From contig NZ_JAFLDR010000035.1 of assembly GCF_017302275.1 (NCBI RefSeq), forward strand, positions 1 to 45,157: 45,157 nucleotides of DNA, read 5' to 3'. Source of the stretch: Sulfuritalea sp. (GTDB taxonomy: Bacteria > Pseudomonadota > Gammaproteobacteria > Burkholderiales > Rhodocyclaceae). Within the stretch, counting starts at the first letter, position 1, and each line of letters opens with the position of its first letter. The notes below the pieces were generated by a model. That model saw only the letters and a list, made by a program, of their open reading frames with translations, ran no database searches and was not told the DNA's origin. Positions 1 through 45,157 of the stretch are shown here, piece after piece. The position numbers were made by a program, and so were the translations under genes.

Positions 1-2
1 CT

Positions 3-35
3 TCGGCTCCGGCTCCGGCTCCGGCAAAGAAGTAA
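3..35 (+). CDS. C-terminal tail of an upstream gene (partial)
   Basis: The window opens inside a reading frame that ends Ser-Ala-Pro-Ala-Pro-Ala-Pro-Ala-Lys-Lys-stop (TAA 33-35). An Ala-Pro repeat with a basic end is a common flexible bacterial C-terminus. A clear terminator follows 15 bases later, which supports this being a real gene end. The family cannot be told from ten residues. Confidence 0.4.
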   Translation, partial: SAPAPAPAKK

Positions 36-50
36 GCTCGCACTGAACCG

Positions 51-86
51 AACGGGGAAGTCGCCACACGCGGCTTCCCCGTTTTT
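51..86 (+). terminator. Rho-independent terminator
   Basis: A perfect 10-bp stem (AACGGGGAAG at 51-60 with CTTCCCCGTT at 74-83) has a 13-nt loop and runs into five T residues at 82-86. It ends the gene that enters from the left and separates it from the transporter operon starting at 178. Confidence 0.85.
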
Positions 87-177
87 ATCGCCGGCCCGCG
101 AAACGGAATCCCGGCGCGCAAAACCTCCGCAGGATGCGGAGACGGTATCCTTGCGATTTGTTCGGCACACGTGACCC

Positions 178-1170
178 ATGGACATCCTGCTCCAGCAGAT
201 CATCAACGGCCTCACCACCGGCAGCGTTTACGCCGTCGTGGCGCTCGGCTACACCATGGTCTATGGCGTGATCCAGCTGATCAATTTCGCCCATGGCGAA
301 GTGGTCATGATCGGTGCCATGGTGGCCTTCGGCGTGATCACCTCGCTCGCCGGCAGCGCGCTGCCGCCGCTGGCCATCGTCCTTGCCGGAGTGCTGGCCG
401 CAATTCCGGCCTGCATGGCGATCGGCTACTCGCTGGAACGGGTCGCCTACCGCCCCTTGCGCCACGCGCCGCGCCTGGCGCCGCTGATCACGGCGATCGG
501 CATGTCCATCATCCTGCAGCACCTTGCGCTGCTGGCCTGGGGCCGAAATCCGCTGGCATTTCCACAGATCATCGACAACCCGAGCTTCGCCATCGGCGGT
601 GCCGCCATCAGCGGCGTGCAGATAGCCATCATCCTGTTGTCGATGGTGATGATGGCCGGCCTCTCGTGGTTCGTCTATCGCACGCGCTTCGGCATCGCGA
701 TCCGCGCCACCGCCGAGAACGTCCACGTCGCGGGCCTGATGGGCGTCAATGCCGACCGCGTGATCGCCGCCACCTTCGTCATCGGCGCGGGACTCGGCGC
801 CGTGGCCGGCGTCATGTTCGGCACCTATTACGGTATCGCCCATTACACGATGGGCTTCACCCTCGGCCTCAAGGCCTTCTCCGCCGCCGTACTGGGCGGC
901 ATCGGCAACCTGCCCGGCGCCATGGTCGGCGGCCTGCTGCTGGGGCTGGTCGAAGCGCTGGGCACCGGTTACATCGGCGAATTCACCGACCTCTGCCGCT
1001 GGCCGGGCGCCGCCGACGGCGGCTGGATGGGCGAGCGCTGCGTCGATGGCGGGCACTTCGTGCTGTTCGGCAGCAACTACCAGGATGTGTTCGCCTTCCT
1101 GATGCTGATACTGGTGCTGGTGTTCCGGCCCTCCGGCCTGCTTGGTGAACGGGTCTCGGAAAGAGCCTGA
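178..1170 (+). CDS. livH: Branched-chain amino-acid type ABC transporter permease (LivH family)
   Basis: Integral membrane permease of the HAAT (hydrophobic amino acid) uptake class, 330 aa. The N-terminus has the family hallmark of a short amphipathic start, then GSVYAVVALGYTMVYG and INFAHGE. Hydrophobic segments alternate to the end, and the cytoplasmic coupling loop is visible around residues 180-215 (AENVHVAGLMGVNADRV). The end, RPSGLLGERV, is typical. An extra segment of roughly 25 residues rich in Gly, Trp and Cys (about residues 265-290) sits before the last helix. The stop overlaps the next start (TGATG), so it is coupled to livM. In aromatic degraders this class often imports aromatic acids; the ligand here is unknown, and no binding protein lies inside the window on this side. 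Confidence 0.93.
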   Translation: MDILLQQIINGLTTGSVYAVVALGYTMVYGVIQLINFAHGEVVMIGAMVAFGVITSLAGSALPPLAIVLAGVLAAIPACMAIGYSLERVAYRPLRHAPRLAPLITAIGMSIILQHLALLAWGRNPLAFPQIIDNPSFAIGGAAISGVQIAIILLSMVMMAGLSWFVYRTRFGIAIRATAENVHVAGLMGVNADRVIAATFVIGAGLGAVAGVMFGTYYGIAHYTMGFTLGLKAFSAAVLGGIGNLPGAMVGGLLLGLVEALGTGYIGEFTDLCRWPGAADGGWMGERCVDGGHFVLFGSNYQDVFAFLMLILVLVFRPSGLLGERVSERA

Positions 1171-2213
1171 TGGGCTGGAGCAAGAAAGAGAAATTGGGCC
1201 TGGCCTGCATCGCAGTGGCGCTCATCGCCCTGCCCTTCGTGCTGGCGATGGCCGGCACTGCCTGGGTACGCATCACCAACTTCGCCGTGCTCTTCGTCCT
1301 GCTCTCGCTCGGCCTCAATATCGTGGTCGGCTTTGCCGGCCTGCTCGACCTCGGCTATGTCGCTTTCTTCGCCGTCGGCGCCTACGTCTATGCGCTGCTG
1401 GCCTCGCCGCATTTCGGCCTGCACCTGCCCTTCTGGCTCATCCTGCCGCTCGGCGCCGCGGTGGCCGGCATCGCCGGCGCCGTGCTGGGAGCGCCGACTC
1501 TTCGGCTGCGCGGCGACTACCTCGCCATCGTCACGCTGGGCTTCGGCGAGATCGTGCGCATTTTCATGAACAACCTCTCGGCGCCGGTGAACATCACCAA
1601 CGGCCCGAAGGGCATCAACCTGATCGACCCCTTCCGCCTCGGCGACTTCAGCTTTAGCGCCAATTCCGGCGCACTCAGCGGGCCGATCAAGTACTACTAC
1701 TTCCTGCTGCTGGTGCTGCTCGCCGTCATCGTCATCAACCGGCGGCTGCAGGATTCGCGCATCGGCCGCGCCTGGGTGGCGATCCGCGAGGACGAGATCG
1801 CCGCCAAGGCCGCCGGCATCAACACGCGCAACATCAAGCTGCTGGCCTTCGCCATGGGGGCGTCGTTCGGCGGCATCGCCGGCGGCATGTTTGCCGCGAT
1901 CCAGGGCTTCGTCAGCCCCGAGAGCTTCATCCTCAACGAATCGATCATGATCCTGGCCATGGTGGTGCTGGGTGGCATGGGCAACATCTGGGGCGTGATC
2001 GCCGGCGCCGCGCTGCTCTCCTTCATGCCCGAGTTGCTGCGCTATACGGTGGAGCCGGCACAGAAGGCGCTGTTCGGCAGGATGCTGGTCGATCCCGAAG
2101 TGCTGCGCATGCTGATCTTCGGCCTGGCGCTGGTGCTGACCATGCGTTTCCGCCCGGCCGGCCTGTGGCCGGAGACGCGGCACAAGCGCGAACTCGACGC
2201 GGATCGAAAATGA
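1170..2213 (+). CDS. livM: Branched-chain amino-acid type ABC transporter permease (LivM family)
   Basis: Second permease of the HAAT transporter, 347 aa, forming the membrane channel with LivH. Family features are the LSLGLNIVVGFAGLLDLGYVAFFAVGAY block near residues 45-75, LRLRGDYLAIVTLGFGEI near 111-130, and the coupling loop AIREDEIAAKAAGINTRNIKL near residue 205. The C-terminus RFRPAGLWPE is also typical. The start overlaps the livH stop, and its own TGA overlaps the livG ATG (ATGA at 2210-2213), showing one coupled operon. Function follows from family membership; substrate specificity is set by a binding protein not seen here. Confidence 0.93.
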   Translation: MGWSKKEKLGLACIAVALIALPFVLAMAGTAWVRITNFAVLFVLLSLGLNIVVGFAGLLDLGYVAFFAVGAYVYALLASPHFGLHLPFWLILPLGAAVAGIAGAVLGAPTLRLRGDYLAIVTLGFGEIVRIFMNNLSAPVNITNGPKGINLIDPFRLGDFSFSANSGALSGPIKYYYFLLLVLLAVIVINRRLQDSRIGRAWVAIREDEIAAKAAGINTRNIKLLAFAMGASFGGIAGGMFAAIQGFVSPESFILNESIMILAMVVLGGMGNIWGVIAGAALLSFMPELLRYTVEPAQKALFGRMLVDPEVLRMLIFGLALVLTMRFRPAGLWPETRHKRELDADRK

Positions 2214-2980
2214 CCGGGGTACTGCTCGAAGCCCGCAATATCGGCAAGAAATTCGGTGGCGTGCAGGCACTGAAGGATGTCTCGCTGACCATTCGCCGCG
2301 GCGAGATTTACGGCCTGATCGGCCCCAACGGCGCGGGCAAGACCACGCTGTTCAACGTGTTCACCGGCCTCTACCCGCGCGACGGCGGCGAAGTGCTCTT
2401 TGCCGGCAGGCCTTTGACCCTGGAAAGCCCGCACACCGTGGCCGCCGCCGGCATCGCCCGCACCTTCCAGAACATCCGCCTGTTCGGCAACATGACGGCG
2501 CGCGAGAACGTCATGGTCGGCCGGCACGTGCGCACCCGGGCCGGCGTCTTCGGCGCCATCTTGCGCACCCCCGCCGAGCGCGCGGAGGAAGCCGCGATCC
2601 GCCGCTCAGCCTCCGAACTGCTGCATTACGTCGGCATTGCCGACCGCGCCGACGACCTGGCGCGTAATCTTTCCTACGGCGACCAGCGCCGGCTCGAAAT
2701 CGCCAGGGCGCTCGCCACCGAGCCGCAACTGCTGGCGCTCGACGAACCGGCCGCCGGCATGAACGCTACCGAGACCGTCGGCCTGCGCCAGTTGATCGAG
2801 GGGCTGCGCAAGGACGGCCTCACCGTGCTGCTGATCGAGCACGACGTCAAGCTGGTGATGGGCCTGTGCGACCGTGTCGCCGTGCTCGAGTACGGCGAGA
2901 AGATCGCCGAGGACGTGCCGGAAGCGGTAAAGAACAATCCGAAGGTGATCGAGGCCTACCTTGGCACGAGCGCTCATTGA
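2210..2980 (+). CDS. livG: ABC transporter ATP-binding protein (LivG family)
   Basis: Cytoplasmic ATPase of the HAAT transporter, 256 aa. Walker A GPNGAGKT lies at residues 38-45, the signature is LSYGDQRR, Walker B is LLALDEPAAG, and the switch histidine is in LLIEHDV. A longer in-frame start exists upstream, but ATG 2210 is chosen because it overlaps the livM stop as ATGA and gives the normal family length. The unusual signature (SYG rather than SGG) is normal for LivG proteins. The C-terminal KVIEAYLG motif is also a LivG trait. It works as a heterodimer with LivF. Confidence 0.94.
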   Translation: MTGVLLEARNIGKKFGGVQALKDVSLTIRRGEIYGLIGPNGAGKTTLFNVFTGLYPRDGGEVLFAGRPLTLESPHTVAAAGIARTFQNIRLFGNMTARENVMVGRHVRTRAGVFGAILRTPAERAEEAAIRRSASELLHYVGIADRADDLARNLSYGDQRRLEIARALATEPQLLALDEPAAGMNATETVGLRQLIEGLRKDGLTVLLIEHDVKLVMGLCDRVAVLEYGEKIAEDVPEAVKNNPKVIEAYLGTSAH

Positions 2981-3674
2981 GGCCCTGAATCTACAGATTC
3001 ACTACGGCGGCATAGCCGCCGTCAAGGGCATCTCCTTCGCTGTCGAGGAAGGCGAGATGGTCTGCCTGATCGGCGCCAACGGCGCCGGCAAGACCTCGAC
3101 CCTGAAAGCCCTGGCGCGCATGATTCCCGCCCGCGGCGAAATCCACTACGGCAGCGAGCGCATCGACGCCCTGCCGGCGCACGATCTGATCCGCAAGGGT
3201 ATCGCCCTGGTGCCCGAGGGGCGCGGCATTTTCGCCCGCCTCACCGTCGCAGAGAACCTTGCCATGGGCGCCTACCACCGCGACGACAGGGCAGGTATCG
3301 CCGCCGACCTCGAACGCATCCACTGCCTGCTGCCGCGCCTGCGCGAGCGCGCGACGCAAGTCGCCGGCACGCTTTCCGGCGGCGAACAGCAGATGCTGGC
3401 CATCGGCCGCGCCCTGATGGGTCGTCCCCGACTGCTGCTACTCGACGAGCCTTCGATGGGCCTGGCGCCACTGATGGTGGAAAAGGTCTTCGAGGTGATC
3501 CGCGCCGTCGCCGCCGAAGGCATGACCATCCTGCTGGTCGAACAGAACGCGAAGCTCGCGCTGGAACTCTGCGCGCGCGGCTATGTCATGGAAAGCGGCG
3601 CGATCACGCTTGCCGATACCTCGGCGGCGCTGCTCGCCGATCCGCGGGTGCGGGCTGCCTACCTCGGCGAGTAA
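2961..3674 (+). CDS. livF: ABC transporter ATP-binding protein (LivF family)
   Basis: Second ATPase subunit of the HAAT transporter, 237 aa, with Walker A GANGAGKTS, signature LSGGEQQML, Walker B LLLLDEPSMGLAP and LLVEQNA at the switch region. All are standard for LivF. Translation appears to begin at TTG 2961, inside the last codons of livG, giving a 20-bp overlap and the usual N-terminus; no ATG fits better. It is the last gene of the first transporter operon. The next gene runs towards it from the opposite strand. Confidence 0.93.
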   Translation: MARALIEALNLQIHYGGIAAVKGISFAVEEGEMVCLIGANGAGKTSTLKALARMIPARGEIHYGSERIDALPAHDLIRKGIALVPEGRGIFARLTVAENLAMGAYHRDDRAGIAADLERIHCLLPRLRERATQVAGTLSGGEQQMLAIGRALMGRPRLLLLDEPSMGLAPLMVEKVFEVIRAVAAEGMTILLVEQNAKLALELCARGYVMESGAITLADTSAALLADPRVRAAYLGE

Positions 3675-3768
3675 ATTCAAGAGCCATTTCTGCGGCAAAG
3701 CCGGAGACGGTGTTCCTTGCTGCCGGCGCTGGCGACACGACGCGATATACCGCGCGGCTCGCACATTC

Positions 3769-4959
3769 TCAGTCTGCAAGGCAGTTACCCACGTTCCAGC
3801 CGTAGAGCCATTCCATCGCGTCGTAGAAGCGTTCCGGCGTGCGGCCTTTCCACAAGTCGTTGCGCACCAGTCGCTCGACATCCTTGGCGTGGTAGATGCG
3901 ACCCATCTCGCGCGAGGAAAGCACGATGCGCGCGGTGCGGGCGACGCGCGACCGCTGGTAGAGCGCAAAGGCCTTGATGAAATCGTTGTCATTGACGCGC
4001 AGGGCCTCGCCGAGCGTCACCGCGTCTTCCATCGCCATGCAGGCGCCCTGCGCCATGTATTGTGTGGTCGGATGCGCGGCGTCGCCCAGCAGCATGGCGC
4101 GGCCGAAGATCCATTGGCCGATCGGTTCGCGGTCCGCCGTGGCCCAGCGCTTCCAGGATTTCGGCAGGTCGATCAACTGGCGCGCGCGCGGGCAGATGCC
4201 CTGGAAGTAGCTTTGCACCTCCTCCTTGCTGCCTTCGGTGACGCCCCATTCCTCCTGCTGGCGGCTGTGGAAAGTGACCACCACGTTGTATTGCTCGCCG
4301 CCGCGCAGCGGATAGTGCACCAGATGGCAGTTGGGACCGACCCAGATGCTGGCTGCATTCCACTGCAAATCGGGCGGAAAATCCTTCTTGTCCACCACCG
4401 CCCGATACACCACATGGCCGGTGACGCGCGGCGGATCATTGACGTACTGCGCGCGCACCACCGATTTGACGCCGTCGGCGCCGATCAGCGCGAATCCGCG
4501 ATGGGACCGGCCGTGCTGGTCGATCACAGTGACGCTGTCGGCATCCTGCTCGATGCGCTCGACGCGGGTCGAGGTCAGAAACTCGACCCGCCCGGTCTCC
4601 CGTGCGCCTTCCAGCAGCGAGCTGTGTACGTCCTGGCGATGGATCACCGCGTAGGGGTTGCCGAAGCGCTGGCGGAAGGCATCGCCGGTGGGGATGCGAC
4701 CGACGACGTACTCGTCGATGGCGTCGTGCATGATCATGTAATCGGTATACACGGCGCGGCCGCGCGCCTTCTCGCCGACGCCGAGCGCGTCGAAGGCGTG
4801 GAAGGCGTTGGGGCCGAGCTGGATGCCGGCGCCGATTTCGCCGATCTGCGGCGACTGCTCCAGCACCTTGACGCTGAAGCCCTGGCGCACCAGGGCCAGC
4901 GCGGCGGCGAGGCCGCCGATGCCGCCGCCGGCGACGAGTACGGGCAATGATTCGTTCAT
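3769..4959 (-). CDS. xlnD: 3-hydroxybenzoate 6-hydroxylase (FAD monooxygenase)
   Basis: Class A flavoprotein monooxygenase of 396 aa, most like 3-hydroxybenzoate 6-monooxygenases (XlnD/MhbM/NagX), which convert 3-hydroxybenzoate to gentisate with NADH and oxygen. Visible motifs are the FAD dinucleotide fold GGGIGG at residues 11-16, the DG-type motif GADGVKS in the middle, and GDAAHPTTQYMAQGACMAMED, characteristic of this subfamily. It ends an operon whose upstream genes cleave gentisate, which strongly supports the substrate. Salicylate 5- or 1-hydroxylase relatives share the fold, so substrate identity is inferred from subfamily and context. Confidence 0.85.
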   Translation of the reverse strand: MNESLPVLVAGGGIGGLAAALALVRQGFSVKVLEQSPQIGEIGAGIQLGPNAFHAFDALGVGEKARGRAVYTDYMIMHDAIDEYVVGRIPTGDAFRQRFGNPYAVIHRQDVHSSLLEGARETGRVEFLTSTRVERIEQDADSVTVIDQHGRSHRGFALIGADGVKSVVRAQYVNDPPRVTGHVVYRAVVDKKDFPPDLQWNAASIWVGPNCHLVHYPLRGGEQYNVVVTFHSRQQEEWGVTEGSKEEVQSYFQGICPRARQLIDLPKSWKRWATADREPIGQWIFGRAMLLGDAAHPTTQYMAQGACMAMEDAVTLGEALRVNDNDFIKAFALYQRSRVARTARIVLSSREMGRIYHAKDVERLVRNDLWKGRTPERFYDAMEWLYGWNVGNCLAD

Positions 4960-4977
4960 CGGTGGATACCTTCGCGC

Positions 4978-5688
4978 TTATTCGGCCTGGCCGACGTTCA
5001 GGGCAACGTCGCCGACGCCGTCGATGTGGCCGCTGATGCGATCACCCGGCTTGACGGGTCCGACGCCCTCGGGCGTGCCGGTGTAGATGATGTCGCCGGG
5101 TTCGAGGTGGTAGAACTTCGAAAGGTCGGCCAGCAGCTCGGGAATGTTCCAGATCAGTTGCGAGAGGTCGGCACTCTGCTTCGTTTCGCCATTGACCTGC
5201 AGCGTGATGGCGCCGCCCGTCAACACGCCGAGATCGCCGACCGGCAGGATGGGCGCGCACACGGCGGACTTCTCGAAATCCTTGCCCAGATCCCAGGGCC
5301 GGCCCTGCTCGCGGGCCACGAGCTGCAGGTCGCGGCGCGTCAGGTCGAGGCCGGCGGCATAGCCGAAGATCATTCGCGGCGCGTCGGCTTCGGCGAGGCG
5401 GAAGCCGTGGGCGCCGATGGCGACGATGAGCTCCATCTCGTAGTGGTAGTTGGCGGTGCCGCAGGGGTAGGGCACGGTGGCGCCGGAGTCCACCAGGGCG
5501 GAGGGCGACTTGGTGAAGTAAAAGGGCTTCATCGTCGCCTTATCGACCGGGTTGCCCATCTCCAGCGCGTGGGCGTGATAGTTGCGACCGACGCAGAAAA
5601 TGCGGTGGACCGGAAAGCGGGCGGCCGTGCCGATCAACGGCAAGGCGGGCGTGGCGGGGGGCGCGAAGACGAAGTTGGCTGTGGACAT
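4978..5688 (-). CDS. Fumarylpyruvate hydrolase (FAH family, NagK-like)
   Basis: Fumarylacetoacetate-hydrolase-fold enzyme of 236 aa that would split the gentisate ring-cleavage product into pyruvate and fumarate (or maleate). The metal-binding pattern (YHYEMELIVAIG, later GRPWDLGKDFEKSA and GTPEGVGPVKPGD) is typical of the family. The reading frame is open far upstream, but ATG 5688 is the real start: it follows AAGGGAAAT and lies just behind the gentisate dioxygenase stop. It is 18 bases ahead of the hydroxylase gene. No maleylpyruvate isomerase gene is present nearby, so it may act on maleylpyruvate directly or depend on an isomerase encoded elsewhere. Confidence 0.88.
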   Translation of the reverse strand: MSTANFVFAPPATPALPLIGTAARFPVHRIFCVGRNYHAHALEMGNPVDKATMKPFYFTKSPSALVDSGATVPYPCGTANYHYEMELIVAIGAHGFRLAEADAPRMIFGYAAGLDLTRRDLQLVAREQGRPWDLGKDFEKSAVCAPILPVGDLGVLTGGAITLQVNGETKQSADLSQLIWNIPELLADLSKFYHLEPGDIIYTGTPEGVGPVKPGDRISGHIDGVGDVALNVGQAE

Positions 5689-5699
5689 GTGATTTCCCT

Positions 5700-6737
5700 T
5701 CAGTTGCGGATTTCGTAGACGCCGAGCTTTTTCTGCAGTGGCGCGTCGTCGGCGATGAAGATGAACGCGGGACGCTCGCTTGAGCGGTTGGCCAGCGTGA
5801 TCGGCGCGTAACCGGGAATGCAGCAGGTATCGGCGGCATCGAGCGCGAACTCTATGCCGGCGGCGCCGACCGAGGCGGCGCCCTCGATCTGGTGGAATAC
5901 CATTGCGGTGGAGCGTGCCGGAAGATTCAGCCGCTCGCCGGGACGCAGCATCAATGCCGAATAGCCGAGGATGCGCTGGCAGTCGTGGCCGTTTTCGGGA
6001 TTGACATAGGCGACCTGCACCGCCTCGATTTCGGGCCGCCGCGCGGCGATGGATTCCAGCGTCCCGCGCACGTCGGCCCAGGGGTAGCGCAGCATGGGGA
6101 AGGTCGATCGGCTGCGGGCGAACATCGGCGATGGCAAGACGCCGCCGCGCCGGTAGTCGCGATCCACGCCCTCGGTGGTGACCGTCTGCGCCTTGCCTTC
6201 TGTGACGTAGGAGGCTTCGCAGTAGTAGACGATGGGCAGGTCGAGCACGTCTAGCCAGACCACGGGTTCGTTGCCGTCGTGGCCGTGCTCGTGCCACATG
6301 CCGGTGGGCGTCAGGATCAGGTCGCCGCGACTCATCGGGCATTTCTCGCCTTCGACCGTGGTGTAGGCGCCCTCTCCCTCGACGATCATGCGCACGGCAT
6401 TGGGCGTGTGGCGGTGCGAGGGCGCCCACTCGCCCGGTTGCAGCAACTGCATGCCGAGGTAGATGGTCGAACTCGCCTGCATCTTTTCGAGGCCGTGGCC
6501 AGGATTGGCCAGCACCAGCACGCGGCGCTCGGCTTTCTCGATCGGCGTCAGTTCCCCGGCGCGCATCAGCAGGGGACGCAGACCCTGGTAGGGCCAGCAG
6601 GTGGGCTGCGTCCTGATCGCCGGCTTGCCCGGCGGCAGCACGGCCCGCAGGCTGGGCCACAGGGGCACCAGGTTCTTCTTGGTCAGTGCGGCGCGGTAGT
6701 CCTCCGGCAGGTCTTCGAGGCGGCCCAGTTCGTTCAT
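5700..6737 (-). CDS. gtdA: Gentisate 1,2-dioxygenase
   Basis: Bicupin Fe(II) ring-cleavage dioxygenase of 345 aa that opens gentisate to maleylpyruvate. The first cupin carries the metal-ligand segment PSHRHTPNAVRMIVEGEGAY (about residues 105-125) and GMWHEHGHDG; a second, degenerate cupin follows. Length and motifs match GtdA/NagI/SdgD enzymes. A good ribosome binding site (AAGGAG) precedes ATG 6737. It is the first gene of a three-gene minus-strand operon and is transcribed away from a LysR regulator gene, the standard layout for an inducible gentisate pathway. Confidence 0.92.
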   Translation of the reverse strand: MNELGRLEDLPEDYRAALTKKNLVPLWPSLRAVLPPGKPAIRTQPTCWPYQGLRPLLMRAGELTPIEKAERRVLVLANPGHGLEKMQASSTIYLGMQLLQPGEWAPSHRHTPNAVRMIVEGEGAYTTVEGEKCPMSRGDLILTPTGMWHEHGHDGNEPVVWLDVLDLPIVYYCEASYVTEGKAQTVTTEGVDRDYRRGGVLPSPMFARSRSTFPMLRYPWADVRGTLESIAARRPEIEAVQVAYVNPENGHDCQRILGYSALMLRPGERLNLPARSTAMVFHQIEGAASVGAAGIEFALDAADTCCIPGYAPITLANRSSERPAFIFIADDAPLQKKLGVYEIRN

Positions 6738-6795
6738 CTTCGCTCCTTGGTCGGCGGTGCAATGGCGGGTCGAATGATCTGCGCCATCGACGCTT

Positions 6796-6813
6796 TATTC
6801 ATTGCAGCGAATA
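6796..6813. promoter_or_regulatory. Candidate LysR-type operator, TATTC-N8-GAATA
   Basis: Interrupted palindrome TATTC-N8-GAATA in the divergent gtdA/lysR intergenic region. The same half-sites recur at 6861-6877, so the pair looks like the recognition and activation sites of the neighbouring LysR protein. Assignment is by symmetry and position only. Confidence 0.5.
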
Positions 6814-6860
6814 CTAGACGGGCGTGCTTGGCCCGTAAATCCGCGAATTACGATATAAAG

Positions 6861-6877
6861 TATTCGAAATTCGAATA
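6861..6877. promoter_or_regulatory. Candidate LysR operator, perfect 17-bp palindrome
   Basis: TATTCGAA and its exact complement TTCGAATA flank a single central A. It contains the LysR-type T-N11-A pattern and ends 12 bases before the lysR start at 6890, where it could also mediate autorepression. Half-sites match those of the dyad at 6796-6813. Confidence 0.6.
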
Positions 6878-6889
6878 GAGACCCAAGCC

Positions 6890-7789
6890 ATGGACGCAAT
6901 CGACATTCGCCTGCTGATGGTGTTCGACGCGATCTACAAGACACGCAGCGTGACGGCGGCGGCGGAAGCGCTCGACCTCGGCCAGCCGGCGGTCAGCGTT
7001 GCGCTGGCCAAGCTGCGCCACCATTTCGGCAACCCGCTGTTCGTGCGCACCTCGAACGGCATGGAACCGACGCCCTTCAGCGAGGGCCTGGTGCAACCGG
7101 TGCGCGAGGTGCTGGCCGCCGTGGAGAAAGTGCTAGGCCATCGCGGCGAATTCGACCCTGCGACCTCGGAACGCAGCTTCCGCATCTGCATGACCGACAT
7201 AAGCCAGTTGGTGCTGCTGCCGCGCCTATGGGAAACGCTGCGCGAAACGGCGCCCGGCATCCGCATCGAGATCATCCCCATGAGCAGCGACACTGCGCGC
7301 CTGCTGGAAAGCGGCGAGGCCGACCTCGCGGTGGGCTTCTTGCCGCAACTGGAGGCGGGCTTCCACCAGCAGTCGCTGTTCGTGCAGAGCTTCGTCTGCA
7401 TGGTGGCGCGCGACCATCCGCGCATCGGCGACAGCCTCGACCTGGCCCGCTTCGAAGTCGAGGACCACGCGGTGATCAGTTCCTCCGGGGCGGCGCCGAC
7501 CATCCTCGAACGGGAGATCGCGCGCCAAGGCATCAAGCGCCGCATCGCGTTGAAAATTCCAAGCTTCCTCGGCGCGGCCTTCGTCATCGAGCACACCGAC
7601 CTGGTGCTGACCGTGCCGCGTCGGTTGGGCGACGTGCTGCAGGGGCGCGGAGCCTTCCGCTTCCTGCCGGTGCCGTTCCCGCTGCCGGAGTACGAGGTCA
7701 AGCAGCACTGGCACGGACGCTATCACCACGATGAAGGCAATCGCTGGCTGCGGCGGCTGGTGTCGCGCCTGCTCGCCGGCGCGGCCTGA
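6890..7789 (+). CDS. LysR-family transcriptional regulator of the gentisate operon
   Basis: LysR-type regulator of 299 aa. The N-terminal winged helix-turn-helix spans about residues 5-65 (SVTAAAEALDLGQPAVSVALAKLRHHF is the recognition region), and a ligand-binding domain follows. The sequence style (LLMVFDAIYKTRSVT at the start, long effector domain with DHPRIGD) resembles the NahR/NodD branch, whose members often sense salicylate-like acids. It is divergent from the gentisate dioxygenase operon with palindromes in between, so it most likely activates that operon in response to 3-hydroxybenzoate, gentisate or a relative. The effector is inferred. Confidence 0.88.
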   Translation: MDAIDIRLLMVFDAIYKTRSVTAAAEALDLGQPAVSVALAKLRHHFGNPLFVRTSNGMEPTPFSEGLVQPVREVLAAVEKVLGHRGEFDPATSERSFRICMTDISQLVLLPRLWETLRETAPGIRIEIIPMSSDTARLLESGEADLAVGFLPQLEAGFHQQSLFVQSFVCMVARDHPRIGDSLDLARFEVEDHAVISSSGAAPTILEREIARQGIKRRIALKIPSFLGAAFVIEHTDLVLTVPRRLGDVLQGRGAFRFLPVPFPLPEYEVKQHWHGRYHHDEGNRWLRRLVSRLLAGAA

Positions 7790-7795
7790 TCGCGC

Positions 7796-8257
7796 TCAGG
7801 CGGATTCGGATTTTTTCGACGCGCGAAAACGGCCGAGGAGTTCCAGCAAGAGCTTCTTCTCGGCAATCGTAAAGGGTTTGCAGACTTCCTTTTCGTGCTG
7901 GGAGGCGCGGCGGACCGCCTCGGCCAGCAGCTCGCGCCCGGCGTCGGTCAGGTGCAGGTGGTTATGGCGCCGGTCGGTGGTCGAGGCGCGTCGTTCGAGC
8001 AAGCCTCGGCGCGAAAGCTTGTCCAGCATCGGCACCATCGACGAGCGTTCCAGTCGCACCGTGGCAGCCAGTTTCGACTGGGTGATGCCGTCGTTTTGTT
8101 GCAGAACCTCGAGCACGGAAAAAATCGCGGGCGACACGTCGATCTCGCTCAGCGCGTTGCCGAAATGCTCGAACACCGCCAACTGCGCGAGGCGCAGGTG
8201 GAAGCCGACATGGCTGGCGAGGCATCCGATCGAGGGTGGTTTGCGGCTGGCGGGCAT
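7796..8257 (-). CDS. MarR-family transcriptional repressor (CouR-like role)
   Basis: Winged-helix MarR regulator of 153 aa. The DNA-binding core is ITQSKLAATVRLERSSMVPMLDKLSRRGL followed by the wing with TDRRHNHLHLTDAGREL; N- and C-terminal helices would form the dimer interface. It is divergent from the second transporter and the hydroxycinnamate-type genes. In Rhodopseudomonas and Rhodococcus, MarR proteins (CouR) repress p-coumarate genes and are released by p-coumaroyl-CoA, so an acyl-CoA effector is a reasonable inference. Repeated half-sites in the 332-bp intergenic region may be its operators. Confidence 0.85.
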   Translation of the reverse strand: MPASRKPPSIGCLASHVGFHLRLAQLAVFEHFGNALSEIDVSPAIFSVLEVLQQNDGITQSKLAATVRLERSSMVPMLDKLSRRGLLERRASTTDRRHNHLHLTDAGRELLAEAVRRASQHEKEVCKPFTIAEKKLLLELLGRFRASKKSESA

Positions 8258-8273
8258 GGCGTTTCTGGAATGG

Positions 8274-8311
8274 GTCGATAAAACAGTTTGCCATCTAATT
8301 TGACATCGAAC
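8274..8311. promoter_or_regulatory. Candidate MarR operator 1
   Basis: GTCGAT-A-AAACA at 8274 faces TTTGACATCGAAC at 8299-8311. The right half contains TTGACATCGA, repeated exactly at 8424-8433. The site lies directly upstream of marR (start 8257), suitable for autoregulation. Confidence 0.4.
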
Positions 8312-8406
8312 AAGTTTACGTATTGCGCAATTCCATTGCTGTGCTGCACAAAAATTTCATCCAAACCAAAGCATTAGAGAATGATTATTTTGCAGAAATC
8401 TTAATA

Positions 8407-8434
8407 GTTCGATATAAAACAGGTTGACATCGAC
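8407..8434. promoter_or_regulatory. Candidate MarR operator 2
   Basis: GTTCGATATAAAAC and GTTGACATCGAC form an imperfect dyad separated by AG. It overlaps the -35 hexamer of the candidate promoter at 8424, so a bound repressor would block RNA polymerase. Confidence 0.5.
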
Positions 8435-8452
8435 ACGCTTGACCCGCAGAAT
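8424..8452 (+). promoter_or_regulatory. Candidate sigma-70 promoter for the second transporter operon
   Basis: TTGACA (8424-8429) is a consensus -35 hexamer. A 17-base spacer leads to CAGAAT (8447-8452), a weak -10. It points at the transporter and catabolic genes and leaves a leader of roughly 130 bases before GTG 8591. Confidence 0.45.
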
Positions 8453-8540
8453 CCGCTCCTCATCCAAGGTCAGCCAGGCGCGCGCAGATGTGCCGGGACC
8501 GGCAGGCGGTGTCCGTGAAGTACCCGAGGAGAGCGTGAGC

Positions 8541-8585
8541 ATGTCCAAGAACTCGGCGACCCCGTTGCGGTCGCATCCGGTGTAA
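8541..8585 (+). CDS. Possible 14-codon leader peptide
   Basis: ATG 8541 opens a 14-codon frame ending TAA 8583-8585, preceded by GAGGAG. The permease GTG start at 8591 lies five bases after this stop and has no strong ribosome binding site of its own. Translation of the leader could therefore re-initiate into the permease. It may equally be chance. Confidence 0.3.
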   Translation: MSKNSATPLRSHPV

Positions 8586-8590
8586 TCGGC

Positions 8591-9634
8591 GTGGATGCGG
8601 CCGTCGCCCTGTTGCTGGCCCAGGATGGCATCACCAACGGCGCCATCTATGCGCTGCTCTCACTGGCGCTGGTACTGGTGTTTGCCGTCACCCGCGTGAT
8701 CTACATTCCCCAGGGGGAATTCGTCGCCTACGGCGCGTTGTCGATGGCCGCGGTCAATGCCGGCTTCCTGCCGCCGACGATGTGGCTGGTGGTCACGCTG
8801 GGTATTGCCGTCGCCATCGTCGACAGCGTGGCCGCGATCCGCGAAGGCGCGAAGGCGCGCCTGCCGATGGTCATTTTCAAGAACGCGGTGCTGCCCATCC
8901 TGGCGGTGATCGTGGTGCGCCAGCTGCCGCTGAAGGATCTGGCATACGTGTTGCAGGTGCTGATCGCCCTGGCCTTCGTCGTACCGCTGGGGCCGCAGGT
9001 CTATCGCCTGGCCTTTCAGCCGGTGGCGGAGGCCAGCGTGCTGCTGCTGTTGATCGTTGCGGTTGCGGTGCACTTCGTCATGGTCGGCATGGGGCTGTAT
9101 TTCTTCGGCGCCGAGGGTGCCCGCATCCCGCCTTTCACCGATGGCGGCGTGACCCTGGGGCCAGCCTATGTCCAGTACCAGACCATCTGGATCGTCGGCA
9201 TCGCGGCGCTGCTGATCGCCGGTCTGGCGCTGTTTTTCGAGCACTCGATCTACGGCAAGGCCCTGCGCGCCACCGCCATCAACCGTACCGGCGCGCGCCT
9301 GATGGGCATTTCGGCGGACCTCGCGGGCAAGCTCTGCTTCACGCTGTCGGCGCTGGTCGGCGCCTTTTCGGGCATCCTGATCGCGCCGATCACCACGATC
9401 TACTATGACACCGGCTTCCTGGTCGGCCTCAAGGGTTTCGTCGGCGCCATCATCGGCGGCCTGGTCTCCTATCCGCTGGCGGCGGCCGGCGCGGTCCTGG
9501 TCGGCCTGCTCGAATCCTATTCGTCCTTTTACGCCTCGGCCTACAAGGAAGTGATCGTGTTCACCCTGATCATTCCGGTGCTGCTCTACCAGTCGCTGAC
9601 CACGAAGCACATCGACGACGAGGAGGACCACTGA
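8591..9634 (+). CDS. livH: Branched-chain amino-acid type ABC transporter permease (LivH family), second system
   Basis: HAAT-class permease of 347 aa. The family start motif (QDGITNGAIYALLSLALVLVFAVTRVIYIPQGEF) and the coupling loop (KALRATAINRTGARLMGIS, near residue 225) are clear. Start is GTG 8591, the only sensible initiator in frame. It is longer than many LivH proteins and carries an extra central hydrophobic portion (about residues 75-140) with charged turns. It is the first structural gene downstream of the MarR-controlled region and is followed by a permease-ATPase fusion, an ATPase and a binding protein, so this transporter is complete within the operon. The probable cargo is an aromatic acid such as a hydroxycinnamate (inference from neighbours). 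Confidence 0.88.
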   Translation: MDAAVALLLAQDGITNGAIYALLSLALVLVFAVTRVIYIPQGEFVAYGALSMAAVNAGFLPPTMWLVVTLGIAVAIVDSVAAIREGAKARLPMVIFKNAVLPILAVIVVRQLPLKDLAYVLQVLIALAFVVPLGPQVYRLAFQPVAEASVLLLLIVAVAVHFVMVGMGLYFFGAEGARIPPFTDGGVTLGPAYVQYQTIWIVGIAALLIAGLALFFEHSIYGKALRATAINRTGARLMGISADLAGKLCFTLSALVGAFSGILIAPITTIYYDTGFLVGLKGFVGAIIGGLVSYPLAAAGAVLVGLLESYSSFYASAYKEVIVFTLIIPVLLYQSLTTKHIDDEEDH

Positions 9635-9635
9635 G

Positions 9636-11420
9636 ATGGCCGCCTTGCTGACGTCCAATCGTGTCCTGATTGCCTTCCTGCTTGGCTTGGCCATGTTGCC
9701 GCTGTTTGCCGCGCAGTTCACGGTGACCATCGTCAATTACATCGGCCTTTACGCCCTGGTGGCACTGGGCCTGGTGCTGCTCACCGGCATCGGCGGGTTG
9801 ACCTCTTTCGGCCAGGCGGCCTTCGTCGGGCTTGGCGCCTACGCGACCGCCTACCTGACCACGCGCCATGGAATGTCGCCCTGGGGCACGCTGATCGTCG
9901 GCATGGTGATCACCACGGCCGTGTCGCTGGCGCTGGGTTTCATCACCCTGCGCCTGTCGGGCCACTTCCTGCCGCTGGGTACCATCGCCTGGGGCATCTC
10001 GCTGTACTTCATCTTCGGCAACGTGCAGGCGCTGGGCGGCCATGGCGGCATCGACGGCATTCCGCCGGTGGACCTGTTCGGCCTGGAGCTCGGTTCCAGC
10101 CGCGCCTTCTTCTATGTGATCTGGATCACCCTGCTGGCGGCGATCATCACCACCCAGAACATGCTCGACTCGCGCGAGGGACGCGCCATGCGCTGCCTGC
10201 GCGCCATGACCATGACCGAGGCGATGGGTATCAACACGCTGCGCTACCGCATGGTGCTGTTCATGATCGCCGCGCAGTTTGCCTGCGTCTCGGGCTGGCT
10301 GTATGCGCACCTGCAACGCTTCGTCAATCCGACGCCGTTTTCGCTCGGCCAGGGCATCGAGTACCTGTTCATGGCGGTGCTCGGCGGCGCTTCCGCCGTC
10401 TGGGGTGCGGTGTTCGGTGCCACGGCGGTCAGCTTCCTCAAGGAATGGTTGCAGGACTGGCTGCCCAAGCTGCTGGGCGCCACCGGCAATTTCGAAATGG
10501 TGGTGTTCGGCCTGCTGACCATCGTCGTGCTGCATCGCGCGCGCGACGGACTCTGGCCTATCCTCCTGCGCGTGTTTGCCATTGTCGCTCCCCAGCGGCA
10601 GCAGATGAGGGAGGTCGAGCCGGCGCTGCCGCTGCCGCGTCGCGATGCGCCGGCGCCGGGCAGCGAGGTCCTGCGGGTGATCGAGGTGACCAAGCGCTTC
10701 GGCGGCCTGGTGGCGAATAACAAGATGAACCTGACCGTGCGCGCCGGCGAAGTGATGGCCCTGATCGGGCCGAACGGCGCGGGCAAGAGCACGCTGTTCA
10801 ACTGCATTTCCGGCGTCAATCCGGCCACCGAGGGCGAGATCCGCTTCATGGGCAAGAGGATCGACCAACTCGGCTCGCGTGAAATAGCCAAGCTGGGCAT
10901 GAGCCGCAGCTTCCAGCACGTGCGACTCAACCAGGACATGACCGTGCTGGAGAACGCCGCCATCGGTGCGCATTTGCGCGGACGCAAGAACTTTGTCCAG
11001 TCCGCCTGGCGCCTCGACCGCGAGGAGGAACGCCGCCTGCTCTGGGAAGCCGCGCACCAGTTGCAGCGTTGCGGCCTCGGCGAGCACCTGTTCGATACCT
11101 GCGGCAGCCTGCCGCTGGGCAAGCAGCGCATCGTCGAAATCGCCCGTGCCCTGTGCAGCGATCCGACGCTGCTGCTGCTCGACGAACCCGCCGCCGGCCT
11201 GCGTCACCTGGAGAAGCGCGCGCTGGCCGAGCTGCTGGCCAAGCTGCGTGGCGAGGGCATGGCCATCCTGCTGGTGGAACACGACATGGACTTCGTCATG
11301 GGCCTCGCCGACCGCGTGCTGGTCATGGAATTCGGCGAATACCTGGCCGAAGGCCTGCCGCAGGAAATCCAGACCAATCCCAAGGTGCTGGAAGCCTACC
11401 TCGGAGGTGTCGACGAATGA
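9636..11420 (+). CDS. Fused ABC transporter permease-ATPase (LivM-LivG fusion)
   Basis: Single 594-residue protein joining two normally separate HAAT subunits. Residues about 1-310 are a LivM-type permease (LTGIGGLTSFGQAAFVGLGAY, LRLSGHFLPLGTIAWGI, coupling loop AMTMTEAMGINTLRYR). A Pro- and Arg-rich linker (about 320-345) leads to a LivG-type ATPase with Walker A GPNGAGKST, signature LPLGKQRIVEIARAL, Walker B LLLLDEPAAGL and LLVEHDMD. No stop or frameshift separates the halves, so it is a real fusion. It follows the permease gene by one base and overlaps the next ATPase by ATGA. The signature lacks the SGG core but resembles other LivG proteins. Confidence 0.92.
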   Translation: MAALLTSNRVLIAFLLGLAMLPLFAAQFTVTIVNYIGLYALVALGLVLLTGIGGLTSFGQAAFVGLGAYATAYLTTRHGMSPWGTLIVGMVITTAVSLALGFITLRLSGHFLPLGTIAWGISLYFIFGNVQALGGHGGIDGIPPVDLFGLELGSSRAFFYVIWITLLAAIITTQNMLDSREGRAMRCLRAMTMTEAMGINTLRYRMVLFMIAAQFACVSGWLYAHLQRFVNPTPFSLGQGIEYLFMAVLGGASAVWGAVFGATAVSFLKEWLQDWLPKLLGATGNFEMVVFGLLTIVVLHRARDGLWPILLRVFAIVAPQRQQMREVEPALPLPRRDAPAPGSEVLRVIEVTKRFGGLVANNKMNLTVRAGEVMALIGPNGAGKSTLFNCISGVNPATEGEIRFMGKRIDQLGSREIAKLGMSRSFQHVRLNQDMTVLENAAIGAHLRGRKNFVQSAWRLDREEERRLLWEAAHQLQRCGLGEHLFDTCGSLPLGKQRIVEIARALCSDPTLLLLDEPAAGLRHLEKRALAELLAKLRGEGMAILLVEHDMDFVMGLADRVLVMEFGEYLAEGLPQEIQTNPKVLEAYLGGVDE

Positions 11421-12163
11421 AGCCGGTGATCATGGAAACCAGCGGCCTGTGCGTCAACTACGGGCGTGTCGAGGCCATCCACAACGTCAACATACGCATC
11501 CGCGAAGGCGAGATCGTCACCGTCATCGGCCCCAACGGCGCTGGCAAGACCACCCTGCTCTCGGCACTGATGGGCCTCCTGCCGGCACGCGGCGAAGTGA
11601 AATACCAGGGCCATTCGACCCTGGGCGCCATGTCGGTCGACGCGCTGGTGGCCAAGGGGCTGGTGCTGGTGCCGGAAAAGCGCGAACTGTTCGGCTCGAT
11701 GTCGGTGGCCGACAATTTGCTGCTCGGCGCCTTTGCCCGTCATCGCCGTGGCGACCGCGACCACGCCAAGACCATGGACGAGGTGTACGCGATCTTTCCG
11801 CGCCTGGCCGAGCGCCACAAGCAGGAGGCGGGCACGCTCTCCGGCGGCGAGCGCCAGATGCTGGCCATGGGGCGCGCCCTGATGGCCAAGCCGACGCTGC
11901 TGATGCTCGACGAGCCCAGCCTCGGCCTGGCGCCGCTGATCGTCAAGGAGATCCTGCGCATCGTGGTGCAGCTCAAGAGCATGGGCGTTTCGATCCTGCT
12001 GGTGGAACAGAACGCGCGTGCTGCACTGCAAGTGGCCGATTACGGCTATGTGTTGGAGAATGGCAGCGTGGCGGTGGAAAACGAAGCCAAGGCCTTGCTC
12101 CATGATCCGCGCGTGATCGAAAGCTATCTTGGTCTTGGCGGCAGCCATTCCATCGCCGCCTGA
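11417..12163 (+). CDS. livF: ABC transporter ATP-binding protein (LivF family), second system
   Basis: ATPase of 248 aa with Walker A GPNGAGKTT, signature LSGGERQML, Walker B LLMLDEPSLGLAP and switch region LLVEQNA. Start ATG 11417 overlaps the fusion gene stop (ATGA) and follows GGAGG; the longer frame upstream is out of context. It pairs with the ATPase half of the preceding fusion protein. The binding protein gene follows after 66 bases, closing a complete four-domain importer plus receptor. Confidence 0.93.
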   Translation: MKPVIMETSGLCVNYGRVEAIHNVNIRIREGEIVTVIGPNGAGKTTLLSALMGLLPARGEVKYQGHSTLGAMSVDALVAKGLVLVPEKRELFGSMSVADNLLLGAFARHRRGDRDHAKTMDEVYAIFPRLAERHKQEAGTLSGGERQMLAMGRALMAKPTLLMLDEPSLGLAPLIVKEILRIVVQLKSMGVSILLVEQNARAALQVADYGYVLENGSVAVENEAKALLHDPRVIESYLGLGGSHSIAA

Positions 12164-12229
12164 TTTTTTATCGCCGTGCCTGCAAGTCAACCGCTGTCGT
12201 TTGCCTACACACAAAACCGAGGAGAAAAC

Positions 12230-13378
12230 ATGAAAGTCAAACTGTCCATCAAGCCGCTGGTGATCGCCCTGTCCCTGTTCGGCGCCACCGCTGCGCTGGC
12301 CGACATCAACATCGGTGTCAGCGTGTCCGCCACCGGCCCCGCTGCCGTGCTCGGCGGCCCGCAGAAGAACACCGCCCAGTTGTTCCCGACCAGCATTGCC
12401 GGCGAGAAGATCAACTGGATCGTGCTCGACGACGCGTCCGACCCGACGGCCACGGCGAAAAACGTCGCCAAGTTTCTCAGCGAGACCAAGGTGGACATGC
12501 TGATGACCGGCACCACGACGCCCGGCGTGATGGCGGCCGCCGGTCCGGCGGCGGACAGCAAGACACCGCTGATCGCCCTGGCGCCGAACCGCCTGGACGG
12601 CGAGAAGTTCAAATGGACTTTCACGATGCCGCAGCCGATTGGCCTGATGGCCGAGCCGCTGCTTGAGCACGCCAAGTCCAAGGTCTACAAGACCGTGGCC
12701 TTCCTCGGCTACCACCCGGATGCCTACGGCGAGGTCTGGATCAAGGCCATGGAAGCCCTGTCGCCCAAGTATGGCGTCACCTTCGGCCCGATCGAGGGCT
12801 TTGCCCGCACCGACACCTCGGTCGCCGGCCAGGTCATCAAGCTGGTCAGCCTCAAGCCCGACGCGGTGCTGGTCGTCGCCTCGGGTTCGCCGGCGGCGAT
12901 GGCGCATGCGGCCCTCTCCGAGCGAGGCTACAAGGGCCAGATCTACCAGACCCACGGCGCACCCTCGCCGGTCTTCCTGAAGAACGGCGGCAAGGCGGTC
13001 GAGAACGGCATCCTGGTGGCCGGCCCGGTGCTGGAGTGGGAACAACTGCCCGACTCGCATCCCTCGAAGAAAGTCAGCGGCGAGTACGCCAAGGCCTACG
13101 AGGCAAAGTACGGCCAGAACTCGCTGTCGTCCTTCGGCGGCCACATGTGGGATGGCTGGGCCATCGCCTCGCGCGCGATTCCGGTGGCACTGAAGAAAGC
13201 CAAGCCGGGCACCGCCGAGTTCCGTGCCGCGCTGCGCGATGCGATCGAGAGCGAGCGCGAGATCGCCGGCGTGCATGGCGTCTTCAACTTCAGCCCGACC
13301 GACCACTCCGGCTTCGACGGACGCGCCCGCGTGTTGCTGCAGGTGCAGAACGGCGCCTTCAAGGTTATCTCGAAGTAA
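12230..13378 (+). CDS. Periplasmic substrate-binding protein of the second HAAT transporter
   Basis: Type I periplasmic binding protein (Peripla_BP_6 family), 382 aa. It has a Sec signal peptide: basic KVKLSIK, hydrophobic core, and a cleavage site after ALA near residue 24, with the mature protein starting DINIGVSVSATGPAA. Start ATG 12230 is chosen because it has GAGGAG upstream and gives the signal peptide directly. Members of this family in aromatic degraders bind p-coumarate, ferulate, benzoate and similar acids (CouP-like in Rhodopseudomonas). It lies between the transporter and the hydroxycinnamate-type CoA ligase, so an aryl acid ligand is likely but unproven. Confidence 0.9.
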   Translation: MKVKLSIKPLVIALSLFGATAALADINIGVSVSATGPAAVLGGPQKNTAQLFPTSIAGEKINWIVLDDASDPTATAKNVAKFLSETKVDMLMTGTTTPGVMAAAGPAADSKTPLIALAPNRLDGEKFKWTFTMPQPIGLMAEPLLEHAKSKVYKTVAFLGYHPDAYGEVWIKAMEALSPKYGVTFGPIEGFARTDTSVAGQVIKLVSLKPDAVLVVASGSPAAMAHAALSERGYKGQIYQTHGAPSPVFLKNGGKAVENGILVAGPVLEWEQLPDSHPSKKVSGEYAKAYEAKYGQNSLSSFGGHMWDGWAIASRAIPVALKKAKPGTAEFRAALRDAIESEREIAGVHGVFNFSPTDHSGFDGRARVLLQVQNGAFKVISK

Positions 13379-13399
13379 CACCACGCCAAAGGACGTCGC

Positions 13400-15262
13400 A
13401 TGAGCGCCATTGCCCGCAAGCCGGCCGAGCTGTTCGTCGATCCGGCCGTCATCCTCGAAGCCCGGCCGGACGGTAGCCGGCTGTTCCGTTCCAAGCTGGA
13501 GCTGCCGGGCTTTGCCCGCTGTTCCGGCGAATGGCTGGAACGCTGGGCGGCCGAGACCCCGGATGCCATCCTGATCGCCGAGCGCGGCGCGGATGGCGAA
13601 TGGGTCAAGGTGACTTACGGGCAGGCGCTGGCGCGCGTCTATCGCATCGCCACCTGGCTGCTCGGGCAGAATCTCTCGCCCGAGCGGCCGGTGCTGGTGC
13701 TCTCCGACAACGGCGTCGAGCATGCCCTGCTGATGCTGGCCTGCCTGCATGTCGGCGTGCCGATCAGCCCGGTCTCGCCGGGCAACTCGCTCTTGTCCAA
13801 GGATTTCCTCAAGCTCAAGGCCAACGTCGAATTGCTTCGCCCCGGTGTCATCTTCGCCGACACCATCGAACGTTTCATGCCGGCGATCAACGCCATCGCC
13901 GGGCTGCATGACGGCGTCGTCGTCGCCGGCAGCCGCAGTGCGCCGCAGGCCGGCACGCTGCCCTTCGCCGAGATCGAAAGAGTCGGCGCTGACGACACGG
14001 CGAATTTTGCAGCAGTCAAGGCGGCATTCGCCAGGATCACGCCCGATACCATCGCCAAGTTCCTGTTCACCTCGGGTTCGGTGGGCACGCCCAAGGCGGT
14101 GATCACCACCCAGCGCATGATGTGTTCCAACGCCGAGATGAAATCCATCATCTGGCCCTTCCTCAACACGCAGAAGCCGGTGATCTGCGACTGGCTGCCC
14201 TGGAGCCACGTCTTCGGCGGCAGCCACAATTTCAACAAGGTGGTTCGCTTTGGCGGCAGCCTCTACATCGACGACGGCAAGCCGCTGCCGGCCCTGCTGC
14301 CGAAGACCGTGCGCAACCTCACCGACGTCTCGCCCACCATCTATTTCAGCGTGCCCCTGGCCTACGCCCTGCTTGTCGCCGAGCTGCGCGACAACGCCGC
14401 CTTGCGCAAGAGTTTCTTCTCGCGCCTGCAGATCATCTTCTATGCCGGCGCCGCGCTGCCGCAATCGACCTGGGACGAACTCGAACGCCTCGCCGTGATG
14501 GAGCTGGGCCATCCCGTGGTCATGCTCTCGTCGTGGGGCTCGACGGAAACCGCGCCGGCCTGCACCGACTGCCACTTCCAGGCCGTGCGCTCCGGCGTCA
14601 TCGGCGTGCCGATTCCCGGTACCACCCTGAAGCTGGTGCCGGTGGCCGACAAGCTGGAAGTCCGCGTCAAGGGGCCCAACCTCTTCCCCGGCTACTGGAA
14701 GCAGCCCGAGCTCACCGCCAAGGCCTTCGATGACGAAGGTTTCTACATGATCGGCGACGCCGTGTCCTTCGTCGATCCGGCGCGCCCCGAACAGGGCCTG
14801 CTGTTCGACGGCCGTGTCGCCGAGGATTTCAAGCTGCTCTCCGGCACCTGGGTCCATGTCGGCAGCATCCGTGTGGCCGGCATCAGCGCCTTGTCGCCGA
14901 TCGCCCAGGACATCGTGCTCACCGGCCATGACCGCGACGACATCGGCTTCCTGGTGTTTCCCAACATCGGCGAATGCCGCCGCCTGGCCGGCCTCGGCGA
15001 CGACGTGCCGGCGGCCCAGGTGGTCGGCCATCCGGCGATCAAGGAGCGGGTACGCGAAGGCATGGTGCGTCTCAAGCAGCACGGCGGCGGTTCATCGACC
15101 TACCCGGCACGCGCCCTGCTGATGGCCGAGCCGCCCTCATCCGAACATGGCGAACTCACCGACAAGGGCTACATCAACCAGCGCGCGGTGCTGACTCGCC
15201 GCGCCGACCGTGTCGTCGAGCTGTACTCCGACGTTCCCGATTCCAGCATCATTTTTATCTGA
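13400..15262 (+). CDS. Feruloyl-CoA synthetase-like acyl/aryl-CoA ligase
   Basis: AMP-forming ligase of 620 aa, close in layout to feruloyl-/p-coumaroyl-CoA synthetases (Fcs/CouL-type role). It would activate a hydroxycinnamate with ATP and CoA. The phosphate loop is TSGSVGTPK at residues 224-232, where the usual Thr after Ser is Val. Family markers include DWLPWSHVFGGSHNF, LYIDDGKPLP, FYAGAALPQSTWDELERLA and SWGSTETAP. The C-terminal lid carries GRVAEDFKLLSGTWVHVG with the expected catalytic Lys. It starts 21 bases after the binding protein. Shadow segment 13981-14003 matches the dispersed repeat in frame (VGADDT). Confidence 0.88.
   Translation: MSAIARKPAELFVDPAVILEARPDGSRLFRSKLELPGFARCSGEWLERWAAETPDAILIAERGADGEWVKVTYGQALARVYRIATWLLGQNLSPERPVLVLSDNGVEHALLMLACLHVGVPISPVSPGNSLLSKDFLKLKANVELLRPGVIFADTIERFMPAINAIAGLHDGVVVAGSRSAPQAGTLPFAEIERVGADDTANFAAVKAAFARITPDTIAKFLFTSGSVGTPKAVITTQRMMCSNAEMKSIIWPFLNTQKPVICDWLPWSHVFGGSHNFNKVVRFGGSLYIDDGKPLPALLPKTVRNLTDVSPTIYFSVPLAYALLVAELRDNAALRKSFFSRLQIIFYAGAALPQSTWDELERLAVMELGHPVVMLSSWGSTETAPACTDCHFQAVRSGVIGVPIPGTTLKLVPVADKLEVRVKGPNLFPGYWKQPELTAKAFDDEGFYMIGDAVSFVDPARPEQGLLFDGRVAEDFKLLSGTWVHVGSIRVAGISALSPIAQDIVLTGHDRDDIGFLVFPNIGECRRLAGLGDDVPAAQVVGHPAIKERVREGMVRLKQHGGGSSTYPARALLMAEPPSSEHGELTDKGYINQRAVLTRRADRVVELYSDVPDSSIIFI
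13981..14003 (+). repeat. Dispersed 25-bp repeat, copy 1 (inside ligase gene)
   Basis: AGTCGGCGCTGACG followed by ACACGGCGA. It matches the consensus at 12 of the last 13 positions and is read in frame as VGADDTA. Confidence 0.65.
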
Positions 15263-15270
15263 AGCAGGCA

Positions 15271-16041
15271 ATGACCGACAAACTCGTAACCCACAGCCTC
15301 GACGGGCTGGTCTACACCATCACCCTGAGCCGCCCGGCGAAGCGCAACGCGATCAGCGACCGCCTGCTCGACGCCCTGGAAAAGGCCTGGGACGCGCGTC
15401 CCGCCGAGGCCCGCGTGGTGATCCTGGCCGGCGCCGGCGAGCACTTCTGCGCCGGCCTCGACCTCTCCGAGCACCAGCACCGCGAACCCTCCGGCGTGAT
15501 GCTGCATTCACAAGGCTGGCACCGCGTCTTCGGCAAGATCCACCAGACCGGGATCCCGGTGGTGGCCGTGCTGCACGGCGCGGTGATCGGCGGCGGCCTG
15601 GAACTGGCCACCTCGACCCACGTTCGTGTCGCCGAAGCGAACACCATGTACCAGTTGCCCGAAGGCCGCCACGGCATCTATGTCGGTGGCGGGGCCTCGG
15701 TGCGCGTGGCGCGCATCATCGGCCCCGGCCGCATGGCCGAGATGATGCTGACCGGGCGCATCTACAGCGCCGAGGAAGGCCAGCAACTGGGCCTGTCGCA
15801 TTACCTGGTCGGCAAGGGCGAAGGCCTGGCCAAGGCGCAGGAACTGGCCAAACGCATCGCCGAGAACGCACCGCTGGCCAACTACGCCATGGTCACCACC
15901 ATACAGCGCATCAGCAACATGTCTTCCGACGATGGCCTTTACGTCGAATCGCTGATGGCGGCCGTGGCGCAGACCAGCCCGGAAGTGGTGGCGCGCATCG
16001 GCTCCTTCCTCAACCGCAAGGGCATGGGACCGCAGACGTGA
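15271..16041 (+). CDS. Enoyl-CoA hydratase/isomerase (crotonase family)
   Basis: Crotonase-fold protein of 256 aa. Oxyanion-hole regions are AGAGEHFCAGLDLSEH (about residues 53-68) and HGAVIGGGLELA (about 105-117); the downstream catalytic-loop segment is QLPEGRHGIYVGGGAS. Start ATG 15271 is eight bases after the ligase stop. In a hydroxycinnamate pathway it would hydrate the aryl-acryloyl-CoA double bond, the role of CouM in Rhodococcus or of hydratase-lyase Ech/FerB elsewhere. It lacks obvious resemblance to the canonical feruloyl-CoA hydratase-lyase beyond the fold. The downstream dehydrogenase and hydrolase favour simple hydration. Confidence 0.85.
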   Translation: MTDKLVTHSLDGLVYTITLSRPAKRNAISDRLLDALEKAWDARPAEARVVILAGAGEHFCAGLDLSEHQHREPSGVMLHSQGWHRVFGKIHQTGIPVVAVLHGAVIGGGLELATSTHVRVAEANTMYQLPEGRHGIYVGGGASVRVARIIGPGRMAEMMLTGRIYSAEEGQQLGLSHYLVGKGEGLAKAQELAKRIAENAPLANYAMVTTIQRISNMSSDDGLYVESLMAAVAQTSPEVVARIGSFLNRKGMGPQT

Positions 16042-16056
16042 CAGCCCTATCCCCAG

Positions 16057-16077
16057 CCCTTTCCCCGGGGGAAAGGG
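16057..16077. repeat. Short palindromic hairpin
   Basis: CCCTTTCCCC and GGGGAAAGGG form a perfect 10-bp inverted repeat around one G, just after the crotonase gene. GC-rich palindromes of this sort are frequent intergenic repeats in proteobacteria. There is no T-run, so termination is doubtful. Confidence 0.6.
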
Positions 16078-16120
16078 TGACCAATGTTCTGCCGCTGCCG
16101 CGGCTTCCGGTAAATGACTT

Positions 16121-16153
16121 GCTGCCTCCTTGGGGCGGCCCGGCGGAGGCAGC
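16121..16153 (+). promoter_or_regulatory. Hairpin that sequesters the amidohydrolase ribosome binding site
   Basis: GCTGCCTCC (16121-16129) pairs perfectly with GGAGGCAGC (16145-16153) around a 15-nt loop. The 3' arm is the Shine-Dalgarno sequence itself, and the ATG follows immediately at 16154. In the transcript this would limit translation of the amidohydrolase unless the stem is opened. Confidence 0.55.
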
Positions 16154-17032
16154 ATGAACCTCGACGAACTCGTCGCGATCGACACTCACACCCACGCCGA
16201 AGTTTCCTGCTGCCAGCCCAAGGACCCCTGGTTCGATGCCTACGAGCGCGCCGCCGACAAGTATTTCAAGAACGCGCACCGGCCGACCATAGACGAGACC
16301 ATCGCCTATTACCGCGAGCGCAGGATCGGCCTGGTGATGTTTGCCGTCGATTCCGAGTCGCACATCGGCAACCGCCGCATCGCCAACGAAGAAGTCGCCG
16401 AGGCGGCGGCGAAGAACAGCGACATGATGATCGCCTTCGCCAGCATCGATCCGCACAAGGGCAAGATGGGCGCCCGCGAGGCGAGGAAGCTGATCGAGGA
16501 GTACGGCGTCAAGGGCTTCAAGTTCCACCCGACGGTGCAGGGCTTCCACCCGCAGGACCGCATGGCCTGGCCGCTGTATGAAGTGATCGCCGAGTACAAG
16601 CTGCCGGCGATCTTCCACAGCGGACACTCGGGCATGGGCAGCGGCATGCGCGGCGGCGGCGGGTTGAAACTTGAAACCTCCAACCCGATGCTGCTCGACA
16701 GCGTGGCGGTGGATTTTCCCGACATGCAGATCGTCATCGCCCACCCGTCATGGCCCTGGCAGGACGAGGCGCTTTCGGTCTGCCTGCACAAGCCCAATGT
16801 CTGGATCGACCTCTCCGGCTGGTCGCCAAAATATTTTCCGCCGCAACTGGTGCAGTACGCCAACACCCTGCTCAAGGATCGCATGCTCTTCGGCACCGAC
16901 TTTCCGCTGATTCCGCCCGACCGCTGGCTCGAGGATTTCGAGGCTGCCGGTTTCAAGGATTCCGTGAAACCGCTGATCCTCAAGCAGAACGCCATCCGAT
17001 TGCTCAAACTCGACCAGGCAGAAAAGAAATGA
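16154..17032 (+). CDS. Metal-dependent amidohydrolase (amidohydrolase_2 family; CouO/PhdB-like role)
   Basis: TIM-barrel amidohydrolase of 292 aa. Metal-ligand candidates are H12 and H14 in DTHTHAE near the N-terminus, FHSGHSG in mid-protein, IAHPSWPW, and the late Asp in FGTDFPL. ATG 16154 is chosen over an upstream in-frame start because GGAGG precedes it. In actinobacterial hydroxycinnamate clusters a similar hydrolase stands beside a CoA ligase, hydratase and dehydrogenase and is proposed to cut the beta-ketoacyl-CoA without a thiolase. The same gene set here suggests that role. ATGA overlap with the next gene shows coupling. Alternatives are a decarboxylase of the same superfamily. Confidence 0.8.
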
Positions 17033-17796
17033 AATTCGACAATTCCACCTTCATCGTCACCGGCGGCGCTTCGGGCCTCGGTGAAGCCACCGTGCGCCGC
17101 TTTCACGGCGCCGGCGCCAATGTCGTGATCGCCGACCTCAACAGCGAGCGCGGCGAGAAGCTCGCCGCCGAGCTGGGTTCGCGGGCCGCCTTCGCCCGCA
17201 CCGACGTCACGGCGGACGCCGACGGCCAGGCCTGCGTGGCCAGGGCGCTGAGCGCCTTCGGCGGCTTGCACGGCCTCGTCAATTGCGCCGGCGTCGGCAC
17301 GCCGGAAAAGGTGCTGGGCAAGAACGGCCCGCAGCCGCTGGCCAACTTCGCCAAGACCATTGGCATCAACCTGATCGGCACGTTCAACATGCTGCGCCTG
17401 GCCGCCGATGCGATCAGCAAGGGCCAGCCGAACGCCGCCGGCGAGCGCGGTGTGATCATCAACACCGCCTCGGTCGCCGCCTTCGACGGCCAGATCGGTC
17501 AGCCCGCCTACGCCGCATCGAAAGCCGGCGTGGTCGGCATGACGCTGCCGGTGGCGCGCGAGCTGGCCCGTTTCGGCATCCGCGTATGCACCATCGCCCC
17601 CGGCCTGTTCTATACGCCGATGATGGAATCGCTGCCGGCCGAAGTGCAGGACTCGCTGGCCAAGTCGGTGCCCTTCCCGCCGCGCCTGGGCCGTCCCGAC
17701 GAATACGCGCAACTGGCCGCGCACATCGTCGAAAACGAAATGCTCAACGGTGAAACCATCCGCCTCGACGGCGCGCTGCGCATGGCGCCGAAATAG
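17029..17796 (+). CDS. Short-chain dehydrogenase, 3-hydroxyacyl-CoA dehydrogenase type II-like
   Basis: Classical SDR of 255 aa. The NAD(H) motif TGGASGLG is at residues 11-18, NCAG follows, the catalytic Ser is in the [11 protein letters not shown] stretch, and Tyr161/Lys165 lie in YAASK. The segment [22 protein letters not shown] is typical of type II 3-hydroxyacyl-CoA dehydrogenases (HSD10-like). It would oxidise the beta-hydroxyacyl-CoA made by the crotonase, leaving a beta-keto thioester for the upstream hydrolase. Translation is coupled to the amidohydrolase gene (ATGA). Confidence 0.9.
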
Positions 17797-17813
17797 TCAC
17801 CTGACGGAAAACC

Positions 17814-18233
17814 ATGCCGCGCAGCACCTTCTACAAGCACCGCATCGCCTTCGCCGACTGCGACCCGGCGCAGATCGTCTTCTTCGCCAATTACTTCAAG
17901 TGGTTCGACACCAGCGGCTTCGAGTTCTTCGTCGCCTGCGGCGTGCCGCCCTGGCGCGACACCGCGCAGAAGGGCGGCATCATCGGCACGCCGCTGGTCA
18001 AGGCCACCGCGACCTTCGTCAATTCGGCGACCTATGGCGAGGACGTGGTGATCGAAAGCTGGGTGGCGGAATGGCGCACCAAGAGCTTCGTCATGCGCCA
18101 TGTCGCGCGCCGCGGCGACACAATCCTGGCCGAAGGCGAGGACATCCGCGTCTTCGCCATCATGGACCCGGCGCAGCCGACGCGCATCAAGGCCGTGCCC
18201 ATCCCGCCCGCAATCCGCGCGCTCTGCGAGTAG
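17814..18233 (+). CDS. 4-hydroxybenzoyl-CoA thioesterase family protein (first copy)
   Basis: Single hotdog-fold thioesterase of 139 aa. The motif FADCDPAQIVFFANYFKW near residue 13 holds the Asp used by 4-hydroxybenzoyl-CoA thioesterase of the Pseudomonas type. It lies 17 bases after the dehydrogenase and 21 before a paralogue of identical length, so the two arose by tandem duplication. The role may be to free an aromatic acid such as 4-hydroxybenzoate from CoA, or to rescue CoA from dead-end thioesters. Confidence 0.87.
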   Translation: MPRSTFYKHRIAFADCDPAQIVFFANYFKWFDTSGFEFFVACGVPPWRDTAQKGGIIGTPLVKATATFVNSATYGEDVVIESWVAEWRTKSFVMRHVARRGDTILAEGEDIRVFAIMDPAQPTRIKAVPIPPAIRALCE

Positions 18234-18254
18234 CGCCCGTCCGGTAACCAGAAC

Positions 18255-18674
18255 ATGCCCCGCAGCCACACCTCAAGCTTCCGCATCGAATTCGGCGATT
18301 GCGATCCCGCCCAGATCGTCTTCTATCCCAACTTCTTCAAGTGGATGGACATCGCCGCCCTGCATTTCTTCAATGCCTGCGGCATCGAAAGCTGGCGCCA
18401 GACCAAGGCCGACTGGGGCATCATCGGCGCGCCGCTGGTCGGCGCCTCGGCGAAGTTCGTCAGCTCGGCCACCTATCCCGAACCGATCGAAGTCGATACC
18501 ACGGTGGCCGAAATCAGCGGCAAGGCCTTCGTCCTCAAGCACGTCATCCGCCGCGGCGACACGGTGCTGGTGGAAGGCGAGGAAAAGCGCATCTTCGCCA
18601 TCGAGGATCCCGCCAACCCGAAACGCATCAAGGCCGTCGCAATTCCCGAATCCTTGCTGGCGCAATGGCAATGA
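18255..18674 (+). CDS. 4-hydroxybenzoyl-CoA thioesterase family protein (second copy)
   Basis: Paralogue of the preceding gene, 139 aa, with the same catalytic-Asp block (FGDCDPAQIVFYPNFFKW). It shares Pro-Arg-Ser at the N-terminus and the RRGDT and KAV..IP positions, but differs widely around the acyl pocket: ALHFFNACGIESWRQ against GFEFFVACGVPPWRD. The differences suggest two thioester substrates, for example aryl-CoA esters with different ring substituents. It is transcribed with the upstream genes. A 163-bp gap with inverted ATCTGCG repeats separates it from the acyl-CoA dehydrogenase. Confidence 0.87.
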   Translation: MPRSHTSSFRIEFGDCDPAQIVFYPNFFKWMDIAALHFFNACGIESWRQTKADWGIIGAPLVGASAKFVSSATYPEPIEVDTTVAEISGKAFVLKHVIRRGDTVLVEGEEKRIFAIEDPANPKRIKAVAIPESLLAQWQ

Positions 18675-18692
18675 GCCTGCAAGAAGATTCCG

Positions 18693-18822
18693 ATCCGCAG
18701 ATTTCGCCGATTGACGCAGATGGAGCAATACGTCGTTTTGCCAAGTCGCGCCACCTGTCGGGTAAGCCGCCGGAATTGGCCGCTGCGTTGTCCAATCTGC
18801 GAAATCTGCGCCATCTGCGGAT
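18693..18822. repeat. Inverted ATCTGCG-type intergenic repeat
   Basis: Left arm 18693-18721 begins ATCCGCAGATTTCGCC; right arm 18795-18822 holds three ATCTGCG units and is an imperfect reverse complement. The arms could fold into a long hairpin between the second thioesterase and the acyl-CoA dehydrogenase. Such ATCTGCG arrays occur between genes in many proteobacteria (general recollection). Confidence 0.6.
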
Positions 18823-18837
18823 TGAATTGGAATTTTT

Positions 18838-20625
18838 ATGACTAATTACACCGCCCCGCTCGCCGACATGCGCTTCCTGTTGCAGGAAGTCACGGGCCTC
18901 GCCGCCATCGCCCAGCTTCCCGGCTGCGGCGACGCCACCCCCGATACGGTCGACGCCGTGCTGGAAGAAGCGGGCAAGTTCGCCGCCGGCGTGCTGGCGC
19001 CGCTCAACGCCGTCGGCGACCGCGAAAGCTGCCGCCTCGACAATGGCAAGGTCGTCACGCCCGCCGGCTGGAGCGAGGCCTACAAACAGTTTGCCGAGGG
19101 CGGCTGGGTCGGCCTCGGGCTCTCGCCCGACTTCGGTGGCCAGGGCCTGCCCAAGTGCGTGGCGACGCCGGTCTGGGAAATGTGGTTCTCCGCGAACACG
19201 GCATTCACCATGCTGCCCCAGCTCAACACCGGCGAGTCCGAGGCCATCCTGCTCGCCGCCAGCGACGAGTTGAAAGCCACCTACCTGGAAAAGCTGGTCA
19301 CCGGCGAGTGGGGCGGCACCATGAACCTGACCGAGCCGCAGGCCGGCTCCGACCTCGCCGCGATCCGCACCCGCGCCGAGCCGCAGGCGGACGGCAGCTA
19401 CCGCATCAGCGGGCAGAAGATCTTCATCTCCTACGGCGACCACGAGATCACGCCCAACATCGTGCACCTGGTGCTGGCCCGCCTGCCCGACGCACCGCCC
19501 GGCGTCAAGGGCATCTCGATGTTCCTCGTGCCCAAGTACCTGGTGAATGCCGACGGCAGCCTCGGCGCGCGGAACGACGTGCGCTGCGTCGGCCTCGAAC
19601 ACAAGCTCGGCATCCACGGCAGCCCGACCTGCGCCATGAGCTTCGGCGACACGGGCGGGGCGGCAGGCTGGATCGTCGGCGAGCCCAACCGCGGCCTCGA
19701 ATACATGTTCATCATGATGAACGAGGCGCGCTTCGGCGTCGGCGTGCAGGGCATCGGCATCGGCGAGCGGGCCTGGCAGCAGGCGCTGGCCTTCGCGAAA
19801 GAGCGCGTGCAGGGCCGCGACGCGGTCACCGGCGCGGTCGGCAAGCCGATCATCAATCATCCCGACGTCAAGCGCATGCTGCTGACCATGCGCGCCCGCA
19901 TCATGGCCGCGCGCGCGCTGGCCTACACGGCGGCGGGCTGGTTCGACCTCGCCCGCCACTCGCCCGACAAGGCCGCCGCCGACAAGGCCCGGCGTTACAC
20001 GGACCTCTTGATGCCGGTGGTCAAGGGCTGGAGCACCGAGCTGTGCCAGCAGGTCTGCTACGACGCGATCCAGGTACATGGCGGCATGGGCTTCGTCGAG
20101 GAAACGGGCATCGCCCAGCACTACCGCGATGCGCGCATCATCACCATCTACGAAGGCACGACCGGCATCCAGGCCAACGACCTGGTCGGGCGCAAGGTGC
20201 TGCGCGAGAACGGCGCCACGCTGCGCGAACTGATCGTCGAAATGCGCGGCGTGGGCGCCGAACTCGCTGCCACGGAAAGCCTGCGCCCGCTGGCCGAGCG
20301 CCTCGAAGAAGACATCGCCGCACTGGAACGCGCGCTCGACTGGATCCTGGCCAACGGCAAGGAACACATGGCCGCCGTGCTGGCCGGCGCCGTTCCCTTC
20401 CTGCAACTGCTGGGCACCGTCTGCGGCGGCTGGCAACTGGCGCGCGTCGCGCTCGCCGCGACAAATCCCGCCACCGCCGAACGCCACGCCCCGGACTACC
20501 TGCGAGGACTGATCGAACTGGCGCAGTTCCACGCCCACGCCCTCGGCGTGCAGGCCCCGGCACTGGCCGCCGCAATAGTCGGCGCTGGCGACACGGTGTC
20601 CGCCAGCGAATTCGCGCTGGGCTAG
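18838..20625 (+). CDS. Acyl-CoA dehydrogenase with extended C-terminus (DmdC-like architecture)
   Basis: FAD acyl-CoA dehydrogenase of 595 aa, about 200 residues longer than the short-chain type. It resembles the long class containing 3-methylmercaptopropionyl-CoA dehydrogenase and many uncharacterised aromatic-cluster enzymes. The flavin/substrate segment MNLTEPQAGSDLAAIRT lies near 162-178, and the general-base Glu is expected in the IYEGTTGIQANDLVGRK block. Residues after about 450 form the extra helical domain. In this cluster it may desaturate dihydro-hydroxycinnamoyl-CoA so that phenylpropanoates join the same route (inference). The last codons coincide with a dispersed repeat copy (VGAGDTVSA). 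Confidence 0.88.
   Translation: MTNYTAPLADMRFLLQEVTGLAAIAQLPGCGDATPDTVDAVLEEAGKFAAGVLAPLNAVGDRESCRLDNGKVVTPAGWSEAYKQFAEGGWVGLGLSPDFGGQGLPKCVATPVWEMWFSANTAFTMLPQLNTGESEAILLAASDELKATYLEKLVTGEWGGTMNLTEPQAGSDLAAIRTRAEPQADGSYRISGQKIFISYGDHEITPNIVHLVLARLPDAPPGVKGISMFLVPKYLVNADGSLGARNDVRCVGLEHKLGIHGSPTCAMSFGDTGGAAGWIVGEPNRGLEYMFIMMNEARFGVGVQGIGIGERAWQQALAFAKERVQGRDAVTGAVGKPIINHPDVKRMLLTMRARIMAARALAYTAAGWFDLARHSPDKAAADKARRYTDLLMPVVKGWSTELCQQVCYDAIQVHGGMGFVEETGIAQHYRDARIITIYEGTTGIQANDLVGRKVLRENGATLRELIVEMRGVGAELAATESLRPLAERLEEDIAALERALDWILANGKEHMAAVLAGAVPFLQLLGTVCGGWQLARVALAATNPATAERHAPDYLRGLIELAQFHAHALGVQAPALAAAIVGAGDTVSASEFALG
20577..20598 (+). repeat. Dispersed 25-bp repeat, copy 2 (end of acyl-CoA dehydrogenase gene)
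   Basis: AGTCGGCGCTGGCG then ACACGGTG. It is read in frame as VGAGDTV at the C-terminus, in a part of the protein that need not be conserved. Confidence 0.65.
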
Positions 20626-21644
20626 CCGGCCCTCGGGCGCGCCGGCCGCTTTCCCGCTGCCGCGGGAGCACGCCGGCGCCTCTGCGCCACACCCGCCGCG
20701 CCGGAATCCAGCAGCGCAGCTTCCATCGCCGTGATTTCGCGGTCATGCTCGGTCAGCAGCCGCAGGAACGCCGCGGCCGGCGCCGAGAGGCTGCGCCCGC
20801 GCAGGCGCGTGACGCCGAACTGTCCCTGCACGCCGAGGTCAAGCTCGCGGATCATGGCCAGGTCGCCATCGCGCAGTTCCTTGATGACCATGAACACGCT
20901 CATGATGGAAATTGCATCGGAATTGGCGAGGATCGCCTTCAGCACCGAGGAACTGTCGCAGGTAATCGCCAGAAGCCCGTTCGTGCTGACGTGCTGACGC
21001 ACGGCTTGAGGCATGTGCCGGAGCATCTTGTCGACCGCATGTTGCGGCAGATGGGGGCCGGCGAGCGGAAAGCGAAAGATGTCCCCCGCACTGACTTCGG
21101 CCTGGGTCGTCAAGGGGTGGCCGGGCCGGCAGACGACGAAGGCCCGATGCGGCAACAGCGGCGTGATTTCCAGGTCGTCCTGACCCTGAACCTCGCTGAC
21201 GTCGGCCACCATCAGGTCGACTTCCCGGCTGCGGATTCTGACCGGCAGTTCCATCCAGGGCAAGATCAGGACCCGGGTGCGCAGCCGGGGATAGAGGCGG
21301 GACAACTTGCCGATGGTGACGCCGACCATCGACGCCGCGCCCCACGGGCCGGAGCCGACGTTGAGCGTGCCGATCTCGAGTCCCTTGGCCAGTTGCAGTT
21401 CGCGGTCCAGGTCGCGCGCCGAGAGTTCCAGCCCACAGGCATGGCGCAGCACAAGTTCGCCGAAAGCGGTCGGCACGACGTCGCGCGGGCTGCGATCGAA
21501 CAGGCGTACCCCCAACCCATCCTCGAGTGACTGGATGCTGCGGCTCAGCGCCGGCTGGGTGATGTGCAGAGCCGCGGCGGCACGGGCGAAATTGCGGTGT
21601 TCGGCGAGTGCCAGCGCGTGGCGCAGGCGGCGCATGTCAAACAT
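20622..21644 (-). CDS. LysR-family transcriptional regulator
   Basis: LysR regulator of 340 aa. The N-terminal helix-turn-helix is LRHALALAEHRNFARAAAALHITQPALSRSIQSLE, followed by an effector domain (VNVGSG..., DLMVADVSEVQG, CRPGHPLTT). ATG 21644 is chosen because GAGGA stands seven bases before it; an in-frame start 60 bases upstream lacks this. The last 25 residues are a basic, Arg/Ala-rich tail beyond the normal LysR end. Its stop overlaps the convergent acyl-CoA dehydrogenase stop within CTAG. It is divergent from the alkylsulfatase gene and is the likely regulator of that cluster. Confidence 0.85.
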   Translation of the reverse strand: MFDMRRLRHALALAEHRNFARAAAALHITQPALSRSIQSLEDGLGVRLFDRSPRDVVPTAFGELVLRHACGLELSARDLDRELQLAKGLEIGTLNVGSGPWGAASMVGVTIGKLSRLYPRLRTRVLILPWMELPVRIRSREVDLMVADVSEVQGQDDLEITPLLPHRAFVVCRPGHPLTTQAEVSAGDIFRFPLAGPHLPQHAVDKMLRHMPQAVRQHVSTNGLLAITCDSSSVLKAILANSDAISIMSVFMVIKELRDGDLAMIRELDLGVQGQFGVTRLRGRSLSAPAAAFLRLLTEHDREITAMEAALLDSGAAGVAQRRRRAPAAAGKRPARPRAG

Positions 21645-21668
21645 CAGCGATTCCTCACGGTTATGGCC

Positions 21669-21698
21669 ATCATGATAATAATGCATTGGACGCATGAT
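21669..21698. promoter_or_regulatory. Possible operator between lysR and the alkylsulfatase gene
   Basis: ATCATG (21669-21674) and CATGAT (21693-21698) form an interrupted dyad within the AT-rich part of the 143-bp divergent region. It is short and could be chance. Confidence 0.3.
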
Positions 21699-21787
21699 TT
21701 TCAAGGCCGCAGAATCCGGCCATGGGCGCTGTCAAAGGCGGCCCGAACAAACAAAGGGCGGACCACGGTACCGCCGGAGGAGAAGAC

Positions 21788-23776
21788 ATGAACTCGCACT
21801 GCTTGCAGCTTCAGCGCAGGATCTCGCTACTTGCCATGATCGGCGCCACCGCGCTGCTCGGTGGTTGCGGCAAGGCGACGGCCCCCGCCGCGTCGGGCGG
21901 CGACGTCACGGCAGTCACCGCGAAGGCCAACGAGGCGACGGCGAAGGCCCAGGACCTGTCCGATCCGAAGAGCTTCGAGGACGCCAAACGCGGCTTCATC
22001 GCCGCACCGACGGGCCAGGTCAGGGATGCCGCTGGCAACGTCATCTGGGACTTCGACAGCTACGCCTTCGTCAAGGGCCCGGCGCCGGCCACGGTCAATC
22101 CCAGCCTCTGGCGGCAGGCCCTGCTCAACAACCAGGTCGGCCTGTTCAAGGTTACCGAGGGCATCTACCAGCTGCGCGGCTTCGACCTGGCCAACATCAC
22201 GCTGATAGAAGGCAAGACCGGCTGGATCGTGGTGGACACCCTCACCGCGCGCGAAACGGCGACGGCGGCAATGGCCTTCGCGCGCAAGCATCTTGGCGAC
22301 AAACCGGTATCGGCGGTGATTTTCACCCACAGCCACGTCGATCATTTCGGCGGCGCGCTGGGCGTGATTTCCGCCGAGGAGGTGGCGCGGCGCAAGCTGC
22401 CGGTGGTGGCGCCCTCCGGCTTCATGGACGAAGCCACCAGCGAGAACATCATGATGGGCGTCGCCATGGCGCGGCGTTCCATGTACATGTACGGCGGCCG
22501 CCTGCCGCGCGACGCCAAAGGCTCCGTCGATACCGGGCTGGGCAAGGCGGTCGCCTACGGCCAGGTCGGCATCCTGCCGCCGACGGTGGTAGTGGACCAG
22601 CCGCGCCAGGAGCTGACGATAGACGGCCTGCGCTTCGTCTTCCACAACGTGCCGGGCAGCGAGGCCCCCGCGGAATTCGTGTTCTACATTCCCGAGCGCA
22701 AGGCCTTCGGCGGCGCCGAGATGCTCAGCCACACGCTGCACAACCTCTACACCCTGCGCGGGGCCAAGGTGCGCGACGCGCTGAAGTGGGCCGACTACAT
22801 CGACCAGTCGCTGGTCCATGCGGCCGATGCCGAGGTGATCTTCAACCAGCACCACTGGCCGGTCTGGGGCCAGGAGCGGATCCGCGAATTCATGGTCAAG
22901 CAGCGCGACACCTACAAGTTCATCCACGACCAGACCGTGCGCCAGATGAACGCGGGCCTCACCGCGCCGGAAATCGCCGAGACGCTGAAGCTGCCCAAGT
23001 CGCTCGACGACTACCTCAACGTGCATGGCTACTACGGCACGGTGCGGCACAACGCCAAGGCCGTGTACCAGTTCTACCTGGGCTGGTTCGACGCACATCC
23101 GTCCAACCTCGATGCGCTGCCTCCGGTCGAAGCCGGCAAGCGCTACGTGATTCTGGCCGGCGGCATCGACAAGCTGGCCGCCGCGGCACAGGCGGCCTTC
23201 GATGCCGGCGATTACCGCTGGGCGGCGGAGATGCTCAAGCACGCGGTATATGCCGAGCCGAAGAACAAGGCGGCGAGCGAACTGCTGGCGCGCAGCTTCG
23301 AGCAACTGGGCTATGTCGCCGAATCGGCGCCATGGCGCAACTTCTACCTGACCGGCGCCTACGAGCTGCGCAACGGCGTGCCGCAGAAGGGCATCACCAT
23401 CGACATGCTGGTCGACATGCTGCAATACGCGCCGATCGAGCGTTTCCTCGAGCGCATGGCGGCCTCGCTCGACGGCGCCAAGGCGGCGGACGCCAATCTC
23501 AGGATCAACCTGGTGTTCTCCGACCTCAAGGAAAGCTACGTGCTGCAGATCGATAACGCCGTCCTGCATTACCACAAGGCGCCGCCGGACAAGGACGCCA
23601 ACGCCACGCTGACGCTGACCAAGGCCTTCTTCCTCAAGATGATGACGGGCCAGGCCGGAGCCAAGGAGCTGCTTCTGTCCGATCAAACGAAGATCGAGGG
23701 CAGCAAGATCGACCTCGGCCGCTTCTTTTCCCTGATCGAGAAGGCGCCTGGCGTCTTCCCCATCGTCACCCGCTGA
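21788..23776 (+). CDS. Alkyl sulfatase, metallo-beta-lactamase fold lipoprotein (SdsA/BDS1-like)
   Basis: Zn-dependent alkylsulfatase of 662 aa that would hydrolyse alkyl sulfate esters to alcohol and sulfate. ATG 21788 follows GGAGGAGAAG. The N-terminus is a lipoprotein signal with lipobox LGGC near residue 24, placing the enzyme in the periplasm. The metal site THSHVDHFGG is followed by PGSEAPAEF and GAEMLSHTLHN, all family markers. The middle is the dimerisation domain and the last ~130 residues are the SCP2-like domain (ANLRINLVFSDLKESYVLQI). It is the first gene of a plus-strand cluster with an alcohol oxidase and wax-ester-synthase-type genes. Confidence 0.88.
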   Translation: MNSHCLQLQRRISLLAMIGATALLGGCGKATAPAASGGDVTAVTAKANEATAKAQDLSDPKSFEDAKRGFIAAPTGQVRDAAGNVIWDFDSYAFVKGPAPATVNPSLWRQALLNNQVGLFKVTEGIYQLRGFDLANITLIEGKTGWIVVDTLTARETATAAMAFARKHLGDKPVSAVIFTHSHVDHFGGALGVISAEEVARRKLPVVAPSGFMDEATSENIMMGVAMARRSMYMYGGRLPRDAKGSVDTGLGKAVAYGQVGILPPTVVVDQPRQELTIDGLRFVFHNVPGSEAPAEFVFYIPERKAFGGAEMLSHTLHNLYTLRGAKVRDALKWADYIDQSLVHAADAEVIFNQHHWPVWGQERIREFMVKQRDTYKFIHDQTVRQMNAGLTAPEIAETLKLPKSLDDYLNVHGYYGTVRHNAKAVYQFYLGWFDAHPSNLDALPPVEAGKRYVILAGGIDKLAAAAQAAFDAGDYRWAAEMLKHAVYAEPKNKAASELLARSFEQLGYVAESAPWRNFYLTGAYELRNGVPQKGITIDMLVDMLQYAPIERFLERMAASLDGAKAADANLRINLVFSDLKESYVLQIDNAVLHYHKAPPDKDANATLTLTKAFFLKMMTGQAGAKELLLSDQTKIEGSKIDLGRFFSLIEKAPGVFPIVTR

Positions 23777-23811
23777 GCCCGCCAGAAGAACCATTCCCCG
23801 AGGAGATAGAC

Positions 23812-25281
23812 ATGAAGCGACGCGAACTCTTGAAGCATACCCTGCTTGCTGCCGGCGCCGGCCTGAGCGGCATGGCGCCGGCATTGGCGCAGACGGCGCC
23901 GGCAGTTGGAGCGCCGGGAAAGCGTGTGGAGCTCGAAATGCTCAAGGGCCAGGAAGGCGTGGGCAATCCTCGCGAGGCGCATGCCTATGCGATGGGCATG
24001 CAGGCTTTCGAATATGGCTTCCCGCTCATCTACATGGCCAACTTGATGTGGAAGTGGTCGGCCGATCCGACATCGGCGCTGAAGCCGCTGAACGCATGGA
24101 TCCAGACCAAGGAGTTTGTTGCAACCTCGAACTACCGGGACGGTGGCTCCTTCAACACCGACACTGTGTACCAGGCCGCGTTTGTCGACCTGCGCAAGGG
24201 CCCGATGGTGATGACCAGCGGCGACCCCGAAGGTCACTACTCCTCGATCCAACTGTCGGACCTGTATACCAACAACTTCGCCTACATCAGCAAGCGTTCC
24301 GGAGGGCCTGTCTTTGGCAACTTCCTGCTCGTGCCGCCAGGCTGGACTGGCTCGGTGCCCGAGGGCAGGTTCGACCGCGTGCTGCGGTGTGAACAGAAGT
24401 GGATCTTCCTGCTCTACAGGCTGCGCATCGACCAGGAAGATCCGAAGGAAATTGCCTGGGCCAAGGCCAAGTACGCCAGTTCGAAGATCCTGCCGATGGA
24501 TGATTTCCTCGCCGGCCGCGCGTTCGTGGCCAACGACTTCAAGGTCTTCGACCTGGCCAAGGTGGGGCGAGTTCCGCTGCGCCCCTTCATCATCCTCAAT
24601 CACATGCTGGCCGAGAACCCGCCTCCGGAGTCCGCCGAAATACTGCTGCAAGGCTTCAAGACCGTGAACATCGGCCCGGGCCTTGACCTGGGCAAGAACG
24701 ATGCGGACACCCAGCGCGGTCTGATGCGCGCCGCGCGGGACGCATTGCCGGCACTGCGCAGCCAGATCGAACGCCCCTGGGCACGCGCCGTGAATGGCTG
24801 GTACTACTTCCCCACGGATGTCGGGCGTGCGAACACCACGAACTACCTGATGCGCTCGGCCTGGCAGTCACTGTGGGGCATCGTGGCGCACCCTCCCTTC
24901 GAATGCACCTATCTCTGGGCCTCCGCGGACCAGAACGGCGAGCGCCTCAACAGCCAGGGCAGGTACGAGCTCTACATGCGCAAGGACCAGTTTCCCAAGG
25001 TCGAAGCCTTCTGGTCATTCACCATGTACCAGGACTTCAATCTGGTGGTCAACGAGATCAACCGCTGGGCCATCCGCGAGAACATGAAGGGCTTGAAGTT
25101 CGACGCCGACGGCGGACTGCGCATCTACATCCAGGCCGAGCGGCCGTCGGAAGACAAAATGAGCAACTGGCTGCCGACGCCCAAGACCGGCAACTTCAAT
25201 CTGACCATGCGCAACTACATGCCGGCGCCGGAGATCGTCGAGCAGCGCTATGACCCGCCAGTGCTGAGGCGTGTTGGCTGA
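23812..25281 (+). CDS. DUF1254/DUF1214 exported protein
   Basis: Protein of 489 aa built from an N-terminal DUF1254 region (GMQAFEYGFPLIYMANLMW, NYRDGGSFNTDTVYQAAFVDL) and a C-terminal DUF1214 region (AWQSLWGIVAHPPFECTYL, FWSFTMYQD). The start MKRRELLKHTLLAAGAG followed by ALAQ resembles a Tat or Sec signal with twin arginines. No enzyme activity is established for this pair as far as I can say. It stands 35 bases after the alkylsulfatase, and its stop overlaps the GMC oxidase start by 11 bases, so it probably works with that enzyme in the cell envelope. Confidence 0.85.
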   Translation: MKRRELLKHTLLAAGAGLSGMAPALAQTAPAVGAPGKRVELEMLKGQEGVGNPREAHAYAMGMQAFEYGFPLIYMANLMWKWSADPTSALKPLNAWIQTKEFVATSNYRDGGSFNTDTVYQAAFVDLRKGPMVMTSGDPEGHYSSIQLSDLYTNNFAYISKRSGGPVFGNFLLVPPGWTGSVPEGRFDRVLRCEQKWIFLLYRLRIDQEDPKEIAWAKAKYASSKILPMDDFLAGRAFVANDFKVFDLAKVGRVPLRPFIILNHMLAENPPPESAEILLQGFKTVNIGPGLDLGKNDADTQRGLMRAARDALPALRSQIERPWARAVNGWYYFPTDVGRANTTNYLMRSAWQSLWGIVAHPPFECTYLWASADQNGERLNSQGRYELYMRKDQFPKVEAFWSFTMYQDFNLVVNEINRWAIRENMKGLKFDADGGLRIYIQAERPSEDKMSNWLPTPKTGNFNLTMRNYMPAPEIVEQRYDPPVLRRVG

Positions 25282-26896
25282 TTCTCCCTTGTCCGCTGCC
25301 GGAGCCTGCGACTACGACTGGATCGTGGTCGGCTCTGGCTTCGGCGGCAGCGTCGCCGCGCTGCGCCTGGCCGAGAAGGGCTACAAGGTGGCGGTGCTGG
25401 AATGCGGTCGCCGTGTCGCCGACGCCGACTTTCCGGCCTCATCGTGGCACATCGGCCGCTTCTTCTGGGCGCCGGCGCTGGGCCTGCGCGGCATCTCGCG
25501 GGTCTCGCTGTTCAAGGACATCCTGATCGGCTCGGGGGCCGGCGTCGGCGGCGGCAGCCTGGTCTATGCGAACACGCTTTATCGCGCCAACCCCGCCTTC
25601 TTCGCGCACCCGCAGTGGGCCGGCCTCGCCGACTGGGGCGCGCTGCTGGCGCCGCACTACGAAACCGCCGAGCGCATGCTGGGCGTGCAGACCGTACCCT
25701 GGGAGAGCGAGAACCAGAAACTGTTGCGCGCCATGGGCGAACACTTCGGCGCTGCCGATACCTTTCGCCGCACGCCCTGTGCCGTGTATTTCGGCGCGGC
25801 CGGTGTCACCGTGCCCGACCCCTATTTCGGTGGCGCCGGGCCGGACCGTACCGGCTGCACGCGCTGCGGCGGCTGCACCACGGGCTGCAACGTCGGCGCC
25901 AAGAACACCCTGGTCAAGAACTACCTCTGGTTCGCCGAGAAACTCGGCGTCGACGTCCTGCCCGACACCGAGGTCGCCGACATCCGGTCGCTGGATGACG
26001 ATGGCGAAGCCGGCTACGTCGTCACCACGCGCCGGCCAGGCGCATGGTTCGGTGGTGAAGGCCGCCGCCTGCGCGCGCGCGGTGTGGTGGTGTCCGCCGG
26101 CGCGCTGGGTACCAACCGGCTGCTGGCGAGTTGCAAGCACGGCGGCGGCCTGCCGCGCCTGAGCGACCGGCTGGGCCAGCTGGTGCGCACCAACAGCGAA
26201 TCCATCCTCGCCGTGACCTTGCCCGACGCGACGCGGAAAGTCACCCACGATGTCTCGATCAGCGCCAGCATCCACGTCAGCCACGACACCCACATCGAAC
26301 TGGTCAGCTATGGCGATCACGCCAGCTACATGAAGTTCTTCTTTACCCTGCTGACCGGCAACGGCACGCGCTTGACGCGGCCGCTGCTGCTTCTCGCGCA
26401 GGTCCTGCGCCATCCCTTGCGCTTCCTCAAGTCGCTGTCGCCCGTCGGCTGGAGCCATCGCAGCGCGATACTGCTCGTGATGCAGCCGCTGGACAACGCG
26501 CTTGCCTTCGTCGCCAAGAAGCGCCGCTTCGGCCGCGGCGTACGCCTGGCAACGGAACAGCATGCCGACAAGCCCAACCCGACCTTCATCGCCGAAGGCA
26601 ACGCGGCCGCAGCCTGGCTCGCGCAGCATACCGGCGGCATCGCGCAGAGCATGGTGCCCGAGGCGCTGGCCAACATCCCGACCACGGCCCACATCCTCGG
26701 TGGTGCCGTGATTGGCGGCGATGGAGCGCGCGGAGTAGTGGATTGCGAGGGCCGCGCCTTCGGCTATCGCAACCTGATTGTCTGCGACGGCTCGATCATG
26801 CCGGCCAATCCCGGCGTCAATCCCAGCCTCACCATCGCAGCGCTGGCGGAACACGTCATGAGTTCCGTGTTGCCGGCCGCGGGCCCTCGGCAATGA
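25271..26896 (+). CDS. GMC-family FAD oxidoreductase (cholesterol oxidase/alcohol oxidase-like)
   Basis: Glucose-methanol-choline oxidoreductase of 541 aa. The FAD fold is VVGSGFGGSVAALRLAEKG near residue 19. The FAD-binding loop is GSGAGVGGGSLVYAN, and the C-terminal catalytic region holds HILGGAVIG, DGSIMPANPGVNPSLTI. A cysteine-rich insert, CTRCGGCTTGCNVGAK, could bind an iron-sulfur cluster and is shared with some sterol and long-chain alcohol oxidases of bacteria. Translation starts at GTG 25271 within the end of the previous gene. The substrate is probably a hydrophobic alcohol. Part of its N-terminal region coincides with a minus-orientation repeat copy. Confidence 0.86.
   Translation: MLADSPLSAAGACDYDWIVVGSGFGGSVAALRLAEKGYKVAVLECGRRVADADFPASSWHIGRFFWAPALGLRGISRVSLFKDILIGSGAGVGGGSLVYANTLYRANPAFFAHPQWAGLADWGALLAPHYETAERMLGVQTVPWESENQKLLRAMGEHFGAADTFRRTPCAVYFGAAGVTVPDPYFGGAGPDRTGCTRCGGCTTGCNVGAKNTLVKNYLWFAEKLGVDVLPDTEVADIRSLDDDGEAGYVVTTRRPGAWFGGEGRRLRARGVVVSAGALGTNRLLASCKHGGGLPRLSDRLGQLVRTNSESILAVTLPDATRKVTHDVSISASIHVSHDTHIELVSYGDHASYMKFFFTLLTGNGTRLTRPLLLLAQVLRHPLRFLKSLSPVGWSHRSAILLVMQPLDNALAFVAKKRRFGRGVRLATEQHADKPNPTFIAEGNAAAAWLAQHTGGIAQSMVPEALANIPTTAHILGGAVIGGDGARGVVDCEGRAFGYRNLIVCDGSIMPANPGVNPSLTIAALAEHVMSSVLPAAGPRQ
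25411..25434 (-). repeat. Dispersed 25-bp repeat, copy 3 (inside GMC gene)
   Basis: On the minus strand it reads GGAAAGTCGGCGTCGGCG then ACACGG. The GMC frame reads it as RVADADF. Confidence 0.55.
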
Positions 26897-26970
26897 ACCG
26901 GTGGCGAGCGGTGCGTCGGGCGATACTCAAGAAAATCGGCTATGGTGCGCACGTCAGCTATCCGGCTTGA
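26893..26970 (+). CDS. Possible 25-residue basic small protein
   Basis: ATG 26893 overlaps the GMC stop as ATGA and opens a 25-codon frame ending TGA 26968-26970, just before the acyltransferase gene. The peptide starts MNRWRAVRRAILKKIGYG, strongly basic with an amphipathic look. The overlap and the fit between two genes favour translation; nothing else is known about it. Confidence 0.4.
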   Translation: MNRWRAVRRAILKKIGYGAHVSYPA

Positions 26971-26981
26971 GGACTGAAACC

Positions 26982-28505
26982 ATGACTTCCGTTCGACTGA
27001 ATCCGCTCGATTCCGCCTGGCTGTTCACCGAATCGCGCGCCACGCCCAACCATGTCGGCGGACTGCTGCAGTTCCGCCTGCCGGAGGGCGCGCCCAAGGA
27101 TTACATGCGCCAGTTGATGATCGAGTTTCGCGACCATCGCGAATTCACGGCACCCTGGAACCGGCGCCTGAAATACGCCTTCAACAAGAACCCGATGCCG
27201 GTCTGGATCGAGGACGACGACATCGACCTCGAATACCACGTGCGGCATGCGGCGCTGCCCTGGCCGGGCAGCGAGCGCGAACTCGGCGAACTGGTCGGCC
27301 GCCTGCAGAGCACGCCGCTGGACCTCAGCCGTCCGCCCTGGGAATGCACCCTGATCGAAGGCCTGGAGGGCGACCGCTTCGCCCTCTTCATCAAGATGCA
27401 CCATTCGCTGATCGACGGCGTCAGCGGCATGAAGCTGCTGCAGCGGGCCATGTCGCCCGACCGCGAAAAGAGCCGCAAGCTGCCGCCGTTCTGGGCCGCG
27501 GGCCTGCCGCGCCCGACGCGCGCGCACGACGACAATCCGCTGCCCACCGTGGCCAATGCCGCCGCCATGGCGGTCGATGCGCTGCGCGGCCAGGCCAGGA
27601 CGGTGCCGCAGCTGGTGGTCGCCTTCGGCAGGATGCTCAAGGGCCTGGGCAGCGGCGAAGGCATGGTGGTGCCCTTCACCTCCCCGCAGTCGGTGCTCAA
27701 CGGCCGCGTGCGCGAGAAGCGCCGCTTCGCCACGCAGCAGTTTCCGATGGAGCGCCTGCGCAACCTCGCCAGGGCGGCGGAATGCACCCTCAACGACGTC
27801 GTGCTGGCGATCTGCGGCGGTGCGCTGCGACGCTTCCTGGAAGAGCGCGGCGACCTCCCCGCGAAATCGCTGACCACCGGCATCCCAGTCTCGGTGCGGC
27901 CGGCCGACGACGACCGGGGCGGCAACGCGATCACCTTCATCATCGCCACCCTGGGCACCGACATCGCCGACGCGCGCGAACGCCTGGCGGCAATCCGCGA
28001 ATCCGTGCGCCGCGCCAAGGAACACGTGCAAAGCCTGCCCAAGCAGGCGATGCTGCAATACACGGTGCTGCTCATGGCGCCGACCATCCTGACGCTGCTC
28101 ACCGGCATCGGCGGGCGCACGCGGCCGATGTTCAACATCACCATATCCAACGTGCCCGGCCCCGACCAGCCGCTCTACTTCCGCGGCGCCGAACTGGTCG
28201 CCATCTATCCGGCATCGATCGTGACCCACGGCCAGGCCCTCAACATCACCTGCGAGAGCTATGCCGGGGCGATGAACTTCGGCTTTACCGGCTGCCACTC
28301 CTCGCTGCCCAGCATGCAGCGGCTGGCCGTCTATGCCACGGAAGCGCTGGAGGAACTCGAAGCCGCTGTCATGCCGCCGCCGAAGCCCGCGCGCAAGTCG
28401 CCGCGCAAGGCGGCGCCGGGCACCGCCGCGAAGACGGCAAAAAAGGCGGTGCCGCCGAAGAAGGCGCCGACCAGGCCTTCGCGCCGCAAGGCGCCGCCAA
28501 CCTGA
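26982..28505 (+). CDS. Wax ester synthase/diacylglycerol acyltransferase (WS/DGAT family)
   Basis: Acyltransferase of 507 aa with the catalytic motif HHSLIDGVSG (residues ~137-146), the N-terminal PLDSAWL marker, the middle block LNDVVLAICGGALR and the late NITISNVPGP. Such enzymes join acyl-CoA to long-chain alcohols or diacylglycerol. The last ~40 residues are a Lys/Ala/Pro-rich tail (for example KKAVPPKKAPT) beyond the normal domain end, resembling histone-like basic tails. ATG 26982 gives the standard N-terminus; an upstream in-frame start overlaps the GMC gene and is less likely. It follows the oxidase in what appears to be one operon. Confidence 0.9.
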   Translation: MTSVRLNPLDSAWLFTESRATPNHVGGLLQFRLPEGAPKDYMRQLMIEFRDHREFTAPWNRRLKYAFNKNPMPVWIEDDDIDLEYHVRHAALPWPGSERELGELVGRLQSTPLDLSRPPWECTLIEGLEGDRFALFIKMHHSLIDGVSGMKLLQRAMSPDREKSRKLPPFWAAGLPRPTRAHDDNPLPTVANAAAMAVDALRGQARTVPQLVVAFGRMLKGLGSGEGMVVPFTSPQSVLNGRVREKRRFATQQFPMERLRNLARAAECTLNDVVLAICGGALRRFLEERGDLPAKSLTTGIPVSVRPADDDRGGNAITFIIATLGTDIADARERLAAIRESVRRAKEHVQSLPKQAMLQYTVLLMAPTILTLLTGIGGRTRPMFNITISNVPGPDQPLYFRGAELVAIYPASIVTHGQALNITCESYAGAMNFGFTGCHSSLPSMQRLAVYATEALEELEAAVMPPPKPARKSPRKAAPGTAAKTAKKAVPPKKAPTRPSRRKAPPT

Positions 28506-28545
28506 CACCGCTTTGCGGCTCGGCGGTTCGACAGGATGCCGAACC

Positions 28546-28571
28546 GAAAAGTCGGCGCCCGCCACACGGCG
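28546..28571 (+). repeat. Dispersed 25-bp repeat, copy 4
   Basis: GAAAAGTCGGCGCCCGCC then ACACGGCG. It lies 55 bases before the orphan membrane protein gene, in direct orientation with copy 5 on the other side. Confidence 0.6.
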
Positions 28572-28625
28572 CGCGACGCGGCCGCAACGCAAGGCACTTG
28601 CCCTGGATAGCCAAGGAGGCGAGAA

Positions 28626-29216
28626 ATGGAAGACGAACCGGTACCGAGCCGCCCGGCACGCTGGCTGAAAGTCCTTGCGACGATCCTCGCCTCGACCTGG
28701 TTCTTTCCGGTGAGTTGCACCACCGGCACCCTCGCCGGCAACCAGATCGTTGCCGCGGCGGACGCGAGGGATGCGAGCAAGGGTGACAAAGTGCACCGGC
28801 TGTTCAAGGTCGTCGCGGAACCCGGCGAGAAGGGCGCATCCTTCCGCGTCCTCCACTGGGACGAGATCCAGCCCCATCTGGCGCAGGCTGGCGCCCGGCC
28901 CGCGCCGGCCCCGCTGTCGTTCCGCATGTCCGCCGCCAGCGGTTCGATGCACGATTCGCACTCGAAGTTCGAATACCGGGTGCTGGAAGATTCCGCCAGC
29001 GGGCAGCTGATCGAACTGGTCGAAGCCTACGATGACGGCGACAACACGATCTGGAGCCGCTACCGGGCGACCGGCAACACCATCGCGCCGGTGTCGTCGC
29101 GCATGTCCTATTTCGGCTACATGTTCAGCGCCATGTTTTACGCGTTCGTCGGCTCACTGGTGCTGCACGTCATCGGCCGCCTGTTAAGGCGCCGGCTCGC
29201 TGCCCGCTCGGGGTAA
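28626..29216 (+). CDS. Hypothetical membrane-anchored protein
   Basis: No family recognised, 196 aa. A hydrophobic segment near residues 15-35 (LKVLATILASTWFFPVSC) could be a signal anchor or export signal. The middle about 130 residues are soluble, with a charged beta-rich pattern (KFEYRVLEDSASGQLIELVEAYDDGDNTIWSRYR). A second hydrophobic helix near 168-185 is followed by a basic tail (RRRLAARS). The likely topology is a periplasmic domain held by two anchors. GGAGG precedes ATG 28626. The gene is bracketed by direct copies of the dispersed repeat and has no operon partners. Confidence 0.6.
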   Translation: MEDEPVPSRPARWLKVLATILASTWFFPVSCTTGTLAGNQIVAAADARDASKGDKVHRLFKVVAEPGEKGASFRVLHWDEIQPHLAQAGARPAPAPLSFRMSAASGSMHDSHSKFEYRVLEDSASGQLIELVEAYDDGDNTIWSRYRATGNTIAPVSSRMSYFGYMFSAMFYAFVGSLVLHVIGRLLRRRLAARSG

Positions 29217-29256
29217 TCGATACCCTGCTTGCCGGTACCAGCCGGGACGCCGCTTC

Positions 29257-29282
29257 GAAAAGTCGGCGCCCACCGCACGGCA
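29257..29282 (+). repeat. Dispersed 25-bp repeat, copy 5
   Basis: GAAAAGTCGGCGCCCACC then GCACGGCA, 40 bases after the orphan membrane protein gene and about 710 bases from copy 4. Confidence 0.6.
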
Positions 29283-29359
29283 ATGGACGTGCGCCTGGCA
29301 CCGGCCATGGCCTTAGAATCGGACGCATCGGCCCTTGCGGTCCTGCCTGCGGCGGCTCC

Positions 29360-30322
29360 ATGAACCTCAAGCAACTCGAATACTTCGTGCGCGTCGCCGA
29401 ACTGGGCAGCTTCAGCAAGGCGGCGATGATCCTAAACATCGCGCAGCCGGCGCTGTCGCGCCAGGTGCGCCTGCTCGAAACCGACCTCCACGCAAACCTG
29501 CTGACCCGCACCGGGCGCGGCGTGATGCTGACCGACGTCGGCCAGCGCCTGTTCGACCACAGCGTCGGCATCCTGCAACTGGTCGCGCGCGCCACCGAGG
29601 ACATCGAATCGGCGCGCGACGAACCAGCCGGGCGCATCGTCATCGGCCTGCCGCCGAGCATGGGCCGGCTGCTGACGCCGCCGCTGGTCGACGGCTTCCG
29701 GCGCAGCCTGCCCAAGGCGCGGCTGGCCATCGTCGAGGGACTGTCCGCCCACCTCGCGGAGTGGATCGCCACCGGCCGCGTCGACGTCGGCCTGCTGCAC
29801 AACCCCGAATCGCAGGCCGCCATCGAAGTCACGCCGGTGCTCGACGAGCCGCTCGGCGTCGTCAGCCCGGCCGGCGGCGGCACGGGCGTAGCAAAGAAGA
29901 AAGTCGGCGCCGGTGATACGGTGACGCTGGCCGCACTGGCGCGCCTGCCGCTGATCCTGCCCGAACGCAGCCATGCCATCCGCAAGCTGCTCGAAACGCA
30001 GGCCGCGCTGAGCGGCCACAAGCTGAATGTCGCGCTGGAAATCTCCAGCGTGCAGTCCATCCTGGAACTGGTGCGCGGCGGCCACGGCCACGCCATCCTG
30101 ACGCCCACCGCGCTGATCGCCTCCGGACAACCCGAAGCCTTCGTGTTGCGCAAACTGGTCGAGCCCAGCCTGACCAGCACCCTGTGCCTCGCCGTCTCCG
30201 CGCACAAGCCGGCGACGCCATTGAGCAAACACGTGCTGCGCCTGCTGCGCGAACTGATCCTGGCGGCGGCGGTGCCGATGCCATCGCTGCCGACCGGGAA
30301 CGCGCGCAGCAAGGTTCGATAG
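29360..30322 (+). CDS. LysR-family transcriptional regulator (Nac/CynR-like branch)
   Basis: LysR regulator of 320 aa. The N-terminal domain is MNLKQLEYFVRVAELGSFSKAAM... with LNIAQPALSRQVRLLE as recognition region. The effector domain shows GRIVIGLPPSMGRLL and VDVGLLHNP. The segment AKKKVGAGDTVTL near residues 177-189 coincides exactly with a dispersed repeat copy and looks like an inserted surface loop, since relatives usually run straight from the Pro-Ala turn to a LPLILP strand. No divergent partner is evident and its targets are unknown; the lig operon lies 1.9 kb downstream beyond two toxin-antitoxin pairs. Confidence 0.87.
   Translation: MNLKQLEYFVRVAELGSFSKAAMILNIAQPALSRQVRLLETDLHANLLTRTGRGVMLTDVGQRLFDHSVGILQLVARATEDIESARDEPAGRIVIGLPPSMGRLLTPPLVDGFRRSLPKARLAIVEGLSAHLAEWIATGRVDVGLLHNPESQAAIEVTPVLDEPLGVVSPAGGGTGVAKKKVGAGDTVTLAALARLPLILPERSHAIRKLLETQAALSGHKLNVALEISSVQSILELVRGGHGHAILTPTALIASGQPEAFVLRKLVEPSLTSTLCLAVSAHKPATPLSKHVLRLLRELILAAAVPMPSLPTGNARSKVR
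29899..29923 (+). repeat. Dispersed 25-bp repeat, copy 6 (inside lysR)
   Basis: GAAAGTCGGCGCCGGTG then ATACGGTG, read in frame as KVGAGDTV in the effector domain of the LysR protein. Confidence 0.7.
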
Positions 30323-30480
30323 TCTGTCTGCACGCGGGTGCTGTCCCTCGGGAACAGCCGCGCCGCACTTCTGCGACTGCCCGGTTCATTCGCTTGGCGG
30401 CGCTGGCAAACGCCACGATTTGCAGCAACCGGAATCGCGGTGCTACCATGGTGTCACCTCAAGGTAACCGGGAGTGAGCA

Positions 30481-30765
30481 ATGTCCACCACTTCACTGAA
30501 GCTGCCCGATGAACTCAAGCAACGGGCAATTACCGCCGCCGAACAGCAAGGCATGTCGCCGCATGCATTCATGATCCACGCAATCGACCAGGCAACGACC
30601 CTGGCAGAGCAACGAGCCAACTTCATAAGCGACGCGCAGACAGCGCGGGAGCAAATGCTGGCCACCGGGAAAGGCTACGACGCCAAGGAGGTTCACGCCT
30701 ATCTGAAGGCGCGCCTGTCGGGCAACAAGACGGCAAAGCCGAAAGCCAAGTCTTGGCGCGGTTAG
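30481..30765 (+). CDS. Ribbon-helix-helix antitoxin (CopG/ParD-like)
   Basis: Protein of 94 aa whose N-terminus, TTSLKLPDELKQRAITAAEQQG, is a ribbon-helix-helix DNA-binding fold, followed by MSPHAFMIHAID. The C-terminal part is helical and basic (NKTAKPKAKSW) and would wrap the toxin. It precedes and overlaps a RelE/ParE-type gene by 13 bases, the usual antitoxin-first order. The protein should repress its own promoter, which lies in the 158-bp gap after the lysR gene. Confidence 0.8.
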   Translation: MSTTSLKLPDELKQRAITAAEQQGMSPHAFMIHAIDQATTLAEQRANFISDAQTAREQMLATGKGYDAKEVHAYLKARLSGNKTAKPKAKSWRG

Positions 30766-31058
30766 CCTATTCGGGCCATGCACTCGCCGATCTCGAAAGG
30801 CTCACCGACTTTCTGGTCGAGACAGATCCAGTTGCGGCAGTCGAGACGGTTGGATTGATCGAAGAAGCAGTCGAGTTGCTGATTCGTCATCCACTGATCG
30901 GCCGACCGATCGAGCATGGTTTTCGGGAGTTGGTAATCTCTCGAGGACGTACAGGCTTTATAGCCCTGTACAGCTTCGAGGAAGATCAGGATGCCGTCCT
31001 GATTCTTGCGATCCGCCATCAGCGCGAAGCCGGTTCTTGGGGGCAAGACGATGGCTGA
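30753..31058 (+). CDS. RelE/ParE-family toxin
   Basis: Toxin-like protein of 101 aa. The pattern is typical of ParE/RelE: YSGHALADLERLTDFL at the start, HPLIGRPIEHGFRELVI in the middle, and AVLILAIRHQREAG at the end, including the C-terminal arginine strand. It begins at TTG 30753 inside the antitoxin gene, so translation is coupled and kept low. ParE members poison gyrase and RelE members cut mRNA; the sequence alone does not decide which. Confidence 0.8.
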   Translation: MARLAYSGHALADLERLTDFLVETDPVAAVETVGLIEEAVELLIRHPLIGRPIEHGFRELVISRGRTGFIALYSFEEDQDAVLILAIRHQREAGSWGQDDG

Positions 31059-31070
31059 GATCGGCCAGGA

Positions 31071-31157
31071 ACCGTCATTCCGGGGCCGCGAAGCGGAACC
31101 CGGAATCCAGCATCCTTGCTCGAACGCCGCTGGATTCCCGCGTTCGCGGGAATGACG
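31071..31157. repeat. Nested inverted repeat with dRS3-like core
   Basis: Outer arms CCGTCATTCC (31071-31080) and GGAATGACGG (31148-31157), and inner arms GGAATCCAGC (31101-31110) and GCTGGATTCC (31128-31137). In addition ATTCCCGCG-TT-CGCGGGAAT at 31133-31152 is a perfect palindrome that fits the ATTCCC-N8-GGGAAT pattern of neisserial dRS3 repeats. Confidence 0.75.
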
Positions 31158-31291
31158 GCAAAGGGCACACAGCGGAAATCGCCTTTGCGAAGGTTCTGAC
31201 CGCCAAACTACGACCAACCTCTTCGGACACACCTGCACGGCCCAGTTATATGGGGTCGTGCTCAATTGGATTTCCTGGCGTCGAAATCATT

Positions 31292-31317
31292 GAAAGTCGG
31301 TGCTGACGATACGGCGG
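31292..31317 (+). repeat. Dispersed 25-bp repeat, copy 7 (intergenic)
   Basis: GAAAGTCGGTGCTGACG then ATACGGCGG. It is one of the best consensus matches and lies in DNA without a gene. Confidence 0.7.
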
Positions 31318-31386
31318 CATTCGGTAAGGCCGACCATCCGCCTTACCTAGACACCATCGAGAAGTGTCTTGCAGCAATGCAACAGC

Positions 31387-31722
31387 TCACGCAACCGCAA
31401 GCAGCAAATGCCCGACGGATTTCTTGGCGGGCTTGACCTTGATTTCGATGTCGTAGCCGAGCCGAGTCAGGCAATCCATCAGTTTTCGCTCAGACAGATT
31501 GGTAAAGTCGCCACGCATCATGTCCGATACCTTGGGCTGGGTGAGCCCCATGCGCTTGGCGGCTTCCTGTTGGGTCAGATCAAGGCGACGCATGGCCTTT
31601 CTGATCTCGATGACGAGGCCCGACTTGATCTTGAGTTTCTCTGCGTCAGCCAACCCAAGATCGGCGAACACGTTGTCCGATCCGCGGACTACCTCGATGC
31701 CGTCAATGTGGCGTTTTTTCAT
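31387..31722 (-). CDS. higA: HigA-like XRE-family antitoxin
   Basis: Helix-turn-helix protein of 111 aa. The XRE domain (LTQQEAAKRMGLTQPKVSDMMRG) lies near residues 48-70 and is followed by LSERKLMDCLTRLGYDIEI, typical of the antitoxin group found with Gp49/HigB toxins. It is the second gene of a toxin-first pair and overlaps the toxin gene by 20 bases. It should neutralise HigB and repress the pair through the palindrome at 32089-32106. Confidence 0.85.
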   Translation of the reverse strand: MKKRHIDGIEVVRGSDNVFADLGLADAEKLKIKSGLVIEIRKAMRRLDLTQQEAAKRMGLTQPKVSDMMRGDFTNLSERKLMDCLTRLGYDIEIKVKPAKKSVGHLLLAVA

Positions 31723-32080
31723 GTCGCAGCTCCTTGGCCAGCGTCTCGGCCAGCTTCAGCCTGGCGCGAATGATGTTCATGTCTTCCTTCGGTGTTTCGA
31801 TGCCGCGCTTGCTCTTCTTCTGGAAACAGTGCAATACGAAAACCGCTTCCGCAAACCTCACCGTATAGACTGCACGATAGGTACCGCCAGAATCATCTTC
31901 CACAACTTCCAACACGCCCGCGCCGCCAAAACCCTTGAGCACCTTCGCAGCGTCATGCTGGTCGCCGGCTTGCGCAAGGGAAAGCGCAAAACCGAAAAAC
32001 CTTCGCACGTCCGGTGGCAGGGCCAGCAGGTCCTTGTAGCTGCTGCCAATCCATTCGAGCGGTTTCGCGGATGAAGCCAT
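31703..32080 (-). CDS. higB: HigB-like toxin (phage-derived Gp49-like family)
   Basis: Toxin of about 125 aa of the Gp49-like/HigB group. The core is SYKDLLALPPDVRRFFGFALSLAQAG, followed by FGGAGVLEVVEDDSGGTYRAVYTVRFAEAVFVLHCFQKKSKRG, the conserved beta-sheet with the basic KKS turn. ATG 32080 is used; a TTG two codons earlier (32086) is also possible. It precedes the antitoxin gene as in other higBA modules. Such toxins usually act as ribosome-dependent mRNA endonucleases. Confidence 0.82.
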   Translation of the reverse strand: MASSAKPLEWIGSSYKDLLALPPDVRRFFGFALSLAQAGDQHDAAKVLKGFGGAGVLEVVEDDSGGTYRAVYTVRFAEAVFVLHCFQKKSKRGIETPKEDMNIIRARLKLAETLAKELRHEKTPH

Positions 32081-32088
32081 CAGCAAAG

Positions 32089-32106
32089 TATACTTGAACA
32101 GGTATA
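32089..32106. promoter_or_regulatory. Candidate higBA operator
   Basis: TATAC-N8-GTATA inverted repeat nine bases before the higB start. Position and symmetry fit autorepression by the HigA-type antitoxin. Confidence 0.55.
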
Positions 32107-32251
32107 TTTAACAAAGACCAAATAGCCCCTTCTTTCGCCGGACGGTTTTTGTCCTGTCTTTCGCAAGACGCACACGCCCATAACAAAACGCGATAGCTAG
32201 TAGTAGCGTCGTCGCCTTGGTCCGGCGCCGCGCATTTGCCAAAATGCCGTC

Positions 32252-32953
32252 ATGGGCGATCTGATCTCAGGCATTTCCTCGATGGCGACGCGCCGGTTGC
32301 TGGCGGAGCTCGCCCATGCCTACCGGCAGCACGCCGGCGTCGAGGTCGCCTTCGAGGCGGTCGGCGGCGTCGATGCGGCGCAGCGGGTAGCGGCGGGTGA
32401 GCCGTTCGACGTGGTGGTGCTGGCCGCCGATGCCATCGACAAGCTGATCGCCGGCGGTTCGGTGCTCGCCGGCAGCCGCGCGGACCTGGTGCGCTCGCCG
32501 GTCGCCATCGCCGTGCGCGCGGGCGCAACGCCGCCAGACATCGGCAGCGAGGACGCCCTGCGTCGCGCAGTGCTGGAGGCTGGCCGCGTGGGCTATTCGA
32601 CCGGTCCCAGCGGCACGGCCCTGCTCGCACTCTTCGAACGCTGGGGCATCGCCGACGAACTGCGCAGTCGCCTGGTCAAGGCGCCGGCCGGGGTACCGGT
32701 GGGGCAACTGGTGGCCGAGGGCGCCGCAACACTTGGCTTCCAGCAATTGAGCGAAATGCTCGGCCAGCCCGGCATCGAGATCGCCGGCGCGATGCCGGCC
32801 GGATGCGAAATCGTCACCACTTTTTCCGGCGCCCTCTGCGCCGCCTCGACTCGGGCCGCGGAGGTACGCGCGTTGCTGGCCTGGCTGCAATCGCCCGCCA
32901 CCACCGAAGCCAAACGCCGGCAGGGCATGGACCCGGCACAGGAGAGCACATGA
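32252..32953 (+). CDS. ModA-like substrate-binding domain protein without signal peptide
   Basis: Protein of 233 aa with the fold signature of molybdate/ABC-type solute-binding proteins: RRLLAELAHAYRQHAGVEVAFEAVGG, FDVVVLAADAIDKLIAGG, VGYSTGPSGTALLALFERWGI and LGFQQLSEML. The N-terminus MGDLISGISSMATRR has no export signal, so it probably stays in the cytoplasm. It is the first gene of the lig operon and overlaps ligJ by ATGA. Its task is unknown: it could sense or bind a dicarboxylate intermediate, or perform the missing tautomerisation step. No transporter genes accompany it. Confidence 0.75.
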   Translation: MGDLISGISSMATRRLLAELAHAYRQHAGVEVAFEAVGGVDAAQRVAAGEPFDVVVLAADAIDKLIAGGSVLAGSRADLVRSPVAIAVRAGATPPDIGSEDALRRAVLEAGRVGYSTGPSGTALLALFERWGIADELRSRLVKAPAGVPVGQLVAEGAATLGFQQLSEMLGQPGIEIAGAMPAGCEIVTTFSGALCAASTRAAEVRALLAWLQSPATTEAKRRQGMDPAQEST

Positions 32954-33978
32954 TCATCGACATCCACGGCCACTACACCACCGCGCCCAAGGCGCTGGAA
33001 GAGTGGCGCAACCGCCAGATCGCCGGCATCAAGGATCCCGCCGCGATGCCCAAGGTTTCCGAGCTGAAGATCAGCGATGACGAACTGCGCGAATCGATCG
33101 CGACCAACCAGCTGAAGAAGATGCAGGAGCGCGGCTCCGACCTCACCATCTTCTCGCCGCGCGCCAGCTTCATGGCCCACCATATCGGTGATTTCAATGT
33201 CAGCAGTACCTGGGCGGCGATCTGCAACGAGCTGTGCCATCGCGTCGCGCAACTCTTCCCCGATAACTTCATCGGTGCGGCCATGCTGCCGCAGTCGCCC
33301 GGCGTCGATCCGAAATCCTGCGTCGCCGAGCTGGAAAAGTGCGTGAAGGAATATGGCTTCGTCGGCATCAACCTGAACCCCGACCCTTCCGGCGGCCACT
33401 GGACTTCGCCGCCGCTTTACGACCGGCACTGGTACCCGATCTACGAAAAGATGGTGGAGTACGGCATCCCGGCCATGATCCATGTCTCGACTTCGTGCAA
33501 CGCCTGCTTCCACACCACCGGTGCGCACTACATCAATGCCGACACCACGGCCGTGATGCAACTGATCCAGGGCGACCTGTTCAAGGACTTCCCCGAACTC
33601 AAGTTCATCATCCCGCACGGCGGCGGCGCTGCGCCCTACCACTGGGGCCGCTATCGCGGCCTGGCGCAGGAGCTGAAGAAGCCGCTGCTCAAGGATCACC
33701 TGCTGAACAACGTGTTCTTCGACACCTGCGTCTACCACCAGCCGGGCATCGACCTGCTGACCCGCGTGATCCCGGTGGACAACATCCTGTTCGCCTCGGA
33801 AATGATCGGCGCGGTGAAGGGCATCGATCCGGAGACCGGCTTCAATTTCGACGACACCAAACGCTACATCGAGGCGACGCTGAACCTCTCGGCCGAGGAT
33901 CGCTACAAGGTCTATGAAGGCAACGCGCGCCGCGTCTATCCGCGACTCGACGCGGCATTGAAAGCCAAGGGCAAGTAG
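32950..33978 (+). CDS. ligJ: 4-oxalomesaconate hydratase (LigJ)
   Basis: Amidohydrolase-superfamily hydratase of 342 aa, matching LigJ of the protocatechuate 4,5-cleavage pathway. It adds water to the oxalomesaconate-derived intermediate to give 4-carboxy-4-hydroxy-2-oxoadipate. The zinc site begins with H6 and H8 in DIHGHYTTAPKALEEWR; IPHGGGAAPYHWGR and FASEMIGAVKG hold further ligand and catalytic residues. ATG 32950 overlaps the previous stop (ATGA). Length and the nearly fixed N-terminal motif make the call firm. Confidence 0.93.
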   Translation: MIIDIHGHYTTAPKALEEWRNRQIAGIKDPAAMPKVSELKISDDELRESIATNQLKKMQERGSDLTIFSPRASFMAHHIGDFNVSSTWAAICNELCHRVAQLFPDNFIGAAMLPQSPGVDPKSCVAELEKCVKEYGFVGINLNPDPSGGHWTSPPLYDRHWYPIYEKMVEYGIPAMIHVSTSCNACFHTTGAHYINADTTAVMQLIQGDLFKDFPELKFIIPHGGGAAPYHWGRYRGLAQELKKPLLKDHLLNNVFFDTCVYHQPGIDLLTRVIPVDNILFASEMIGAVKGIDPETGFNFDDTKRYIEATLNLSAEDRYKVYEGNARRVYPRLDAALKAKGK

Positions 33979-33988
33979 GTCCGTTCAC

Positions 33989-34026
33989 CCTGAGCCTGTC
34001 GAAGGGCTTCCTTCGACAGGCTCAGG
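33989..34026. repeat. Perfect 17-bp inverted repeat between ligJ and ligK
   Basis: CCTGAGCCTGTCGAAGG and its exact complement surround a 4-base GCTT loop. This hairpin sequence is a familiar dispersed REP-like element of Betaproteobacteria and Pseudomonas (general recollection). It has no T-run. In the mRNA it could stabilise the upstream part or reduce readthrough. Confidence 0.8.
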
Positions 34027-34084
34027 ATGATCGGAAAGACAAGCTCAGCCCGAACGGAATTGAATCAAGCGAAGGGAAAGTGAC

Positions 34085-34768
34085 ATGTACGAACTCGGCG
34101 TCGTCTATCGCAACATCACCCGCACCGATTCCGCCACGGCCGATGCGCTCGCCGCACTCGGCTCGGCCACGGTGCACGAAGCCATGGGCCGCGTCGGCCT
34201 GATGAAGCCTTACATGCGGCCGATCCATCCCGGCACGCAGGTGTCGGGCACGGCGGTCACGGTGCTGCTGCATCCCGGCGACAACTGGATGATGCATGTC
34301 GTCGCCGAGCAGATCCGGCCCGGCGACATCGTCGTCGCCGCGATCAGCGCGGAATGCAGCGACGGCTATTTCGGCGACCTGCTGGCGACCAGCTTCCAGG
34401 CGCGCGGCGCGCGCGCCCTGGTGATCGATGCCGGGGTGCGCGACGTCAAGACCCTGACCGAGATGAACTTCCCGGTCTGGAGCAAGTGCATCAGCAGCAA
34501 GGGCACCATCAAGGCCACGCTGGGCTCGGTGAATATCTCCGTGGTCTGCGCCGGCATGCTGGTGACGCCGGGCGACGTGATCGTCGCCGACGACGACGGC
34601 GTGGTCTGCGTGCCGCGCGCGATCGCGGCACAGACGCTGGACGCCGCCATCAAGCGCGAGGCCAACGAAGGCGCCAAGCGCGCCAAACTCGCCTCGGGCA
34701 TTCTCGGCCTCGACATGTACGACATGCGTCCGGCGCTGGAAAAGGCTGGCCTAAGGTACGTCGATTAG
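34085..34768 (+). CDS. ligK: 4-carboxy-4-hydroxy-2-oxoadipate aldolase (LigK)
   Basis: Class II pyruvate aldolase of the RraA-like fold, 227 aa, splitting 4-carboxy-4-hydroxy-2-oxoadipate into pyruvate and oxaloacetate, the last step of the 4,5-cleavage route. Markers are [47 protein letters not shown] and the metal/substrate motif DAGVRD. The gene follows ligJ across a 106-bp gap that contains a strong inverted repeat. A ribosome binding site GAAGGGAAA precedes ATG 34085. Confidence 0.93.
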
Positions 34769-34826
34769 CACAAGACCACCGATCGGAGCCACAGTTGAGA
34801 ATCGAGCGTAGCGAGCCAATCAATAG

Positions 34827-34844
34827 CCTCCCCGTGAGGGGAGG
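34827..34844. repeat. Small GC-rich hairpin upstream of the DUF1932 gene
   Basis: CCTCCCC and GGGGAGG pair around GTGA. It lies in the 154-bp gap after ligK and lacks a T-run. Confidence 0.5.
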
Positions 34845-34922
34845 ATGGGAGGGGCGGGCCTTCAATTCGCCTTTTCGCCTTTTCGTCTGCCTTGGTGCGG
34901 CATTGCTGCACGCAATTTACTG

Positions 34923-35855
34923 ATGGGCATGCCGGCCAACCCGCTGCAGTGGTCCATCGGCCTCGTCGGTTACGGCGAGGTCGGGCGCATCCTCGCCGAG
35001 GACCTGCGCGCGCGCGGCGTGGCGAATGTCCTCGCCTACGACATCAAGTTCGGCACCGACGACGACGCGCCCTTGCTGGCCCATGCCGCGCAACACGGCG
35101 TGCGGCCCATGACCGGCCATGCCTTCCTGGCGAAGGCCGCCGACCTGCTGATTTCCGCCGTCACCGCCGACCAGACGCTGGCGGTCGCCGTGGCGTCAGC
35201 GCCGACTTTCGCGCCGGGCGCATGGTTCCTCGATGTCAACTCGGCCTCGCCGAACGCCAAGATCGAGGCCGCCAGCCTGATCGAGGCTGCCGGCGGGCGC
35301 TATGTCGAGGGCGCGGTGATGACCTCGGTGCCGCCGCATCGCATGCGCGTGCCGCTGCTGCTGGGTGGCCCCGCCGCCGCCGAGCTGGTGCCGCTGCTGA
35401 ATGACCTTGGCTTTGCCGCCACGGTCGCCAGCGACAACCTCGGCGTCGCCTCGGCCACCAAGATGTGCCGCAGCGTGATGATCAAGGGGCTCGAAGCCAT
35501 GGTCATCGAGAGCTTCACCGCGGCGCGCGCCTATGGTGTCGAGGATGCCGTGGTCGCCTCGCTCTACGAAACCTTTCCCGGCATCGACTGGGAAAAGCAG
35601 GCGAGCTACTTCTTCCAGCGCGTGATCGAGCACGGCCGCCGCCGCAGCGAGGAAGTGCGCGAAGTGGCGCAGACGGTGCGCGAGGCAGGCCTTACGCCGT
35701 GGTCGGCGCAGGGCACGGCGGAGCGCCAGGCCTGGGTCGCCGACCTGGCCGACGCCGGCGTGTTCGGCACGCGCGGCAGCAGCGAATTCGCCCGCGGCGG
35801 CGACTGGCGCATCGAGGCGGACCGCATGCTGGCGGCCGCGAAGGCAAAGGACTGA
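34923..35855 (+). CDS. NAD(P)-binding dehydrogenase-like protein with DUF1932 domain
   Basis: Protein of 310 aa. It has an N-terminal Rossmann domain of the beta-hydroxyacid dehydrogenase type (IGLVGYGEVGRILAEDLRARG, then FLDVNSASPNAK) and a C-terminal all-helical DUF1932 domain (LGVASATKMCRSVMIKGLEAMVIE). It has neighbours in many lig clusters, but its reaction is not established to my knowledge; a 2-keto acid or semialdehyde reductase is plausible. ATG 34923 is chosen for the sensible N-terminus over an earlier in-frame start. Residues near 90-100 (AVASAPTFAPG) are encoded by a minus-orientation copy of the dispersed repeat. Confidence 0.8.
   Translation: MGMPANPLQWSIGLVGYGEVGRILAEDLRARGVANVLAYDIKFGTDDDAPLLAHAAQHGVRPMTGHAFLAKAADLLISAVTADQTLAVAVASAPTFAPGAWFLDVNSASPNAKIEAASLIEAAGGRYVEGAVMTSVPPHRMRVPLLLGGPAAAELVPLLNDLGFAATVASDNLGVASATKMCRSVMIKGLEAMVIESFTAARAYGVEDAVVASLYETFPGIDWEKQASYFFQRVIEHGRRRSEEVREVAQTVREAGLTPWSAQGTAERQAWVADLADAGVFGTRGSSEFARGGDWRIEADRMLAAAKAKD
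35186..35210 (-). repeat. Dispersed 25-bp repeat, copy 8 (inside DUF1932 gene)
   Basis: On the minus strand it reads GAAAGTCGGCGCTGACG then CCACGGCG. The gene reads the opposite sense as AVASAPTF. Confidence 0.75.
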
Positions 35856-35856
35856 G

Positions 35857-36783
35857 ATGGAATTCCAGAAAACTCCAGGCTGGCTCGACTGGTACGCCGT
35901 ACCGTCAGCGCCGACTTTCAGGGTGCCCGCCGGCAGCGTCGACGCGCACTGCCATGTCTTCGGCCCCGGCGCCGAATTTCCCTACGCGCCGGAGCGCAAG
36001 TACACGCCCTGCGACGCCTCGAAAGCGCAGCTCTTCGCCCTGCGCGACCGCCTCGGCTTCGCCCGCAACGTGGTGGTGCAGGCCACCTGCCACGGCGCCG
36101 ACAATCGCGCCATGGTCGATGCGCTGGTCAACTCGAATGGAAAGGCGCGCGGTGTCGCGACGGTCAGGCGCGCGGTCACCGACGACGAGCTGCGGGCCAT
36201 GCACGCGGCCGGCGTGCGCGGCGTGCGCTTCAACTTCGTCAAGCGCCTGGTGGATTTCACGCCGAGGGACGAACTGATGGAGATCGCCGCGCGCATCGCG
36301 CCGCTGGGCTGGCACGTGGTGATCTATTTCGAGGCGGTCGACCTGCCCGAACTGTGGGATTTCTTCACCGCACTGCCGACCACCATCGTCGTTGACCACA
36401 TGGGCCGCCCCGATGCGAGCAAGCCGGTCGACGGGCCCGAGTTCGAGCTCTTCGTCAGGTTCATGCGCGAGTATCCGAACGTCTGGAGCAAGGTCAGTTG
36501 CCCCGAGCGGCTTTCCGTCTCCGGGCCGAAGGCGCTGGACGGCGAGCCGGGTTTGGAACATGGTGCCTATCGCGATGTCATTCCATTCGCCCGCCGCATA
36601 GTCGAAACCTTCCCCGACCGCGTTCTGTGGGGCACCGACTGGCCGCACCCGAACCTCAAGGACCACATGCCCGACGATGGCCTGCTGGTCGATTTCATTC
36701 CCCATATCGCGACCACGCCGGAGTTGCAGCGCAAACTGCTGGTCGACAACCCCATGCGCCTGTATTGGCCGGAGGAGAACTGA
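35857..36783 (+). CDS. ligI: 2-pyrone-4,6-dicarboxylate hydrolase (LigI)
   Basis: Amidohydrolase-superfamily lactonase of 308 aa that opens 2-pyrone-4,6-dicarboxylate to oxalomesaconate. Catalytic signatures are VDAHCHVFGPG with two His near residues 31-33, QATCHGADNRAMVDAL, VDHMGRPD and WGTDWPHPN with the general-base Asp. The gene starts one base after the previous stop and overlaps nothing; ligA follows after one in-frame stop. The N-terminal stretch AVPSAPTFRVPAG coincides with a minus-orientation repeat copy, where relatives also have a variable Pro-rich segment. Confidence 0.93.
   Translation: MEFQKTPGWLDWYAVPSAPTFRVPAGSVDAHCHVFGPGAEFPYAPERKYTPCDASKAQLFALRDRLGFARNVVVQATCHGADNRAMVDALVNSNGKARGVATVRRAVTDDELRAMHAAGVRGVRFNFVKRLVDFTPRDELMEIAARIAPLGWHVVIYFEAVDLPELWDFFTALPTTIVVDHMGRPDASKPVDGPEFELFVRFMREYPNVWSKVSCPERLSVSGPKALDGEPGLEHGAYRDVIPFARRIVETFPDRVLWGTDWPHPNLKDHMPDDGLLVDFIPHIATTPELQRKLLVDNPMRLYWPEEN
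35895..35919 (-). repeat. Dispersed 25-bp repeat, copy 9 (inside ligI)
   Basis: On the minus strand it reads GAAAGTCGGCGCTGACG then GTACGGCG, differing from copy 8 at only two positions. In the ligI frame it gives AVPSAPTF. Confidence 0.75.
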
Positions 36784-38084
<1,301 letters not shown>

Positions 38085-39071
38085 ATGAGCAAGCCCATCA
38101 AGGTCGCGCTGGCCGGCGCCGGCGCTTTCGGCATCAAGCATCTGGACGCGATCAGGCTGATCGACGGCGTCGAAGTGGTTTCGCTGGTCAGCCGCGAACT
38201 GGACAAGACGCGCGAGACCGCCGCAAAGTACGGCATCGGCCACGTCAGCACGAATTTGGCCGACAGCCTGGCCATGAAGGACGTCGACGCCGTGATCCTG
38301 TGCACGCCGACGCAGATGCATGCCGAGCAGGCCATCGCCTGCATGAATGCCGGCAAGCACGTGCAGGTCGAGATCCCTCTGGCCGACAGCCTGGCCGGCG
38401 CCGAAGCGGTGCTGGCGCTGCAGCAGAAGACCGGCCTCGTCGCCATGTGCGGCCACACGCGGCGCTTCAATCCCAGCCACCAGTGGATCCACAAGAAGAT
38501 TGCCGGCGGCGGATTCAACATCCAGCAGATGGACGTGCAGACCTACTTCTTCCGCCGCACGAACATGAACGCACTGGGCCAGCCGCGCTCCTGGACCGAC
38601 CACCTGCTGTGGCACCACGCGGCGCACACGGTCGACCTGTTCGCCTACCAGTGTGGAGCCGCCCCGGGGGCGGCGGGCGGCGGCAGCATCGTCGCCGCCA
38701 ATGCGCTGCAGGGGCCGATCCATCCTGCGCTGGGCATCGCCATGGACATGTCGATCCAGCTGAAAAGCAGCACGGGCGCGATCTGCACCCTGTCGCTCTC
38801 CTTCAATAACGACGGCCCGCTGGGCACCTTCTTCCGCTACATCGGCGACACGGGCACCTACATCGCGCGCTACGACGACCTGATCGACGCCAAGGACAAC
38901 AAGATTGATGTGTCGAAAGTGGATGTGTCGATGAACGGCATCGAACTGCAGGACCGCGAATTCTTCGCCGCCATCCGCGAAGGCCGCGAGCCGAATGGCA
39001 GCGTGGCGCAGGTGCTGCCCTGCTACCGCACGCTGCATGGCTTGGAACAGCAGTTGGTGGCGAGTGCGTGA
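38085..39071 (+). CDS. ligC: 4-carboxy-2-hydroxymuconate-6-semialdehyde dehydrogenase (LigC)
   Basis: NADP-dependent dehydrogenase of the Gfo/Idh/MocA fold, 328 aa, oxidising the ring-cleavage product in its hemiacetal form to 2-pyrone-4,6-dicarboxylate. Markers are ALAGAGAFGIKHLDAIR, CTPTQMHAEQAIACMNAGKHVQVE, CGHTRRFNPSHQWIH and WTDHLLWHHAAHTVDLFAYQ. A Gly/Ala/Pro-rich insert of about nine residues (around GAAPGAAGGGS, near residue 190) is absent from the reference LigC I remember (315 aa), and it accounts for most of the extra length. Start ATG 38085 follows the ligB stop at once. It closes the lig operon; a large inverted repeat follows. Confidence 0.93.
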   Translation: MSKPIKVALAGAGAFGIKHLDAIRLIDGVEVVSLVSRELDKTRETAAKYGIGHVSTNLADSLAMKDVDAVILCTPTQMHAEQAIACMNAGKHVQVEIPLADSLAGAEAVLALQQKTGLVAMCGHTRRFNPSHQWIHKKIAGGGFNIQQMDVQTYFFRRTNMNALGQPRSWTDHLLWHHAAHTVDLFAYQCGAAPGAAGGGSIVAANALQGPIHPALGIAMDMSIQLKSSTGAICTLSLSFNNDGPLGTFFRYIGDTGTYIARYDDLIDAKDNKIDVSKVDVSMNGIELQDREFFAAIREGREPNGSVAQVLPCYRTLHGLEQQLVASA

Positions 39072-39391
39072 GATGAACCTTCTTGGATTGACTCCTGAGC
39101 GGGATCGGAAGGCCGGGGCGTTCCCCTTCGCTCATGTCATCCGTCGTCGCCCTGCGGGCTCCTCCTCCTTCTTTACTTCGCTGCGGGGAACCCCCCACCC
39201 CCCCGATCAGGCGACGCTTTTGCAGTGCGACGGTCGCAAGGCAAAGGCGTATGCCGCCAAGGATGGCGGGTGCCCGTCTCCGGTAGGTAAAGGAGGAGGA
39301 GTGGGCGTAGCCCACGACGGGGGACACGGACGGAGACGGGCACCCGCCATCCTTGGTACCCCCCGGCGCACAACGAAGCGGAACCACTGAA
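39072..39391. other. Non-coding gap after ligC holding a stem-loop element
   Basis: No supported gene in 320 bp. The right part is a perfect 26-bp inverted repeat (39257-39356) with an inner hairpin. The left part is C- and G-run rich (for example CCCCCCACCCCCCC near 39191) and looks like the remnant of the same intergenic element. Confidence 0.6.
39257..39356. repeat. Perfect 26-bp inverted repeat with inner hairpin
   Basis: Arms 39257-39282 (begins CCAAGGATGGCGGGTGCCC) and 39331-39356 are exact reverse complements. The 48-base spacer holds GTGGGC-GTA-GCCCAC (39301-39315), so the transcript could form a nested structure. No transposase or flanking coding remnant is seen. The layout suggests a miniature intergenic repeat element or a strong bidirectional transcription barrier. 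Confidence 0.8.
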
Positions 39392-40387
39392 ATGCAACAA
39401 CGCCGCCTCGGAGAATTCAACGTCTCGGCCCTCGGCCTCGGCTGCATGAACCTCAGCCACGCCTATGGCACGCCGCCACTGCCCGAACAGGCGGGCAAGC
39501 TGCTGCTGCGCGCGCTCGACCATGGCATCAATTTCTTCGACACCGCCGCGCTCTATGGCTTCGGCAACAACGAAACCCTGCTCGGCAATGTGCTCAAACC
39601 GCATCGCTCGAAGATCGTGCTCGCCAGCAAATGCGGCATGACCGGCGTCGACGGCAAGCGCGTGATCGACGGCCGTCCGGCGACGCTCAAGCGCACCTGC
39701 GACGAATCCCTGCGCCGGCTGCAAACCGACGTCATCGACCTCTACTACCTGCATCGCTGGGACAAGCAGGTGCCGATCGAGGACAGCGTCGGCGCGCTGG
39801 CCGACCTGGTGCAGGCCGGCAAGATCCGTGCGATCGGTTTGTCCGAAGTGTCGGCGCCCACGCTACGGCGAGCGCAGGCGGTGCACCCGATTGCCGCCCT
39901 GCAATCCGAGTATTCGCTATGGACCCGCAATGCCGAACTCGGCGCCTTGGAAGCCTGCCGCGAACTGGGCACCGCCTACGTTGCCTTCAGCCCGCTGGCG
40001 CGCGCCTTTCTCACCGGCATGCTGCGCGACCCCGAAACCCAACTGGAGGCCAAGGACATCCGCCGCCAGATGCCGCGCTTCGACGCGGCCAACTACGCCC
40101 GCAACCTTGAGCTCTTGCCCGAGTACCAGCGCATCGCCGGCGAGGCCTGCTGCACGCCGGCGCAACTGGCGCTGTCCTGGCTGCTGGCGAAGGACGACAA
40201 CATCATTCCGATCTTCGGCACCCGGCAGCCGGAGCATCTTGACGACAACGCCGGGGCGGCCGCCGTGGCGCTCGACGGCGGCATCGTCGCGCGCCTCGAC
40301 GCGCTCATCAACCAGCAGACCGTGACGGGCCCGCGCTACAACGCGGCGACCGAGTTGGAAATCGACACCGAAACATTCTCGAAATGA
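39392..40387 (+). CDS. Aldo/keto reductase
   Basis: Aldo/keto reductase of 331 aa with a TIM-barrel AKR core. Tetrad residues are visible in FFDTAALYGFGNNE (Asp, Tyr), LASKCGM (Lys) and LYYLHRW (His). NADPH-binding motifs near the end include FGTRQPEHLDDNAGA. It is closest to the AKR13/YajO-like bacterial group, whose substrates vary. ATG 39392 gives the standard N-terminus MQQRRLGEFNVSALGLG. It is the first gene of a short run with a second ligA/ligB pair and pobA, so it may reduce an aldehyde or keto compound in the aromatic pathway; this is inference. Confidence 0.88.
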   Translation: MQQRRLGEFNVSALGLGCMNLSHAYGTPPLPEQAGKLLLRALDHGINFFDTAALYGFGNNETLLGNVLKPHRSKIVLASKCGMTGVDGKRVIDGRPATLKRTCDESLRRLQTDVIDLYYLHRWDKQVPIEDSVGALADLVQAGKIRAIGLSEVSAPTLRRAQAVHPIAALQSEYSLWTRNAELGALEACRELGTAYVAFSPLARAFLTGMLRDPETQLEAKDIRRQMPRFDAANYARNLELLPEYQRIAGEACCTPAQLALSWLLAKDDNIIPIFGTRQPEHLDDNAGAAAVALDGGIVARLDALINQQTVTGPRYNAATELEIDTETFSK

Positions 40388-40403
40388 CTACAGGAGACAG
40401 GCG

Positions 40404-40760
40404 ATGAGTAGCGGCAAGCAGAAGCGGGCGATACCGGGCACCACACTGTTCGACGGCGACATGGCGCGCAAGGGTTACGCGCTGAACAAGATGTGCTTTT
40501 CCTTCAACTCGGCGGACAACCGCGCCGAGTTCAAGGCCGACCCCGAGACCTACTGCAACAAGTGGGGCCTCAACGAGCAGCAGAAGACGGCGGTGCTCAG
40601 CCTGCAGGTGCTGGACATGCTCGCCGCGGGCGGCAATGCCTACTACCTGGCCAAGCTGGGCGGCATTTACGGCCTCGACATGCAGGACATCGGCGCCCAG
40701 CAGACGGGCATGACCAAGGACGAGTTCAAGGCGAAGCTCGTCGCAGCGGGAAAAAACTGA
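40404..40760 (+). CDS. LigA-family extradiol dioxygenase small subunit (second copy)
   Basis: Small subunit of 118 aa related to LigA: IPGTTLFDGDMARKGYALNKMCFSFN, KADPETYCNKWGL, GGNAYYLAKLGG and TGMTKDEF. It is shorter than the LigA at 36784-37227 and lacks the GGRS motif and C-terminal tail, so it is a clearly separate paralogue. It is followed after one base by a second catalytic subunit gene. The pair may act on a different catechol carboxylate, or on protocatechuate under other conditions. Confidence 0.85.
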   Translation: MSSGKQKRAIPGTTLFDGDMARKGYALNKMCFSFNSADNRAEFKADPETYCNKWGLNEQQKTAVLSLQVLDMLAAGGNAYYLAKLGGIYGLDMQDIGAQQTGMTKDEFKAKLVAAGKN

Positions 40761-40761
40761 C

Positions 40762-41601
40762 ATGGCAACGATAATCGGCGGCATCAACGTCACTCACGTG
40801 CCCTACATCGGCCGTGCCATCGCCAACAAGCTGCAGCAGGACCCTTACTGGAAGCCCTTCTTCGACGGCTTCCCGCCCATCCACGACTGGCTGGCAAAGC
40901 AGAAGCCCGACGTCGCGGTGGTCATCTACAACGACCACGGGCTGAACTTCTTCCTCGACAAGATGCCGACCTTCGCCGTCGGTGCCGCGGCCGAATACAG
41001 CAACGCCGACGAGGGCTGGGGCATCCCGACCCTGCCGCCCTACAAGGGCGAACTGGACCTGTCCTGGCACATGATCGACTCGCTGGTCGAGGAGGAATTC
41101 GACATCGTGACCTGCCAGGAAATGCTGGTCGACCACGCCTTCACGCTGCCGCTGGAACTGCTCTGGCCGAACCAGAAATCCTGCCCGCTGCGCACCGTGC
41201 CGGTCTGCGTCAACACCGTGCAGTTCCCCCTGCCGACGGCGGCGCGCTGCTTCAAGTTCGGCCAGGCCATCGGCCGCGCCATCGAATCCTGGGACTCCGA
41301 CGCGCGCGTCGTGGTGATCGGCACCGGCGGGCTCTCGCACCAGCTCGAAGGCCAGCGCGCCGGCTTCATCAACAAGGAATTCGACCTGATGTTCATGGAA
41401 AAGCTGATCACCGATCCGCTCTGGGTGACACGCTATTCGATCGCCGACCTGGTCGAGCTGACCGGCACCCAGGGCATCGAGCTGCTCAACTGGCTGACCA
41501 CCCGCGGCACGCTGTCCGGCGAAGTGGCCAAGGTGCATTCCAACTACCACATCCCGATTTCGAACACCGCCTCGGGCCTGCTGGCGATGGAAGTCGTCTG
41601 A
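40762..41601 (+). CDS. LigB-family extradiol dioxygenase catalytic subunit (second copy)
   Basis: Type II extradiol dioxygenase of 279 aa. Iron-site residues are present: His in VTHVPYIG, His in YNDHGLNFF, Glu in GTQGIELLNW and the catalytic His in GTGGLSHQLEG. Compared with the first LigB, the segment before the metal Glu is TGTQG instead of SGSEG, and the region around VPVCVNTVQFPLPTAARC differs. Those features recall gallate-type enzymes, where MATIIGG-like starts are also common. Substrate could be protocatechuate, gallate or a methylgallate; sequence alone does not decide. It lies 30 bases before pobA. Confidence 0.88.
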   Translation: MATIIGGINVTHVPYIGRAIANKLQQDPYWKPFFDGFPPIHDWLAKQKPDVAVVIYNDHGLNFFLDKMPTFAVGAAAEYSNADEGWGIPTLPPYKGELDLSWHMIDSLVEEEFDIVTCQEMLVDHAFTLPLELLWPNQKSCPLRTVPVCVNTVQFPLPTAARCFKFGQAIGRAIESWDSDARVVVIGTGGLSHQLEGQRAGFINKEFDLMFMEKLITDPLWVTRYSIADLVELTGTQGIELLNWLTTRGTLSGEVAKVHSNYHIPISNTASGLLAMEVV

Positions 41602-42807
<1,206 letters not shown>

Positions 42808-42819
42808 CGCACTTCAGGG

Positions 42820-42841
42820 CAAAAGTCGGCGCCCCACGGGG
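42820..42841 (+). repeat. Dispersed 25-bp repeat, copy 10 (truncated)
   Basis: CAAAAGTCGGCGCCCC then ACGGGG. Only the left half is well kept. It lies 12 bases after pobA and about 140 before the ankyrin gene. Confidence 0.45.
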
Positions 42842-42979
42842 ACTTCCTTCGGTCGCCGGCGCCACGGCGACGATCGACTGCCGGGGCCGATGCGCCGCAG
42901 TTCGTTTGGCCCTTCGGGCGGGACTGGGGCATACTCGGCTCCCGCCCGCGGCGGACCACCGGATTTCGCAGGAGCCCGA

Positions 42980-43654
42980 ATGAACACAGTCACCCCACCC
43001 CGTCGCCCCCCCTTGCCGCTGTTTGTCGCGCTGCTCGCCGGCGGACTGCTCGCGGCCTGCGACCGCAACGCTCCGCCGCCGGAACAGCAAGCCGCGGCCC
43101 CGGCCGTCAGCAGTCCATGCGCGATGCCGATCATCGCCACCAATGCCGAGATGGGCGCGGCCGACGCCGCGCTCATCGCCGCCATCGTCACCGGCGAGGC
43201 CGGTGTCGCCAGCGCGGCGATCGAACGCGGCGCGAACGTCAATGTGGCCGGCGCCCTCAAGCGCACGCCGTTGTTCTTCGCGGCATTCTGCGATCGCCCG
43301 GCGCTGGTCACCATGCTTCTGGAAAAAGGCGCGAAGCCCGACCTGGCCGACGCCAATGGCATGCCGCCGCTGCATGCCGCCGTGGTGGTCGGCAGCGTCG
43401 AAACGGCGAAGCTGCTGCTCGCCAGCGGCGCCGGCATCAACAGCCGCGATCCCGCCGAGCGCAGCGCTCTGCACCTGGCGGCGGCGACCAACCAGAAGGC
43501 CCTGGTCGACCTGTTGTTGGCCGCCAAGGCCGATACTTCGCTGCGCGACAAGAGCGGCAAGACCGCGGAGGCCCTGGCCCGCGACAACGGACACTCGGCA
43601 ACCGCGGACGCGATCAAGGCTCAGGGAAAGCCGAAGGCGCCACCGGCGAAATAG
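42980..43654 (+). CDS. Ankyrin-repeat lipoprotein
   Basis: Protein of 224 aa with a lipoprotein signal: hydrophobic FVALLAGGLLAAC gives a lipobox LAAC near residue 27. A Pro/Ala-rich linker and four to five ankyrin repeats follow, for example NVNVAGALKRTPLFFAAF, GMPPLHAAVVVGSVETAKLLLASGAG and ERSALHLAAATNQKALVDLLLAA. Start ATG 42980 follows CAGGAG. It would hold partner proteins at the membrane surface of the periplasm. It stands alone between pobA and a reductase on the other strand, with repeat copies on both sides. Confidence 0.85.
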   Translation: MNTVTPPRRPPLPLFVALLAGGLLAACDRNAPPPEQQAAAPAVSSPCAMPIIATNAEMGAADAALIAAIVTGEAGVASAAIERGANVNVAGALKRTPLFFAAFCDRPALVTMLLEKGAKPDLADANGMPPLHAAVVVGSVETAKLLLASGAGINSRDPAERSALHLAAATNQKALVDLLLAAKADTSLRDKSGKTAEALARDNGHSATADAIKAQGKPKAPPAK

Positions 43655-43668
43655 GCGCGCGGCGCCGA

Positions 43669-43694
43669 CGCCGTGGCGCCCGCGCCGACTTTTC
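43669..43694 (-). repeat. Dispersed 25-bp repeat, copy 11
   Basis: On the minus strand it reads GAAAAGTCGGCGCGGG then CGCCACGGCG. It lies 14 bases after the ankyrin gene, inverted relative to copy 10. Confidence 0.55.
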
Positions 43695-43709
43695 ACGCTG
43701 GCCGCGGCC

Positions 43710-44762
43710 TCACGCCGTTTCCGGCACCGCCGCCGCAGCCGGCGCGTTGAAGGTGAAGGCGTCGGCGAAGAACTCGTCGGCCGGCAGGCCATGCGCGATG
43801 AATTCGGCGCGCGCCGCGTCGATCATCACCGGCGCGCCGCAGGCATAGACCTGGTACCCGGAAAGGTCGTCATGGTCCTCCAGCACCGCGCGGTGCACCA
43901 GTCCCTGGCGGCCGTCCCAGCGGTCCGCGGGCGTGGCGTCCGACAGCACCGGCACGTAGCGCAGCGCGGCGTGTTGGCGCGCCCAGGCATCGGGCAGTTC
44001 GGGCAGGTAGAGCCCGGCGCGGTTGCGCGCGCCCCAGTAGAGTTCCATCGGCCGCGCGATGCGGTTGTGGAGGGCATGCTCGACCAGCGCCTTGATCGGC
44101 GCGAAGCCGGTGCCGCCGGCGAGCAGGACCATCGGCTTGGCCGATTCCTCGCGCAGGAAGAAGCTGCCGTAGGGGCCCTGGAAACGCAGGATGTCCTTCG
44201 CCTTCATGCCATTGAAGACATGGCCGGTGAATTCGCCACCGGCGATCAGGCGGATGTGCAGTTGCAGAAAGCCGTCATCGTGCGGCGCGTTGGCTATGGA
44301 AAAGGCACGGCGCTTGCCGTCCTTGAGCATGAACTCGATGTACTGCCCGGCGAGGAACTGCAGCCGCTCGTTGGCCGGCAGCTTCAGGCTCAGCACGATC
44401 ACGTCCTCCGCCACGCGCTCGATCGCCTGCACCCGGCAGGGCATGATCTTGACCGGGATGTCGCGCGCGGTGCCGACCTCGCGGCATTCCAGCACCAGGT
44501 CGGAGAGCGGCTTCGCGCAGCAGAACAGCGCCATGCCGTCGGCGCGATCGGCCGTTGACAAGGCCTGGTCCTGCGCCGCGCCGTGGTCCACCAGGCCGTC
44601 CCTGACCTTGCCCTTGCAGGCGCCGCAGGCGCCGTTGCGGCAGCCGTAGGGCAGCGTCAGGCCGGCGTCGAGCGCGGCCTGCAGGACCGTCTCGCTGCCG
44701 TCGGTGGTGAAGCTGTGCCCGCTCGGTTCGAGCGTGACGCGAAAGGAGGCGGCTGGGGCCAT
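43710..44762 (-). CDS. Plant-type ferredoxin/FAD reductase (AscD-like CDP-6-deoxy-delta-3,4-glucoseen reductase family)
   Basis: Two-part redox protein of 350 aa. The N-terminal [2Fe-2S] domain has the ligand cluster CRNGACGACKGKV and a further Cys in FCCAKP; a ferredoxin-NADP reductase domain follows with FAD motif RRAFSIANAP and NAD(P) motif GGTGFAPIKALVEHAL. The family is annotated by similarity to a sugar reductase, but in most betaproteobacteria its electron partner is unknown. It might serve an oxygenase, but no oxygenase component lies beside it. It is divergent from the truncated epimerase-like gene, 14 bases apart. Confidence 0.86.
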   Translation of the reverse strand: MAPAASFRVTLEPSGHSFTTDGSETVLQAALDAGLTLPYGCRNGACGACKGKVRDGLVDHGAAQDQALSTADRADGMALFCCAKPLSDLVLECREVGTARDIPVKIMPCRVQAIERVAEDVIVLSLKLPANERLQFLAGQYIEFMLKDGKRRAFSIANAPHDDGFLQLHIRLIAGGEFTGHVFNGMKAKDILRFQGPYGSFFLREESAKPMVLLAGGTGFAPIKALVEHALHNRIARPMELYWGARNRAGLYLPELPDAWARQHAALRYVPVLSDATPADRWDGRQGLVHRAVLEDHDDLSGYQVYACGAPVMIDAARAEFIAHGLPADEFFADAFTFNAPAAAAVPETA

Positions 44763-44776
44763 GCGATAATTATCCG

Positions 44777-45157
44777 ATGCGAAGATTGCTGATAATCGGC
44801 TGCGGCGACGTCATGCGCCGCACGTTGCCGAACCTGTTGCCGCGCTGGAACGTGCTGGCGCTGGTGCGCAGCCGCGACCCGCAACTGGCGGCGCTGGGTG
44901 TCACGCAGATCGAGGGCGACCTCGACCGACCCGCCACCCTCTCGCGCCTGGCCGGCATCGCCGACGCCGTGATCCACAGCGCGCCGCCGCCGGCGCAGGG
45001 AAGCGGCGACAGCCGCACGCGTAACCTGCTGGCCGCCCTGCAACGCGGAAAAAGTCTACCACGCCGACTCGTGTACATCAGCACCAGCGGCATCTACGGC
45101 GATTGCGGCGGCGCCCGCGTCGACGAAACCCGGCCGGCGGCCGCGCAGTCGGCGCGT
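44777..45157 (+). CDS. NAD-binding epimerase/dehydratase-like protein (partial, cut by window end)
   Basis: The frame from ATG 44777 runs open to the window end (127 codons). It starts RRLLIIGCGDVMRRTLPNLL, a dinucleotide fold with GCGDV, followed by VRSRDP, GDLDRP and VYISTSGIYGDCGG, where STSG-IYG recalls the catalytic Ser and Tyr regions of extended SDR proteins of the YeeZ type. The C-terminal half is missing. It is divergent from the reductase gene, and their starts share a 14-bp spacer. Confidence 0.8.
   Translation, partial: MRRLLIIGCGDVMRRTLPNLLPRWNVLALVRSRDPQLAALGVTQIEGDLDRPATLSRLAGIADAVIHSAPPPAQGSGDSRTRNLLAALQRGKSLPRRLVYISTSGIYGDCGGARVDETRPAAAQSAR

Follow-up and report, generated by a model that had tools for sequence, protein, structure and literature searches.

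A dispersed motif of about 27 bp in Sulfuritalea and related Rhodocyclales, a candidate DNA uptake sequence

A GC-rich motif of about 27 bp, RAAAGTCGGCGCTGGCGAYACGGCGAY, is dispersed in hundreds of copies over the 4.41-Mb genome of Sulfuritalea sp. (G000), and we consider it a candidate DNA uptake sequence, a tag for the preferential uptake of own-kind DNA within a clade of Rhodocyclales; this reading draws on analogy with established systems and we give it a probability of roughly 0.6. To our knowledge, DNA uptake tags are so far known from two bacterial families only. Slightly less firmly, we suggest that the motif represents a third, independently evolved system of self-recognition, with dialects and an undescribed receptor specificity, whose hosts would be environmental Rhodocyclales, kin of Sulfuritalea, Sulfurisoma and Rugosibacter, outside Neisseriaceae and Pasteurellaceae. 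If this is true, environmental bacteria would supply a third case, unrelated to the other two, and self-tagging would be shown to evolve repeatedly. A new pair of receptor and motif with naturally occurring dialects would also become available, by which receptor bias versus selection for recombination as the origin of uptake sequences becomes directly testable. Even if the motif is no uptake tag, the literature searched offers no explanation for a clade-specific signal of 27 bp at hundreds of sites per genome.

On the model of ComP and the DUS of Neisseria, the motif on free DNA would be recognised by a DNA-binding minor pilin within the type IV competence pilus, ComEC would import the motif-bearing fragments and recombination would follow. 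Copies could be created by point substitution where proteins tolerate them, recombination would spread them and drift would yield the dialects; it is proposed that copies accumulate because fragments with better copies would be imported more often. The uptake bias, the receptor and the molecular drive are what we infer by analogy, and our literature searches found no uptake experiment for the clade.

In the window, the whole stretch of 45,157 nt that was analysed, a first-pass annotation had listed eleven copies in both orientations and in coding and non-coding positions. Ten of these are found again, 0-2 bases off the positions first given and with the same diversity of placement, and the site at 42820 is a half copy, as it had been described, probably a degenerate one (Table 1). 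The copies at 35186 and 35895, the eighth and ninth of that list, do differ by two bases, and the abundance claimed to exceed chance is borne out by 7 matches with at most 3 mismatches in the window versus none in any of 100 dinucleotide-shuffled sequences. Two window proteins, used as queries, have homologues in 3 and 2 of 30 genomes respectively, the own genome included.

Table 1. Copies of the motif in the window, with their scores and surroundings
Feature	Position	Strand	Score (bits)	Context
Weaker copy, absent from first-pass list	1478..1501	-	26.2	branched-chain amino-acid permease gene, antisense
Marginal copy, absent from first-pass list	6121	+	16.2	
Motif copy	13979..14002	+	39.0	AMP-binding enzyme gene 13400-15262, in frame, peptide RVGADDTAN
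Motif copy	20575..20598	+	33.5	acyl-CoA dehydrogenase gene 18838-20625, close to 3' end
Motif copy	25409..25432	-	35.9	GMC/FAD oxidoreductase gene 25271-26896, antisense
Motif copy	28548..28571	+	30.2	intergenic (own gene caller), gene end 42 bp before
Motif copy	29259..29282	+	29.6	intergenic (own gene caller), gene end 42 bp before
Motif copy	29900..29923	+	34.9	LysR regulator gene 29360-30322, in frame
Motif copy	31293..31316	+	33.4	intergenic, flanking genes convergent
Motif copy	35186..35209	-	38.4	NAD-binding dehydrogenase gene 34845-35855, antisense
Motif copy	35895..35918	-	34.5	amidohydrolase gene 35857-36783, antisense, near start
Weaker copy, absent from first-pass list	39847..39870	+	25.4	aldo/keto reductase gene
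Half copy, AAAAGTCGGCGC	42821..42832	+	negative (full motif)	sequence diverges after it
Motif copy	43669..43692	-	31.2	intergenic, flanking genes convergent

Throughout the genome, the 24-bp core occurs 623 times with at most 3 mismatches, A or G being allowed at position 14, compared to 2 occurrences of the reversed pattern, and the strands are balanced (313 forward, 310 reverse). The consensus as first written is found genome-wide as well (461 against 2 in the reversed control). The edges of the motif are sharp, with no signal in the flanks; its second conserved block is ACGGCG, and by inspection it has only an imperfect internal dyad, GTCGGCGCTGRC. A weight matrix, for which the 845 kb counted also served as training set, detected 146 sites scoring 12 bits or more there and 2 in the reversed sequence, the density being about 170 copies per Mb; these 845 kb make up 19% of the genome and are the basis of the genome-wide locations given here. 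The information content of the motif is about 33 bits, while 13.5 bits would suffice for 146 sites in 845 kb. Moreover, it supplies the most over-represented 11-mer in samples of this genome (z 36) and of another genome, G313 (z 33).

According to gene calls from a home-made hexamer model, 83 of the 146 copies lie inside genes, where all six frames are used, and 55 are intergenic. The commonest coding placement, a single frame and strand, is shared by 44 of 84 copies. Spacing is more even than random (CV 0.79; 4.1% of 97 intervals are below 500 bp vs 9.3% expected): no two copies lie within 100 bp of each other, the 3 pairs below 400 bp are all direct, and no close inverted pairs were found. 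Divergent gaps hold 4 of 56 intergenic copies versus 20% of the intergenic bases. Of 37 copies that are at most 100 bp away from a gene, 29 are at 3' ends, which disfavours a promoter or regulator site. A role as terminator was rejected too; inverted pairs are missing, and co-directional gaps have 22 copies on the gene strand vs 12 on the opposite one, thus the orientation with the transcript ending CGACTTT is not preferred. Replication-strand bias is weak or absent, with 27 leading versus 43 lagging copies in samples of G313 (a lagging-strand excess, p 0.07) and 58 versus 67 in those of G000 (p 0.47).

Homologues lacking the motif give an indication of how the copies may have arisen. Homologues from other genera have different bases at those coding copies that were compared (29 motif-less pairs, covering 26 copies). 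The alignment is ungapped near the site in 15 of the 29 pairs and the homologue is longer in 7, hence no residue is missing in 22, and 4 of the 29 homologues are missing at least 8 residues. Of the 16 pairs with an identity of at least 70%, 11 are ungapped and in none is the homologue missing 8 or more. Dropped from these counts were pairs with less than 50% identity, with fewer than 12 residues covered on either side or with stops, comparisons of G000 with itself and four query-genome loci; one copy (L051:309) is read in two frames, at least one of its rows being a shadow frame. Identity is 37.5% across the nine motif residues and 70.6% over the alignments, which indicates that the copies occupy variable segments. 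Judged by these alignments, copies would in the main have formed by substitution at permissive sites rather than by insertion, with exceptions, as the 4 homologues missing at least 8 residues mean that some copies may be inserts. Of the two likenesses named in the first-pass annotation, that to uptake signals fits best; that to in-frame palindromic elements, as inserts, fits less well, since no residue is missing in 22 of the 29 pairs. In the window, the homologue of the 13979 copy (L084, 75% identity) has QAGADPTGK, ungapped, and the motif-less L208 homologues of the copies at 35186 (G274, 74% identity) and 35895 (78% identity) also align ungapped; at 29900, the L051 homologue is 7 residues shorter immediately ahead of the site.

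Between related genomes the motif is common to both members in 74 of 103 homologue pairs, and G000 and G313 share 10 of 12 and 10 of 14 sites. A raw mismatch test between these two genomes showed no excess conservation: motif windows and control windows both have a median of 4 of 24, and 15 of 27 motif sites have at most 4 mismatches vs 59% of 8867 windows. When scores are considered, 15 of 22 comparable copies stay at 18 bits or above versus 7.9 expected from substitution in the remainder of the same genes, the 22 not being independent since reciprocal pairs of one site are counted, and 5 of 27 copies being set aside for a gap within the motif in the orthologue alignment. A comparison of fourfold sites in 54 pairs gives 297 of 315 inside the motif versus 4623 of 7186 outside, but it is biased because it is conditioned on the presence of both copies.

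Among the genomes sampled, the motif is abundant in all 24 of six genera (263-751 copies each), followed by G292 with 77 and G271 with 42; the remaining 193 of 219 genomes have at most 21 copies each, the reversed control giving up to 6. Outside the six rich genera it is scarce in the samples of the rest of the family, the order and the class. The 10 rich genomes included in a ComEC tree all fall within one supported group of 14, yet G187, G301 and G271 are inside this group with few copies. Dialects were observed as GCGRGACGGCG in G257, as an end of GGGACGGCA in G020 and as AGTCGACGCTGG in G292, and they follow the phylogeny (100-kb samples per genus, ComEC tree). They were counted at 4 or fewer mismatches, with a low reversed control in G257 (2 against 27 sites), G020 (5 against 27) and G355 (2 against 26) and a higher one in G000 (45 against 163), G313 (18 against 94) and G248, where 8 against 13 makes the genome uninformative on dialects. 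The poor or sparse relatives G187, G271 and G267, each sampled over 120-140 kb, yielded no other dialect of comparable strength, and their top words (z 6.5 to 10.9) differ from the motif. Those of G187 may stem from a single repetitive gene.

The motif has much in common with the known uptake sequences. As with the DUS of Neisseria, copies are abundant within and outside genes and dialects track phylogeny (PMC3630211), although the sequence is unrelated and less dense, at about 170 per Mb here and about 1900 DUS in 2.2-2.3 Mb there (PMC3630211). In addition, a 120-kb stretch with TraC, coupling-protein and TraI_2 genes holds 0 copies vs about 24 expected, this being one region chosen after the counts were inspected, and PMC7371117 describes Neisseria ICEs, conjugative elements likewise atypical in content, as marked by atypical DUS distributions. 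That the repeat is longer than an uptake signal, as first supposed, holds for DUS (up to about 13 nt vs about 27 bp here) and fails for the USS of Pasteurellaceae, which reach 32 nt (PMC12616744). The USS consists of 5'-AAAGTGCGGT plus AT-rich tracts, and its long extended motif starts with AAAGT as does ours. One orientation is preferred in reading frames for the USS (PMC2346458), compared to 51 same-strand and 33 antisense coding copies here. In contrast to the USS, AT-rich flanks are absent, the second block is conserved and the host belongs to a different class. Close inverted pairs, a frequent feature of DUS and USS and not a defining one, are absent as well. A further likeness to the DUS system is the ComP_DUS-family pilin of the present host.

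Other functions can be proposed for such a repeat. A site for a chromosome-organising or segregation protein (a nucleoid protein, or matS-like), evenly spaced and away from promoters, seems unlikely to us, even though the even spacing, the use of both strands and of coding and non-coding positions, the few copies in divergent gaps and the conjugative region without copies would agree with it. The information of the motif is far beyond the need of such a site (33 vs 13.5 bits), and clustering into macro-domains is not seen by eye in 20 evenly spaced samples of G313 (0-7 copies), the only empty one being that of lowest G+C; moreover, DNA exchange would account better for the dialect shifts and the stray copies in other families. 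Genome-wide occurrence in hundreds of clade-specific copies is also what a polar recombination or replication signal of the Chi or KOPS type would display. Such signals have a strong strand bias and are much shorter than about 27 bp, whereas samples here show no strong bias (27:43 in G313; 58:67 in G000), which leaves this reading improbable. The same frame and strand in 44 of 84 coding copies could point to a shared peptide, KVGA[GD]DTA, or to conservation of a protein segment rather than to a DNA signal; yet five other frames are used too, 55 of 146 copies are intergenic, others are antisense and motif-less homologues do not retain the peptide, thus a reading at protein level is hardly credible and is refuted.

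Only a little behind the chromosome-organising site, and doubtful in our opinion, comes a small non-autonomous mobile element, REP/RAYT-like or inserted in frame, copied to hundreds of places. REP and BIME are short dispersed repeats with hundreds of copies and RAYT transposases, mostly extragenic and palindromic. The motif is likewise short, dispersed and present in hundreds of highly similar copies, and the own genome has one Y1_Tnp (RAYT-like) gene, which is followed at about 75 bp by a motif copy; in G313 and G257, too, the gene is followed by copies at about 60-100 bp, but not in G248 and G355. However, 83 of 146 copies are intragenic, a clear palindrome is lacking, and the Y1_Tnp match is absent from 5 of the 10 rich genomes tested, including one that is 85% complete, and present in motif-poor ones. 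The palindromic elements of Rickettsia, in-frame inserted repeats, are similar in that many unrelated proteins contain the repeat in frame; the motif is much shorter, common outside genes and, in most pairs examined, not inserted. While the homologues missing at least 8 residues (4 of 29) would suit an element, their absence among the 16 at 70% identity or more, the copy-free conjugative 120 kb and the sharing of most sites by G000 and G313 argue against it.

Regarding the machinery for a candidate uptake sequence, ComEC and DprA are present in 30 of 30 genomes and a ComP_DUS-family pilin in 29, the exception being G292, which has a dialect. This pilin is not specific to motif-rich genomes. 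Since competence genes are equally common in motif-poor genomes, their presence is uninformative, and among ComEC, DprA and the pilin no gene tracking the motif was found in the 30 genomes. In the own genome, the ComP_DUS-family pilin, whose gene lies at about 73.2-73.7 kb of C6, adjoins a GspH-type (FimT-like) pilin.

The repeat in the window is a small sample of a genome-wide feature. Ten of the eleven copies listed in the first-pass annotation were confirmed with an offset of at most 2 bases, the eleventh being a half copy as claimed there, and its statement that the repeat exceeds chance in the window held, with 7 copies at ≤3 mismatches against 0 in 100 shuffles. When the whole genome of this Sulfuritalea (G000; 4.41 Mb, 88 contigs) was searched, the originally proposed pattern gave 461 matches, and a control in which its letters ran in reverse order gave 2; allowing either A or G at position 14 raised the count to 623 (313 forward, 310 reverse; reversed control 2). 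We derived a 27 bp consensus, RAAAGTCGGCGCTGGCGAYACGGCGAY, with abrupt boundaries and flanks without features, from 106 seed sites; these came from 845 kb of this genome (19% of it, window included). A weight matrix found 146 sites scoring 12 bits or more in the 845 kb that had also served for its training, where the reversed sequence gave 2, and 115 of the sites reached at least 30 bits, thus leaving little middle ground in site scores. The motif carries about 33 bits in total, while specifying that many sites needs 13.5. Within it GGCG occurs three times and GGCGAY twice with 8 bp separation, which may reflect repeated contacts by a candidate binder.

The system that the motif most resembles in its behaviour is DNA uptake, and we put the probability that it is an uptake sequence at roughly 60%. 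The likeness to uptake signals suggested earlier extended to most testable hallmarks of the DUS of Neisseria and the USS of Pasteurellaceae, inverted pairs excepted; these are frequent, though not defining, in DUS/USS, and no close inverted pair was found among 97 intervals on four contigs. DUS dialects, copy counts and inverted pairs are described in PMC3630211, and uptake sequences are known in only two families according to PMC12616744. The motif sequence, in four spellings, had no match in the full text of open-licence papers, which does not prove it unpublished; no open-licence paper was found for “DNA uptake sequence” with Rhodocyclales, and Sulfuritalea, Rhodocyclaceae and Rhodocyclales each went unmentioned among the best matches of one broader open-licence search.

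In the 845 kb, 83 copies lie in genes, 55 are intergenic and 8 fall at edges, as judged with a home-made gene caller that assigns 81% of bases to coding sequence. Coding copies occupy all six frames and both strands (51 sense vs 33 antisense to the gene), with one frame, encoding KVGA[GD]DTA, strongly favoured (44 of 84). Known uptake sequences likewise prefer one orientation within reading frames, as PMC2346458 reports. Of the 37 intergenic copies that lie no more than 100 bp from a gene, 29 sit at 3′ ends, and divergent gaps hold only 4 of 56 intergenic copies though they make up 20% of intergenic bases. One open frame of ~19,200 aa (57.6 kb) on contig C1, presumably a giant repetitive surface protein, contains seven copies.

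In the main rival reading, a chromosome-organising protein would use the motif as its site. Copies are spaced more evenly than expected at random (CV 0.79, mean 5.1 kb, same 97 intervals), with no interval below 100 bp. Strong replication polarity is absent: 58 copies face with the leading strand and 67 against it in G000 (p 0.47), and 27 with it and 43 against in 20 evenly spaced samples of G313 (p 0.07), whose genome is closed, belongs to this genus and had its replichores drawn from GC skew. An origin from RAYT transposases, the type tied to REP repeats, is disfavoured because 5 of 10 rich genomes (those with hundreds of copies) have no Y1_Tnp match, the transposase being found in 18 of 30 genomes; speaking for it, of the five rich genomes with a RAYT-like gene, three have a motif copy shortly after it. 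Returning to uptake, ComEC and DprA are present in 30 of 30 genomes, rich and poor alike, and a ComP_DUS-family pilin (ComP being the DUS-binding minor pilin) in 29, missing only in G292. In G000 this pilin, closest in sequence to type IV pilins among solved structures, is paired with a GspH-type pilin whose gene contains a degenerate motif (17.9 bits); both are candidates for the DNA receptor. These findings permit uptake and single out no receptor.

Features located in this analysis (C1, C6 and C63 are contigs of G000; L numbers are analysed loci)
Feature	Position	Strand	Remark
Window copy	13979		in register with motif-less homologue, 74-78% identity
Window copy	35186		in register with motif-less homologue, 74-78% identity
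Window copy	35895		in register with motif-less homologue, 74-78% identity
Minor pilin pair, ComP_DUS-family and GspH-type, FimT-like	L145:12570-13725 (C6)	-	
RAYT-like gene, motif ~60-100 bp after	L156 (C63, G000)		orientation differs among the three
RAYT-like gene, motif ~60-100 bp after	L195 (G313)		orientation differs among the three
RAYT-like gene, motif ~60-100 bp after	L191 (G257)		orientation differs among the three
Motif-free stretch	C1:80001-200000 (L120-L125)		
Giant open frame	C1:17577-75173 (L116-L119)	-	

A stretch of C1 (80–200 kb), chosen after the counts were seen, holds 0 copies against ~24 expected from the remaining 645 kb, which were sampled outside C1 and contain 130 copies (Poisson 3e-11). 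Its GC is lower (0.56-0.585). The genes on it include those for TraC, TraI_2, a coupling protein and a DNA methylase, and the stretch is likely an integrative conjugative element. A newly arrived element of this kind would be without an old resident signal, and one would expect a mobile repeat that is still active to have entered it. In Neisseria such elements have been located via atypical DUS distributions, as stated in PMC7371117.

Coding copies were set against homologues in the sampled loci, which gave 29 pairs (26 copies) at ≥50% identity with a motif-less homologue. Near the site 15 pairs had no gap; the gap fell in the motif-bearing row in 7 pairs (homologue longer), in the homologue in 6 and in both rows in 1. 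At least 8 residues were missing at the site in 4 of the 29 homologues, two of them from one protein family. At ≥70% identity 11 of 16 pairs were ungapped and 0 of 16 homologues lacked 8 residues or more. Identity across the nine motif residues was 37.5% against 70.6% over whole alignments. Judged by these alignments, most copies resemble rewritten stretches of variable sequence, and a minority may be insertions. Where coding copies have an orthologue at ≥60% identity in the other genome, G000 and G313 share 10 of 12 and 10 of 14. Raw mismatches gave no excess conservation: the median was 4 of 24 at motif sites and likewise in control windows of the genes that carry them. At least 18 bits were kept by 15 of 22 copies against 7.9 predicted from transplanting rest-of-gene substitutions onto the motif; reciprocal pairs enter this count twice, and another 5 copies were excluded because of gaps. 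Fourfold sites agreed at 297 of 315 positions inside shared copies vs 4623 of 7186 outside (54 pairs), a comparison conditioned on the presence of both copies.

In the family sample, 24 of 219 genomes carried 263-751 core copies (≤2 mismatches), and these are every sampled member of six genera (7, 6, 5, 4, 1 and 1 genomes). Counts were intermediate in G292 (77) and G271 (42) and at most 21 in the remaining 193; the reversed control went up to 6 (one genome), so a mere handful of matches is noise. At a stricter setting 22 of 250 genomes in the order sample had any match, four of them rich, and at ≤1 mismatch nine of 274 in the class sample besides G000 had one or two each. Exact-pattern records from a separate collection, among the matches listed, were mostly Rhodocyclales, Rhodocyclaceae, Sulfuritalea, Sulfurisoma and Rugosibacter; isolated metagenome bins carried the labels Burkholderiaceae, Zoogloea, beta proteobacterium and Gammaproteobacteria. 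On a midpoint-rooted ComEC tree of 30 genomes, 10 rich genomes and G292, G271, G301 and G187 form one supported group of 14. Stray copies occur in genomes of other families; G035, G201, G083, G011 and G148, for example, hold 2-5 each (0-3 mismatches), and such copies often lie two together with 1-8 kb between them. This pairing suggests DNA transferred from the motif-rich clade, or else the copies may be contamination in fragmented assemblies.

Dialects were read from 100 kb in each of four genomes. G257 favours AAAAGTCGGYGCTGGCGRGACGGCG (27 sites; reversed control 2), in G020 the motif ends in GGGACGGCA (27 sites; reversed control 5), and in G355 ACGCCG replaces ACGGCG in about a third of 26 sites (reversed control 2); G248 gave 13 sites against a reversed control of 8, so no dialect is claimed for it. 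In G292, GTCGACGCTGG replaces GTCGGCGCTGG, and AGTCGACGCTGGCGNNAC has 142 matches at ≤1 mismatch. In 140 kb of G187 (stretches L211-L217), 11-mers around CTGGGGGTCCAT and CGATGGGATCG recur 6-8 times, perhaps belonging to one repetitive gene.
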